A stretch of DNA of 64,000 bases from Buxus sempervirens (lineage: Eukaryota > Streptophyta > Magnoliopsida > Buxales > Buxaceae). The position numbers and the translations under genes were made by a program. The stretch lies in contig OX387193.1 in NCBI GenBank assembly GCA_947561395.2, positions 35,476,255-35,540,254 of the forward strand. Reading direction: 5' to 3'. The notes beneath the pieces are model-generated. The model searched no databases, was not told the origin of the DNA, and worked only from the letters and a program-made list of their open reading frames with translations. Position 1 is the first letter of the stretch, and each line of letters opens with the position of its first letter. Positions 1 to 64,000 of this stretch are shown here, in pieces.

Positions 1-984
1 GTAAGGAAATCTGCTAGCAATGATAACTTAAGTATGCGATGAGAATAAAATAATGGACAATTTCATGGACAATAGAAAAGCCATCACATACCACGAGAAT
101 TAGTAAGATGTTCTTTGTGAGACCCCAGATTCCTAGATAATTAGCAAACTCTAAACTGTGTAATTTATTGTGTAGATGAAGCTGGAGAAATCCAAATTTG
201 AAGCCAGCCAAGTGGCTAAGTCTAGGCTCATCAGTAATATATGAAGGTAGGCATCCCTTCTATTTGAGCAATCCTTAGGATTATTAGATAATTTATTAAT
301 GTAAGAAAGAATAGCTAAATGGTAATTTCATGTGCAGTGGAAGGAGTGGCAAGATGGTAAATCTTGGTGTCTTAAGGGAGAAGGGCAAAATTGGAATTTT
401 CCTTAGAGCATTTGGAGGAAAATTTGCTAAGTATGGGAATGCGGGTTTTGCCCCATTTGTATGAACCTAACCCCATCCCTTCTCTTCTCCATATTCCCTC
501 TTCTCCTCCACTCTCCTCTTCCACACTCTCCTCTCTACTCCCCATTCTCTCATCATCCATCTTGTTAATGAAGTGAGGGAAGAAACCCTTGCAAGAAAGG
601 AAGAAGAAGAACAAAGAGGGATTTTCATTTGGGTGAGATTTGGTAAGGTTTGTGAAGAACCAACCAAGGAGCTCATCAAGTGCTATTTGTGGCTTGCTAT
701 AGAAGCAAGGAGGCTTTCTTGTTTGCTTGCTAGAGGTAAGCAACACCCTCCCAACCTAGATTTTCGTTTTTCTCATTTTCGTATGCAATGTGGGAAAATT
801 GGGGGTTTTTAGTAAACTTGATTATCTTTGCAAATAGGAGAGGGATTTGTTGGGGGTTTGATGAGTAATAGGTGACCACACATGCTAGAGACAATTTAGA
901 GACCAAAAACCACAGAAAATAGTGAGATATGAAAAACCCTAGAAAATCACAAAATTCGGATTTTTCGCGACCTGAGAAATTTCT

Positions 985-1190
985 AGGGTGCCCGACAGAG
1001 CGCTCAAGCGCAATGTCGAGCGCCCGTTCAAAAATCTAGTTAAGGCGAGGTTGCTCGTTGGTGCTCGGGCACCCTATCGAGCGCCCCGCCTGTGTTTTTT
1101 TTTTAAAAAACCCAAGAGAGTTGAAGTTTGGCCTAAGCCGGGCGCCCAAACCAATGCTCGAGCAAGCACTCAGGCACCCATGCCCAGATT
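985..1190 (+). repeat. GC-rich leader repeat block (GCGCTCGAGCGCC-like)
   Basis: Irregular reiteration of GAGCGC, GCTCGGGC, GAGCGCCC and GCTCGAGC words, many of which are inverted copies of one another. It sits in the transcribed leader part of the LTR, the position where the other LTRs carry blocks of different sequence (7829-8100, 14475-14780, 20145-20400, 29085-29330, 59005-59165, 61885-62010). Confidence 0.6.
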
Positions 1191-1584
1191 TGAGGATTTT
1201 TCAGATTTTAGAGCAAATCCAACTACGGATTGTTTTTATTTGAATCCAACCCATGTACAAGTAGGAGTTAGGTGTCTAGGAAGTGTACACATATGAATCA
1301 TCTCAAAATTCCAAATGACAAAGATTTTGGGTACGTTCTACTGAAATAGGATTCCTAGAGTTTACATTCTAGATTTTTATGGGAATGGGATAATTTGATT
1401 CTACCACTTAGAACACCTTCCAAATGATCCTTGGAAGTATAAAACTAAAGCCAAATTAAAGTTGTACATGTTTCCAAAGAGTTGGGGCCGAGGTTGCCCA
1501 AGTGAGGTGTGAAATGCAAGATTTAACTCCGTAAATATAACTTTTTGGTATTGATTATTCTTATAAGCAGGTGATCTATTTTAG

Positions 1585-2045
1585 GGCATTGGCCCATTTG
1601 TTTGGCATGATATGAAGGGCATTAGCCCAGATATTGATATGTGTATGGAGGGCAGTGGCCCAGTTCCAAGACATGTTGTACGAAGGGCAGTGGCCCAAGA
1701 TTGACTTGGGTAAGGCCATGAGCTACCCTTGAGATTACACATGCATGGTTGACACATGGAATTGATTGAATGAGCACTTACATAATGAACAATCTTAAGT
1801 TATAGATCCATAAATTTAAGTAGGTATGTTTGTATATAATGCCATGACCTAGTGCTATTGTTCTTGTGTTACTGTATATTATTATATCATCCCGGCACCA
1901 AGCAACATCGATGGCCGATGCCCATTGCTACGGGGAATTGGCATGGATGCCTATACATCAAGGGTAATCGGCGTATAGATGCCTAACGTCAAGGGTAATC
2001 GGCGTTGGATGCCTAGCCATCATGAGGAATCGGTGAAGCTAGATG
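1585..2045 (+). repeat. Second LTR repeat block (GGGCAGTGGCCC and ATCGGCGT...GATGCC units)
   Basis: Four units of the type GGGCA(T/G)TGGCCCA, with self-complementary arms GGGC/GCCC, lie at 1593-1705. They are followed by three to four units of GGGTAATCGGCGT...GATGCCTA at 1895-2035. The position, roughly the last third of the LTR, corresponds to the blocks at 8690-9055, 15415-15830, 58035-58190 and 63120-63570. Confidence 0.55.
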
Positions 2046-3541
2046 GCGTCATGTGCAGTATGTATTAAACACCCTAAATAACAAAGTGATAGGAATAAAT
2101 GTATGATTGTTTATAAATAGTTGACTTGTACACCTAAGCACAGATTTGCACCAATTTTGTTACACTGAATTGCTGATGATTTCTTATTATTTCAACTACC
2201 CGCATGTCATGGTTTTACCGAATGATAGTGGCATAAACTGTGTTTTCACCGAGCATGCATGTGTTGCTTACTGAAACATTCGTCTCATAAGTTGTGTTAT
2301 TGTTTTGATTTCAGAGTTGTCGACGTCCGGTGTGAAGGACCGGATTGGGGATAGGGGAAAGGACAAGGCACCAGGGTATAGAGAGGAGGATTTTTACCGA
2401 CCTACTTAGGACTTTACTTCGCTTATACATGATAGTTGTATATTTCTTTTGGACTTGTAAAACTTCTAACTGAGAGGAGTGATTAAAACCCATATTTTGT
2501 AATAACCATAGTAGTATTGCATTTAACTTTGAAGTCTACGGGACTTGTTATACTTCACATATATATATAGACACACTTTTGATACACACAAGCATGAACT
2601 ATTCCATCACTTGCACTTGTCAGGAAAAATTTTAAATTATCCGCATTTTATTGGGTCGAAAACCAACCTGTGACGACCAGGGTGTGCGCGCTTCGGGAAA
2701 TGCCGCATCGTGGGGCTCACGGATTCTCGTGCGTGCGTCCGGGAGGGTAAAACGGGAAATTGGAGTTGCCACCTCCTAATGGGGTGCAGGCCGACACCTG
2801 GGTGCCTAAGTTTGTCTACTGGGCTGGTCTACGGCTTGAGATTCTAGGTAAGGTCTCGGTTACGGTCCGGGGAAGTCCGTAGACACCCTGGTCCGCCCCG
2901 TCGATTGACGGGTCCCATAGAGTTTTCCTGGTTTGAGTCAAATTTGGTTTCTCACCCGATTTTCCTAATCCAACATGTAATTTGGGTTAAGTCTGGCGGG
3001 ACCTCCTGAATGGTGTGGGTCCCTTTATTTGATTTTATCTTGCTTATTTTGAAATTCAAGTTGGAATTTAAATGATTTTTTATGCAAAAGTGGGCCGGGT
3101 CAGTTAGTGGGCCCATTAGGCAGGCCCACAATGGTGGCCAAGTGATTTATGTTGAACTTATCTTCTTTAAGGGCTAGACCTCAGGCTTGGGGCCCATTAG
3201 TCTAGACTTGGACCGGGTAGTCCATGGTTCAGTGGGTCAGGTTGTTGGACCCTACCCAGTTGGGTTGATGGGCTTAGTGGGCCCGATAGGCCCATGCCGG
3301 CAGTCACGGCCAAACCATTCTTACACTAAGCCAGCATGCTTCATTTTTATTGGGCTTTGGTGGGCCTCATAGGGTTTGGTCCACTGGATTTGCATTAATT
3401 ATCTTGTTTATTTTAAAAGTGATCTTGGGCTGGGTGGTTTCCGATTGACTCGGAAACCCTGCTGGTTCATCTGGTTCGGCTTAAACATCATAACCAATCA
3501 GCAAACATCAAGAAATCAAGTTTTTGGAAAATTTCAAAAGC

Positions 3542-3645
3542 AACCGAAATTTAATTTCGGTTAAGCATGCAAGACAGCATAACCGAAATCTAATTTCGAT
3601 TATGCAATGTTTCTGGTTTGACCGAAATTAAATTTTGATTAAGCC
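3542..3645. repeat. Downstream palindrome cluster, AACCGAAA...TTTCGGTT type
   Basis: Three inverted-repeat units. The first (3542-3562) has perfect 10-bp arms (AACCGAAATT / AATTTCGGTT) around one base. The next two, near 3582 and 3620, are degraded copies. They lie about 1.4 kb downstream of the TATA box in the LTR's own orientation, at the same place as 24410-24560 in copy 2, which has a different motif. Confidence 0.75.
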
Positions 3646-4986
3646 AGGGAACACCCCTGACCGATTTGTGTTCTCGAGCAACCTGTCGAAAGCACTTTTT
3701 GGACAGAGAACCAATCCAAGGTATTTGTGAGCATGTATAGGGTCTCTGTGGGCCCCTGTGTGGGCCCACAGTGGTTCGAAGAGAGCCATTTAACTCCTCT
3801 TTTTGGGTTTTCCAAAATCAAAATAGCAGGGGGATGGGTGGGGGGTCCCTCCCTCCTTTCTTTTGTAATGAACATCATTTAAACAAGGATCAAGCATCCC
3901 TGTTTTGGTCTTTGGCTCTCAGAAAAAGGAGCAAACATCCATGCACATTGGAGGGTATCAAACCAAGACAAAACATATTTTTCAAAGCATGATTGGATTA
4001 TATGAGGAAATAGGCAAACCAAGAGTAAAAATCTGATTTTCTATGCATGCATCCCTCACCCAACAGCAACATACTTAAGGTAACTAAACATGCTTCTAGC
4101 TAACTTGGAGATGATCATGCACGTGAGGTTTCTACGAAACCTAATGAGGTGATCTCATGCACTAACAAACAGCACCTTTAAGGGAAGCTAAATCATACTG
4201 GGACATGCCAAGATACCAACCGAAACTTCATGCTCATGACTCCACAAAATATTAGCATGCATTATTTAACTAACTATGAACCCTTGCATGCATAGAGATC
4301 ACAACTACTTCATATGCATATCAAGATCTAGAAGATGGCTTAAGGATACTTAAAGAAGGAGAAAGAAGGGGGGTTACATAAAAGGGGTACATTAGATTTT
4401 CGCAGGAGGAACATGCTCCTCACCTTGGTAAAAACAAAACAAAATGGGAACCAGCCAAAACAGTGGTTGAATGGGGGTTGTAATAACCACTTTAAACCAA
4501 CCGAACCACTCTCCGTACTCTCTTGGAACTACCGATACCTCTTCTCTTACCATAGAAGGGTACTAATACACCAAATGACCATGTGAAGATGATAAAGAGA
4601 TGAGGGAATCACCCATGGTGAGTAAAAGATGATACAACAACCACTTGAATACCAACATGCTCCAAATGAGCTAAAATTTATATATGTTGAATAAAATCTA
4701 GTGGGGAACCATACTTTACAGTTAAAATCCACTTTGAAGGTGTGCTTGAGGCTCCTTGTGGCACCACAACTCCTGCACAGCACTTCCTCCTCTTCAAATG
4801 CTCCTCAAGGTCTCCTCCAAGTGGTGAGAATGAAGGAAAAGGGTGGAGAGGGGGTTTGGGAGGGGTTGGATTAGGGTTTTAGGTGTTTTGGAAGGGTGGA
4901 GAGGGTAGAGAGGAAAGGTACGAGCAGGGTGGGGTGGGACAAAAATTCGACAAGCAACCAACCCCCAGCCAAATGGCTGGAGTCCC

Positions 4987-4994
4987 TATTTATA
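4987..4994 (-). promoter_or_regulatory. TATA box of LTR copy 1
   Basis: TATAAATA on the minus strand, about 850 bp into the LTR. The homologous LTR copy has the identical octamer at 25818-25825. The palindrome cluster 5007-5245 begins 13 bp upstream of it. Confidence 0.7.
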
Positions 4995-5006
4995 GGCAGA
5001 AAAAAG

Positions 5007-5245
5007 GTAACCGAAATTAATTTTCGGTTACACTAATTTTTCAGTATAACCGAAAATTAGTTTCGGTTATACCAGCTTTTGTTTGTAACCGAAATAGAAT
5101 TTTGGTTAGATTTGCACTTGATTAGCAATCATTTCTTGTCAGGTACAGAGTCAAAGAATTTGTCGGGCGATTTTTGATTTTACTTTATGAAACGGAATTG
5201 AATTCCTGTCATACACAAGTTGCGTATAACCGAAATTTGATTCCG
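5007..5245. repeat. Promoter palindrome cluster, AACCGAAA...TTTCGGTT type
   Basis: Unit 5007-5031 has perfect 10-bp arms (GTAACCGAAA / TTTCGGTTAC). Unit 5044-5072 has perfect 12-bp arms (GTATAACCGAAA / TTTCGGTTATAC). Further degraded units start near 5085 and 5226. Spacers between arms are 5 bp in the two best units. The cluster sits immediately upstream of the TATA box. Confidence 0.85.
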
Positions 5246-7828
5246 GTTATTCTGACAATATTTTTGATATTTGCAGATTGCTCCCTGGATTTGACCGATT
5301 TGACTGATTTGACAATTTGGATAACTGCAGATTGCCCCCTGCGCAATTTTAGTTTAATCCCTGAGATATTTTGTAGATTTTGGATATTTACGGATTGCCC
5401 CTTGAGATATTTTTCTGCGTCTCTCGCCACGTGTGCAGTTCCTTTACCACGTGTGCAGTTTCCGACATTGTTGCCCGGAAACTTCAACTGATCATATCTC
5501 CTTCATCCAGACTCTGATTCGAGCAAACTCAGTTGCGTTAGAACCGTATCGGAGCCCTCTATCCATTGGCATAGGGCTAAGCACCTGGTTTAGGGTTTAG
5601 CAGAAAGTCAACTTTCGGCTCCCCCCAAGTTTGACCGACTTGTAAATCCTTCATCCGGGCTCCGATTCCAGCAAACTCAGTTGCATTAGAACCATGTCGG
5701 GATCCTCTATCCATTGAGATAAAGCAAGGTGGCCAATTATCACTTGATCAAAAAGTCAACTTTTCACCCCTAAGGGTTTGACTTTCCGTCTAGGGTTTAC
5801 ATTTCCGGCTCTTCCGAGAGCGCAAAAATGAGGTGCTTACACAGGGATAGGGGGATGCCTTGGAGAGGCATACCTGGTTCTGAGTCGTTACATTTTTACT
5901 CACTGTATAGTATTTCACTTCATGTTTTATTAATCTTTTAAAACATATAATTATGAGTCAAGCCATTTCTACTAGTGCATGGTACCTAATCCAAATAATA
6001 ATACTAGTCATTTCTTTGAAATAGTAACTCATGGTCTGTTGCCTCAAATCCACAGAATTATAGTGCTCAGACACACTGTGGAATGATCCAAATTAAGGCT
6101 GGATACCACCGTTGCCCACTTTTCTCCTAACCCAAGGGCTGGTTGACAAAACCATAGCCCATTTATTTCCCAATAATACAGGACCAGCTGGGTTAGACTA
6201 AAAAGCTCAATCATAAACATGATTGGGAGCAAATATCCTTGTGTGGCCATCCACAGGGTTTATGGTGTTTCAACCTAGGGGTACCTTTTTCACTTCCCCC
6301 ACTATTTTATCGTTTCTGGGCTCCAACCAGAGGCAACATGGGGATCATCCCTGAGGCCACATCCTGGCCACTAGACCAGTGCCACATCCATGAGACCACC
6401 CATGAGTCACTACTTCAGGTGATGCATACCAATAAATAAGATACACATTCAATTTACATAACCCAATACATTCCTTGAGTATGAATAAAATAATGTAACA
6501 TATATCCGTCCGTTCCTTGCAATATTAAATTATGCAAGCTCCTCACATATTCTGGTCATTGCTAAAAATTAAAATAAGAATGAGAAATAAGACCCATTGC
6601 AAGTATAGAATTTAACGAGTTATTCAAACAATTAAATAACCAATTTCTATCCATTTTTTTAGGTGGATTTGGATTTCAGATTCTTAATTTCCAGTCCATT
6701 CATAAGATTGATTTGGATCCCATGTTTACAACAACAACAAAATCAAACAAAGCTATCAAGTTACAAAGAACATAAATTTTCTTCCTATTCCAAACCCTAT
6801 AAGCTTTGAATACTGAATCGATTCCAATTCAATTTGAACACCTCAAAATCTTTATAAATTTGTCAAATAAGTAGAATAAACCTCTCTGAAAATTCATATT
6901 TTAGTTCATATATCATTACTAATAAAAACAAGACACTACATCTGTAAGACCCCAGTTTTGAGTAGAAAAAAATAATAATAATAAAAATAATAAACAATAT
7001 AAAATAGTAGGTAAAATAAAATATATGCAAAAGTATGAACACATGGATTTATGGACAGGCTTAATCAAAATTTGTTTATTGCTGGAGATTTGTGGTCATT
7101 AGTTGTCAAAGAGAATAAGCTTAAGTGGATGCGGGAAAATGTAGGGTTTTCAGTGGGCGAGCATGCACAGGATCAAGGCTTTTAAAAGGTTGTCGTGCGG
7201 CAATACGCATGGGAGCGTGTGGAAGGTATATATACTAAAGGGGAAATTAGGTTTTTGGTTTGGAATGCTCGCATCATATTTTTATAACTGAAGAGGTTTG
7301 GTGTTTTGCGGCTACTATGGCGATTAGGGTTTCTCTGGGAAGAGATGAGAACCGCGAGAGCTACGACTGGATTAGTGGAGTTGGAGATCCAGATTTCAGT
7401 GGGTTTTTCCTCTCGCGAGCAGGGGATCAGTTCGGCGACCTTCGCATCCACGCGCGCAGCCGGAAGTCATGCTCGGCCGGCTGTGGAATAAGCTTTTGTT
7501 TCTCGGATTAAGCGTATACTTGTGAGTAGCACTGATTTACAACTGGGGTTTTGTGTTTTATGTTTCTCTCGAGATTATTCTGATGCATGGGTTATATATA
7601 AAGTGATAGTGTGAGTTTTCTGGTTTTTCTGGTTTTCGGGAAATTACATGAACAGAGTCTCCGGATTTAATTTTATATTTGAAAATGAAAGTATTTAGAT
7701 TAATTCCAAATATGGTTGGGAAGTCTTCTGGGAGTATTAGGAGTGTAGTAGAACAATTACAGAGGTTCACAAACCGGCCAGTCATGTAGATCTCGAAATA
7801 ACAGAGAAATGAAAATCACAGGGGGTAT

Positions 7829-8100
7829 CCGCTCACCTCGCGCTCACCGGCGCTCACCTCAGAGGTAGGCGCCCCGTTAAAAACGACCCACCGCCGAGCT
7901 CGCGCCCGGCTGCCGCTCAGCTCGCGCTCAGCGGAAAACTATGCGCCCATCTCGCGCGAATCTCGCGCCCACCTCACGCCCATCTCGCGCTCAGCTCACG
8001 CTAACCTAGCGTCGGGTGAGCGGCAGGTCGATTTTACCCTTTTTCTTCACCGCCGACCGGCGCTCACCTCGCGCCCACCTCAGTAAGTGAGCGGCAGACC
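7829..8100 (+). repeat. GC-rich leader repeat block (GCGCTCACCTCGCGC-like)
   Basis: About fifteen overlapping copies of GCTCACCTC, GCGCCCACCTC, CTCGCGC and CCGCTCAGC words, interrupted once by a TTTTACCCTTTTTC stretch. It occupies the same LTR position as the unrelated blocks in the other LTRs of the window. Confidence 0.7.
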
Positions 8101-8689
8101 TATTTTGCTTATTAAATTGGAGATTTGAATTAACTAAGGGTATTTGGGTTACCTGAGGATTAAACCACTTCACTATTCACTTGTTTAGGAACCCTGGAAA
8201 TCTATTTTTGCCTAGGAAACTATTAGAGGAAAATTGAGTGAATTTCTTAAAAGCTTTCAAGTTGAGTTTAGGTTATTCATGAATATTATGCCGGATACCA
8301 AACCACTAAGAGTCACTAATTATACTTCCTCTGTTTTATACACTGTTTTGATTGAGGAGTTATTCTATTTCTGGTTTCACTGGTTTGGAAACTTTAAATC
8401 TATTGTAAAGATTTCCTTGGTATGAATGAATTGAGTTTTACTTTCATATGACTTGTGTTACGGAAAATGAGAAAATACTGAATGTACTTGAGGTACTGCT
8501 TGGTCCAGAGGGACAGGTGACGAATTGTGATGAGTTTTACATGATATGAAATGAATGGTTTTTCTTTGATATTGGTATTGAGATTATACGATGTTTTACT
8601 GTTTTGGTCTAGCTTGTCCTGGATCCAGAGTCTAAGCTTAGTAATGTGATGTTATTGTTGGTTGTTGAAATTGCATGGCCTTGTGTGTT

Positions 8690-9055
8690 GCCACGACCGG
8701 TGTAGAGCAGCCAGAAACCCTGAGTAGGCCTGGTTGTCAATGCAGAAACCCGGGGAGTAGGCCTGCATTGGATGACGAAACCCTGAGTAGGCCGTCATTT
8801 CAGAGTTTCCGAAACCCTGAGTAGGCCGGAACTGTGTACATGGAGGTGTGGAGTGTCTACTTGGCATGTTTAATTTATCAACTGAACAATAGTCATGACA
8901 TTGACCAATGTTGGTATTTGATTTTGTTTGACGTGATATGTTTTATTCGCTGGTTGTTGGTATTTATGGTTCATGGAATATTGTTTACCGATTATTGGGT
9001 ATTGTTCTTCCCGCCGGTGTAGAGCAGCCAGAAACCCTGAGTAGGCCGGATATAC
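8690..9055 (+). repeat. Dispersed units GAAACCCTGAGTAGGCC in LTR
   Basis: Six units of (C/A)(C/G)AAACCC(T/G)GAGTAGGCC at about 8710, 8745, 8778, 8812 and 9030, spaced irregularly. Related blocks lie on the minus strand at 58035-58190 (same AAACCC core) and on the plus strand at 63120-63570 (core mostly changed to ATACCC). Confidence 0.7.
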
Positions 9056-9624
9056 ATTTGGAGGCGTGGGCATGGTTATGAGAAGACTTGGTGTTATGTG
9101 ACATTGGTATATCTGGAATTATATCTTGAGATACAAAATTATGCTTATTTCCTATGTTGTTGCCAATTAATCATTATTTTATCGATATCTTCGGGATTGG
9201 AAACGGATTGTTATTGCTTGATTTACCTGATGGTTTTCCGCACTGATATGAATTGGATTATTGAAGTTTAGTCGGATTATTCGGAATATGCGTATTATCA
9301 TCATTGTACATGGTTATAATCGTGGCATGTTTTAGAACTGAAATAAATGTATTTGTGCATGCATGTGCTGCTCACTGGGATATTCATATCTCATTCCGTA
9401 TTGTTTTGTTTTGTTTTCAGCTGCTCCTGGAGAGGACGATACTTGCGGGTAGTTACTTGGTCATGTGAGTTTATTTTCGTTTGGGATTATTTAGCGCACT
9501 CTGTTATATAGTTATTGTTGTATTCATGTTTTTCCTTCACTCTGATATTGCGATCCTGTGTTTTATAATAACCTCTGGAGACGAGTTACGGGTTTTTCAT
9601 GTGACTCGGATCCGGGGCGTTACA

Positions 9625-12203
9625 ACATCTTACCTCATCCTAACCCGATAAACACAATCTTTGAAACTACATTAACAAATTCACAAGCAAATAAATTTCA
9701 GAATTCAGCAAGTATTTAGGGATTATAAAATCTCTAAAATTAATTAATTTCTCCTTTCAAATGATCAGATTAAAACCCTAATAAAATATAAGTCACATAA
9801 ACAATAAACAAGCATCAAATTGCACACATAACACTCTCTATTATTTTCTTTCCTCTCATTTGACATCTACAAAACCCAACCACATTAAGGAAGAGTATAA
9901 AAATGGGAAGAAAGCCAGCAAAATTGCTGTACCAGATGTCACTTCCCATTCCATGTACATAAAAATAAAAGAACTACTAGGATTTCCATACCGATGAAGT
10001 TTCCCCAATTTTTCTTGGCTTTTCCCCTTGATTGTCCTCCTTCTTCCTCTTCTTTTCTCCCTCTTTTTCTCCTCTCCTCTTGGCTTGGACGTGCTCCACT
10101 CTTCCTTAGATCTCTTATGGTCACAAAAAGTGACCATCCAACTTCTCTTATATGCTTTAACATGATACGGTGTGGTGTCACACCACCGAAACCCGTATTG
10201 TCACTTATTTTTGTGTTTTATTCTCATCTCACATCACATTAAACTAAAATTCATATATCAACATACCTACACATAAATACAACTTATAATAATATTTTCA
10301 CATTAAAATAATAATAAAAAAATTAATAAAATAAAAATAACATTACTTCCTTACTTTTTCATGCATAATGCATTATAACTTGTTATTTGAATGAATTCCA
10401 CTTTCTTTCTCTTTATCAATTGTTTTCTCAGGATAAAATTATTCCACAAACATATCTCAATATATATATCACATTCCCATCATAAATTTTAACCCTTTTA
10501 AAAATTTATTTTCCCATTAAAAATGACTAAAAATGCCATTTTATTGCATTTTAATATTATGGTTGTATAAAAAAATTAGGGATATTACATTGCAAAATTT
10601 TTCTGATACCATTTGTAATATCCCTAACTTTTATATGCAGTCATAATATTTGCCAAATATTAAGATTGTAGCAAATTGAAACAAAACTGCTTGGATAAGA
10701 TGAACATCAAAAAACAACTTTTCAAATAAAAGCTAGTTGTTTGTTACAGCATTTCACAGACACGATTAACCTGACAGCCCTGGTAGTTCATCTTGATACA
10801 ATAGTATAACAACTCTCAGATGCCTATAAAGATAGCTGAGTAAAATGGCACCAGAGGAAAACATGTCAAACACATTCAAGCTAAATTCAATGGTTTGGTT
10901 AACACAGATTGGTTGATTATCCAAGTAGGAAGACATCAAAGATCAAAGACCAGATTCACCCTTTGGTAGATAATGTTCAAAAACAGTGAATTCAAAGAGT
11001 CCAACTCCATTATAGCAGAGACTACAGAAGTCGATTCACTTCATGTAAACAATATTAGACATGTATTAGCATGTATAAAAACTCTTGATCTCTATTCACC
11101 AATGGATATTGAGGCAATTATAATGCAATCTATAAAAACAATGTCAGCATAAATCCCAAGCGAACCACCTAACCTGAACTATGATAGATGTTGTAGTATT
11201 TGGATTGACAGTCAAAAGGCAAATACCTTGTAATGTCCTCTTCAGTATCATCTAATTAGTATAAAAATATTGGATACTTTACTTTTTATGTCGTCTATCA
11301 CATAAGATTAAAACATGAATAAAATGTTTCCAAATAATTCACAAATTAGCTTAGAAAATCACCATAAAATGTATCGGAATCCCATGAATTTTTATTTTTT
11401 AGGAAAAGGGAAGGACAAACACAAAAAAGTATGCAGAGATCTCATGAGTTGAGTTCTTGTAGCCAAAATGAGTGGTGAAGTGAGCACTGGCTTCCATCAC
11501 CTAAAATAACAAATTTCAAATTACGGAACAACCATAGGCTAATAATAAAACAACAATTCAGATGTAAATCTACCATGTGATAATATCATATTAGCAACTG
11601 CAAAGTCAAGACCAGGACTTACCTTGGTGTCATAGAATTTGAGAACTCAGCTTCTTGTTTACATCAGGATTGAGACCTCCAATAGATATCAGCTCTCCAT
11701 ATAAATGGGTACTTGATTGAGTTTGTAGGGTGAAGCATGAGGTATGCTATCAATTGCTTCCGAAAGTATCCAATATTTTCTTGTTACATTGGAAATGAAA
11801 CAGTTGCTATAAAAAATGTGTAAATGTTAACCACATCAAGTTGCATATGAATATAAATACTTGCTTGCCCGAACCCTTTGGACAATCGATGTCCATCCCA
11901 ATAATCCATGAACTTCATTAAGAATACACTACAATCGATACTACACAACAAGTGGAAGGAATCAAGTCAAGGTAGACATGGCTAGTAATAGAAGTTACTT
12001 GTGTTAGTGGGAGTCAATGGGAGTAACCAAGTAAGCAACGTAAGGGCACAATTTAATATCACATGTATGCTCGATTACTTATGGTAACACATGAGTGATA
12101 AAGTAAAACAACTTATGCCCTACTTTGACGGGGCACAGACACAGGGTAAATTGGCCACTCCTGCACTCTCTTGTCACAACCAGGTTTAAGCTCCTCAAAG
12201 ACA
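9625..12203. other. Non-coding, decayed repeat sequence
   Basis: 9625-10589 continues the decayed minus-strand LTR. 10614-12203 is AT-rich and contains no reading frame or motif I can assign. The only clear structure is the pair of head-to-head LTR-like termini around 10590-10613. Confidence 0.4.
10590..10613 (-). other. 24-bp spacer between head-to-head LTR-like ends, with a PBS-like decamer
   Basis: TGTAATATCCCTAA occurs outward on both sides: minus strand ending at 10589, plus strand starting at 10614, with similarity for about 38 bp on each arm. The spacer read on the minus strand contains TGGTATCAGA, the initiator-Met tRNA primer-binding decamer used by many plant LTR elements. Either two LTR starts are head to head, or a minus-strand 5' LTR and PBS are joined directly to a 3' LTR after an internal deletion. 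Confidence 0.45.
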
Positions 12204-12837
12204 TCACCAAAAAATTTTGTCTGCATTGCCAATTGCACCATTCAATATCAAATTATATAATATATTGACACTATATAGTTCTTTCCATACCAATTTAGTT
12301 GAAATAGCACGATAATGATTAGGCCGTTTATTCGCCAAGGAATCTAACACTTCTACCCGCTTCTCCAACATGTTCAAAACAACAAGGAACCAATGGCTCC
12401 TCTTCAAAATGGGTAGGAAAACCTACCAAATGACAATCAAGTTGTACTAGCTGTTACTAATGATCTAAAAGAGAATAATAAAAAAATTCGCAGTTTATCA
12501 TACCATATGACACCGAAGCAAATTAAATCCTAGAACATCATGTGCAAAATGCCTTCGTACACCATCTGTGTAAAACCCCGACCCGGATTATATCATAATT
12601 ATTAAGATTAATTATCTAAAGTGTGATTATTAGACTAATTAAGTACTTGTGTTATGAAAATGAAGTAGATGTGGATTATACTTCAGGATTTAGGGAAATC
12701 AAATTGAACTTTAGTGAAGTTATTAAGGTAAGCTTAGTTAATGTTAGGTCTTAATTTCAATTCGCTGAGATACCCTCCAAGTAGTTTAGTGAATTGAAAA
12801 TCAAATTCTGAAAAATTAGAGTTAAGTGTACCTAAAG

Positions 12838-13852
12838 TACCCCATAAGAATACCGAAAATAACCACCTAAGTGTACCCAAGGTACCTCTCAAGTATACCT
12901 AAAATATCTCCTAAGAATACTCAAAGAACCTCTCAAGAATACCCAAGGTACCTCTCACGTGTACCTAAAGTATATACAAAGTATACCTAAAGTACACACA
13001 AGTATTACCCAAGGTACCACCAAAGTATACCTAAAGTACACACAAGTATCACCCAAGGTACCACCAAAGTATACTTAAAGTACACCCAAGTATTATCCAA
13101 GGTACCACCAAAGTATACCCAAGTATTACCCAAGGTACCACCAAAGTATACCTAAAGTACACCATGTATTACCCAAGGTACCACCTCAAGTGTTACTTAA
13201 AGTACCCCCAATTATACCCAAGGTACCCCACTTGTATAACCACCAAAGTATACCTAAGTATTACCCAAGGTACCACCAAAGTATACATAAAGTACACCTA
13301 TGTATTACCCAAGGTACCACCCAAGTGTTACTTAAAGCACCCCCAATTATACCTAAGGTACCCCACTTGTATACCTAAGGTACCCCCAATTATACCTAAG
13401 GTATTCCCTTGTATTGCCTAAGGTACCTCACTTGTATTGCCTAAAGTACCTCTTTGATTTACCCAAGGTACCCCCTTGATTCACCTAAGGTACCCCAATG
13501 TGTTTGCCTAAGGTATCCCTTTGCTTTACCTAAGGCACCCCACTGTTTTACTTAAAGTACCCCCTTGATTTATCTAAGGTACCCCATATGTTTGCCTAAG
13601 GTACCCCACTTGTATTATCTAAGGTACCCCTTGTTTTGCCTAAGGTACCCCCTGGTTTTACCTAAGGTACATCCCTTTATATAGCTAAGGTACCCCCTCT
13701 TGTATAACAAAGGTACCCCCGAACATCCCTAAAGTATACCCCTTGAAATAGTTAAGGAAAAAAACCCTTGAAACACCAAGGTACCCCCACTTAACACCAA
13801 GGTACCCCCTCAAATAACACTAAGGTACCCCCTGGCATACCTTAGGTACATC
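12838..13852 (+). repeat. About 1 kb array of AAGGTACCCC / AAAGTATACC units
   Basis: Some fifty tandem but irregularly spaced (15-25 bp) units centred on the palindrome GGTACC, usually as CCTAAGGTACCCCC, interleaved in the first half with AAAGTATACCTAAAGTACAC units. The array stops about 60 bp upstream of TATAAAAG at 13916, so it occupies the upstream promoter region of this LTR. Its translation is low-complexity and I do not regard it as coding. Confidence 0.85.
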
Positions 13853-13915
13853 CTAGGGTTTTAGATGAATAAAAGTTTTGTTTAGGGGTAGATTTGAAAG
13901 ACCAAAACTTGGGCA

Positions 13916-13923
13916 TATAAAAG
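13916..13923 (+). promoter_or_regulatory. TATA box of LTR 12569-16660
   Basis: TATAAAAG follows the GGTACC array. A purine-rich leader and a consensus-like splice donor (AATAG|GTAAGT, near 14089) follow within 180 bp. Confidence 0.6.
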
Positions 13924-14474
13924 GATGCCCTAATTTCAATTCTAAGTGTTTTTGAGAACACTCCCTCTTGTCTTGGACGTATAGAACAAGAAAGAAAGTT
14001 TTGGAAGCTTGCTTGAAAGCTTCAAGAGGAAGGAGAAGAAGGAGAAGGAGAGGAGAGCTTGAAGAGGAGTTGTGCATCTCCATTAATAGGTAAGTAGCAA
14101 ACCCTTTAAAACAAAATGTATTACAAAATTCTTATTCTCTCTCTCTAGGGTTTGATCTATTTTGAAGAAACGATCTTGCATGTTGGTATTTGCTTCTAAA
14201 ACTCATATGTTTTGGTTGTATAACAATTTTGCTTAGTTTTCTATTGATTTACCATGGATTTGCAACCTCTATTAACTATATTTCTAATTAGGGTTTGAGT
14301 TTGATATTTTGATTGATGTTTTATGTGTTGGATTTGTGTTCATGTTGATTGGGATGATTATCTGTTTTGGGGAGGTTTTTTTAATTGTTGGGATGATTTA
14401 TGATATCCCATTTGGTGTTGGAAATGTTGGAAATGATTTATATGAGTTTTGTGTTAAAAATAGCAAAAATTATT

Positions 14475-14780
14475 TGAAAACCCGACCTGGCGATTAATCC
14501 TGAAAATTAGCGATTAATCCTGAGCCAAAACCCCAAAAACCAGTCTCTGTTATTCTAATCACGACTCAAGATTAGCCTGGGCAATTAATCTAGAGCCTGG
14601 ACGCGCGAACGTCCAAAGGGGATGCACGCACATTAGGCATGTTTTAACCTTTAACGCACGAACGTCCATCCTCCGCGCACGAACGTTGGCTTCGCTTAAC
14701 CTCCACACGCGAACGTCCATCTTCAACGCGCGCACGTCAAGGCTAATCGCCCCTGGGCGATTAATCCAGGGGCTAATCGT
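14475..14780 (+). repeat. Leader repeat block (CGCGCGAACGTCC and GCGATTAATCC units)
   Basis: Outer units GCGATTAATCC / GGGCGATTAATCCAGGGG enclose an inner group of ACGCGCGAACGTCC-like units (five or six, 14600-14740). The block ends about 100 bp before the conserved stretch starting at 14880. In the LTR at 60784 the same conserved stretch is preceded by an unrelated block (61885-62010). Confidence 0.7.
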
Positions 14781-15414
14781 GGACCCTGTTTTTGACAGTT
14801 TTCATCCTTTTCTTCCCCGACCCTTTCCCAAACAACCTAAGCCTTTTACAAAGCACCCTTATTACATGAAAAACATTTAAGTAAATGTCATGTGTATTTA
14901 TTGCTCAATTTACTTAAATCTTTACATGTAAATAGGGTTTTACCCCCCATTTGGAACCAATAAAAATACTTCTAAGGCCCAATTCTCAACCAATAAAAAG
15001 TCAACTTTCCAGTTCATGCCTAAATTTCCAGTTTTCCCGATTTTCATTAAAGACCACTTTTTGAGTTTGATACCCAAATGAGTGATTCAAAAGCCCATAA
15101 AATTCTAGAAGATTTTTTTACCCTCCATTAGACTACAACCAGAAATTGAGCCCGAAACTCCTTGTGGATTTGTCTAAAAAAATTATATACTCAAAAGTCA
15201 ACATTTTTAACCATACTTAGAATATTTTTGAGGTCCAAAACTTTTTGTCTCGGAATCCATTGATTTTTGGTATGGTGACTTATTTGGGAATCCTAAAACT
15301 ATCCCACTCATCCAAAATGTATTTTGAGGATTTTATGATATTCGTTTTGATCGATTCGGATTTATGAAAGCAAGGTTGAAAAACTCTTATATGATTTGAC
15401 AAGGCTTTTGGCTT

Positions 15415-15830
15415 ATTGTTTTATTGGTGGTGGATGGGAAATTCCACTTGGCTTCGGTTGATTTGATAGTGGATGGTGAATTCCACTTGGCTTATGATGT
15501 GATTTGGCGGTGGATGGGGAATTCCACCTGGCTTTTGTTTAAGCACTGGTTTTACTCATTGATTTGATTGGTTTGTTTGGAATTATGAGTCGTCTAATTG
15601 GACATTGTTCTTAGTGTGGATCCATAGTGAGTCTAGTCTGTGTGTTGATGTTGGCTTGTTAATTTTAATTTCTTTATCCATATAGCATTCCACTGTGGGG
15701 AATCAGTGCGGCCTTCTTGGGGAATAGAGGGCTGCAACAACCCCCCGTCGCAGGAACCGGTGGGAGTCCTTGTGATTCATCTAGCAGTGGGTGGAGAATC
15801 CCACTTTGCTTTGATCCTTAGTTAGGTTGT
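15415..15830 (+). repeat. Second LTR repeat block (GTGGATGG...TTCCAC units)
   Basis: Three units of GTGGATGGNGAATTCCAC(T/C)TGGCTT, whose arms GTGGA/TCCAC are inverted, at 15428-15535. Looser units with CCACTGTGGGGAATC and GTGGAGAATCCCAC lie at 15685-15815. Confidence 0.6.
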
Positions 15831-16660
15831 CACTTGCCAGCCCATACGTGGGTGCTCCGCTTGCTGAGATGCCCTAGCTAGGCTTCTCTCTGTAAGTCGT
15901 GTAGGTGGCAAATGGATAGTGGTCATTAATCTAATTTAGAGACACGCTAACCACGAGTCCTAACAAGACATGCTTACTGTATTTGATCGCATTTGTTGAT
16001 TTGATTTCATGTGTTACCTGATTAAGATATTTGACTTGGAATTACACTTTATATTTGATTGAGATGTTTTGGTTTACATTTGGTACTTTATATTGTGAAT
16101 ATTATCATGATGTTATAAAACTGCATAAACTGTTTCTCTACATGCATGTTTACTGCTTACTGGGACTTTAAGTCTCACGCGTGTTTTGTTTTACCGAATT
16201 TGTTTTCAGATCCACTTGGTGAGCCACGTACCGGGACAGATATTGAGGGTGAGTTTAAGTGCAGGCCAGAGGACTACTACCACCCCTAGTAGGACTCTTT
16301 TTATGATGTTGTATTTTGTTTTGGGAAATTGTAAATGGGATGTAAATAATATTATTGGACTTATACTTTTAGAAGATATCTTTTGTATACGTCTGTATAT
16401 TTGGGAAAGCTGTTGTGAATATTTTAGTTGCCTTAGTTGTATCTTGTTCACGCAGACATCATATATTTTGGAGATATTACACAGATGACCTTTTTTTATA
16501 TGGAAAATTTTTATTCCATGCTTCTTTAGTCATGCACTCTGATGATTACTTTGTAATTGCCCAGGATTAATTGTGTTAATCAGGTTCTATTGGGCCCATA
16601 AGTAGGTCTCGAGGATGAGTCGGTGTCGTGATAGGGCAGACCCGGATCCGGGGTGCTACA

Positions 16661-18081
16661 ATCTGCCACACTCAATGCTCCTTTTAGGATCGAAGCCTGT
16701 AAGTCACAAGTATAATATCTTACTCAATAAACTACTTCATATGCATTGTGAATTATTTATTGTAAGCATGCTAACGTACGATCCTGTATACGTACACATG
16801 TGTAGGGTGAAATATAGTGGCGACAAATAGTCGATGCATGTTCCTGCATAGATTTGACACGAGCAATCACATACACATTAATAACCAAAAGCCACATTCA
16901 CTTGAGTGAGAAAACCAATCCAAATATTACTTTAAGCTAAAACAAATGATACAATTCTCAATACAAAAAACTTACCAAGTCTCTAACCCTCCGTCGAGGA
17001 GCAAGAGCAGCTAGCTCGCATTGCGTCGCATAGCACTCACCAAAAGCAACAAGCTTTTCCCTGCACCATTTCCACTTATAAGGCAAAAAAAACAACCAAC
17101 AATGAACACAATATTTCATGGTGTAAATTTCTTAATTATATCAAACACAGAAGACATATACTTACATCAGCAACCCCCGACATGGCATAAAGCCACGTCT
17201 TTGTCTCTACTTCCTGTAATGGGGGGAATCTATGCTCCTCAACAAAGGGTGACTGGAACTTGTATGCACGGTGCTTTATTCGCTTTCCTCTACCTCTAGG
17301 ATGGGGCTGAATAGTACTTGGATCGTCCGATGTAGTTGAGGGTCCATCACATGGTGGACTTACGGCAAAAGAAGGCGATGTAACATATGGTTGTGCATCA
17401 GGCGTGGCATCGGCATGTGCCGAAGATTGCTCTGGAGGTGGTGGAGGAGGCACATCATCACAACGAGGGACTGACCGGCTCCGCATCAGGTGCTGTGGCC
17501 TCTGACCTATGAGATTGTGGCTGGGAGTGGCGTAAGGAGGCAGCAAAATTAGTACAATGCCTTGTAAAGTTGTGGGCAAACCCAATCATCCGAAGAATAT
17601 GTGCTCGTAGGACCTACGACAATGAAAACATATTAGTAAAAGGAAATTTATAGAAGAATGTGTAAAAGCAAAGAAAGAATGCAATGGAATGCCTTATCGG
17701 ATCAATATCACTTGGCACATCAGTAAAATCATCTAGGCCCTTGTGATCTCGTGCACCATCCATGGCTAAGCCACATAAGATTCACATACATACAATTAAA
17801 TCACATAAAGGCAATCTAGCATCCATTAAAAAATATATGGGAACTAGCTAAGAAACATAAATTCCAAACTTCCTTTGAGAAACTTGAAAATGGTCCCTAA
17901 GCTAGCACATAGAAAATGGTGTACTTACATCCCTATCACAGGAGACTTACTTTATCAAATAGTTTGCTTATTGAGGAAGCACATATTATGAGATAGATCA
18001 CATCATATCTGACCTCATTCAATCTCTTCACATAAAAAGATGAAAAGGGTCATGGATTTCAAACCAGGCCTCCTCAGTGTA
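16661..18081 (-). other. MULE-derived sequence between two solo LTRs
   Basis: Carries three of the Ulp1-like pieces described under 12204-17763. 16670-16975 has no further recognisable coding sequence. 17764-18081 is upstream of the putative ATG and shows no clear promoter motif. Confidence 0.4.
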
Positions 18082-18699
18082 TGTAACGCCCCGGATCCGG
18101 GTTACGTAGCGGAACCGTAACTCGTACCCGAGGTGTTAGATAATTAAACCACAGGATCTATATCAGAGTGTAAGAAGACATGAAATTTGCATTTATTAAA
18201 ATCAAACAACAATATCAGAGTTCGCTAATAAACCCAATCACTAATCCACAATGAAAAGAACAATTACAAATCAATTGCTTACTCACTATATCAAATGTAA
18301 TCAACAAACAAATGTAAAATCCCTAGGATCACTCTACAAAGTAATCCTCTCCCCTATACTCAGGGAACTCAGCAACAGGCTCAACCCCGCTAAGATCGTC
18401 CTCACCGGAATCTGAAAACAAAACAAAAACGTAATGAGATACGAATATCCCAACAAGTAGCACATGCATGCAATAAAACAGTTTATAACAGTTCTAACAA
18501 CATGCTTCGGTAGTAAAACATGCATAAGTGACAATAACCAACCTTGACGAGTAATCCGAGAAATCAAACCCAACATATATTCTGATAGAGGAAAATACCG
18601 ATAATCATTGTATAACAGAAATCCATAACAAGCAATCATCAGAAATAAGTCCACGGTGGACTCATGAAATAAATTGCCTTTAACTAGTGTAAAGACCCT

Positions 18700-19190
18700 G
18701 CTCACTATGCTACCTCCCGGCTTATGTGCGAAGTCGAGCTACACGATCATCGTCTTATTGCGAGAGAACCCATCCAGATATAGTAATGGGTTGGCAAGTA
18801 CTAATCTAGTCATAGTCGCAGCCAACCAGATACAGAAAAGGCCTCATCGAGCTACACGATGGAACGCGTGCGCGAACAAAGCATTACAACTAGCAAAGAT
18901 CAATCTATTCCACTACCTAGCTCTTAACTTGACAAATGTGGATCCACACAGAGCTATGCCATCTAGACTCAAGGCCAACGATCAAAATAACCAAACCAAT
19001 CCCAATAGTGCCAATGAAAACATCATCACCCTCCAAGATACATGGAGGAAAAACAAGTCCTCAATCCAAGGTACATGGAGAGGTTCCAGACCCATCCCGA
19101 GTTACACGGGCATCTCCAAGTACACAGAGGTAAAATAATCATCATCTCATTAGAAACAATAAAAATATCCTCCAAGTAGATGGGGGAAAT
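18700..19190 (-). repeat. Second LTR repeat block
   Basis: GAGCTACACGAT occurs twice (about 18734 and 18850). CTCCAAG...ATGGAGG-type units, whose ends CTCCA/TGGAG are inverted, occur four times at 19030-19185. This corresponds in position to the blocks at 27080-27365 and 28330-28510. Confidence 0.5.
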
Positions 19191-20144
19191 CCGAATAATC
19201 CATTTAAACCAAAATATTTTGTTTTAAAACCCTTTTTCATAATATTGCATCAAAATCCTTTTATAATCTTAAATTTAGTAAAATTGTCGAATTTCGGTTA
19301 AACCGGTAACTTCAGGTGTAAAATCTCAGAATTAATTCCTATTATCAATATAGATATGCTCAACTCATTTAAAACTGTAAAATGTAGGCTTTCCCCACAA
19401 GAATTATTTTCAAGTTACTTATTCTAGAAATGACCCTTAAATACTCCTACTAGCACATGAAATTCCTTTGTTTGCACTCCACATCTTTCCACCCTTAAGC
19501 TAAACTCAATTCTGCTATTATTCCTTAATATGATTCCCAAGCAACCTTAAATGTGTTTTTGAACCTAAAAGAGACAATCCTATAGTCTTTACTTTGTAAC
19601 TCCAATGCTCCTAACTCACCTATACCAAATCTGAAAAATACCATGCTTATTAAATTGACCTCTCTTTAAACACCTAATTCAGTATCTCCTTATTCATTCC
19701 AGTCCCTGGTAATCATCAATAATTAAACCTTTAAGTATTTCCTAGTTGAGTTTTTAAAATGTAAAATGTATATGTGCTGGAGAAATTTCAGCACTCTAAC
19801 AATTCACAAAAACTTAACTAGAACAGTTTCTGATTTCTTTACTTGACACCAAGAATGCTCCTAATACCAGTATTTCCTAATCCCCCAAAGTCCCTTAATA
19901 ACTTCTCATTAAACTCTCTAAATAACCGCCACAAGAATACTTAAACCAAGACAAGGTGCTGGTAGTAAGCTGGGAGCCAACCACTACAACACTCGGTATC
20001 CACACAATCCTTTTGTTTTCAAACTTATGGATTCAAATGTGCTTCCAATTCAGCTCTTCTAATCATACAAAGCCTTCATATAACCCCTAATTAAGTCCCA
20101 TAAGAACTGTATGTTATTAACAATTTCAAATATTAAGATGAGTG

Positions 20145-20400
20145 AGCTGGTGCCAACCTCTGGAGAGGTAGGCGCCAGTCAGCAGATGGTCCATTTCTCT
20201 AATAACCCAGTAGATAAACTAATAATTCTTCAACTGTATTACACGCACTTAATTAAATAACCTAAACTAATATTATAGAATTTCACATTTATAAAATATC
20301 ATATACTAAACAGCCGCTTATTACTTTGAAAGAGGAGCTGGCGCTGACCTCTGAGGAGGTTGGCGCCAACCAGATGAGCTCAGCGCCAAGTCCTTTTTCT
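20145..20400 (-). repeat. Leader repeat block (GGCGCCAACC...GGTTGGCGCC type)
   Basis: Two main groups, GGTGCCAACCTCTGG...GAGGTAGGCGCC at 20150-20180 and GGCGCTGACCTCTGAGGAGGTTGGCGCC at 20338-20368, followed by a GCTCAGCGCC unit. Each group is a long inverted repeat. The same motif recurs at 61885-62010. Confidence 0.7.
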
Positions 20401-21489
20401 CCAACTCAATTGCGACTAGTGAAAAATCACCAAGACTGACTGGAAAATTTTCATTCGAATTACTCCTAGAATCATCTTAACCCTTTCAATGGCCTATTTA
20501 ACCTGTTTCGAATTTAATTAAACTACCAACCACCACAGTACAAAGTTTGCCGCTCATGCCCTTTTCTTCGACTAAATCCTTCTTCAGTAGACAAAATTTA
20601 AATTCTACATGCATTAACATAATTTTCCTTATTATCTCAGGTTTAGCAAATTAGTAATTATACATGCATCCAACAACATGCTTTGGAATATAATTGAGGC
20701 ATTTTTATTTCAGATCATGTCTAAGTGCCAAAATTCAGTATAACAGGGATCGACTACATGCTGATTTAAACCACACCAAACTTCCAGTTAAATCATTCAA
20801 AACAAAACGAAGTTATGCTACTCACCTGATAGAAACTAATTCACAATTCAGAACCTCCTAATTCTTCCTGAATTCCTTGACATTTGCCTCCCGAATTGAA
20901 TTCACGAACAGAACCTGAACAGGTCTCTGCAAAAAACCAGGTACTGATCAGATCTACTTGGATCTGCATTTCCTTTCATAAATGCCACTAAACATCACCT
21001 ATTAAACTAATCCTTGCCTGAGATTTGAATTAAAACACTGAATTCGCAGCTCCAGAACAGATTTGAACACTGCCGCAGAAGTTCTTCAGTCTCTCTCGAA
21101 CAGTCTTCAAACAACTCCAATTTGAACTCTCAGATCAACAATTTCTCCAGCCTGATTCTTCAAACCCTAGATCACCACCTCCTCTCTCAGATCTCAATTC
21201 AGTGCTCGAATGCCAAACCAAACCAACAAACGAAATTCTTCCCCCCTTTATAGTTGCCGCCTTCGAGCAACTTAAATCACGATCCCCCGCATAGACACTC
21301 CACAGAAACTCTACACCAGCAGCCTAGTTTAGCTTAATACACCATTTGCCACATCACCAACCAACTTTAACCTCCTAAATAAAATTAATTTTTCCCTCAC
21401 CTTAGTAATTATAATTCTCCAAGTTGGTTCACCCGAAAACCTTGATCAAACCCTTCAATTCTCCAACCCTGCATAATTTTTCGAAAAGC

Positions 21490-21615
21490 CTTATTTAATT
21501 ACTAAAACAATAAATTTTAATTTTATTAAAATTATTTAATTACTAAAACAATAAATTTTAATTTTATTAAAATTATTTAATTACTAAAACAATAAATTTT
21601 AATTTTATTAAAATT
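21490..21615. repeat. Three tandem copies of a 42-bp AT-rich unit
   Basis: TTATTTAATTACTAAAACAA followed by TAAATTTTAATTTTATTAAAA is repeated three times almost without change, about 12 bp inside the LTR's 5' end. Near-identity of the copies implies recent amplification. The unit contains TTTTAATTTTATTAAAA, itself nearly self-complementary. Confidence 0.85.
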
Positions 21616-21627
21616 TGGGATTTTACA

Positions 21628-23201
21628 GTGTACAATAAGAAAGACTTGTAGAGGGAGATTTTCAAGTTTCCAGTTGAGAAAAAGGGAATGAAAGTGATGG
21701 ATTGTGTTGATGGGTCCTAAAATGGCTCTTAGATAACTCCCTCACAAGTAGATTTTAGGCATTGTAACTCATACATACATCATTATGTCCATACATGAGG
21801 TTGTTTTTTTGTTCTTTAAAGCTTTCAGGTTAAAATCTTAGAAAAACCTAATTCAATGGTTTTATGTTATTCAGTGCCCATGTTACCACTGACGATCAGT
21901 ACAAATGTGTCTAATATCCGACACTTTGTTTTATTTTTTAATTAAAACAGCATTTAAATTAGGGAAATGTTATGAGAAAGAATCAAATTCGAGAAATGAA
22001 AAAAACAATAATTTAAATTAAATTAACAAGTAGAGAGGGAGGGGATGAGGAACAAGGCAACTTGGCAACTTTCTTTTCAAAGGTTCAAATGTTCAAGCAG
22101 GTGCACTCGTAACCCCATCAAGCTTGTTAAATTGAAAAGGCAAGATTAATCTTGTTCATGTTAGATAAATGTGTTGCAAACAATAGAAGACAATATTAAC
22201 AATTAGGATCTTTATTGATTCAGCAAATGAGGAGTAACAAGACTAAGTGTCTTTATTTAGAACCTCACCTCGCATAGGTAACATTGGGGATTAGGGCGGA
22301 TCAGGGCCATCCAAAGTCCATGTGTACATCAAAACTATTCTATACTAATGGTTAGAAAATTAACAAGTGTTGTTTCTAGTAATTTACACTAACCAAATAC
22401 AAGAAACTCATCAATATTAACTCTTATCTGAAAAGCGCATATTTCTCAAAGGATTAAATTTTTCAAAGATCTTGATTACATAACAAACTAAATAATAAAA
22501 TAAGAAGAAGCAATAATCTATTAGAGAAAACCAAATCATAGATCACAATGATTCAATACTGTAAGTACACAAATGTTCTCACATAATAGCTTACTGATGT
22601 TCTCACATAATAGCTTACTGGAGTAACTCAACGTTATTTGCCCAAACTCAACTAATTATCTACTAAGAATTAAGAGGGTTTGGACACAAGAACATTACGA
22701 CTAACGACTGCATTACTGGAATTAAGAGGGTATGGTCACAAAAACATTACGACTACATTACCCTTTTAATCCTCTTAATTCTCTGCTAAGAATTAAGTGG
22801 GTATGGCAACTTTCTTTTGAGTTATTTCAATAACTAAACGTTATAGGAATAACTCAATGTTATTTTCCCTACATACACATTGAACGCCAACTTGGTTCTG
22901 CTCCATCCACAACAGAATTAATGGAAACTCATAGAAACAATACCTTTGTACACAAAAACATGCCTCTTTTTCATGTAGGCAACATTGGGGATTAGGGCTT
23001 TTTGATCAAATAACAAAATTTATTAAATTAAAATCTACACACCTATTAATGGCGACGAAATCAGCAGCAGCTGACGACAGCTGACGGAAATGAGAACCCC
23101 AACAGCGCAAGTGGATGGCAGCGATATTCCTGACGGCAATGCCTCATGGACGACAAGATCAACCACAACGACAGTGAAGGATGAAAACGAATAGCAACGG
23201 G
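21628..23201. other. Unassigned sequence between insertions
   Basis: No convincing gene. Two short direct repetitions are visible: a 26-bp tandem duplication (GTTCTCACATAATAGCTTACT, 22573-22620) and related segments containing GAATTAAGAGGGT (22668 and 22720). A 19-bp phrase, AACATTGGGGATTAGGGC, occurs at 22280 and 22981, perhaps bracketing an old insertion. 23041-23201 is GC-richer and may be decayed coding sequence. It continues after the ACGGG target at 54453. Confidence 0.4.
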
Positions 23202-24409
23202 TGTAACGCCCCGAATCTGAGTTACGTAGTGAAACCGTAACTCTTCTTCGAAGGTTAATTTCTCACACAAGATCGATATATCAAAGTGAAGGAAAACACG
23301 AATAAAGCAATAACTACATAATCAGAGTCAACTACAATCCCAAACTGAATAGAAAAATACTGTATCTGTGCGCGCGTGGGAAACACGGCACGGGGGGAAA
23401 TCGAAGTCGCCACCGCCTGATGGGGTGCAGGCAGACACCTGGGTGCCTAACCTTGTATATTAGGGCTTTTGGTCTGCGGCTTGAGATTCTAAGTCGATTC
23501 TCGGTTGTGGTCTGGGGAAGTCCGTAGACACCCCAGTCCACCCCGTTGGATGACGGGTCCCGTGGGTTCCCTGATTTGAGTCAGCTTTCTCTTTGGTCTT
23601 CACCCGATTTCTAATCCAGCATGCGATTTTAGATTAAGTCTTTGTCGGGACCACCTGAGTTGGTGTGGGTACCTTTAGTTGATTTTATCTTTGCATATCT
23701 TAAGTGGTCTGAGTCTGGTTGGGTGGGCCCCGTTGGAAGGCCCACGGTGTCCTTGGTGGGCTTGGGTGAGCCCGCGTACCCTTGGTGGGCCTCTGTCTAG
23801 CCCTAGGAGGCCCTGTGGGTTTTGGATAATGAGTTGATTTTACTTAGGTTTGGTTTTGAAGATTAAGTGTTTTCTATGCAAAAGGTGGGCCGGATTGGTT
23901 TGTGGGCCCCTTAGGTGGGCCCACATGGTGGCCAAGTAATTTTGTTTTATCCTTTTAATTTGCCACAATGGGCCGGTCACTGGGCTTGGGGCCCGTGATC
24001 CAGGCTTTGGGGCTGGAAAGCCCAATTCTTCGAAGTTTAGGGCTTGCACCCTAACTTGGTTCGGTTAGCGGGCTTTGGCGGGCCCGACAGGCCCTAGCCC
24101 TTGGTCTCGGCCAAACCAGGCAATTCACACATCCATTCACATATCCAAGGCGCGGGTGGGCCGCATTGGGTTTGGCCCGCCCGGTTCACATGGTTCATTT
24201 TACTTGAGTTATTTAAATGGCATGCTTTGGTGTTTATTTGGGCTTGGTGGGCCCCGTTGGAAGGCCCACTAGTGATCCAAGTTGGACCGGCGGTCCATGT
24301 ACCAAGTTGGGTTTCCGGGTGGCCCGGAAACCCTATCGGTTCAATTGGTTTAGCTTAGATCATCACAAAATTCGGCAAGGCATCATAATACACAAAAAAT
24401 CACATTCTG

Positions 24410-24560
24410 GTGTGTATCCGGCAACTCAGGCCGGACACGAATAGGTCTCAGGTTATCCGGCCATCATGTCTGGACATGCACAAACCCCAGGTTATCCGGC
24501 CTAAGTTTCCGGATACGCCTGAGTCACAGGTGATCCGGCCTGAGTTGCCGGATCACACCA
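24410..24560. repeat. Downstream palindrome cluster, ATCCGGCC...GGCCGGAT type
   Basis: Four units at 24412, 24452, 24491 and 24531, each of the form (G)(G/T)(T/G)ATCCGGC(C/A)-N6-7-(G)CCGGA-AC. The best is 24531-24557 (GTGATCCGGC / GCCGGATCAC). This is the position of the AACCGAAA cluster 3542-3645 in copy 1. Confidence 0.85.
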
Positions 24561-25632
24561 AAATGGCCATTTTTCGGGTTTTTGGCAGTTGGGGGGACTT
24601 CCAGGGGTCCCTAGGAAGCTTCTACAGGTCATGTGGGCCCCTGGGTGGGCCCACATTTGTTCAGATTTGGGGGGAGGAGCCTCATTTGGCTTCTCTCTTG
24701 GGTTTCTCAGCAAGGCAAAGGGGAAGGGGGAGTGGGCTGTTGTTCCTTTCCCTTTTTTTTTGAGCCGCCCCCAGCAGTTAAACAGGGACCGATGCATCCC
24801 TGTTTAGGCCTTCTGACTCCACACGAAATAACTAGCTGAAAGGGATTCCTATCCAACATAATGTGACAAAGCCAAGCACATAATGCAAGAATCAATTGAA
24901 GCACAACAAAGATAGGCAAAAAAGAGATGCAAAGCATGCCTACATGCATGCTCGAAATTTCATATAGACAAAACACAAACCCAATGAGCGGCAACAGATC
25001 ATGCACGGTGGGTGGGTGCTTCTCTAGTGCTCAAAAAAATACATGCATGCATACAAAGCATGACTCATCCGGTAGCAACAAAAGACATCGAGACAAGACC
25101 TTACGGAGTGCTTGCGACTTCGAAACATGCATCACCAAGACCTAGAACTGCGCATTTTCAGACAGTCATGAGTAAGGAAACAGAACTTCATGGAGAAGGG
25201 AAGAGGAGTGGGTGGTTACATAGGGGTACACGGGAAGTTAGTAAGAGGGAACAGGCTCCCTTTCAAAGCAAGCACACATAGGCCCAAGCAGTGGCCGAAA
25301 ATGGAGCCACCAAATCCTCTCCCCCTCTCCTAAGGTCGTGCATGGGGTCTCCATTACCCTTGGAGACCGCCATGCTACCAAGGGGTGGAGGAGAAACGCA
25401 TGCAGACATTTTTTTAAAACAGACATGAGCTTGGTAAAGAAGAAAATCACAGAATTATCATAGAAAACTCTCTATTTGACATATGTATAACAAAATGTAC
25501 CAAGGAGTCTCACCTGATGATCTCCAGATGCTTAGGCAATGTGGGAACCCCTCCTGGAGGTGAGACAGTGGCTGCAGCTTCCTCCTTTGTAGCACCAACA
25601 GCAGCAAACTCTCTTTGTCTCCGTAGGAAAGT

Positions 25633-25668
<36 letters not shown>
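25633..25668 (+). repeat. Homopolymer of 36 G
   Basis: An uninterrupted G36 run inside the LTR, downstream of its TATA box, so the transcript would contain poly-C. Such a run is hard to sequence and its length may be inexact. Copy 1 has no equivalent. Confidence 0.8.
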
Positions 25669-25669
<1 letters not shown>

Positions 25670-25817
25670 GAAGAAAACCAGGGGTTGAATGGCCTTGGGA
25701 TGGAGTAGAAGGGCTATGGAGGGCAAAAGGAGTGGATGTGCAGGTGGGAAGAGGTGGGAGGAGCAAGCTCAAGACAGCCAAAAATAAGCCAACCCCGGAA
25801 ATGAGTTGCTGGTTTGC

Positions 25818-25825
25818 TATTTATA
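25818..25825 (-). promoter_or_regulatory. TATA box of LTR copy 2
   Basis: TATAAATA on the minus strand, equivalent to 4987-4994 in copy 1. The palindrome cluster starts 11 bp upstream. Confidence 0.7.
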
Positions 25826-25835
25826 GAAAACTTAA

Positions 25836-26090
25836 TGTATCCGGCAACTCAGGCCGGATACACTAAGGCCTCCCCTTATCCGGCCTTCATGGCCGGATAC
25901 ACTAGTCTTCCTTTTTATCCGGTCTTCAAGTCCGGATACAAAACATAATCATTTGAAAATTAAATGCCGCCGCGAATTTGTCGGGGCGATCGGCGCGAAT
26001 CTTGCGCGAAAATCTTCTTGTATCCGGCCTTCAAGTCCGGATATACACAATGGTCTGTGTATCCGGTATATTGGACCGGATACAAATCAA
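25836..26090. repeat. Promoter palindrome cluster, TATCCGGCC...GGCCGGATA type
   Basis: Units: 25836-25862 (perfect 10-bp arms TGTATCCGGC / GCCGGATACA, 7-bp spacer), 25877-25899 (perfect 9-bp arms TATCCGGCC / GGCCGGATA, 5-bp spacer), 25914-25940, 26019-26045 and 26058-26084. The cluster abuts the TATA box, exactly as the AACCGAAA cluster does in copy 1. Confidence 0.9.
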
Positions 26091-27079
26091 AAAATTACGG
26101 ATTTGCCCTTCGACTTGACCGATTCGACCGATTTGACGCTTTTGGATATCTACGGATTGGCCCGTACGAATTTTTGATATTTAAGATTTAGTCCCTAAGA
26201 TATTTTTCTGCGCTTGTAACCACATGTGCAGTTCTTGCGCCACGTGTGCAGTTTCCAGTTTTGCTGCTCGAAAAACTTTGACAGCTCATATCTCATTCAT
26301 CCGAACTCCGATTTTAGCAAACTTAATTGCGTTAGACTCGTATCGGAGCCCTCTATTTAATGACATAGGGCTAAACACTTCGCACGGGGTTCGAGGGAAA
26401 AGTCAACTTTTGGCCTTCCTTTAAGTTTGACTGCCCTTAGAACCTTTATTCGGACTCCGATTTCTTGCAAACCCAGTTGCGTTAGAATCGTGTCGAGATT
26501 CTTTATCCAAGGATATAGAGCAAGGTACTTGGCACGGAATTCGAGGAAAAGTCAACTCTCGGCTCTTCCTTAAGTTTGACCGCCCGCAGAACCTTCATCC
26601 GGACTCCGATTCCTGCAAACCCAGTTGCGTTGGATTCGTGTCGGGATTCTCCATTCATTGAGATAAAGCAAGGTGGCCAAATTTTATCTGATTAGAAGGC
26701 CAATTTTTCACCCCTTAGGGTTTGACTTTTTAGCCGGGTTTTGCATTTCTGGCTTTTCTGGAGCGCAAAAATAAGGTGCTTACAGTATCACAACTCTCAA
26801 CTCACATAAACCAAGCATCTACCCACCAGTATCGTCATCTCCCAAGATCTGAAAACAAAACAAAACAAAACGGATGGGATACAAATATCTCAGCAAGTAG
26901 CACATGCATGCTCAAATACATTTTATATAGTTCTAAAACATGAATCAAATTTAAAACATAAATTGATGGCGATAACACGAATAATCCGGATAATCTAGCA
27001 AAATCCAGCAAATATAAATCCAAACAACAATATCGATTTCAAACAATATATTATAGTGGGACTCATGAGATTTGACCAC

Positions 27080-27365
27080 TTTGAAAGTTAAGATCTAGCT
27101 CCAAACAATCCAGTCAAAGAACATCTGCCAAATCTGTACCACTGCCATATTTGATTCCAATATCATCACCCTCATGATGGTATACACAAGATCTCACCAT
27201 CATGGTGGAAACGGATAAAAAATCTAGTCTGAGAACCTCTGCCATATCTGATACCAACATCATCACCCTCATAGTGGAAATACATAAGACCTCACCCTCA
27301 TGGTGGAAACGGAATTATTGCAGCACTTCCCTCATGGAAGGCCTCTCCATCATGGAGGAAACGCA
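27080..27365 (-). repeat. Second LTR repeat block (CACCCTCATGGTGG units)
   Basis: Belongs to the host LTR 23202-54452. ATCACCCTCATGATGG, CTCACCATCATGGTGG, CATCACCCTCATAGTGG, CTCACCCTCATGGTGG and CTCTCCATCATGGAGG recur at 25-70 bp spacing. The units are partly self-complementary (CCATCATGG). Confidence 0.6.
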
Positions 27366-27826
27366 TTAAGGAGACTAGACTTAATTCAACAAAGTTAGAC
27401 AGACTTTACTTGCTAACTAGATTATGGATCCATAACAAACTAAGCCCAAAATAACTTTAAACAATATTATCATGTAGACTGACATACCTACATAAAATCA
27501 TAGTCAAGAGCGATTAAAACCATTCCATCATGAAGAATCTGGATTTCAAGCTTTATGCCTACTTTCGATATCAAAACAGTATATAAATAACATCAACGAT
27601 GCAAACAGGATAATTACACAAAATTCACCGAGAACACCACTTTCGGTTAATACACTAATGTAACGCCCCAAATCTAGTTCGTTAGAATAATGGCCCAAAA
27701 CAACTAATTCCAGACTTAAACTATTTCAATAATCATAATCAAAGTATGGAAATAAAAGATAAATTCTCCAAGAAGTGCAGAATAATAAAAATAAGTCATT
27801 CAATATTAAACCTTCAATCAAAGTCT

Positions 27827-28026
27827 NNNNNNNNNNNNNNNNNNNNNNNNNNNNNNNNNNNNNNNNNNNNNNNNNNNNNNNNNNNNNNNNNNNNNNNNNN
27901 NNNNNNNNNNNNNNNNNNNNNNNNNNNNNNNNNNNNNNNNNNNNNNNNNNNNNNNNNNNNNNNNNNNNNNNNNNNNNNNNNNNNNNNNNNNNNNNNNNNN
28001 NNNNNNNNNNNNNNNNNNNNNNNNNN
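27827..28026. other. Assembly gap (200 N)
   Basis: Exactly 200 N, a conventional placeholder, so the real length of this part of the LTR is unknown. Confidence 0.99.
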
Positions 28027-28329
28027 AGTCGGTATAATCCCCCGAAGTGTCTATCCTAGCAACGTCCTCACAAGGAATAGTTGAAAACAAAACCGATAAA
28101 ACAATAATGTGAGCAACAACATCTCAGTAAGTAGTCATGCAAATAGTTGGTAACAGTACAAATATGCAACGACTAATCAGAATAACCACAATAAAAATAC
28201 AGTTCAACAATAATTAAATGAAAATAAATCAAACACAATTAATTTCACCTCATGGAACTCATGAAAAAGAAAACCAGAGAAAGAAAGAGTAGCCATGTGC
28301 CAATATGCTACCTAACCAAATTACAAGTG

Positions 28330-28510
28330 GACCAGACACAACTATTCAAACTGGGCTATTCGACACCCAACGAAGAACCCAACCAACGACCGAAATGAGT
28401 TAGCATGTAGCGACCGAACCTATCCAGGAGTGGGGCAACGTAGCAACCGACCTATCTAGGAGCGATACCATCCTCGAGATGATGGAATGCCTATGACACA
28501 GAATTCAAAC
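28330..28510 (-). repeat. Second LTR repeat block
   Basis: Loose reiteration of CGACCGAACCTATCCAGGAGTGG and AACCGACCTATCTAGGAGCG, plus ATCCTCGAGATGATGG, in the position of the second block of LTR 27659-30266. Confidence 0.4.
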
Positions 28511-29084
28511 TACTCTAGAAGACCTTTTCACTTGCTAGCTATTCTATGGATCCAAGTAATTGCTAAGCCCCACTCAACAGTGGAAAACCAAACCAGGGGA
28601 TGGACATGTTTCCCAATAACACCCGCACACGCAGAAACACAACTGTGTCAATAACCAAACCCGCAACTACGGAATAAACAAACCAGGCACCTACCTTGTC
28701 ACACACTGTGACCCAAAGATCCACACAAGTGGCACCAAGTCATATGTCCAAACTCCAGGTTTCAACGGGCAACTATGTCCAAATTGTTTATCAAATCCTT
28801 CAATGCACAAAACACACTCAAATAACCCAAATACAGGTGTAGGGAACTCTTAAATCAAGTTTGGTTTAAAAGAGAATTGTTTGGAACAACAAAACTAAGT
28901 TTAAAAAGCCTCTTTAGCAAAACGTACCCAAAATCTTTATAAAAATGAATTTTCAACATCCGCCAATTCAAACTATCTCTAAATGCTGTAAACTTAGTGG
29001 GTACATAGGTTTAAATTGAATGAAAACAATTTGGTGTGGAGAAAAACTAGGCTAGTTGGCAAATTCCAAAAATTTGACAGAAGG

Positions 29085-29330
29085 GCGCTCAAGCGACAAC
29101 AAGAGCGCTCGAACGACTGAGTAAAACAGGGTCGTTTCAAGGTTGGTCACTCGAGCAACGCTTCGGGCGTTCGCCTTCAGGGTTTTGATCACTTTCGGGT
29201 TTTTCTGAAAATAAAAAGCACAACAGGCGCCTGAAATTCCGCTCGAGCGGCTTTCGGGCATCCTTGAACTGCTCTCGAGACACACATTGGCGCTTGAGCG
29301 ACAGTTCAAGCAGCCTATCACAAATCAGAT
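29085..29330 (-). repeat. Leader repeat block (GGGCGCTCGAGCG type)
   Basis: Units AGGGCGCTCAAGCGAC, AGAGCGCTCGAACGAC, TCACTCGAGCAACGC, CCGCTCGAGCGG and GGCGCTTGAGCGAC spaced 20-60 bp. The core CGCTCGAGCG is a perfect palindrome. The motif resembles those at 985-1190 and 59005-59165. Confidence 0.7.
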
Positions 29331-30758
29331 TTTCTGACTTTTCCAAAAATTTGCGTAAATCATTCTAAAATCGAAAACTCAAAATCTAAAGCATTAAATC
29401 CATTCTAAATCATTCAAGAATACCTCATAAACATATTAGAACAATTTCGAGCAATTAAAACACCATATAATATGCAAACAAATCATCAAACATTCGGATA
29501 ACCATGGTTATCGAATAAACATGAATTCTGTTTATGCAAGTTTTAAAGGGGACTACTTACCTTGTTTTGGGAACTAAAATCTCTTTCTAACAGCACTCCA
29601 ATATCACTCCACAGATGATCCAACAATCACAGTAAACCTGGATCTCATCTGTGATCAAAAATCACATCTTTGAGAACTCTAAACATATCTAAACCTCCAA
29701 AATAGAAACTTTTCTCTAGCTTGTTCTTACCTAAGTTTCTTCTGAATGAAAATCCTCCTTCCCTTCTCTAAAATTTGCTCCAACAGTTGCTTGAGATTAG
29801 GGTTTGATCTTAGGGAAGAAAATAGAAGAATGGAAGAAGATGAAGAGGACGTGCGGCTATTCTCTTGTTCCAAACGTGAATAGGTGCATGCAGTCATTAG
29901 GTTATTTTATTATTTAACTTCCTTTTACTAAAATACCCATACCAACTCTTTACCCTAATATTCATTCTTTTTACAATCTTGCCCTTAATCCCTCTTCATT
30001 AAACCACACAAAATCAACCCAATCACCTCAACCCAAGCCTGGTTTTTTTTTTTTTTATCTCGCACTGTAACAATCTAACAAATACAATCAACATTCTCTT
30101 TAATCTAAATTTAAAATCTCACCTTAGATAGGTTCCCCCAGTTTCCTCCGGTTCATTTTGGACTCCTCCGGGTTGAACCAATGTCTCATCACCTGCATTG
30201 GCAATATTCTTAATTAGCCTATTTATTTATTATCATTATTTTATTAATAAAATCTGGGATTTTACAACTAAAGTTAGAGTTCAATACTTGAATCAAATCA
30301 ATTCAGAGTTTTAAACACGTAGATGAGAAATTTAAAGTCAGTGAAGAAAATCCTATTTAGCATCCATCATAACATGCCGCTAATAGTCACTAAAGTTTCA
30401 CCAATTTGGACCCATTCCTTAATTATCACCTAATTATTACAATTAATTTAATCAATTATAAATTGCTACTAACTGCTGGAAGAAGTATATCATTTGTTTA
30501 ATTCAAATGAAGTGACACAATAGGTTAAAACCCAGAAATTTTGCTCTAATTAAATCAGCTGCACTCATACATCAAAAACAAAAGCAAGTCACCTGGGCGA
30601 CCTACTCTGATTGCCTGGGCGACCTTAGTAATTTTGCTGGTCGCCTGGGTGACCTTGTGTAGACACCCCAAATTGCACTACAAAATGAGAAAATAATAAA
30701 AACATGTAATTAGAGCTTAAAACAGGTCAAAAATGCATAAAAATTGAATAAATAGGCT

Positions 30759-30868
30759 TTGCCCGTATTTCATTCACGGGCCGGTCGCCGCCCGAGATCT
30801 CTCTACGGTCAGGCGCGCCCGTGGAAACTATACGGTCACCATTGGACCGTAGTGCATATACGGTCACT
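30759..30868. repeat. ACGGGC/GCCCGT palindrome cluster in the 5' LTR promoter
   Basis: GCCCGT...ACGGGC (30761-30781), then CGCCCG, TACGGTC, GCGCCCGT, TACGGTCACC...GGACCGTA and TACGGTC. It lies 200-300 bp upstream of the TATA box. The 3' LTR has the same cluster at about 50179-50287. Confidence 0.75.
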
Positions 30869-31066
30869 AAAGACACGTGCGAGTTTTGTCCTTCTCTCGA
30901 TTTCCGAGCTTTATCTTTAGTCCAATATATCTTTAAATGAGCGAATTACGTATTTTATTCGCTGAAGCCACCTTGGTTGGCTATGGATGGGCATTATCTC
31001 CAATTTTCACTCCATCCTGAGGATCAGGATATATCCTTCTGGACCAGCCTTGCCCCTGGGTGTGTC

Positions 31067-31074
31067 TATAAATA
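31067..31074 (+). promoter_or_regulatory. TATA box of the 5' LTR
   Basis: TATAAATA followed by GAGGCTCTCTCC. It is conserved in the 3' LTR at 50487-50494. U3 would be about 30658-31095. Confidence 0.8.
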
Positions 31075-31247
31075 GAGGCTCTCTCCTCTAGCTAAGGGCC
31101 ACGAAATTTTAAGTTCAAGGAAGTCTAAGAAGCTCCAAGAGAAGAGAAAGAACTCCTGCTGCCTGCCTGCTCAATCCAGGTAAGTCCCCTATCCCTTTTT
31201 ATTTTTTGTCTTCAATTCTAGAAGTAATAGGATCATCTCTATTGCTG

Positions 31248-31540
31248 TAGAATAAGGCCATCTGTTATATTTGTATCCCTAAACTTGTCTCTAAGTACCT
31301 CAAGAGTCTCTCTAGCCGTAAAACGTGAAGAGAGAACTAGGGGAAAGGGGAACAGGTGGATCCCTAGAATAGAACCCCATATCTGTTTTTTTCTTTTTTT
31401 TCATAGAATAAGGACTGTGATTGTGTTTGTATACCCAAACCTATCTCTAAGTACCTCAAGAGTCTCTCTAACCATAAAACGTGAAGAGAGAACTAGGGGA
31501 AAAGAGAACAGGTGGATCCGTAGGGTAGACCCCCATGTGC
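31248..31540 (+). repeat. Tandem duplication of about 156 bp inside the LTR
   Basis: Each unit starts TAGAATAAGG (31248 and 31404) and contains ACCTCAAGAGTCTCTCTA, AAACGTGAAGAGAGAACTAG and AACAGGTGGATCC. The second copy begins after a T-rich stretch ending in CATAG, so it may act as a duplicated exon. It is also present in the 3' LTR. Confidence 0.85.
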
Positions 31541-32475
31541 TCTAATCTGTGAGATGTGGCTGTTTTGAATATCTTGATCATGTTTTAATGCTTTTTATGA
31601 TATATCTGAATGAATTACATGAATCTATGATGTTTATAGCATGAGATCCCCACTTTTTGCTAAAATTTGGATTTTTGCCACTTTTGCACCTACAGCACTG
31701 TTTTCGTGATTTTTGCGATTTAGGCTAAGATCTTGGATTTATCATGATCAATATGGTAGATCTGGATCCAGAAGCCTGAAAGTAAATTCTAGGGTTTCAT
31801 GAAATTGTTTTTAAATTGTTTTTCATTATTGAGAGAAGACCCTACTGTCTCAGTTCTCCCCTTTTGGTGTTCTTCATCAACGTGGGTATTTTTGGTTTTT
31901 ATTTTCTGATTTAATGTGAAATTCGGGCTTTATCTATGTCCTGGACTATTCAAGTTCAATTTTGAAATATTTTATAAAAATCATATTTTTCTAGATTTCT
32001 AGAATTTAGCTTGAAGCCAGATTTTTGGATTTTTCACTTTAAATTGATTTTATTTGATTTTATCTCAATTTTATTTTGATCATGAAACCCTAGGAATGGT
32101 ATGATCATGTTTGATAGTTCTGGATCAATCAGACTATTCATATGAAAAAACCATATATTTTTGCCTTTTTTGTGATTTTGTGTGATTTTTATAGCAAGCT
32201 TTTTCCTTTATTTTAAACATGAACAATACCTGGCAACCACCTTGTGTGGATGAATAGGGGTGCCTAACACCTTCCCCTGTTCATAACTTAATCCCCTTAC
32301 CCATCTCTGGTTGTTTTTTTTAGGAGGGATATTTTGCCCTAAAATTTGCCTTTTGTGCTTATTTAATATTTTTGTGTCCATTCACACCTAAATTGAATGG
32401 TGGCGACTCTTTGTTTTATATAATCCCGTGTGATGATTAGGAAATCATTAAATTGATTTTTCCATGTCTCACAAC

Positions 32476-32493
32476 TGGCGACTCTGCTGGGGA
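32476..32493 (+). other. Primer-binding site
   Basis: TGGCGACTCTGCTGGGGA starts 2 bp after the 5' LTR. Ogre/Tat elements are reported to use a tRNA-Arg primer and this 18-mer is of that kind. The tRNA assignment is recalled, not computed. Confidence 0.8.
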
Positions 32494-33990
32494 GTGGTGG
32501 ATTTGAGCCTTTTGGTGTTTTAGTTCATGTTTTTTTATATTTTTTGATTTGTTTGCTATTTTGTGTTCTTAAACATGTTGAGTATGTTTTAAATCTGAAT
32601 TATTGCTCAAGAATTCATGGGGGTAGAAACATGCTTAATTTTGATTTATAGGATTGTTTCTACAAACATGCGTAGGGGAGGTCCGTTTTGCTGAACCATG
32701 CTTATTTCTTGCTATATTTTTATGATAGCATGTTTTAATTTTCAGCATGATCTCCATGATGATTTTGGGTGTATAACATGATCATATGTTTGCATGATAG
32801 ATGATTTTTTTTATGAGCATGTTTTAGGTGCTATAGGATTGCTTTATTTACTTGTTTATTTTAAATATGCTTTCCTATTATGCCTTGGTTTGTTTATGCA
32901 TGGCTGCGAAAAGAGTGGCAAGGGTTTGGGACGTTGTGAATGCACCCAATTTTTACAATGCACTGTGCACATTTATTTTTTACACAGCCTACCCTTAACC
33001 TATAGGAAGTTGAACCCGAATGTGTGTAGCTTGGCGCAACGAGGTCGATACTTCGGAAAGCGAAAGTGAAAACATTCACCTTAGAACTTTGAGCTAATGA
33101 TGTGATGATAATGTGGATCTGGGATTCTGGTCATCACTAGGCTTGAGTGCTAAGTTGTCATTAAGCCAAAACCCAAAACCCCTACGCTTGAAGGTGGAGT
33201 TACACGTTTTTGGCTAAAGTATACAATTACGTGGGGATATGGGTTTGTATGATTGTGGGAAGGCCGTGTGCATGGCTTACAAACCAGGGCATAATGCGGA
33301 TGCCATATTGAAGGTAAACAAGGTAACAAGGTAATCCTATTGTTTTGCATTATTTTCATGTCATAGGGGTGTCATGGTGCCCATTGGTTCGGGATAAAAT
33401 TGGTCCCAAAATATGCATATTTTCTAAAATTGGTGCAGCCCATAGGAAGAGTTTCTAACTCTGTTTAGAATCAATCCTACCCAATGTTCATACAAAGAGC
33501 AACAAAAAGGGTACCAAATTCTTGAGTATGGTGTCAATTTGGAAGGTACATGTGCCTTCCTAAACATGTGTTTTAGCAAAAAGGCCAAGGTCCACTTTGG
33601 GACAGTTTAGAAGCCCTGTAATGGGTGAACCGTATGTTTGGATGAGCAATCAAAGTGATCAAACCATGTAAAAACTGCAAAAATATAAAAGAGCTCCGCA
33701 AAACCGCATTTGGTACACGGGCTGGGCTCGCCCGTATTGGTTATACGGGCTGAGCGCGCCCGTGTTGGTCATACGGTCATGGCTTGCCCGTAATATGAAC
33801 ACGGGCAAGGCCGAACCGTGGTGAATATACGGTTTTCTCGGAATATTCCACTTTAATTAGTTTTTCCCACTAAAACCTTCCTTTAACCTTTAAATAATGA
33901 TAAAGGGAAACAAGTTTGAATAAAATGCTTCAAAAAACAAAAAAAAAAACAAAATAATTGAATAAAAAAAATGTGAGAGAAAGGTTCCTT
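32494..33990 (+). other. Untranslated leader of the Tat/Ogre-like element
   Basis: No convincing reading frame. It contains one ACGGGC/GCCCGT cluster (33714-33832), preceded by TATAAAAG at 33683-33690, which could be an internal promoter. Confidence 0.5.
33714..33832. repeat. ACGGGC/GCCCGT palindrome cluster in the leader
   Basis: ACACGGGCTGGGCTCGCCCGT, ATACGGGCTGAGCGCGCCCGT, ATACGGTCATGGCTTGCCCGT and ACACGGGCAAGGCCGAACCGT follow each other at about 30-bp intervals. Each has arms ACGGGC / GCCCGT around 7-9 bp. Confidence 0.85.
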
Positions 33991-33992
33991 GG

Positions 33993-34795
33993 GCTTCTGA
34001 AAGCCTTTGAATTTCAGACTTTTTCAAAACTCTTGGGCTTCTGAAAGCCTTTGAATTTCAAACTTTTCCAAAACTCCTGGGCCTCTGAAAGCCTTTGAAT
34101 TTCAGACTTTTTCAAAACTCTTGGGCTTCTGAAAGCCTTTGAATTTCAGACTTTTTCTCAAAAAACTCCTGGGCCTCTGAATTTCAGATTTTTCAAAAAT
34201 CCTGGGCCTCTGAAAGCCTTTGAATTTCAGAACTTTTGGGCCTCTGAAAGCCTTTGAATTTCAGACCTTTTTCTTTTGGGCCTCTGAAAGCCTTTGAATT
34301 TCAGAACTTTTGGGCTCTGAAAGCCTTTGAATTTCAGAACTTTTGGGCCTCTGAAAGCCTTTGAATTTCAGACCTTTTCTTTTGGGCCTCTGAAAGCCTT
34401 TGAATTTCAGAACTTTTGGGCCTCTGAAAGCCTTCGAATTTCAGACTTTTTCCTTTTGGGCCTCTGAAAGCCTTTGAATTTCAGATCTTTTGGGTTTCTG
34501 AAAGCCTTTGAATTTCAGACCTTTTTCTTTTGGGCCTCTGAAAGCCTTTGAATTTCATATCTTTGGGCCTCTGAAAGCCTTTGAATTTCAGACCTTTTCT
34601 CAAAATATCCCTGGGCCTCTAAAAGCCTTTGAATTTCAGACCCTTTCATCAAAAATCCTCGGGCCTCTGAAAGCCTTTGAATTTCAGACCTTTTCCAAAA
34701 ATATCCCTGGGCCTCTGAAAGCCTTTGAATTTCAGACCTTTTTCAAAAACCCCCCGGGCCCCTGAAAGCCTTTGAATTTCAGATCTTTCTCTCTT
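33993..34795 (+). repeat. Tandem array of 20 units, TCTGAAAGCCTTTGAATTTC type
   Basis: Twenty units of 33-48 bp. The first 23 bp are nearly invariant and form an inverted repeat (TCTGAAA ... TTTCAGA with a 9-bp loop). The rest is a variable T/C-rich linker plus GGGCCTC. One unit (near 34170) has lost its left half. The array ends 230 bp before the Gag ATG and lies in the predicted leader intron. Translation of the array is not meaningful. Confidence 0.95.
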
Positions 34796-35023
34796 TTGTG
34801 GGACCTATTGGAAGCCCTAGAATATTCCAACAATTCAATTCAAAAAAAAAAAAAGAAGCAAATAAAGAAAAAATCCAAACTCGTGTTCACCCAGCTTGCA
34901 CATAGGCATTCCTAGGCATGTGAATGAGATTAATTGGGCACTGATATTTTCTCCTTTATTTTGTATCCAGGTACCAATACACTTGCAATCATAGCTCCTG
35001 TAACCAGATCAAGAGCTCGCGCC

Positions 35024-38000
35024 ATGAATCCCATTGAAGACGAAGCTGATGCTCCTCACCCAGATATCGTCTTGTTACAAGAGCAAGTGGCAGGACTAGC
35101 CCGAATGCTAGAGAACATACTGTCAGTACAGGCCCAACAAGTGCAGGCCCAACAAATGCAGGCCCAGAACCAAGCATCCACTTCCAACCCTGTACCTCCA
35201 TCCCAAATCAATATTCCACCCCCAGTGCAACCAATTCCTGAACCCATCCATGAAACCACTTATGAACCTATGGTGACCAAGGATGAAACAGTTGAATCAG
35301 AAAAGGCTAAGGAAAAGGAAAAAATGAAGGAAGAAATGGAAAAGAAGTTCATGCAAAGACTGGAAATGATCCAGGATGAACTAAGGGAAGTCAAAGGGGT
35401 AAACAACTTTGGAGGCACCAATTTTGAAGACCTGTGCCTATACCCCAATGTTAACCTGCCGGCTAAGTTTAAGTGCCCAGACTTGGACAAGTATGATGGC
35501 ACTGGTTGCCCCATGAGCCACCTAAAGTTATATTGCGGTGCCCTATGCCAGTTCGGGCAGGATGAGGGTATCTTGATCCAACTTTTCCAAAGGAGCCTGA
35601 CTGGAACCGCATTAAGATGGTTCGCCACTCTGGACCATGGAAAGATCAAAAGATGGAAGGACCTAACCGATGCCTTCCTGGCTCAATACCGGTTCAATTC
35701 AGAGATCGTGCCAGACAGGTACGACGTCATGAGGATGAGCAAGGGAAGGGATGAGACTGTAAGGCAATATGCCAAGAGGTGGAGGGAGACGGCCTCCCAG
35801 GTCAGGCCACCCATGCTAGAACAGGAAATGATTTCTACTTTCATCAGCACTTTGGGTCAACCATTCTACAGCCACCTGGTGGGTCAGACCACCACTAATT
35901 TTGCTGCCTTGGTTCAAGTGGCTGACCGAATAGAAGACGGGATCAGGTCAGGTAAGATAATTGACCACTATGCCATGGTTAGTCAGCAAGACCCTAATCT
36001 GAAGAAAGGAAGCGGGATAAAAAAGAATGGGAACAAGAAAGAGGGTGAGGTAAACATGGTACAGCCACCACCTGGCCCTAACAAGCCTATACAAATCAAC
36101 ATACCAGCTCATTTTCCTACTCCACCTGCTTCATCTACCCCGGCCCCCATGAGGGTTAATGTTCCAGCAACACCTTCAGACCAAAAAAGGGTTTTTACTA
36201 AGGAGGAAAAGGATGCCTATTTTGCAGCAAGGAGAAATAGGGTTTTCACCCATATTCCCATGACTCCTTCTCAGTTGCTGCCCACTTTATTGAAAGCAGG
36301 GTATGTCACCTTAAGAGAACCTAATCCGAATGCATCCAAGGGGAGAAATTTTGACCCTTCCACCACTTGTGATTACCATATGGGAGCACCTGGGCACCCT
36401 ACAGACAAGTGCTGGCCTTTGAAACACGCCATTCAGGATTTACTAGACCAGAATACCCTGTCTTTCAATACAGGGGCTCCCAATCCTCCAAGAACCGATA
36501 TTGGACAAAACCCACTGCCCCAGCATCACGGGGCAGGCCCATCTAATGTCATAGGAGTCATCTCTTCTGACAAAATAACCTTTGACCCATCTCAATTAAA
36601 TGCTCCCATAGGGACAACGGTCAAAGTATATTTTAACAGGAGAAATGAAGACAAAGAAGTAAATGTGATTTCAAAGGAGAATGATAGTGCTGCAAAGAAC
36701 ATTAGCTCATCTTTGGACCGGGTCTCATCCCTCATGGCCCAGATGAACATCGCCAAGCCACCTTTGGTCATTAATTACAATCCATCCATTTTTACTCCAC
36801 CCATTCAAGCTAAACCACCATTGGTCATAAACTGTGACCCCCTCAGTGCATCAGTCACTTCTACAACCCCTCAAACAAAACAACTTCCACCTTTGGTTGT
36901 TAATGTTCCTCCATCAAAACAACTTCCACCTCTGGTTATTAATGTTCCATTTACCCAGACTTCCGCATCCAAGTCCAAACTTCCTCCATTAGTGGTAAAT
37001 GTCCCTAAGCCTTCCTACTCTGAATCGGCTGTATCATGGAACTACAGTGAAGCTTTTACTACTATATGCCCTGCAGCTGAAAGCAAGGAGGAGGTGAACC
37101 TCATGATGAGGTCAGGAAAATGTGTAGGGGTGGAAGAAAAACAAAAAGAGACAGAGAAAGAAAAGAAAGAAGAAGAAAAAAATAAAGGAAAGGCCAAGGC
37201 AGGGGAAGAGGCCACTCAGGTAACTAACAGTGAGGCTGATGACCTCATGAAGATAATAAAAAAGAGTGAGTTCAATGTTGTCGAGCAATTGAACAAAATC
37301 CCCGCCCAGATCTCAATACTGGGCCTATTGTTAAATTCAGAAAAACATAGGGACTCCTTGTTAAGGATACTCCAGGGGGCCCATGTGCCTAAAAATATTG
37401 AACCAGACCAACTAGGCCGGATGGTTGGTCAAATTTTATCCCACAATGTGATAATTTTTTCTAAGACTGAAATTAGTCCAGCAGGGTACCATCATGTTGA
37501 CCCATTGCACATAGCTGTACTCACTAAGGGTTGCATGATAGCCCGGGTCTTGATTGATAATGGGTCGGCTCTCAATGTCTGCCCGTTAGTAACCTTTGTT
37601 AAGCTCAATTTGGAGCGAAACAAAATAAAACAAAATGAAAGAATCATAAGAGCATTTGACAGCTCTAAAACACACTCCCTAGGGGAGGTTGAACTGCCGG
37701 TCACAATTGGACCGTATATTTTCAACATCACATTTGAAGTGATGGATATACCTGCAGCCTTCAACCTACTCTTAGGAAGGCCGTGGATTCATACGGCTAG
37801 GGCTATACCATCTACCCTCCACCAAAGAGTCAAATATATTAGAGGGAAAAAGGTGATTACTGTCCTAGCTGAAAATTTGGCTCCCCCCATGTGGTCCCCT
37901 GATGTACCCTGTATTAACATGGAAATGACTGCTGATAAGATGACATTTCACTCTTTCCAATTTGAAACTGTTAATTTCATACCTGGGGGGTATCAGGAAA

Positions 38001-38719
38001 AAGAAGGAAAGTTGACCTGTGCTGAGAGGATGGTCAAAAATGTGCTGGAAAAGTACAACTTTCACCCTGGAAAAGGTCTGGGGGTTAACCTGCAAGGAAG
38101 GATAGAACCAATAAAGGTTAAGAAGATGGTTCATAGAGCAGGATTGGGGTCCAAGCCAGGAAAATGGAAAAGTCAGAAGGAAATAGAAGACATAAAATTC
38201 CCGCATATCAGGGAAAATTTTCCAAAGCTTTCTCACATGATTCAACTGTCTCCCCCTGAGGATCACTCCAAACCTCCATACTACAATGTCAACCCATTCC
38301 AGAAACCCAAATCCTCAACCGCACAACCATATGTTCCACCTCCACCTCCACAAGCATCGGGGGGGCCTGAGCCACAGGCAAAACAAGAGCAGGACTTTTC
38401 AGAGGACATTGGAGCATTTTTTGCCATGACAGAAGGCAAACAAGAAGAAGTAGCAGAGGAGCTACCCTTTATTGATTGGGCTGCAGTAGAAGTTCCATCT
38501 GGGACCAGCCCTACAGGAGAAGCAGGCGATGCAACTCACCCAGTATTGGTGATTTCAGATGCAGACCCTGAGCTTGAGGAGCAGGCTTGTATCCCTGCCC
38601 CAGATTCTTTTATTCTGAATAATTGGGAGGAAACTCCTCTTACTTTTGAAGCCGAGTTTGTTTGGCAAACAAACATGGCTTCCAAAAAAAACTCCATTAG
38701 TGGAATGCCCTTCCCCTGA
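35024..38719 (+). CDS. gag-pro: Gag-protease polyprotein of the Tat/Ogre-like element
   Basis: Packages element RNA and processes the polyprotein. I take ATG 35024 as the start because the open frame upstream has no ATG and runs into the predicted splice acceptor at 34971. The N-terminal 100 residues are Gln/Pro-rich with a Lys/Glu coiled coil (residues about 85-120). The Retrotrans_gag domain is at about 127-311. A CCHC-type knuckle typical of Tat follows (C449-x2-H452-x5-H458-x4-C463). Then come Pro-rich repeats with PPLVVNVP, the aspartic protease active site LID845NGSALNV, and GRPW. A G-patch-like region (GKGLGVNLQGR) is at about 1010-1045. The last residues are out of frame: after the A8 run at 38684-38691 translation stops at 38719, whereas the pol frame continues. 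One fewer A would join them. Confidence 0.9.
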   Translation: MNPIEDEADAPHPDIVLLQEQVAGLARMLENILSVQAQQVQAQQMQAQNQASTSNPVPPSQINIPPPVQPIPEPIHETTYEPMVTKDETVESEKAKEKEKMKEEMEKKFMQRLEMIQDELREVKGVNNFGGTNFEDLCLYPNVNLPAKFKCPDLDKYDGTGCPMSHLKLYCGALCQFGQDEGILIQLFQRSLTGTALRWFATLDHGKIKRWKDLTDAFLAQYRFNSEIVPDRYDVMRMSKGRDETVRQYAKRWRETASQVRPPMLEQEMISTFISTLGQPFYSHLVGQTTTNFAALVQVADRIEDGIRSGKIIDHYAMVSQQDPNLKKGSGIKKNGNKKEGEVNMVQPPPGPNKPIQINIPAHFPTPPASSTPAPMRVNVPATPSDQKRVFTKEEKDAYFAARRNRVFTHIPMTPSQLLPTLLKAGYVTLREPNPNASKGRNFDPSTTCDYHMGAPGHPTDKCWPLKHAIQDLLDQNTLSFNTGAPNPPRTDIGQNPLPQHHGAGPSNVIGVISSDKITFDPSQLNAPIGTTVKVYFNRRNEDKEVNVISKENDSAAKNISSSLDRVSSLMAQMNIAKPPLVINYNPSIFTPPIQAKPPLVINCDPLSASVTSTTPQTKQLPPLVVNVPPSKQLPPLVINVPFTQTSASKSKLPPLVVNVPKPSYSESAVSWNYSEAFTTICPAAESKEEVNLMMRSGKCVGVEEKQKETEKEKKEEEKNKGKAKAGEEATQVTNSEADDLMKIIKKSEFNVVEQLNKIPAQISILGLLLNSEKHRDSLLRILQGAHVPKNIEPDQLGRMVGQILSHNVIIFSKTEISPAGYHHVDPLHIAVLTKGCMIARVLIDNGSALNVCPLVTFVKLNLERNKIKQNERIIRAFDSSKTHSLGEVELPVTIGPYIFNITFEVMDIPAAFNLLLGRPWIHTARAIPSTLHQRVKYIRGKKVITVLAENLAPPMWSPDVPCINMEMTADKMTFHSFQFETVNFIPGGYQEKEGKLTCAERMVKNVLEKYNFHPGKGLGVNLQGRIEPIKVKKMVHRAGLGSKPGKWKSQKEIEDIKFPHIRENFPKLSHMIQLSPPEDHSKPPYYNVNPFQKPKSSTAQPYVPPPPPQASGGPEPQAKQEQDFSEDIGAFFAMTEGKQEEVAEELPFIDWAAVEVPSGTSPTGEAGDATHPVLVISDADPELEEQACIPAPDSFILNNWEETPLTFEAEFVWQTNMASKKNSISGMPFP

Positions 38720-41129
38720 AGGTTTTAATGAGCCTTCGTCTTCAGGGAAAGATTTTTTAGAAGGCTCTCAAAAAACACAAAAAGATTTTTCAATTTTTTC
38801 TAGAAAAGATAAAGTTTTCAAAAAGGTCCAAACCATTTATGAACCATATAAGCAAACGGAATTGGATCAGGATGAGTACGACTTCGACCTTGAGCTCGAC
38901 TTTGACCTAATGGGGGTTGAAGAAGAGACCGAGGACGAAGAAGACGACCCTCCAAAAGAAATCACATATCAATTGGAGCGTCATGAAAAGGGGGTCCAAC
39001 CCAATATTGAAGAGACCATATCAATAAACCTAGGGACCGAAGATGACCCAAAAATAGTGAAGATTGGGGTATGTCTATCTGAGGTACAGCGGGAAGAAAT
39101 GATACGATTCTTGGCTAATTATGATGATGTGTTTGCATGGTCGTATCGGGATATGCCGGGGTTAGACACAGATATGGTGGTGCACAGGCTACCCATTCTA
39201 CCAGATGCCAAGCCAGTTAAGCAGAAACTGAGAAGGTTGAAACCAGAATGGACATTGAAGGTCAAAGATGAAGTGGTTAAACAATTCCAAGCCGGATTCT
39301 TAGCAGTCTCCACGTACCCTGAATGGCTTGCAAATATAGTACCAGTGCCAAAGAAGGATGGAAAGGTCAGAATGTGTGTAGATTACAGAGACTTGAATAA
39401 GGCAAGTCCAAAGGATGATTTTCCATTTCCACATATTGACATCTTGGTGGACAACACTGCTGTACATAACCTGTTTTCATTCATGGACGGGTTTTTAGGG
39501 TACAATCAGATTAAGATGGCGAAGGATGATCAAGAAAAAACAGCCTTCATTACACCTTGGGGTACATTCCACTACACTGTCATGCCATTTGGACTTAAGA
39601 ATGCAGGGGCAACCTACCAGCGGGCCATGACAGCCTTATTCCATGATATGATCCATAAGGAGATGGAGGTCTATGTGGATGATATGATAGCCAAATCATG
39701 TGAAGAAGAAGACCACTTGATCAATTTGAAGAAGGTGTTTGACCGGCTCCGGAAATACAATCTAAGGCTTAACCCTGCAAAATGTGTCTTTGGGACTACA
39801 TCAGGAAAATTATTGGGCTTTATAGTAAGCAGGAAGGGAATTGAGATTGACCCAGCTAAAGCCAGAGCCATCATTGAAATGCCATCACCTAGAACCAAGA
39901 GGGAAGTTCGGGGTTTTCTTGGAAGGATTCAGTACATAAGCCGGTTCATAGCACAGCTCACCGCCATCTGTGAACCAATTTTCAAACTTCTAAGAAAGAA
40001 CAACCCGACAGTCTGGAATTGCCAAGAAGCCTTTGACACAATAAAGGAATACTTATTAAACCCACCTGTGCTAGTACCACCAACTCCAGGAAGACCATTG
40101 ATTTTATACTTGTCAGTTTTGGAGACGTCAATGGGGTGTGTCTTAGGGCAGCATGACGATACAAGCAGAAAGGAGAGGGCGATTTACTACCTGAGTAAGA
40201 AATTTACAGAGTATGAAGCAAAGTATTCCCCTCTGGAAAAGACTTGTTGTGCTTTAGTGTGGGCAACTCAAAGACTGAAGCATTATTTCCTTAGTCATTC
40301 CACCTTATTGATATCCCGAATGGACCCCTTGAAGTATCTATTTGAGAAACCAGCTTTAACTGGCAGAACAGCAAAGCGGCAGTTGTTACTCTCTGAATTT
40401 GACCTCACCTATATCACACAGAAGGCCATTAAGGGTCAAGCCATTGCAAATCACTTAGCTGCACACCCTTTACCAGAATACCAACCCTTAAAGACCAACT
40501 TCCCTGATGAGGCAATCCTGTTTGCTGAAGAGGAAGAAGGTGAAAGCTCATGGCAAATGTTTTTTGATGGGGCCGCCAATATGAATGGAAATGGAATAGG
40601 GGCTGTGTTGATCAAGCCAGATGGGGCACATATCCCGATCGCAGTGAAGTTAAGGTTCCAATGCACGAACAATATAGCAGAGTATGAAGCATGCATAATT
40701 GGGTTGCAAGCTGCCTTAGACCATGAAGTAGAGGAACTTGACGTATATGGGGATTCGAGTCTTATCATCTTCCAAACAACTGGTGAATGGAAAACCAAGG
40801 ATCACAAATTGATCCCCTATCACCAGTATTTGGAAGAAATAAGCAATAAATTTACTCGAATTTCTTTCAATTATATGCCAAGGGCCAAAAATCAGTTTAC
40901 GGATGCTCTAGCAACATTGGCTTCAATGGTCAGTATGCCAGAAGGTGTTGATATTAGACCATTGGAAATTGAAGTCAGAGATGAACCAGCTTATTGCCTT
41001 GTGTTAGAAGAAACCCCAGAAGAAGAAGTACCATGGTTTCAAGATATTAAGAACTTCCTAAATGATCGAAGTTTGCCAAAAAATGTCACCTCTACAGAGA
41101 AAAGAATAATACAGAGGTTGGCAGGATAG
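38646..41129 (+). CDS. pol: Reverse transcriptase with double RNase H (Tat type)
   Basis: Continues the Gag-protease frame after a +1 shift at the A8 run, overlapping it by 74 bp, so it was probably one polyprotein. An acidic linker comes first. The RT domain (about 160-365) holds VPKKDGKVRMCVDYRDLN, FPFPHID, YNQIKM, MPFGLKNAGATYQ and YVDD at 343-346. A Ty3-type RNase H follows (about 480-610). A second, archaeal-type RNase H (about 636-760) retains all four acidic residues in context: D641 (FFDGA), E679 (EYEAC), D703 (YGDSS) and D753 (FTDAL). Such a pair is diagnostic of the Tat lineage. The frame ends at a TAG (41127-41129) and continues open into the integrase, so the stop looks like a nonsense mutation or readthrough site. 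Confidence 0.92.
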   Translation: MKPSLFGKQTWLPKKTPLVECPSPEGFNEPSSSGKDFLEGSQKTQKDFSIFSRKDKVFKKVQTIYEPYKQTELDQDEYDFDLELDFDLMGVEEETEDEEDDPPKEITYQLERHEKGVQPNIEETISINLGTEDDPKIVKIGVCLSEVQREEMIRFLANYDDVFAWSYRDMPGLDTDMVVHRLPILPDAKPVKQKLRRLKPEWTLKVKDEVVKQFQAGFLAVSTYPEWLANIVPVPKKDGKVRMCVDYRDLNKASPKDDFPFPHIDILVDNTAVHNLFSFMDGFLGYNQIKMAKDDQEKTAFITPWGTFHYTVMPFGLKNAGATYQRAMTALFHDMIHKEMEVYVDDMIAKSCEEEDHLINLKKVFDRLRKYNLRLNPAKCVFGTTSGKLLGFIVSRKGIEIDPAKARAIIEMPSPRTKREVRGFLGRIQYISRFIAQLTAICEPIFKLLRKNNPTVWNCQEAFDTIKEYLLNPPVLVPPTPGRPLILYLSVLETSMGCVLGQHDDTSRKERAIYYLSKKFTEYEAKYSPLEKTCCALVWATQRLKHYFLSHSTLLISRMDPLKYLFEKPALTGRTAKRQLLLSEFDLTYITQKAIKGQAIANHLAAHPLPEYQPLKTNFPDEAILFAEEEEGESSWQMFFDGAANMNGNGIGAVLIKPDGAHIPIAVKLRFQCTNNIAEYEACIIGLQAALDHEVEELDVYGDSSLIIFQTTGEWKTKDHKLIPYHQYLEEISNKFTRISFNYMPRAKNQFTDALATLASMVSMPEGVDIRPLEIEVRDEPAYCLVLEETPEEEVPWFQDIKNFLNDRSLPKNVTSTEKRIIQRLAG

Positions 41130-42281
41130 TTCTTACTAAGTGGCGGTCAGTTGTACAAAAGATCACACAATGATATACTACTCAGATGTGTTGCAAAGAC
41201 TGAGTCAGAAAGATTAGTTGAAACGGTACATGGAGGAGTGTGTGGACCCCATATGAATGGGCATATGCTTGCCAAGAAGATTCTGCGATTGGGATATTAC
41301 TGGTCGACTATGGAACATGATTGCTATATACATGTCAAAAGGAGTCATTTATGCCAAGTGTACGTGGATAACAAGAATGCACCCCCAAGTGAATTACACA
41401 GCATGACATCTCCGTGGCCCTTCTCCATGTGGGGTATAGACGTCATTGGAATGATCTCTCCAAAGGCATCAAATGGACACAGGTTTATACTTGTAGCAAT
41501 TGACTACTTCACCAAGTGGGTAGAGGCAGCTTCATATGCAAACATTACAAGTAGCCACGTTCTGAGATTCTTGAAGCACAATATCATTTGTCGCTACGGT
41601 TTGCCAAGTGCCATAGTAACATACAATGCTTCAAACCTTAAGAACAAAGACATGAAGAAGATGTGTGAACAATTTCAGATCACTCATCATAAGTCAGCTC
41701 CTTATAGACCAAAGATGAATGGGGCAGTAGAAGCAGCAAATAAGAATATAAAGAAGATCATTCAAAAGATGGTAGTGAGTTTTAAAGATTGGCATGAAAT
41801 GCTGCCACTTGCCCTACATGCTTACAGAACCTCAATCCGGACTTCTACAGGGGCAACCCCGTACTCTTTAGTATATGGAATGGAAGCAGTTTTACCAGTG
41901 GAAGTGGAAATACCTTCATTAAGAGTGCTAATGGAAGCTGAATTAGAAGAAGCTGAATGGATACAATCAAGACATGATCAACACAATCTAATAGAGGAAA
42001 AGCGATTAAAAGCGCTTTATCATGGCCAATTGTATCAGAAGAGAATGGCCAGGGCTTACAATAAGAAGGTAAAGCCCAGAACTTTCCAAGAAGGAAATTT
42101 AGTATTAAAGAAAATTTTACCCTTTTTGGAAGATCCTCGTGGAAAGTTTAAACCAAATTGGGAAGGGCCTTATGTTGTCAAGAAGGTCCTATCAAGGGGT
42201 GCTCTCATCTTAACAGAAATGGATGGTAAGGATTTTCCTGAGCCAATTAACTCTGATACAGTAAAGAGATATTTTCCATGA
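41130..42281 (+). pseudogene. int: Integrase region of pol, probably catalytically dead
   Basis: Same frame as the RT region, separated only by the amber codon; the first ATG is 41151. Numbered from 41151: the zinc-binding HHCC motif has lost its first Cys (S65-x2-C68). The core has D97 (WGIDVIG) and E194 (NGAVEAANK), but the middle acidic residue is Tyr (Y158, codon TAC). Spacing Y158-x35-E194 confirms that this is the D,D(35)E position. The C-terminal GPY/F module (NWEGPYVVKKV) is present, and there is no chromodomain. Codons TAC and AGT are each one base from the expected GAC and TGT. With both changes the encoded integrase should not work, so recent insertion implies later mutation or help in trans. 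Confidence 0.88.
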
Positions 42282-43201
42282 ATGAATATTACTAGGAAAT
42301 GATCTGAGGCCATTTCTCCTTATATCCCAAAATTTGCATCCCTAGTCAAGCCAATTTGAGCCTGTTCGTCTTTTTTGTTAAACCTAAACTGGACTTACAG
42401 TCTTATACTGGGGCAAAGCCAATAAGGGCAAAGCCAATAGGGGCAAAAGGAAAAAAAATGAGAAAAAAAGAGAGAAAAGAAAAAATAAGGGCAAATGAAA
42501 ACCAAATACAAAATAAAGGGGAATGGGATCGAAGTCACCATGACTGTAAGTCCAGTTGACCCATTTTTCACACTTAGAAAATTTTGAGCCTTTAATACCT
42601 TTCTTTCATAAACCGAGCTTAGCCTTTGTTTCGTCCTATTATTAAGACCTCAGTGATTTTAGTATATTCATTCAACTTTCAGAGTAAGATTGGTGATGAC
42701 GAAATGCAGAGGCCAACCCTAGTGAAAACCGTAATTGGCACTAGGGACAACAAGGGCAAAAAAAAAAAAAATCAAAGGTTGAGTTGATCATGTGGTCTAA
42801 ATTTAATCAGCATGAGCACTGGAAACTGAGCAGATTAGCAGGGTCCATCATGAAGGTAAAACCATTAGGGGATGATTCTAAAGGTCACGGGGTAGACAGA
42901 TTTGGTCTCTCCCTATTGCTTGGACTACCCTTTTCATTATTCAACATGATTTTAATTCCTTTAATTATATGTGATTAAGTGTTTTGGATCAGCTTTCAAA
43001 AAAAAAAACTATACTTTAGCCAGTGATGAGAAATCAAATACTTTTTCATAAAACTTCTGTTTTTATAAGCATCTGAGAATTCTGAGGCCAATAATATAAA
43101 ACCTATTTTTGAATTAAATCTATTATCTTTCCACTAATGGAGTTTGCTTTTGTATAAAAGTATGAAAAAAAATGAATGAAAAAAAAAAGAGATAAAAGAA
43201 T
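42282..43201 (+). other. Non-coding stretch between pol and the antisense genes
   Basis: A-rich; contains a short repetition (GGGGCAAAGCCAATAAGGGCAAAGCC) near 42410 and A-runs. It separates the convergent ends of pol (42281) and the first antisense gene (43202), so terminators for both strands must lie here or beyond. No reading frame worth reporting. Confidence 0.5.
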
Positions 43202-45007
43202 CTAATCCCTACTCCCTAACTGCTCCTCAAGCTCCCTAATCCTAGCTGCCTGAGTTGCAATGATTCCAGAAGCACCCTCTGCATCAGGATCACTCAAAAA
43301 GGAGATGACCTCATCTGAAAAAGAAAGCTTGATCTTCAATGCCCTAAGGTCGGCCAAGGAATCCTGATACTTCTTCCGCATCACTCGGACTTCAAAGCGA
43401 CGAGCTTGCCTTTGTTCTTCAAGTTTCTTCTCCATGGCAATGCGGCCAGACTTCTGCTCTTCAAGCTTTCTCTCCAGAACAAGGACTTTTATCCTAAGTT
43501 CTTGAGCCTCCCGTACCCATATTTGTTGAAACCGCTTATGGGTTGCCCTTTCTGACTCCAGAATGTCCTCATAAGTAGGAGGAAGAACCACAGGAGGATT
43601 TTCTGGTACTGGGGCATGACTCTGTACCTGCTCTTTGATCCAGAATTGATAATCCTTCACATGGGACTCTGAAAAGACAGGACCCTGCAGAAAACGGACG
43701 TAGGACCACTCTTTCATTAATTGAGCAGTTAGCCCCATGGAGGCTGGTGTAAGTGGCCCTAAAAGCTTCTCATATCCAGTAGGGATCATAATCCCCTGGA
43801 TCGCTCTAAACTGCCGAAGAACCCTCAAAGGAAGATAGAGAACAGCAGACTTCAAGCCTGCTAGGACCAGAAAGTTTTTATCTCTAAAGCTGATCATTGT
43901 CTCTGGAGTGGGCTGATAAGTGCCAGGCCACCTCACTTGATCATCCTGGAGAGTACCCAAGAAAGTGAACCAGCCTTGCTTGCCACCTTGGATGTTAGGA
44001 CATCCCCTATTGCTCATCAAAACAGGAACTTTCAATCTTGGAAAGAAGCGGCGAGTTATTTCTTCAACCTGGCTAAGGTGGTCAAGAAACCAAAGCTGCA
44101 GAAAAGGGGTATTTCAATTTATTTCCAAAAAGAAAAAAAAGAAAAAAAGGAAAAAGAAAAAAAAAAGAGAAAGAAAAAGAAAAAAAGAGAGAAAGAAAAA
44201 GGAAAAAGGAAAAAAGAAGAAAAAAAAAAGAAAGAAGAAGAAGAAAAGAAAAAAAAAGAAGAAAAAAAAAAGAAAGAGAAAAGAAAAAAATACATGTGTT
44301 TTTTTTACCTGTAGGATAGGGGCGCAGGCAAGGAAGCGTTTCTTCTTCCTGAAATAGCAGTCAGTAAGGGCCTAGTATATCTCTGCTAGGATCATAGGGG
44401 TCAATCTCTCACGTTCCCTAACCTGGCAGATGACTGAGATGAGAGCCAAATCAACCTGGTCATTACCCCGTGGAAAAAGCAGCTGATTGACCACTACTAG
44501 GGTCAATGCATTAAACCTAGCATCCTTGTCTTCACTCCTCAGAAGTTTTTCAGTCAAAAAGGTCTTGGACAAGGTCAATAGTGCATCAGAATTTCCTAAG
44601 TCCTTCTTCCCTATACCTAAGAAAGTGGAAGCCTCTTTTTTATAACTAAGCTTTAGGGGTGGGTTCACAACTTTTTCAGAAAATCTTAGGCCAAGGATGG
44701 TTTCAATTTCTTCTATGGTAGGAGTCATATCTTTATCATCAAACCGAAAAAGGTTCAGTTCAGGTACCCAGTGTCCAATCAAAGCTTCAATAATTTCCCA
44801 CTTAAAGGGAATTTTAGGGAGGTGTAGGATATGCCCTAAGTGGATGGAACCCCAGCGAATCTCCTCATCAAGGGTCATGGAGTTAACCCATCTATCATAG
44901 AAGGAGTCCACAACATTATACCTGGTGAGATTTGGAGGTTTTGATCTAACATGCTGTCTCGCAGGAGGAGATTCAACGACAGGAGAAAGCGGCGTAGGGG
45001 AAGCCAT
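43202..45007 (-). pseudogene. Antisense gene A: two-exon retroelement-associated gene with coiled-coil tail
   Basis: Exon 1 is 45007-44309 (ATG 45007), the intron 44308-44096, exon 2 44095-43202. Splice sites CTACAG|GTAAAA and TTCTGCAG|CTTTGG join in phase 0 and keep one frame. Exon 1 carries a globular region with IRWGSIHLGHILHLPKIP and MTPTIEEIETILGLRF, resembling the plant retroelement domain annotated as DUF7745/plant-mobile-domain-like (recalled). Exon 2 begins LWFLDHLSQVEEITRRFF and ends in a long coiled coil. About 530 codons. A single TAG (44374-44372, codon 212) breaks it, with open frame resuming at once. A minus-strand TATATAAA at 45106-45099 and an ACGGGC/GCCCGT cluster just upstream give it its own promoter. 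Extra antisense ORFs are known from Tat elements; the role is unknown. Confidence 0.75.
44096..44308 (-). other. Pyrimidine-rich intron of antisense gene A
   Basis: On the plus strand this is nearly pure A/G (44112-44295). On the coding minus strand it is a 180-base T/C tract between a GT donor and a CAG acceptor. A Lys/Glu-rich open frame on the plus strand here is only the reverse of this tract. Confidence 0.8.
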
Positions 45008-45098
45008 GGAAGCGCCAAAGAAGCCAAGGAAAGCGAGAAAAGACGTGCTCAGGGAGTTTTCCAACTAATAAAAGTGTCACAATGACGTTCCCTATGAG

Positions 45099-45106
45099 TT
45101 TATATA
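45099..45106 (-). promoter_or_regulatory. TATA box of antisense gene A
   Basis: TATATAAA on the minus strand, 92 bp upstream of the ATG. The palindrome cluster 45132-45259 starts 25 bp further upstream. Confidence 0.65.
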
Positions 45107-45131
45107 GAAAAAATTGTAAGGCAGTAAATTC

Positions 45132-45259
45132 CGTAATTATACTACGGGCAAAGCTCGCCCGTATAGGAACTACGGACACCCTTGACCGTGGAAACTTCAC
45201 GGGTAGAGTGCGCCCGTAGTAACTTTACGGGCACGGCTTGCTCGTAGGTTAAATACGGT
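45132..45259. repeat. ACGGGC/GCCCGT palindrome cluster upstream of antisense gene A
   Basis: ACTACGGGCAAAGCTCGCCCGT, ACTACGGACACCCTTGACCGT, TTCACGGGTAGAGTGCGCCCGT and TTTACGGGCACGGCTTGCTCGT: four units about 30 bp apart with the same arms as in the LTR and leader clusters. It separates the upstream ends of genes A (45007) and the tail of gene B (45475). Confidence 0.85.
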
Positions 45260-45474
45260 TCCTTCCGAAAAATGCAAAAAAAGGGGCAGTTTTAATTTCT
45301 TTGTTTTCCTAAGCTTCACCTGTTCCTGCTTTAACATTCATCATGTAATAAAAACTGAAAAGAAAGAAGAAAAGTACATAAATGAACACAAATCAAACTT
45401 CTTTTATATATATATGAATGAGTACATCAGTTTGTCAAAATACAAATATACATAAGAGAATCCTAATCTACTGT

Positions 45475-48345
45475 CTACGCAGGTCCACCCCTACGGCCAC
45501 GGCCTCGTCTTCTGCCTCGACCACGGCCTAAAGATTGCTTGCGCTCAAAGACATGCCGCACAATGTTGCGGGCTGTGCTACGAGTCATCCTGCTCAAAAC
45601 AGACTGAATATCATGCCACATATATAAAGGCACAAGGCCAGCAGTGGGATGATCAGGAGGAACGTACCCTAAAGTATCTACATATCCCGTAGACTCGGGA
45701 TCAGAATCAGTACGGGAAGAATCAGCTGAAGTATCAACAGCAGCATGCGTCTCCTCGGCATCCTCCATAGCAGGACCAGCAAAATCAGAGGTCCCAGGTA
45801 CATCAGCATCAGGACCAGGCTCTACAGGATCAGCTGTAGACTCCTCCATCACCACAGCCTCCACGGTAGGCTCAACCACAGCAGCGTCCATAGCCGAATC
45901 CATATCTACATCAGCAGATGCATCAGGAGCAGTCTCAGCTACTGGGGCTGACTTTGGCACATCCTCAGCAGCAGGTACAATATCAGCCTCGACCTCGGGC
46001 TCTGCTGCAGGAACCTCTACTGGACTGGGAGATGTCACGAACTCCACCCGTGCCACAGAAAATACCTCATCCCGAAAATGCATGGGCACGGGTGAAGCAG
46101 GTGAAGAAGGGCCGGCTGTGTCCTCCTGAAACTAAGAGAGCGAATTTCAGTCAGAACAAGACAAACAAATGCAAGAGCAGGAATAGAAATAATAGAAGAA
46201 ATTAACCTGAGTATAAGATGGACCCGCCTGGTCCTGGGCATCAGAGGGACCCTCCTGGCTTTGTGCTCTGGCTAGCTGCCCCCGGAGGTCTGAAATAGTA
46301 ATATAGAGGGCATCCCGCTCGGCAATCGCAGCATCTCGCTGGCGCTCTAGATCAGCATATCGAGACCGGATCTCTGCCAACTGAGCCTCCTGAAATAGAA
46401 AAGAAAGGGTCAGAAAATGTCAAGAACAAATGAAAATAGAAAGGTGAAAAGGAAGAAGGCATACCGTGGTGTCATAGGCCCTAATCACTACCCCTCCAAT
46501 CTCAGTGACTCCGCCACGGACAGGCATAGGTGGCATGAGGCACCCAACTGAAGCTCGCCTGAACCAAGCATCATAGTCACCCTCCTCTAATAAAGTCTCT
46601 GCCTCAGTCCAATCTAGGAACTGGGCAGGATCAACAGGCATATGAGGGTAGGAAGGAGTAGTATCTGGCGGGATGGTAGGAATCCGTGGCTCTCCCACAT
46701 GCTGAAAGAAGAAGCGCTCGCCGCAGTACCAAATGCTGCCCAGCTGACCAATAAAGAACTAGTATCTCTGTCGTCTTTGGTCAGGGACAAATGCATCATC
46801 TCTGGCTGCCTGTAGGGCCAGCACCTCATGAATGTCCTCCATCCTAGGGACAAATAGCTGAAAAACAGAACAGGACATCAGATAGGTGATTCAGGAAGAA
46901 AGGAAAAGAAGAAAGTAGAGAAATTAAAGAAGATTACCTCAGACCGGTACAACCTGTCCAAGTGGGCCCGGGCGGACCTGGGACGACTCTTTTCAGAGTC
47001 GTGCTCTACATGACACCATCTACGTGCCATGGGATATGTCTCCTCGGACATCGTAGAGGTAGGACGGAAATAGGGTATATAAACCCTAGCAAAAAACTGC
47101 AAAAAAGAAGAAGAGAGTTAGATGAATAGAAAAGGAGAGATAGGAAAAAGAGAAAGAGAAAGAAAGAGAAGAGAAATAGACATTTCACCTGCAGAAAAGG
47201 CCAGAAAAATCTGCACCCAACTCCAGCCCCTCTGGAAGTAGAGAGGCCGCTCACTGATCGGCAAAGGCCGGCCAAAATAGTACCAAAAATGAGCGGGCCC
47301 CATGCATACCTCCTCGCTCGCTGAAGATCTCCCAGTAAGCTCAGGAACTGAGGACTGACTGAGGTCGTGTCCTCTGGGAAGAAGCAGGATCCCATCATAT
47401 ACAGAAAACGAAACCGGAAGGCGAATGGGAAAACATGATCACCGGCAGCAAGCTGGCCAAACTGCCTCCTCCTGAAAGTCTCTCTCAACCATGTCAGAGA
47501 CAATCTCGCTCTCCCCCGATCCCATACCTCAGGAGGTAGCACGATATATCCAAGATAAGCTGCAACCTCATCAGCCTCTGGCATCGCCATCTCAGGAATA
47601 ACATCACCGATCATCCTAATCCCGGTGATGAGCGTGAAATCAGAAGGCCGGATCCCAATCTCAATATCTGGGAAGTGGAAGCTCAAAGTCTCCGGGAAGA
47701 ATCTCTCGAGCAATGCAGCAATGAGGGCTCGATCCAAGCGAACGTCCGGGATGGTAATAAACATGCCAAATCCATATAAGCCTAACTCTCGACGGTAGGC
47801 TGAACTGCAGGCTCCCAAGAATCTAATAAAACTGGCCCAGCTCCTTCTATAGTGGGACATAGCAAACTCCAAAGGGATATCCGCCCTAATACACGCTGAG
47901 GGATGAGTCCTCAAGCCATGCAAAAGATCGGTATCCCTAATCTGGGCAGCCACCTCCTCAGGGATCTCAACCCTGGTCCTGGCCTCATCTCTGCCACGGC
48001 CCCCTCTGCGGCATCCTCTATGGCCCTCATCGTGGCCTCCATCTCTGCCTCCAGCTCGACGCCCTCTACAGCTCCTATCTCTGCCAGAAGCCTCAACAGC
48101 CGGCTAAAAGAAAAAAATTGAAGAATCAGGAGGATGTATTTTGGGAAAGGATATGAAATTTCATAAAGGTTAGAGTATACCTCTGGGGTCGCCTCACGCG
48201 AATCCCCAGAAGGAAGATCAGGGACATCAGAATCCGAATCCCTCTCGGCCCTCGAAGGCGAGGCCACATCAGTAGGATCTCGCCTAACCCTCGAAGAGGA
48301 AGGCTCATCTGCAGGATCCCTAGAAGCTGATCGAAGGCAGGCCAT
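45475..48345 (-). pseudogene. Antisense gene B: six-exon plant-mobile-domain-like gene
   Basis: Exons 48345-48181, 48103-47189, 47096-46938, 46857-46465, 46389-46207 and 46125-45475. Every junction is GT-AG, every intron short (65-92 bp, except 80-87 typical) and phase 0, giving 822 codons ending at TAG... stop 45475. Exon 2 opens with an Arg/Gly-rich stretch (RGRRAGGRDGGHDEGHRG), then a globular region with FPDIEIGIRPSDFTLITGIR and YAWGPLIFGTILAGLCR, resembling the plant mobile domain found in MULEs and Tat elements (recalled). Exon 5 is a short coiled coil (YADLERQRDAAIAERDALY). Exon 6 is acidic, Ala/Pro-rich, and ends in RGRGRRRGRGRRGG, an RNA- or DNA-binding type tail. One TAG at 46761-46759 (exon 4, codon 446) breaks it. 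Preservation of all splice sites argues for recent function. Confidence 0.75.
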
Positions 48346-50061
48346 CTACGGTTCAAATCAGGGAGATGTTAATTATTTCTTGTTAAAATCTTGATTGTTT
48401 GATTTTCATTTTAATCAAGTTTACATGAAAAAGAAAATGAGAAAAATGATTTAGAAATTCTTGACTAAGTCAGGAATTGATCAAAGAAAAATATCTTTTT
48501 GATTTCAAGAAATTTTTAGGAAATTCAACCATCTTGTAGTGGCTTATTTAGTTGCTTATGTTTAACCATATCTTTTGTTTGGTTTCAGGACAATCAAGTC
48601 AGGAACGAGAGTCTAAGCCTATTGTGGTAATAAGGAGAATACCTAACAAATCTGGGTTTGTTCAAAGAATCAGTTCATACCAGGCTATACAAGTGTTCAA
48701 CTTAAGCTAAGGTGCAGACAGCATGCTAAGAGAAATTGAGTCACTCAAGAACAAATCAAAACAGGCAAAGCATGGTTCATGCACATTTTCAGAATAAAAC
48801 TGGCAGAAGCAAAGGTCAAAATAATGCGAGCAATGAGCAAATGTGCAAAACAAGCAGAAGAAGTGCAAGCATGATTTAGTAACTCAATGAAGGCAGAAAA
48901 TTTTCTAAATAGTAGTATGGTTCGGATTACTACTTGAGTGTGGAAATAGAAGTCCAAATAAGAGACAAGCAAAACAACAAGGAATTGCAGAACAAAGATG
49001 ATTTCAGCCACTTAAAAAGTAAGTTCGTAAAGTCACAGAAATGGCAAGCAAAACAGGAAACATGGAATATCCTATGCATTGAGCAATTTAGTTCTTAAAA
49101 ATCAGAATTGGCAGCTCAATGAAATTGCAATGCAGTTAGGGATTTCTACCATTCAAGAATTAACTTAGTAATCATTCAATCATGAAAAATGAAAGCTACT
49201 GTTCGGCATACCTGTGTGGGTCGAATGAGAAATCTGAAAAATGGAAATGGAAGCTCCGAACTCACTCACAGGAGATGTTTGAGTAATGCTTGGAGTGAAA
49301 GGAAGCAATCTCAGCAAGGCCACTGTCGCAAGATCAAGCCAATGGTCGTCAAACACACCACTGTTCTAACAAGAGCATCCAAGGCCGAATGAGCAAGCCG
49401 TTGTCGCCGGAAATTTGAGTCGCCGAAGATGGTCACCGGAGAAGATAGGAGTTGCCGGAGAAGAATAGTAATCGCCGGAAAATGAGGAGCTCGTCGGAGA
49501 TGAAGTCGGACTGTTGGAGAAGAAGAATCAAAGACCGGAGAGAAGAGTACGGGCGCAAGAGAAGTTAGGGCAAAGTGCGGACAGAAATGAAGAACTGTTC
49601 GCGGCCGCGATTAAGAAGAAGGTCAAAATCCGTAACATCAATACGGGCATCAGATGCCCGTGAAAGCACTACGGTCCCGTTCGCCCGTGAACAACATACG
49701 GGCAACATATGTCCGTGATATAAATACGGGCGAAGCCAAAAATAGCATATTTTTATTATTTTCTCACAATTTTCAAGAGATTAATGTTTGTATTAGTAGT
49801 AAGTTGCAAGGATTGCCACCTTACCCACTTTTGTCTAAAAATTTTGTCTCAAATCTCACTTCATAGCCCACAAGTGCTCAGTGAGAGGAGAGAGGAGGAT
49901 TTGGCCCTTAAGCTGAGGGTTTCTTAGCAAATCTTCCACAATCAATTCTTTTCAAAAATCATCCATTTAATCCTTGCAAAGTGCAATTGATTAGACAAAA
50001 ATCTCAGAAAGTGCAATTGGTGGGTCTTTTTGCTCTCTGCTTGTAATTGGTTCCAATTACC
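48346..50061 (-). promoter_or_regulatory. Upstream region and possible 5'-UTR intron of antisense gene B
   Basis: Minus-strand CACACAG|GTATGCC (donor 49211) and CCGTAG|ATG (acceptor before 48345) could bound a leader intron of 866 bp. 49390-49600 read on the minus strand is TCTCCGGC/CTTCTTCTCC-rich, like many plant 5' UTRs, so transcription may start near 49600. The palindrome cluster 49630-49736 lies just upstream. No protein-coding frame is evident. The arrangement is inferred from sequence style, not from expression. Confidence 0.4.
49630..49736. repeat. ACGGGC/GCCCGT palindrome cluster upstream of antisense gene B
   Basis: The best unit, 49643-49661, has perfect 9-bp arms (ACGGGCATC / GATGCCCGT) around one base. 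Others: ACTACGGTCCCGTTCGCCCGT, ATACGGGCAACATATGTCCGT and an ATACGGGCG half-unit. It is the fourth site of this motif in the element. Confidence 0.85.
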
Positions 50062-50078
50062 AGCAAAGAGGGGGCAGC
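50062..50078 (+). other. Polypurine tract
   Basis: CAAAGAGGGGGCAGC ends one to two bases before the 3' LTR TG, the expected place for plus-strand priming. Confidence 0.85.
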
Positions 50079-51895
50079 TGTAGACACCCCAAATTGCACT
50101 ACAAAATGAGAAAATAATAAAAACATGTAATTAGAGCTTAAAACAGGTCAAAAATGCATAAAAATTGAATAAATAGGCTTTGCCCGTATTTCATTCACGG
50201 GCTGGTCGCGCCCGAGATCTTTCTACGGTCAGGCACGCCCGTGGAAACTATACGGTCACCGTTGGACCATAGTGCATATACGGTCACTAAAGACACGTGC
50301 GAGTTTTGTCCTTCTCTCGATTTCCGAGCTTTATCTTTAGTCCAATATATCTTTAAATGAGCGAATTACGTATTTTATTCGCTGAAGCCACCTTGGTTGG
50401 CTATGGATGGGCATTATCTCCAATTTTCACTCTATCCTGAGGATCAGGATATATCCTTCTGGACCAGCCTTGCCCCTGGGTGTGTCTATAAATAGAGGCT
50501 CTCTCCTCTAGCTAAGGGCCACGAAATTTTAAGTTCAAGGAAGTCTAAGAAGCTCCAAGAGAAGAGAAAGAACTCCTGCTGCATGCCTGCTCAATCCAGG
50601 TAAGTCCCCTATCCCTTTTTATTTTTTGTCTTCAATTCTAGAAGTAATAGGATCATCTCTATTGCTGTAGAATAAGGCCATCTGTTATATTTGTATCCCT
50701 AAACTTGTCTCTAAGTACCTCAAGAGTCTCTCTAGCCGTAAAACGTGAAGAGAGAACTAGGGGAAAGGGGAACAGGTGGATCCCTAGAATAGAACCCCAT
50801 ATCTATTTTTTTCTTTTTTTTTCATAGAATAAGGACTGTGATTGTGTTTGTATACCCAAACCTATCTCTAAGTACCTCAAGAGTCTCTCTAACCGTAAAA
50901 CGTAAAGAGAGAACTAGGGGAAAAGAGAACAGGTGGATCCGTAGGGTAGACCCCCATGTGCTCTAATCTGTGAGATGTGGCTGTTTTGAATATCTTGATC
51001 ATGTTTTAATGCTTTTTATGATATATCTGAATGAATTACATGAATCTATGATGTTTATAGCATGAGATCCCCACTTTTTGCTAAAATTTGGATTTTTGCC
51101 ACTTTTGCACCTACAGCACTGCTTTCGTGATTTTTGTGATTTTAGGCTAAGATCTTGGATTTATCATGATCAATATGGTAGATCTGGATCCAGAAGCTTG
51201 AAAGTAAATTCTAGGGTTTCATGAAATTGTTTTTAAATTGTTTTTCATTATTGAGAGAAGACCCTACGGTCTCAGTTCTCCCCTTTTGGTGTTCTTCATC
51301 AACGTGGGTATTTTTGGTTTTTATTTTCTGATTTAATGTGAAATTCGGGCTTTATCTATGTCCTGGACTATTCAAGTTCAATTTTGAAATATTTTATAAA
51401 AATCATATTTTTCTAGATTTCTAGAATTTAGCTTGAAGCCAGATTTTTGGATTTTTCACTTTAAATTGATTTTATTTGATTTTATCTCAATTTTATTTTG
51501 ATCATGAAACCCTAGGAATGGTATGATCATGTTTGATAGTTCTGGATCAATCAAACTATTCATATGAAAAAACCATATATTTTTGCCTTTTTTGTGATTT
51601 TGTGTGATTTTTATAGCAAGCTTTTTCCTTTATTTTAAACATGAACAATACCTGGCAACCACCTTGTGTGGATGAATAGGGGTGCCTAACACCTTCCCCT
51701 GTTCATAACTTAATCCCCTTACCCATCTCTGGTTGTTTTTTTTAGGAGGGATATTTTGCCCTAAAATTTGCCTTTTGTGCTTATTTAATATTTTTGTGTC
51801 CATGCACACCTAAATTGAATGGTGGCGACTCTTTGTTTTATATAATCCCGTGTGATGATTAGGAAATCATTAAATTGATTTTTCTATGTCTCACA
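50079..51895 (+). repeat. 3' LTR of the Tat/Ogre-like element
   Basis: 1817 bp, TGTAGACACCCC to GTCTCACA, matching 30658-32473 at about 99%. Most differences are C/T or G/A transitions, as expected of methylated DNA. TATA box 50487-50494; the same 156-bp duplication is present. Confidence 0.95.
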
Positions 51896-52009
51896 CCTTG
51901 GTATTTTCTGCAGTCGCCTACGCAACTGTAGTCAGTTCCCAGTAGGCGTCCCAATGAGTTGTAAATTCCGGTAAGTCTAATTCTCTGTAATTCTGAATTC
52001 AAACCCTTT

Positions 52010-53195
52010 TGAAAGAGTAGAGGACTACTCTATAGGTCCACGATCTACAACAATTCAGAATTTAACAATGCGGAAACATACACACAGAGAATTATACGAG
52101 GAAACCTGAATCCAGATCCAGGAAAAACCTCGAGTCTATATGAGGGGACTAACCCTTCGAATTTCCACTATTGAATGAAAAGACAATTACAAAGGAGCAC
52201 ATACTTAACCTTTACAATTGAACTCACTCAACAACAATCCACAGCTCGAATCCACGAACTGCAACACAGCTTGAATCCACAAGCTGCAAACCACGATCAA
52301 TCCAGATCGCAAACAATCACTCAACAGTGATCCACAGTTCGAGTCCACGAACTGCAACACAGCTTGAATCCACAAGCTGCAGAACACGATCAATCCAGAT
52401 CGCAACAATCACCTCAGAATCCACTGAGACGATCCAATGCAGTAGGAATCCACCTATGCATCCAACAAAGCCGATCACCAATCCAGGCGATCACACGATC
52501 AGGTGAAGTTCCGAATTGAAGAAGAATCCTCAACCTTCAATTCCAGGCGATCTATCTCAGATCTCCCCCTCACTCGATCACCGACTCTTTAAAGAATAAT
52601 TGATCGAATCTTGAACACCTCAAGATCCGAAATCAAATTGATCTAAAGAAAAAAGTCCTTTCTAAAAATTACAACACGTCTATTTAAAGGAGAGAACTCA
52701 GATCGCGTCGAGCGCTGGTGGCGTCGTGGTGCGATCGGGGTAGACGGCTGGAAGCGAACTCAAGTCCCGCTCAGAACAGGTTGAATCAGTTAAGGGCGCG
52801 CTGCCAGCGAGCTGCTAGCGGGAGAGAATGCGGCATGTGCACAGCTGATCATATAATCTTCAATCTCGCTCTGCGCTACCAACGGCATGTCGGCGTCGCC
52901 TTACGACGCTAGTGCACGTGCCTTATTTTCAAAGCACTGATTCACTTATGCGCTGCCAGCGGAGTGGCAGCGGCATTGATCTTCGCAAGTGCCTTTACAA
53001 GAAATGCTCTATTTAGAAAATCTTTCATTTCCTTGAGCTACCAGCGGCGTGGTAGCTGTGTGGCAGCATCGTCTTCTTCTTCTTTACTCAATTCACTGAA
53101 TTTTCATTATTTAATCTGCACATCTTGAAGATTTATTAGAAGACATAATTTGTCAAACATTTGCCATAAAAGGAGTGTGAGTTTTCACACTTACA
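52010..53195 (-). mobile_element. Solo LTR, 1.2 kb family, copy 1 (TSD CCTTT)
   Basis: The minus strand starts TGTAAGTGTGAAAACTCACA and ends CTACTCTTTCA. CCTTT flanks it at 52005-52009 and 53196-53200. It is inserted in LTR 23202-54452. A minus-strand TTTAAATA at 52681-52688 has a palindrome cluster (52695-53060) directly upstream. 52220-52400 holds a tandem near-duplication (CACAGCTTGAATCCACAAGC and CACGATCAATCCAGATCGCA units). Copy 2 is 54594-55748. Confidence 0.9.
52695..53060. repeat. Promoter palindrome cluster (GCTGCCA...TGGCAGC and GCTACCA...TGGTAGC)
   Basis: 52952-52971 has arms GCTGCCA / TGGCAGC. 53037-53056 has arms GCTACCA / TGGTAGC. Both have a 6-bp GCGG(A/C)G spacer. The two units differ by a compensated change (G-C to A-T) at the same arm position. 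More degraded units (GCGCTGGTGGCGTC, GCTGCCAGCGAGCTGCTAGC, GCTACCAACGGCATGTCGGC) fill the rest. Confidence 0.8.
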
Positions 53196-54593
53196 CCTTT
53201 AAACTAGGATTAACCATTCTCGAAATTGAAAATCTCTCTTCTAGACATATTAAAACATGATATAAGCATTGGTAAATTAATCTAACGCAAACAAGATGGA
53301 AATTCACAGAAAATTCTCCAATATACATTCGGTTGATTGCTCATCTCTTCAAACAGGACTTATGCATCAATCAAACCAACAATTCAATTGCAAAACAGTA
53401 AATCGTCAGTGCTACTTACATGTTATCACTTAAAATCCAACTCAGACAGCTATAAATCTGCCGATTAGAACTCTACAGTCGAAACTCCCTTCGACCTCCT
53501 GAAATTTGCATAGAAAATCTCTTAACCGACTGATCTAAATTCTCTGATTATTCCTTGACAAAACCTATCCGAAATTAAACTAAATTTATCACTCAATTAA
53601 CCCCACCTGATCTGTATGATGAACTGGACGAATTTCCTCACACTTGATTTAGGCGCTACTCCTTCAACGAACAGAATTCTCCTTCGATCCAATTCTCTTT
53701 AGATCTGAATTGTTTTGAAGCCTCTCATCTCCAAATCTGGTTCTTCTCCTCCTTCAGACAACTCCGATTCTACTCCACTATTGCTCAGGACTCTTCGGCG
53801 ACAATTTGGCCAAACAGATCTATTTATACCAGGTTCGTTGCTGCCAAACCCCTTTGAACCTCATGATCCGCCGCACGCTTGCCAACCAAACTTCCTACAC
53901 CATCAACCTTATTCAATTGAATTGATCAGGTGGTTGCCACCCTACCGAGCTATTTACACTAGCACCTTAAATATATTCATTTAATTCAATTATAATATAT
54001 ATTAAATTTCGAACTATAGTATAGCAACCACTTACCATAAATAACATCTCTCTTCAATTACTTCTGAAATTCCCAAAATACCCTTTCTTTTCATTCAACC
54101 GAACTCTTCAACTTAAAAACCGCAATTATTTATAGATTTAGACTTTGCTGCCAACATCCACTTTAAACAAATCCTGATTTGTTGTGTGCCCTGCCACACA
54201 ATTCTCCTACATATACATGCCCAATGATAAAAATTATTTAATACAATGCATTGATACTCTAAGTAGTTATATCTACTACACCCATAATATCAAATTAATC
54301 TACTTACCATAGTTAACAGATTCCCATCTGAAAATCCTGAAATTTCTCATTCCTCCCCTTTTATTCTCCTTTTTCCTGCAAAATTATATCTTTAAAATAA
54401 TTTTAATTACTAAAACCAGAATTTTAATTATATTAAAATTTGGGATTTTACAACGGGTGAGCGAAGAAGGAAGGGTTTTGAACGAGCATCCGTGCCTTTT
54501 CGTTGAACCTTCTCGTTCCGACGATGTAATAAGAGAGGGAGAGAGAGGGAAACAAATGGCAATGGCGTCCGACGCATGTTAGTTCTGACTACG
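53196..54593 (-). other. End of host LTR 23202-54452 and its right flank
   Basis: 53196-54452 is the 5' part (in minus orientation) of the interrupted LTR and has no gene. 54453-54593 is pre-insertion flank beginning with the ACGGG duplicate. It continues sequence seen left of 23202 and may be decayed coding DNA. Confidence 0.6.
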
Positions 54594-55748
54594 TGAAAGA
54601 GTAGGAGACTACTCTACAGGTCCTCGATCTACAACAATTTTGATCTTAACAATACGGAAACATACACACAAAATTTATACGAGGAAACCTGAATCCAGAT
54701 CCAGGAAAAACCTCGAGTCTATATGAGGCGACTAACCCTTAGAATCTCCACTATTAAATGAAAAGCAATTACAAAGGAAAACACACTTAACCTTTACAAT
54801 TGAACTCACTCAACAGCAATCCACAGCTCAAATCCACGAACTGTAACACAACTTGAATCCACAAGCTGCAATTCACGATCAATCCAGATCGTAACAATCA
54901 CCTCAGAGCCCACTGAGATAATCCAATGCAATAGGAATCCACCTATGCATCCATCAAGCTCAATCACCAATCCAGGAGATCATACGATCATGTGAAGTTC
55001 CGAAATGAAGAAGAATCCTCAAACTTCAATTCCAGGAGATCTCTCTCAGATCTCCCCCTCACTCGATCACCGACTCTCTAAAGATGAATTGATTGAATCT
55101 CGAACACCTCAAGATCCAAATCGAATTGATCAAAAGAAAAAGTACTTTCTAAAAAATACAGCTCGTCTATTTAAAGAAGAAAAACTCAGATCGCATCGAG
55201 CGCTGGTGGCGTCGCCTTGCGATCGGGGTAGACGGCTGGAAGCGAACTCAAGTCCCGCTCAAATCCAAATTGACCCAGTTAAGGGCACGCTGGCTGCTAG
55301 CGGGAGGGAACGCGGCATGTGCACAACTGATTTTTAGATTCTTCAATCTTGCTCTGCGCTACCAGCGGCGTGTCGGCGTCGTCTTACGACGCAGGTGCGC
55401 GTTCTTTATTTTCAAAGCACTGCATGACTCATGCGCTGTCAGCGGCGTATCAGCGTCGCCTTACGACGCAGGTGCGCGCTCTTTATTTTCAATGCGCTAT
55501 TTCACTTATGCGCTGCCAGCGGAGTGGTAGCGGCGTTGTTCCTCGCAAGTGCCTTTACGAAATATTCTTTATTTAGAAAACCTTACATTTCCTTGAGCTA
55601 CCAGCGAAGTGGTAGCTGTGTGGCAGCATCACCTTCCTCTTTACTAAATTCACAGAACTTACATTTTGATTCTGCACATCTTGAAGATTATTAGAAGATA
55701 TAATTTGTCAAACATTTGCCATATAAGGAGTGTGAGTTTTCACACTTA
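54594..55748 (-). mobile_element. Solo LTR, 1.2 kb family, copy 2 (TSD CTAC-G/A)
   Basis: Same termini as 52010-53195 and closely related throughout. Flanks CTACG (54589-54593) and CTACA (55749-55753) agree at four of five bases. Separate target duplications show that this and 52010-53195 are independent insertions, not the two LTRs of one element. TTTAAATA is at 55168-55175 and the palindrome region at 55190-55640. There GCTACCA...TGGTAGC is intact, but GCTGCCA now faces TGGTAGC. It lacks one of the tandem repeats of copy 1. Confidence 0.85.
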
Positions 55749-57189
55749 CACTACATTTTTTGAGCAAATGGATTTTGGGGAAGAAGGAAATCACGTGTTT
55801 CCCTCTCTTATAAACAAGGGCAATTTTGCCATTTTCAAAAGGCCAATAGTCCACTAACCTTGCAGAGCAATTAATCTTGAAAAGTGGACTGTTTTTGCAA
55901 TTTCAGATCTTAGTGGCATGTTTTTATAAATATTCTTGAAAAATGACCCTTTTCCATAATTTTCCTTTAATTTTTATGGCAAAATTAGATAACAAGCGTA
56001 CTTTTTGGAAGTTTTTACATGTCAGTAATGCTTTATAAACAGATGCTAACAAACTTGTACTTTTTTAAAAGTTTTACATTTAAGTGTTAGAACACTGTTC
56101 CAACACTTAAATGGACTCTTCTACCCTTTGCAAACCTATTTACTAACAACACAACCTTTTATGATAAGATTACCCTTTCTCTATTTCGTGTGGTCTTTCA
56201 CCTTGCCCTAATTGACAAAATAGAAAAATCGTCCTTCCATTGTCGACAACAAAGAACCCCAAGATCTTGTTCGTCTTCAACAGCTAGGGTTTTTGAGTTT
56301 CTTGCGGTGGATTCTTGGTCTGGACGACAGAAGGGTGTTTCTGTTCATCTCCCTGCACTTATCATTCTCCTTGCTCTTCATATTATCCTCATCGTTCCAA
56401 GCGACATAGCTTCTCATCACAGTAGCAATAAGGAATTTCTTGTTGACAGTGGCTTAGTTGTGCTTCTGAGAAACCTTAGAGATCATGAGTTCTATTAATA
56501 ATTTTTCTTTAATACCATGTTTGAGCTCTGATTAGTTGTGCTTTCTTGTGCTTCACTAAGACATTGGTTTATTGTGCTTCTTAAATATGTTGCGCCACAA
56601 TCCATGTGGTTTGGGTTTTTTTTTCAATTAATTAGTGCTGCGGTTTCCTTTCATTGCTATAGTTCAACCCGCTCCTTCTGTATTTTAATGGCTTTCATTG
56701 CTATAGTACAACCCGCTCTTTCTACATTTTAATGGGTCTTTGTCTAATGATTTCAATGATGCAATTTCCTTTCATTGCTTTGATGGGTCTTTGTATAATA
56801 ATTTCAATTGGCTCTCTTGCAATTTAATCCCACTTGTCAGATTTTGGAGCGTCACAATTTTTTTTTTCTTTTTTTCACTTGGGGTAAGAACCTTGGCAAT
56901 CCTGTAATAGTCTTGCAATCTCTATGAAGCACAGTTTCAATTCTCATCCACTATATTACTGTGGTGGAATAGCCTTTTCAATTCTAATTCAAATATCTCT
57001 TCCCATTTTTCAATTTGTAAACATGTTTGTAATTAAAGACGTTATGCTTTTGTAGAATAATATCATTGGATTGTAATAATTCATTGCTATTGATAGCTTT
57101 GTTATTATGATTGTTTGAAAGCATAATAACACTTTGTTATAGTATTAATATTAGTTAGTAACAAAGTAATTGTCCTAATTGGTTTTAGG
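55749..57189 (+). other. Unassigned sequence upstream of the MuDR-like pseudogene
   Basis: No supportable coding region. 56200-56500 has the style of a plant 5' UTR/first exon (AGCTAGGGTTTTTGAG...) and may belong to the MULE gene downstream. 56640-56800 contains a three-fold repetition of TTTCATTGCTATAGT(T/A)CAACCCGCTC-like text. A long palindrome is at 56077-56113. Confidence 0.35.
56077..56113. repeat. 37-bp near-perfect palindrome
   Basis: CATTTAAGTGTT faces AACACTTAAATG (12-bp perfect arms). The 13-bp centre continues the symmetry after one mismatch (GAACA c TGTTC). The whole would form a hairpin with a one-base loop. Confidence 0.85.
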
Positions 57190-58034
57190 GATACCGATGG
57201 CACCAAAAGTGGGGTTGAGCTTCAAAATGGACCTTAAAATGAATCTGATGGAGTATCAGTAGTTATACCATAGTCAGTTGAACCTGGTACGTCATCCACA
57301 AGAGAATTTGAGTTCCCTGGAATTGCATTTGGAGAACGGGTGGAACTGCATAGCTCGATTTATGAAGATTGTATTACATATGTGTGACACCCTGGACCCG
57401 GACATGTTCATTAAAGATATATGCCTGTTCCGTGACATCAGGTAAGGTCCTAGCAGCACTACTTAAATCGGATTTTAAAATTGATAGACCAATTTATATC
57501 AGAGTGCGCTAATAACTGAAACAAACTAAAATGAACATAACCATGGTGCAGGTGGTGACTAAAGCTAAACCTGTATATACATTTCTAAAAAGAAGGATTT
57601 ACAGATATAGGTTACTAAGTTTCACGCACACTCTCTCTATGTACAATATACATGATCCAAAAGATATACAACTACCAATTGCTCTCCAACCCTAGTCGGG
57701 ATAATAATAGTCCTCCGGCCTATACTCTGGATAACCCGGAAACTCCTCCCTGTTACGCGGCTCACCGGCAGGTTCTGAAAACAAAACACGCGTGAGACTA
57801 ATGTCCCAATAAGTAGCACGATGCATGATAAGAAACAGTTTATATCAGTTCTAAATTATGCCATGAATAATACCGATCATAAGTAACCAACAGAAATATC
57901 ATGTGAATCTAAAATCAACATAAACTCGGTAATAAAGTGAATCACCTATCAAATCAGCAATATGCAACGAATATAGCATGGTCAATGTTATGTACTTTGC
58001 TTAGATTGGTTAATCGACATGCCAAGGCGACATC

Positions 58035-58190
58035 CACACCTCCATGTACACAGATCCGGCCTACTCAGGGTTTCGGAACTCTAAAATGATGGCCTACTCA
58101 AGGTTTTGTCATCCAATACCGGCCTACTCCGGGTTTCGGAATTGACAACCCGGCCTACTTAGGGTTTCGGGCTGCTCTACACCGGTCGTA
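58035..58190 (-). repeat. GGCCTACTCAGGGTTTCGG units (inverse of 8690-9055 block)
   Basis: Four to five units, CGGCCTACTCAGGGTTTCGG and variants, all keeping GGGTTT (AAACCC on the other strand). Confidence 0.7.
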
Positions 58191-59004
58191 GCAACACTCA
58201 AGGCCATGCCATTACACCAATAAAGCAAAAACATTACATTACTAAGCTTAGACATGGATCCAATGCAAGCTAGACCAACAACTTGAAATCAATTCAACAA
58301 GAAACCAAAAGTTAAACCTTAAAGCCATGGGTCAATCATGACCAAATCCACTCCATCATGGAGGATCACAAGTTCATGCCTTTCAAGGCAAATAACATTT
58401 TCAAACCAGCTTGTTCAACAAATCATTCATGAAAATAAAACAACATTCCATTTCTGAAAGAATAACTCGATATAAAACAAAACCCATACAAGTACCAATC
58501 AAATCCGATGCAAAACAAAATGATTCAAATCATAGTTCACAACTCAAAATTTCAAATCTGACCAGGAACATGTTCTCAAAGAATTAATCTCTTACAATTA
58601 GTTTGGAATTCGAGTTACCTATATAGAATTCCTTAGAATCATTACAAGTGAAAAAGATCCTCTTTAACCTCGAAATGTACTAATTCAAAGGACAAGGTGG
58701 TCCATTATTTAATATGAACTCCCTATTATAATTGGCCTTCAGAGACACCTTAAGAATGATCTTAGAGAGATATTCCAAGAATTGGAATCAAAATAATCTC
58801 ATTCCACCAAAGTATGGAACCAAGAGTATCTTAAAAAGACTAGCTTAGTAAAACGTGCACACAATCCTTATAAAAGTGAATTTTGATGAAAGTGCTGTGC
58901 AACCACTTAAATACCTAAATCTTAGTTGTACATGTATTGGATTTGATTAAAAACAATTCTATAGTTAAAATCAACTCAATTTGGAAAATTATGGCTTTTC
59001 TGAC

Positions 59005-59165
59005 TTGGGCGCTCGAATAGGCGCTTGAGCCTGCTTTAGGTGCTCAAATTTAGCTCTCGGCTTCAGAAACTCAGGCTGGGCACTTGGCTAGGTGGGTTTT
59101 TCAGGTTTTTTTTTGGCTGGGCGCTCGAAGGAGCGCTCGAGCCGCGCTTCAAGTGCCAGGCCAAA
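59005..59165 (-). repeat. Leader repeat block (GGGCGCTCGAA...GCGCTTGAGC type)
   Basis: TGGGCGCTCGAATAGGCGCTTGAGCC and TGGGCGCTCGAAGGAGCGCTCGAGCC, about 110 bp apart, with weaker units between (GGTGCTCAAATT, GGGCACTTGGC). GAGCGCTC and GCTCGAGC are palindromic. Confidence 0.65.
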
Positions 59166-59936
59166 AATCAGGGTTTTACACAGGTGACGAACAGCCACGA
59201 TTTTCGGGGCTTTTCTCTCACTTTTCACTATCAAATCTTAATCTAATGACTCTAAAACTTTGGGAATAGCTTCATAAACATTAGGGAGTACTTTTTAAAT
59301 GATTCTATAACAATTTAACTTACAAATCATGACAGATCAGTTGTGTTATTCAAATAACTCCAAAATCCCCAAATATGGAAACCAAACCACTAGATTTGGA
59401 ATTTACAACCACTTTAAGCTTGGAAATCATCAATGAACACCCAAGAAATATAATCAAACAATTTACAACTCGATTTCCACAAATCAAACAATAAACCCAA
59501 AGTCACATGAATCCAACGAAATCATATTTCTCGTCTAAACTGCGATATCTTCGCAAAAAGAGGTTGGAAAGGTGCTACTTACTTGTGAACGCGCAATCCA
59601 AACTAGAAACCCTCTCTATCTTTTCCTTCTTCTTCTTCTTCTTCTTCCTTTCCCCTTCTCCTCTGTGTTTCCTCCAACAAGTGACGAATAGAAGAACTCT
59701 CGGGTTCTTCTCATCAAATATATATATATATATATAACCCCCAATTAAACCCATTAAGCTGGTTCACTAAAAATGAACCGACCCAAACCAAGTCAACCAA
59801 AGGGTTTTGTTATAATTTAATTTAATTTAATTTAATCGGCCAAATTAAATAATTCCATCCTCCTAAACCGGTTTTACTTGAAATGACCCGATCCAATCGA
59901 ACCAAACCCAAATCAATTTAACCTGTTCACTCAAAG

Positions 59937-60270
59937 CAGTGGCGGAACCAGGACTCCAAATCTGGGGGGACAAAAAAAATTTTCAATTAACACTTCTCAT
60001 GAAATATAGAAATTTTAATGAGTTGGGGGTGGGTAAACCAGAAATTTTAGAGGGGGTTCTCATGAAATATAGAAATTTCAATGAGTTGGGGAGGCAAACC
60101 AGAAATTTTAGAAGGGATTCTTATGAAATATAAAAATTTTCAATGGGTTGGGGGGGCAAACCAGAAACTTTAGGGGGGGCAAAACTTAAATTTTAATTAA
60201 AAAATATATAAAACATATACATTTTTTTATTAAAAATTAAAACCCTAAGCTGAACGTGGTTTCGCCACTG
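59937..60270 (+). mobile_element. hAT-type MITE, 334 bp, with internal tandem repeat
   Basis: Terminal inverted repeats CAGTGGCGGAACCA / TGGTTTCGCCACTG and an 8-bp duplication ACTCAAAG (59929-59936, 60271-60278) are the hallmarks of hAT elements. Inside, a unit of about 62 bp (CATGAAATATAGAAATTT(T/C)AATGAGTTGGGG ... AACCAGAAATTTTAGA) is repeated three times at 59998-60172. There is no transposase, so it must be mobilised in trans. Confidence 0.92.
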
Positions 60271-61884
60271 ACTCAAAGTAAACCAACCCGAACCAAACCA
60301 AACCAATTAAGTCTTTTAAAATTTGATTTAATTAATCTCATTAAATCCTTTAAACTCTATTTATTCTTAATTAAAATTTCTCAAAAATCCAGGATCTTAC
60401 AATATGATAAGTTATTTGATGGTCCAGATGCATTTAAAAAATCTATATACAAATTCAGTGTACGTAGTTCACCATTTCCCATACAAATGGGTACGTAATA
60501 TGTCATCTTACTTTGTTGCTTGTTGTCAAGTTGAGGGATGCCCATGGAGGGTGACAGAAAAGTAAATCGAAGGCACACGATAGATAAGGGTTAAGGAGTT
60601 TGTTAACCAACATCGTCATGCTACACAAGATCATCTTGGCATGCAACCCATTGTGCAAAGCAAATGGGTTGCTGGTATGATTGAATCAACTATCAAGCAA
60701 GCCCCTACATATTTGCCATGACAGATTTGTAATGATTTTAATCAAAATTATGTGATGGCAATGACTTACCACCAATTTTGGTATAGTAAAATCCCGAAAT
60801 TTTAATAAAATTTAAATTTGGATTTTTGGTTGTTAAACTATTTAATTAATGGAAAATTTAAAAATTTTAAAATATAATGAGATATTAAAAGTGATAAATT
60901 GGTTATTTAAATTTTACAGGTTGGGTTTTTGTGGTTCGGTTGTGTAGCAAAGCAAGGGGTAGCTTGGGAATTATCATATTAAGTGAAGAGTCATAAATTA
61001 TGGTAAGTGGTGAGTATGATATAAATTTGAATTATATATATTAATATGTTAAAATTTATTTTATTTGGGGTAATATGTTAGTGTAGGCAGTTAGATGGAG
61101 TGGCAATCAATGGATCATGTGTTGAAAAGGGTGCTAAGGTAGGAAGCTTGGTGGAGGTGCAACATGGTAGATCATGAATTGGCTGAAATAATTGAGCGTC
61201 AATGAAAATCTATAAATAGATGCTGAGAGGTGAGATGCCGGTTTCGCACAAATTGATCGAAGGAGAGTGGTGCTGCCGGACTGAACCAAATTTGTAGAGA
61301 AGAGAGGAAGGAGAGTTGAGGATTAGAGATTGAGGTGATTGGAGAGCTATCTGAGGTAGGATCTGGTCTGTGGTTGGGTGTCTATAGCGGCAAGATCAGA
61401 TTAAAGAGGATTGCAGATTGGAAAGTATTCTGGTAAGTGAATTCGATCTTAATTTTTGTAGCTGATTTCTTAAGAGGTTAGATTAGAGTTCAGATCTATT
61501 TAGATCTGAAAATTTGGTTGAACAGAAATTGAACGACAGCCACAAATCGGAAGTTGAGTTGCTGCCATTTGAGATCAAGCAAGGATTTGAGTTGCTCAGC
61601 CAAAGGAACTTCCAGATTTGTGAGTAGCACCCATTTTTCTCTGGATTTGTGCCTTAAATTCCATTTAAATCTGAACTTTAAGTTACTGCACATGAGTTCA
61701 TCATTGGTGTTTAGCTTTAAAAGAAATTCTGATCGTAAGTGTTCTCTGTTCCAATTAATTTCAATAGAGGTTAATCCTGCTATTAGGGGAGGAAGGAATG
61801 GTTATGGGTTGATCTTGGGAGAAGAAAATGGTCCAGTCCTGTTTGAAGTTTACCATGGTAGCAGGTTAACAAAATTTCGTATGA

Positions 61885-62010
61885 GTAAGTACCTGGCGCC
61901 AACCCCTGTTAGTCTGGTGCTAACCTCTAGGGGGTTAGCGCCAGTTCAAAATTGGCCTGGGGCTAACCCCGGTAGACCTGGTGCCAACCTCTGGAGGTGA
62001 GCGCCAAGTG
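61885..62010 (+). repeat. Leader repeat block (GGCGCCAACC...GGTTAGCGCC type)
   Basis: CTGGCGCCAACCCC, CTGGTGCTAACCTC, GGGGTTAGCGCCAG, CTGGGGCTAACCCC, CTGGTGCCAACCTC and GAGGTGAGCGCCA in 120 bp, some as inverted pairs. Same motif as 20145-20400. Confidence 0.75.
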
Positions 62011-63119
62011 TACTTTTCACAGGGAATTGCAGCTAATTGTATATACCTAAAATTTGATGGTTTTACCTTATAAAAGCTAACCTATGGGAACTAACTTAGT
62101 GTTATTAAAATTTTAGGGTGCTTATTAGTTTATGAATTTGTATAAACCTAAGTAAATGTCCTGTGTATTTATTGCTCCATTTACTTAAGTCTTTACATGT
62201 AAATAAGGTTTTACCTCCATTTGGAACCAATAAAAATACTTCCAAGGTCCAATTCCCAACCAATAAAAAGTCAATTTCCAGTTCATGCCTAAATTTCCAG
62301 TTTTCCTTTTTTTTTTATCAAAAATCTCGGTTTGAGTTTGATACCCAAATGAGTGACTTAAAAGCCCATAAAATTTCAGAAGATCTGTTCACCCTTCATT
62401 AGACTACAACCAGAATTTTAGCCCGAAACTCCTTGTAGATTTGTCTAGAAAAATTATATATCAAAAGTCAACACTTTTAACCAGACTTAGAATATTTTGA
62501 AGTCCAAAACTTTTTGTCTCGGAATTGATTGATTTTTGGTATGGTGACCGTATAGGTGATCCTAAGACTTTTCCACTCATCCAAAATGTGTTTTGAGGAT
62601 TTTATGGCATTAATTTTAATTGATTTGGATTATGAAAGCGAAATTGAGAATCTAGGAGCTGTTTTGCTGATTTATGTTTAATCGAAGTTTTGATGGTGTA
62701 ATTGTTTCTGTATAATGTGTTTACTTTTGGAAATTTAGTTTTGAAACCATATTTGTTTTGCTGAAATTTATCTATACTATTATGCTAGTTCATCTTTGAA
62801 TGCATAGTGCACTTCAGGAATGATTTACTTGAATATTATTTTATATCAGTGGCCGGTTTAGAATCATATATTATTCTGTTCTGGGAAAATTATTTGAGAA
62901 TTTGCTTTGAGGACTCCATGAGGGAGTAAGTTGGTCCTAATTGACCCATGTTATGCACTTGAACATGTTGAGTTATATGTCAGTTTTACATGATGGAATA
63001 TAAATTGGGGTAATGTGCTGGTTTTATTTTGTTGTTGGTTTAGCTTGTCCTGGATCCAAAATCTTAGCTTAGTAGTGTGATGTATATGCTTTATTGGTGT
63101 AATGGCATGGCCATGGAGT

Positions 63120-63570
63120 GTTGTGACGACCAGTGTAGAGCAGCCAGATACCCTGAGTAGGCCTGGTTGTCAATGCCAATACCCGGAGGAGGCCGGCATT
63201 GGATGACGATACCCTTAGTAGGCCGTCATTTTAGAGTTTCCGATACCCTGAGTAGGTCGGAACTGTGTACATGGAGGTGTGGATGTCGCTCTGGCTTGTT
63301 GATTAACCAATTTAAGCAACTACAAGACGTTGACCAATGTTGGTATTTGACTTTATTTGACACTATATGTTTTATTCGTTGGTTTATTGGTATTGGTGGT
63401 TCACCGAATGTGGTTTATCGGTTATTTGGTATTGGTATTCCTCCCACCAGTGTAGAGCAGCATCGTGACCCTGAGGGGTTCGGTGTTGTCAATGCCGATA
63501 CCCGGAGTATGCCGGCATTGGATGACGATACCCAGAGTAGGCCGTCATTTCAATATCCGAAACCCTGAGT
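63120..63570 (+). repeat. Second LTR repeat block, GATACCC(T/G)GAGTAGGCC units
   Basis: Seven units. Six have ATACCC where the relatives at 8690-9055 and 58035-58190 have AAACCC; only the last (63557) keeps AAACCC. Surrounding sequence is closely related to 8610-9110. Confidence 0.75.
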
Positions 63571-64000
63571 ACGCAGGATATACATTTGGAGGCGTGGTCA
63601 TGGCTATGATGTGATTTGTTATGATGACACTTGTTGGGACAAAGATATATCTATTGAGTTGTCGAAATTATGATTTCCTTTATATGTTGTACCTGGTTAT
63701 ATGTGACTTTATGGTTATATTGGTGATTTGATACCGACGTTACCACTTGGTTCACATGATGGATTCCTGCACTGATATAAATTGGATTGTTGAAGTTTCG
63801 TCGGATTATTCGGATTATACGAGTTGTCATCATTGTATATGTTTTGTAACCGTGGCATGTTTTAGAACTGAATTAAATGGTTTTGTGCATGCATGTGCTG
63901 CTCACTGGGATATTCGTATCTCATTCTGTATTGTTTTGCTTTGTTTCAGCTGCCCTTAGAGGACGATTCCTGCGAGTAGTTGCTCGGTCATGTAAGTTTA

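Follow-up and report, generated by a model that had tools for sequence, protein, structure and literature searches.

The 64-kb window, which is the whole stretch of DNA analysed here, contains two solo LTRs, referred to as copy 1 and copy 2, and a complete Tat-type retrotransposon. All three carry arrays of palindromic units. The features of the two solo LTRs are as follows.

2683..5841, minus strand: solo LTR copy 1, class C1, element sense on the minus strand (alignment, related loci L002-L030)
4986..4995, minus strand: TATA box of copy 1, CTATAAATAG (read in the sequence)
5008..5250, minus strand: promoter array of copy 1, units at 5011, 5050, 5089 and 5230, half-site TTT-CGG-TTA
3541..3642, minus strand: downstream array of copy 1, units at 3544, 3583 and 3622, 39-bp step
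23367..26784, minus strand: solo LTR copy 2, class C2 (alignment, related loci L032-L060)
25817..25826, minus strand: TATA box of copy 2 (read in the sequence)
25838..26082, minus strand: promoter array of copy 2, units at 25841, 25880, 25919, 26024 and 26063
24415..24554, minus strand: downstream array of copy 2, units at 24418, 24457, 24496 and 24535, 39-bp step

A first-pass annotation had described copies 1 and 2 as homologous solo LTRs, in which both clusters of a copy have one motif in common and spacing is kept, while the motif is wholly replaced between the copies. All but the last of these points is borne out. Target duplications, read in the sequence, flank both copies, CAGGG (2678-2682 and 5842-5846) and GTATC (23362-23366 and 26785-26789), respectively. 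Between the copies, an alignment of 312 bp at one end has 79% identity, and two alignments at the other end (358 and 345 bp) have 76-77%. A single motif is common to both clusters of copy 1, and the same is true of copy 2. Neighbouring units are 39 bp apart in 4 of 5 steps in copy 1 and in 6 of 7 in copy 2, the other steps being 141 and 105 bp, respectively. The 16-bp spacers between the units differ in sequence and the step length is kept; some adjacent spacers of copy 2 have common endings. The motif, however, is not wholly replaced. The units of both copies fit CCG-N11-CGG, in which only the flanking bases change, and TAACCGAAA...TTTCGGTTA and TATCCGGCC...GGCCGGATA have TAnCCG...CGGnTA in common. 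The half-site of copy 2 is mostly GGC-CGG-ATA. Core bases are altered in the last two units (3583 and 3622) of the downstream array of copy 1.

The complete Tat-type element and its antisense genes

The complete element, which lay outside the finding of the first-pass annotation, is a third element with CCG-N11-CGG arrays.

30658..51895, plus strand: complete Tat-type Ty3/Gypsy element, class F, target duplication CCTTG
30760..30866, plus strand: LTR promoter array, four units, 27-29 bp steps
31066..31075, plus strand: TATA box of the LTR, about 200 bp past the array (read in the sequence)
33701..33835, plus strand: 5' leader array, five units, 28-bp steps
34934..42281, plus strand: gag-pol, with gag, G-patch, RT, two RNase H domains and integrase
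43202..45064, minus strand: antisense gene B, in two pieces, DUF7745 (PMD-like)
45128..45261, minus strand: array before gene B, five units, four with an intact core
45475..48345, minus strand: antisense gene A, interrupted, plant mobile domain (PMD)
49627..49732, minus strand: array before gene A, four units, 27-28 bp steps

The 5' and 3' LTRs are 98.8% identical, and the LTR array is repeated in the 3' LTR from 50184. A dual RNase H is a mark of Tat elements, and the domain scan found RVT_1, RT_RNaseH, RVT_3 and rve in sequence. The class F half-site is mostly YA-CGG-KC, and its arrays occur in four places: the LTR, the 5' leader, and the sequence upstream of each of the two antisense genes (PMD and DUF7745). 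TATATAAA is located at 45106-45099, about 25 bp downstream of the gene B array, and no TATA box was seen in the sequence downstream of the gene A array.

The antisense pieces scanned matched PMD and DUF7745 only, with no match to TRP28 (PF04195) or DUF1985. No homologue of the gene B exon was found at E 0.001 among 521 candidates of the protein collection, and no solved structure was found for the two antisense exons. Their predicted structures are poor (pLDDT 43 and 42) and therefore give no fold evidence for DNA binding. By eye, the C-terminal part of gene B is coiled-coil-looking; gene A, past the plant mobile domain, has coiled-coil-looking and then RG-rich parts.

The palindromic unit in the window and in related loci

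The window has 37 occurrences of CCG-N11-CGG against 1.83 expected, and counts at the other spacers between 0 and 30 reach at most 9. The three elements hold 35 of the 37 (6 in copy 1, 8 in copy 2 and 21 in the complete element), leaving 2 in the remaining 36 kb. In 100 dinucleotide shuffles, the maximum at any spacer from 0 to 30 was 3 for copy 1 and 5 for copy 2. Two of the six occurrences in copy 1 (2739 and 5462) are outside its arrays. Arrays are located upstream of a TATA box in four cases, namely both solo LTRs, the LTR of the complete element and gene B. Within the half-site, CGG is kept and the family-specific positions are -1 and +3 to +5. When each cluster was held out, the non-core bases alone assigned 34 of 34 units to their own family.

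Fifty-six further loci were compared, 29 of the copy 1 family and 27 of the copy 2 family (two overlapping ones removed). N11 was counted 122 times in the former, where the next best spacer reached 37, and 199 times in the latter, followed by 116 at N24. In the arrays of these loci, 99 of 187 steps between adjacent intact units are exactly 39 bp. Cluster pairs were tabulated for groups 1.0-1.75 kb apart; 38 of 45 agree in motif and the 7 others span two elements. The classing rule put at least one half-site in another class in 24 of 89 arrays, which amounts to 30 of 552 half-sites, with 44 more unclassed; this mixing weighs against the binding-site reading. The motif classes form coherent groups on the LTR tree, and LTR groups of differing class are on average 77-83% alike within the same genome. 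A gradual continuum of motifs, named by the first-pass annotation as evidence against its reading, is seen in part between elements, where class D is intermediate between copies 1 and 2; it is not seen between the clusters of one element.

No full-length element of the copy 1 family was noticed among the matches listed. A full-length element of the copy 2 family has RT before integrase, in the orientation of its LTR (domain scan), and a DUF7745 gene in two pieces, located in sense between the LTR and gag. The first pieces of the two full-length elements, which are of different classes, match DUF7745 with E values of 5e-15 and 9e-10, and the DUF7745 pieces of the two elements are 34% and 35% identical. 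Neither piece of the DUF7745 gene in the copy-2-family element matches DUF1985. Among the antisense ORFs in the stretch between pol and the 3' LTR of this element (L061:3294-5457), the two longest, with 113 and 123 amino acids, gave nothing notable in Pfam.

Interpretation of the arrays

The palindromes had been proposed to be binding sites or RNA hairpins; the first of these readings has gained support and the second is the weaker. The fixed N11, the 39- or 28-bp geometry and the kept CGG core point to binding sites, as do flank changes common to distant clusters and the recurrence of the pattern in a third element and 56 loci. We consider the arrays to be probable sites for a dimeric DNA-binding protein, whose recognition of CGG is kept and whose flank contacts change by family. 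The palindromes could be described as two-fold symmetric sites in fixed-geometry arrays that adjoin the promoters of Tat-type retrotransposons. A conserved surface of the factor would touch CGG and a changeable surface the adjacent bases, and the factor would activate or un-silence its own family.

The leading candidate for this factor, named tentatively and at somewhat below even chances, is the co-encoded DUF7745/PMD-like protein, which its coiled-coil-looking part could make a dimer. Both full-length elements read (n = 2) encode a DUF7745 protein. The presence of DUF7745 in the copy-2-family element as well makes an element-encoded factor likelier and a host factor less likely. Against the candidate stand the differing place and orientation of the two DUF7745 genes, and the Pfam title, which gives no function. 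Extra genes that face the opposite way may need arrays of their own, as in the complete element, and the LTR arrays may suffice for an extra gene in sense before gag, as in the copy-2-family element.

Instead, the families might be tuned to different members of one CGG-recognising family of host transcription factors, with no element-encoded factor involved. We regard this as unlikely. Solo LTRs and many other copies need encode no factor, and Sirevirus palindromes, in the available text of PMC2829016, mostly matched stress-factor sites in PLACE. However, one class occupies all arrays of each element, classes differ between LTR groups that are 77-83% alike, and a DUF7745 protein is encoded by both full-length elements read. 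We know of no plant factor with a CCG-N11-CGG site, which also counts against host factors.

Improbable, in our estimate, is the reading of the units as RNA or cruciform hairpins, that is, as stem-loops of the transcript that serve packaging or trigger silencing by small RNAs. All of the eight array stretches folded as RNA, two of which cover only part of their array, fold better than 200 shuffles (z -3.8 to -9.8), and small RNAs are attracted by maize Sirevirus palindromes (Bousios 2016, as cited in the available text of PMC10760457). Within-unit covariation exceeds that of left-right shuffles at C1 +6 (0.70 vs 0.37) and C2 +5 (0.82 vs 0.72), -5 (0.44 vs 0.30) and -2 (0.60 vs 0.53); C2 -4 and C1 +7 go in the opposite direction. 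The inner variable positions, however, match left to right about as often as shuffled halves (C2 -3, 0.56 vs 0.56), and the paired stem in the complete element is short, roughly CCGT/ACGG extended by one or two bases and enclosing a loop of about nine. Hairpins need neither a fixed N11 nor fixed steps, and one array precedes the TATA box of an antisense gene. Units without function, homogenised within a copy by tandem duplication and gene conversion, are hardly credible. The common endings of some copy 2 spacers fit such a process, and VANDAL motif arrays also change in concert through tandem repeat turnover, according to the available text of PMC5735166. Yet spacer length and the N11 core are kept where spacer sequences differ. 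The core with its N11 spacing is found again before antisense genes, and also in an LTR whose first part has an identity of only 63-70%.

If the arrays are binding sites, the unexplained extra genes of Tat-type elements gain a concrete candidate target, and the role of retrotransposon PMD and DUF7745 proteins becomes a question for a binding assay. Several families in a single genome that retain the core and differ in its flanks would be a natural experiment on the evolution of DNA-binding specificity.

Comparison with known systems

The first-pass annotation knew of nothing like this in plant LTRs, but palindromic repeated motifs have been described in Sirevirus (Ty1/Copia) LTRs (Bousios et al. 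2010, PMC2829016). In the available text, these are element-specific, with a CGG-CCG core in 12 of 13 of Table 3, and located upstream of the LTR TATA box and also of the ENV-like gene where present (PMC2829016). Here too, element-specific palindromes with a CGG core precede a TATA box and, in a further array, an extra gene. In contrast, the intervening length varies between Sirevirus elements, as far as that text goes, whereas CCG-N11-CGG is seen in all classes here, and the complete element has the Ty3/Gypsy domain order, not that of Ty1/Copia. Further differences from the Sirevirus arrays as that text presents them are the second array downstream of the TATA box and the arrays that accompany the antisense genes for PMD and DUF7745 proteins. 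The comparison suggests that family-specific CGG palindrome arrays are used by both Copia and Gypsy elements.

Ogre-type Tat elements have an extra ORF before gag, and the copy-2-family element, with its sense extra gene between the LTR and gag, resembles them by description. In the Retand lineage of Tat, antisense TRP28 genes lie between pol and the 3' LTR, as the antisense genes of the complete element do, and a role in DNA binding and in regulation of the element has been proposed for them (PMC11963269, available text). However, none of the antisense pieces scanned here matched TRP28; the genes in this position are PMD and DUF7745. The LTRs here are 1.8 and 3.2-3.4 kb long, against 0.3-1.2 kb in the available text of PMC11963269, where 'palindrom' occurs twice, both times in a cited title. 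The PMD-A genes of Gypsy elements and the host MAIN/MAIL1 proteins are similar in that a plant mobile domain is found in Gypsy elements (PMC5418596, PMC7156037). Host PMD proteins act in silencing and a promoter motif is linked to them, with binding unproven; cis arrays in the elements are not described in the available text of these sources (PMC5418596, PMC7156037). In the open-access literature, as far as its text was available, we found no description of such palindromes in Tat, Ogre, Retand, Athila or plant LTR promoters, and nothing on DUF7745 or on anti-silencing with antisense ORFs.

VANC-type proteins are DUF1985-type proteins that bind the motif of their element and remove methylation. 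Here, in contrast, a DUF1985 match is absent from the antisense pieces and the copy-2-family DUF7745 pieces scanned. VANDAL transposons have family-specific arrays of short motifs that are non-coding, change in concert and come with an element-encoded binding protein, VANC; DUF1985 is named once in the available text (PMC5735166). The arrays here are likewise family-specific, located in non-coding regions and changing in concert. However, VANC motifs are 8-9 bp long and in one orientation, according to that text (PMC5735166), whereas the units here are palindromes. The parallel with VANC is offered as a hypothesis, in which anti-silencing is suggested by analogy. It is conceivable, though rather doubtful, that Tat elements recognise themselves in a similar manner, the co-encoded DUF7745/PMD-like dimer binding the CCG-N11-CGG promoter arrays of its own family, and families thereby escaping silencing without cross-activation. 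The gene of such a dimer would be either antisense after pol with an array of its own, or in sense before gag and driven by the LTR, and the CGG palindromes of Sireviruses might represent a separate or a shared version of the same system.

Solo LTRs, the complete element and other repeats

The window contains two solo LTRs (copy 1, motif class C1, and copy 2, class C2) and a complete Tat-type Ty3/Gypsy element (class F).

2683-5841, sense strand minus: LTR 1; plus strand opens TGTGCGCGC and closes GCTTACA; CAGGG duplications on both sides
23367-26784, sense strand minus: LTR 2; plus strand opens TGTGCGCGC and closes GCTTACA; GTATC duplications on both sides
3436-3458 (LTR 1) and 24309-24333 (LTR 2); 3746-3771 (LTR 1) and 24631-24656 (LTR 2): further palindrome sites
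30658-51895, plus strand: complete Ty3/Gypsy element; CCTTG duplications; LTRs 98.8% identical

The kinship of the two solo LTRs, proposed in the first-pass annotation, is upheld by their ends, which align at 76-79%. Their sense strand is minus: both have CTATAAATAG on that strand, and gag-pol and LTRs read in the same direction in C10:12683588-12705412, a full-length relative of copy 2. The further palindromes, GGTTTCCG..CGGAAACC and TGGGCCC..GGGCCCA, occupy corresponding places in both LTRs and, in contrast to the array motif, have the same sequence in each; they are perhaps RNA structures. Both LTRs also have a block AATTTGTCGGG(G)CGAT within the promoter-array gap (5157-5171 and 25975-25990). 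Copy 2 has 36 consecutive G at 25633-25668, and a comparable run in a piece of the related C10 element (L061) is a glycine run in its ORF 1381-1842.

The complete element encodes gag, G-patch, RT, two RNase H domains and integrase. On the strand opposite to gag-pol it carries two interrupted genes, matching the plant mobile domain, PMD (E 3e-17), and DUF7745 (E 5e-15), the latter of which also matches PMD (E 5e-7, below the PMD cut-off). Its arrays, in 27-29 bp steps, are located upstream of the TATA in the LTR and within the 5' leader, and each of the two antisense genes has one upstream of it. The array of the DUF7745 gene ends about 25 bp before TATATAAA; a TATA was looked for after the PMD array and none was seen. 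An array before the TATA followed by a second one downstream is common to the solo LTRs (about 1.4 kb on) and the complete element (about 2.7 kb on). A GGGCCTCTGAAAGCCTTTGAATTTCAGA-like unit is repeated in tandem in the 5' leader (33986-34798).

Elsewhere, CCTAAGGTACC/CCTAAAGTACC-like units form a long array (12826-13845) inside another, probably mobile, element (~12571-16481). Short palindromes, AGCTACCAGCG..TGGTAGCT and similar, are found at 52951-53057 and 55596-55617, within a duplicated region (52010-53196 / 54594-55751) whose pieces are 86-91% identical.

The CCG-N11-CGG unit and its flanks

Units of the arrays conform to the palindrome CCG-N11-CGG, which occurs 37 times in the window against 1.83 expected (100 shuffles); other spacers from 0 to 30 give at most 9 sites each. 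The three elements hold 35 of these sites (6 in LTR 1, 8 in LTR 2, 21 in the complete element), of which three lie outside any array (2739, 5462, 49423), and the other 36 kb hold two. The core is intact in 29 of the 34 array units tabulated, the 3' LTR repeats of the complete element being left out. The five altered cores (5089, 3583, 3622, 24457, 45242) have C-to-T or G-to-A changes, which would fit decay of methylated sites.

The half-site (inner-CGG-outer) is TTT-CGG-TTA in copy 1 (n=14), mostly GGC-CGG-ATA in copy 2 (n=18) and mostly nYA-CGG-KCA in the complete element (n=36). Position -1 is T in 13/14, C in 18/18 and A in 34/36, respectively, and position +3 is T in 14/14, A in 18/18 and G or T in 32/36. 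With each cluster held out in turn, the non-core bases alone assigned all 34 units to their own family. The spacers between units are similar in length and dissimilar in sequence.

Genome relatives and the order of motif change

Searches with copy 1 and copy 2 gave 18,470 and 15,592 first-look candidates; 40 were scored and 30 fetched for each, so the loci represent nearest relatives rather than a genome-wide survey. The C10 pieces L061-L063 were left out of the recount, as were L001 and L031 from the window itself, and L054 and L060 on account of their overlap with L056 and L048. N11 was the leading spacer in the copy-1 family (29 loci; 122 sites, next best 37) and in the copy-2 family (27 loci; 199 sites, next 116 at N24). 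Among 89 arrays with at least two intact units, the majority class was C2 in 50, C1 in 34, D in 3 and F in 2. Some half-site was assigned by rule to another class in 24 arrays (30 of 552 half-sites; 44 unclassed), frequently one promoter unit of the copy-2 family with GTC-CGG-TCA, or T replacing C at -1.

To compare with the earlier claim that both clusters of a copy share one motif, array groups 1.0-1.75 kb apart were paired by distance; 38 of 45 pairs agreed (40/47 with overlapping loci kept). Five of the seven disagreeing pairs (L012, L016, L029, L039, L050) involve two LTRs, by BLAST matches; in the others (L045, L056) the deviating group is outside the LTR match. F-type units from neighbouring elements adjoin copy-2-family LTRs at L032:278, L045:4274 and L056:906, and at L029:2541 two same-group LTR starts face away from each other as an inverted pair.

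A tree, without support values, was built from 43 LTR starts of the fetched loci and the window, with L021 twice and both C10-element LTRs included. The 27 C1 rows cluster, joined by L010, which has no intact unit, and the nine C2 rows form a single group. Two D-type LTRs (GGT-CGG-ATA and similar) and the mixed L029 branch beside them. The LTR at L016:307, 63-70% identical to the rest, has an F-type half-site before the TATA box, as judged from one intact unit. A gradual continuum of motifs, which the first-pass annotation had set against its own reading, is found in part: the switch looks stepwise between elements, since class D has T at -1 as in C1 and A at +3 as in C2, but concerted within them. 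Its order is tentative because D has few members.

A putative array-binding factor

In the full-length element of the copy-2 family, both LTRs contain arrays and there is one stray internal unit. Two sense ORFs between its 5' LTR and gag match DUF7745 (E 9e-10, 4e-8), with 34% and 35% identity to the two pieces of the antisense DUF7745 gene of the complete element; a further open piece adjoining them (L062:8741-8998) has, by eye, a coiled-coil look. The DUF7745 gene is antisense with its own array in the complete element, whereas it is sense and without its own array in the copy-2-family element.

The dyad geometry is rigid, CGG is kept, the flanks change in concert, the arrays occupy promoter positions, and both full-length elements read, which differ in motif class, have a DUF7745 gene (n=2, too few to show coevolution). 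A candidate dimeric DNA-binding factor would recognise the arrays; we infer both its identity, for which the co-encoded DUF7745 protein is the leading candidate, and its effect on the elements, which may be activation or anti-silencing. That the units act instead as hairpins is improbable, and we retain this reading because eight array stretches fold better as RNA than shuffles. In left-right shuffles, whose units are non-independent where related LTRs carry them at the same position, matching was in excess at C1 +6, C2 +5 and C2 -5; it went the opposite way at C2 -4 and C1 +7, C2 -3 had no excess, and C2 -2 had little (0.60 vs 0.53, reached by 26/500 shuffles).

Antisense proteins of Retand have been proposed as DNA-binding regulators (Vicient 2025, PMC11963269), and Gypsy elements encode PMD-A clades (Ikeda 2017, PMC5418596). 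Among the published systems compared, the repeated motifs of Sireviruses (PMC2829016) are the closest, and the VANC motif arrays (PMC5735166) the closest for concerted change.
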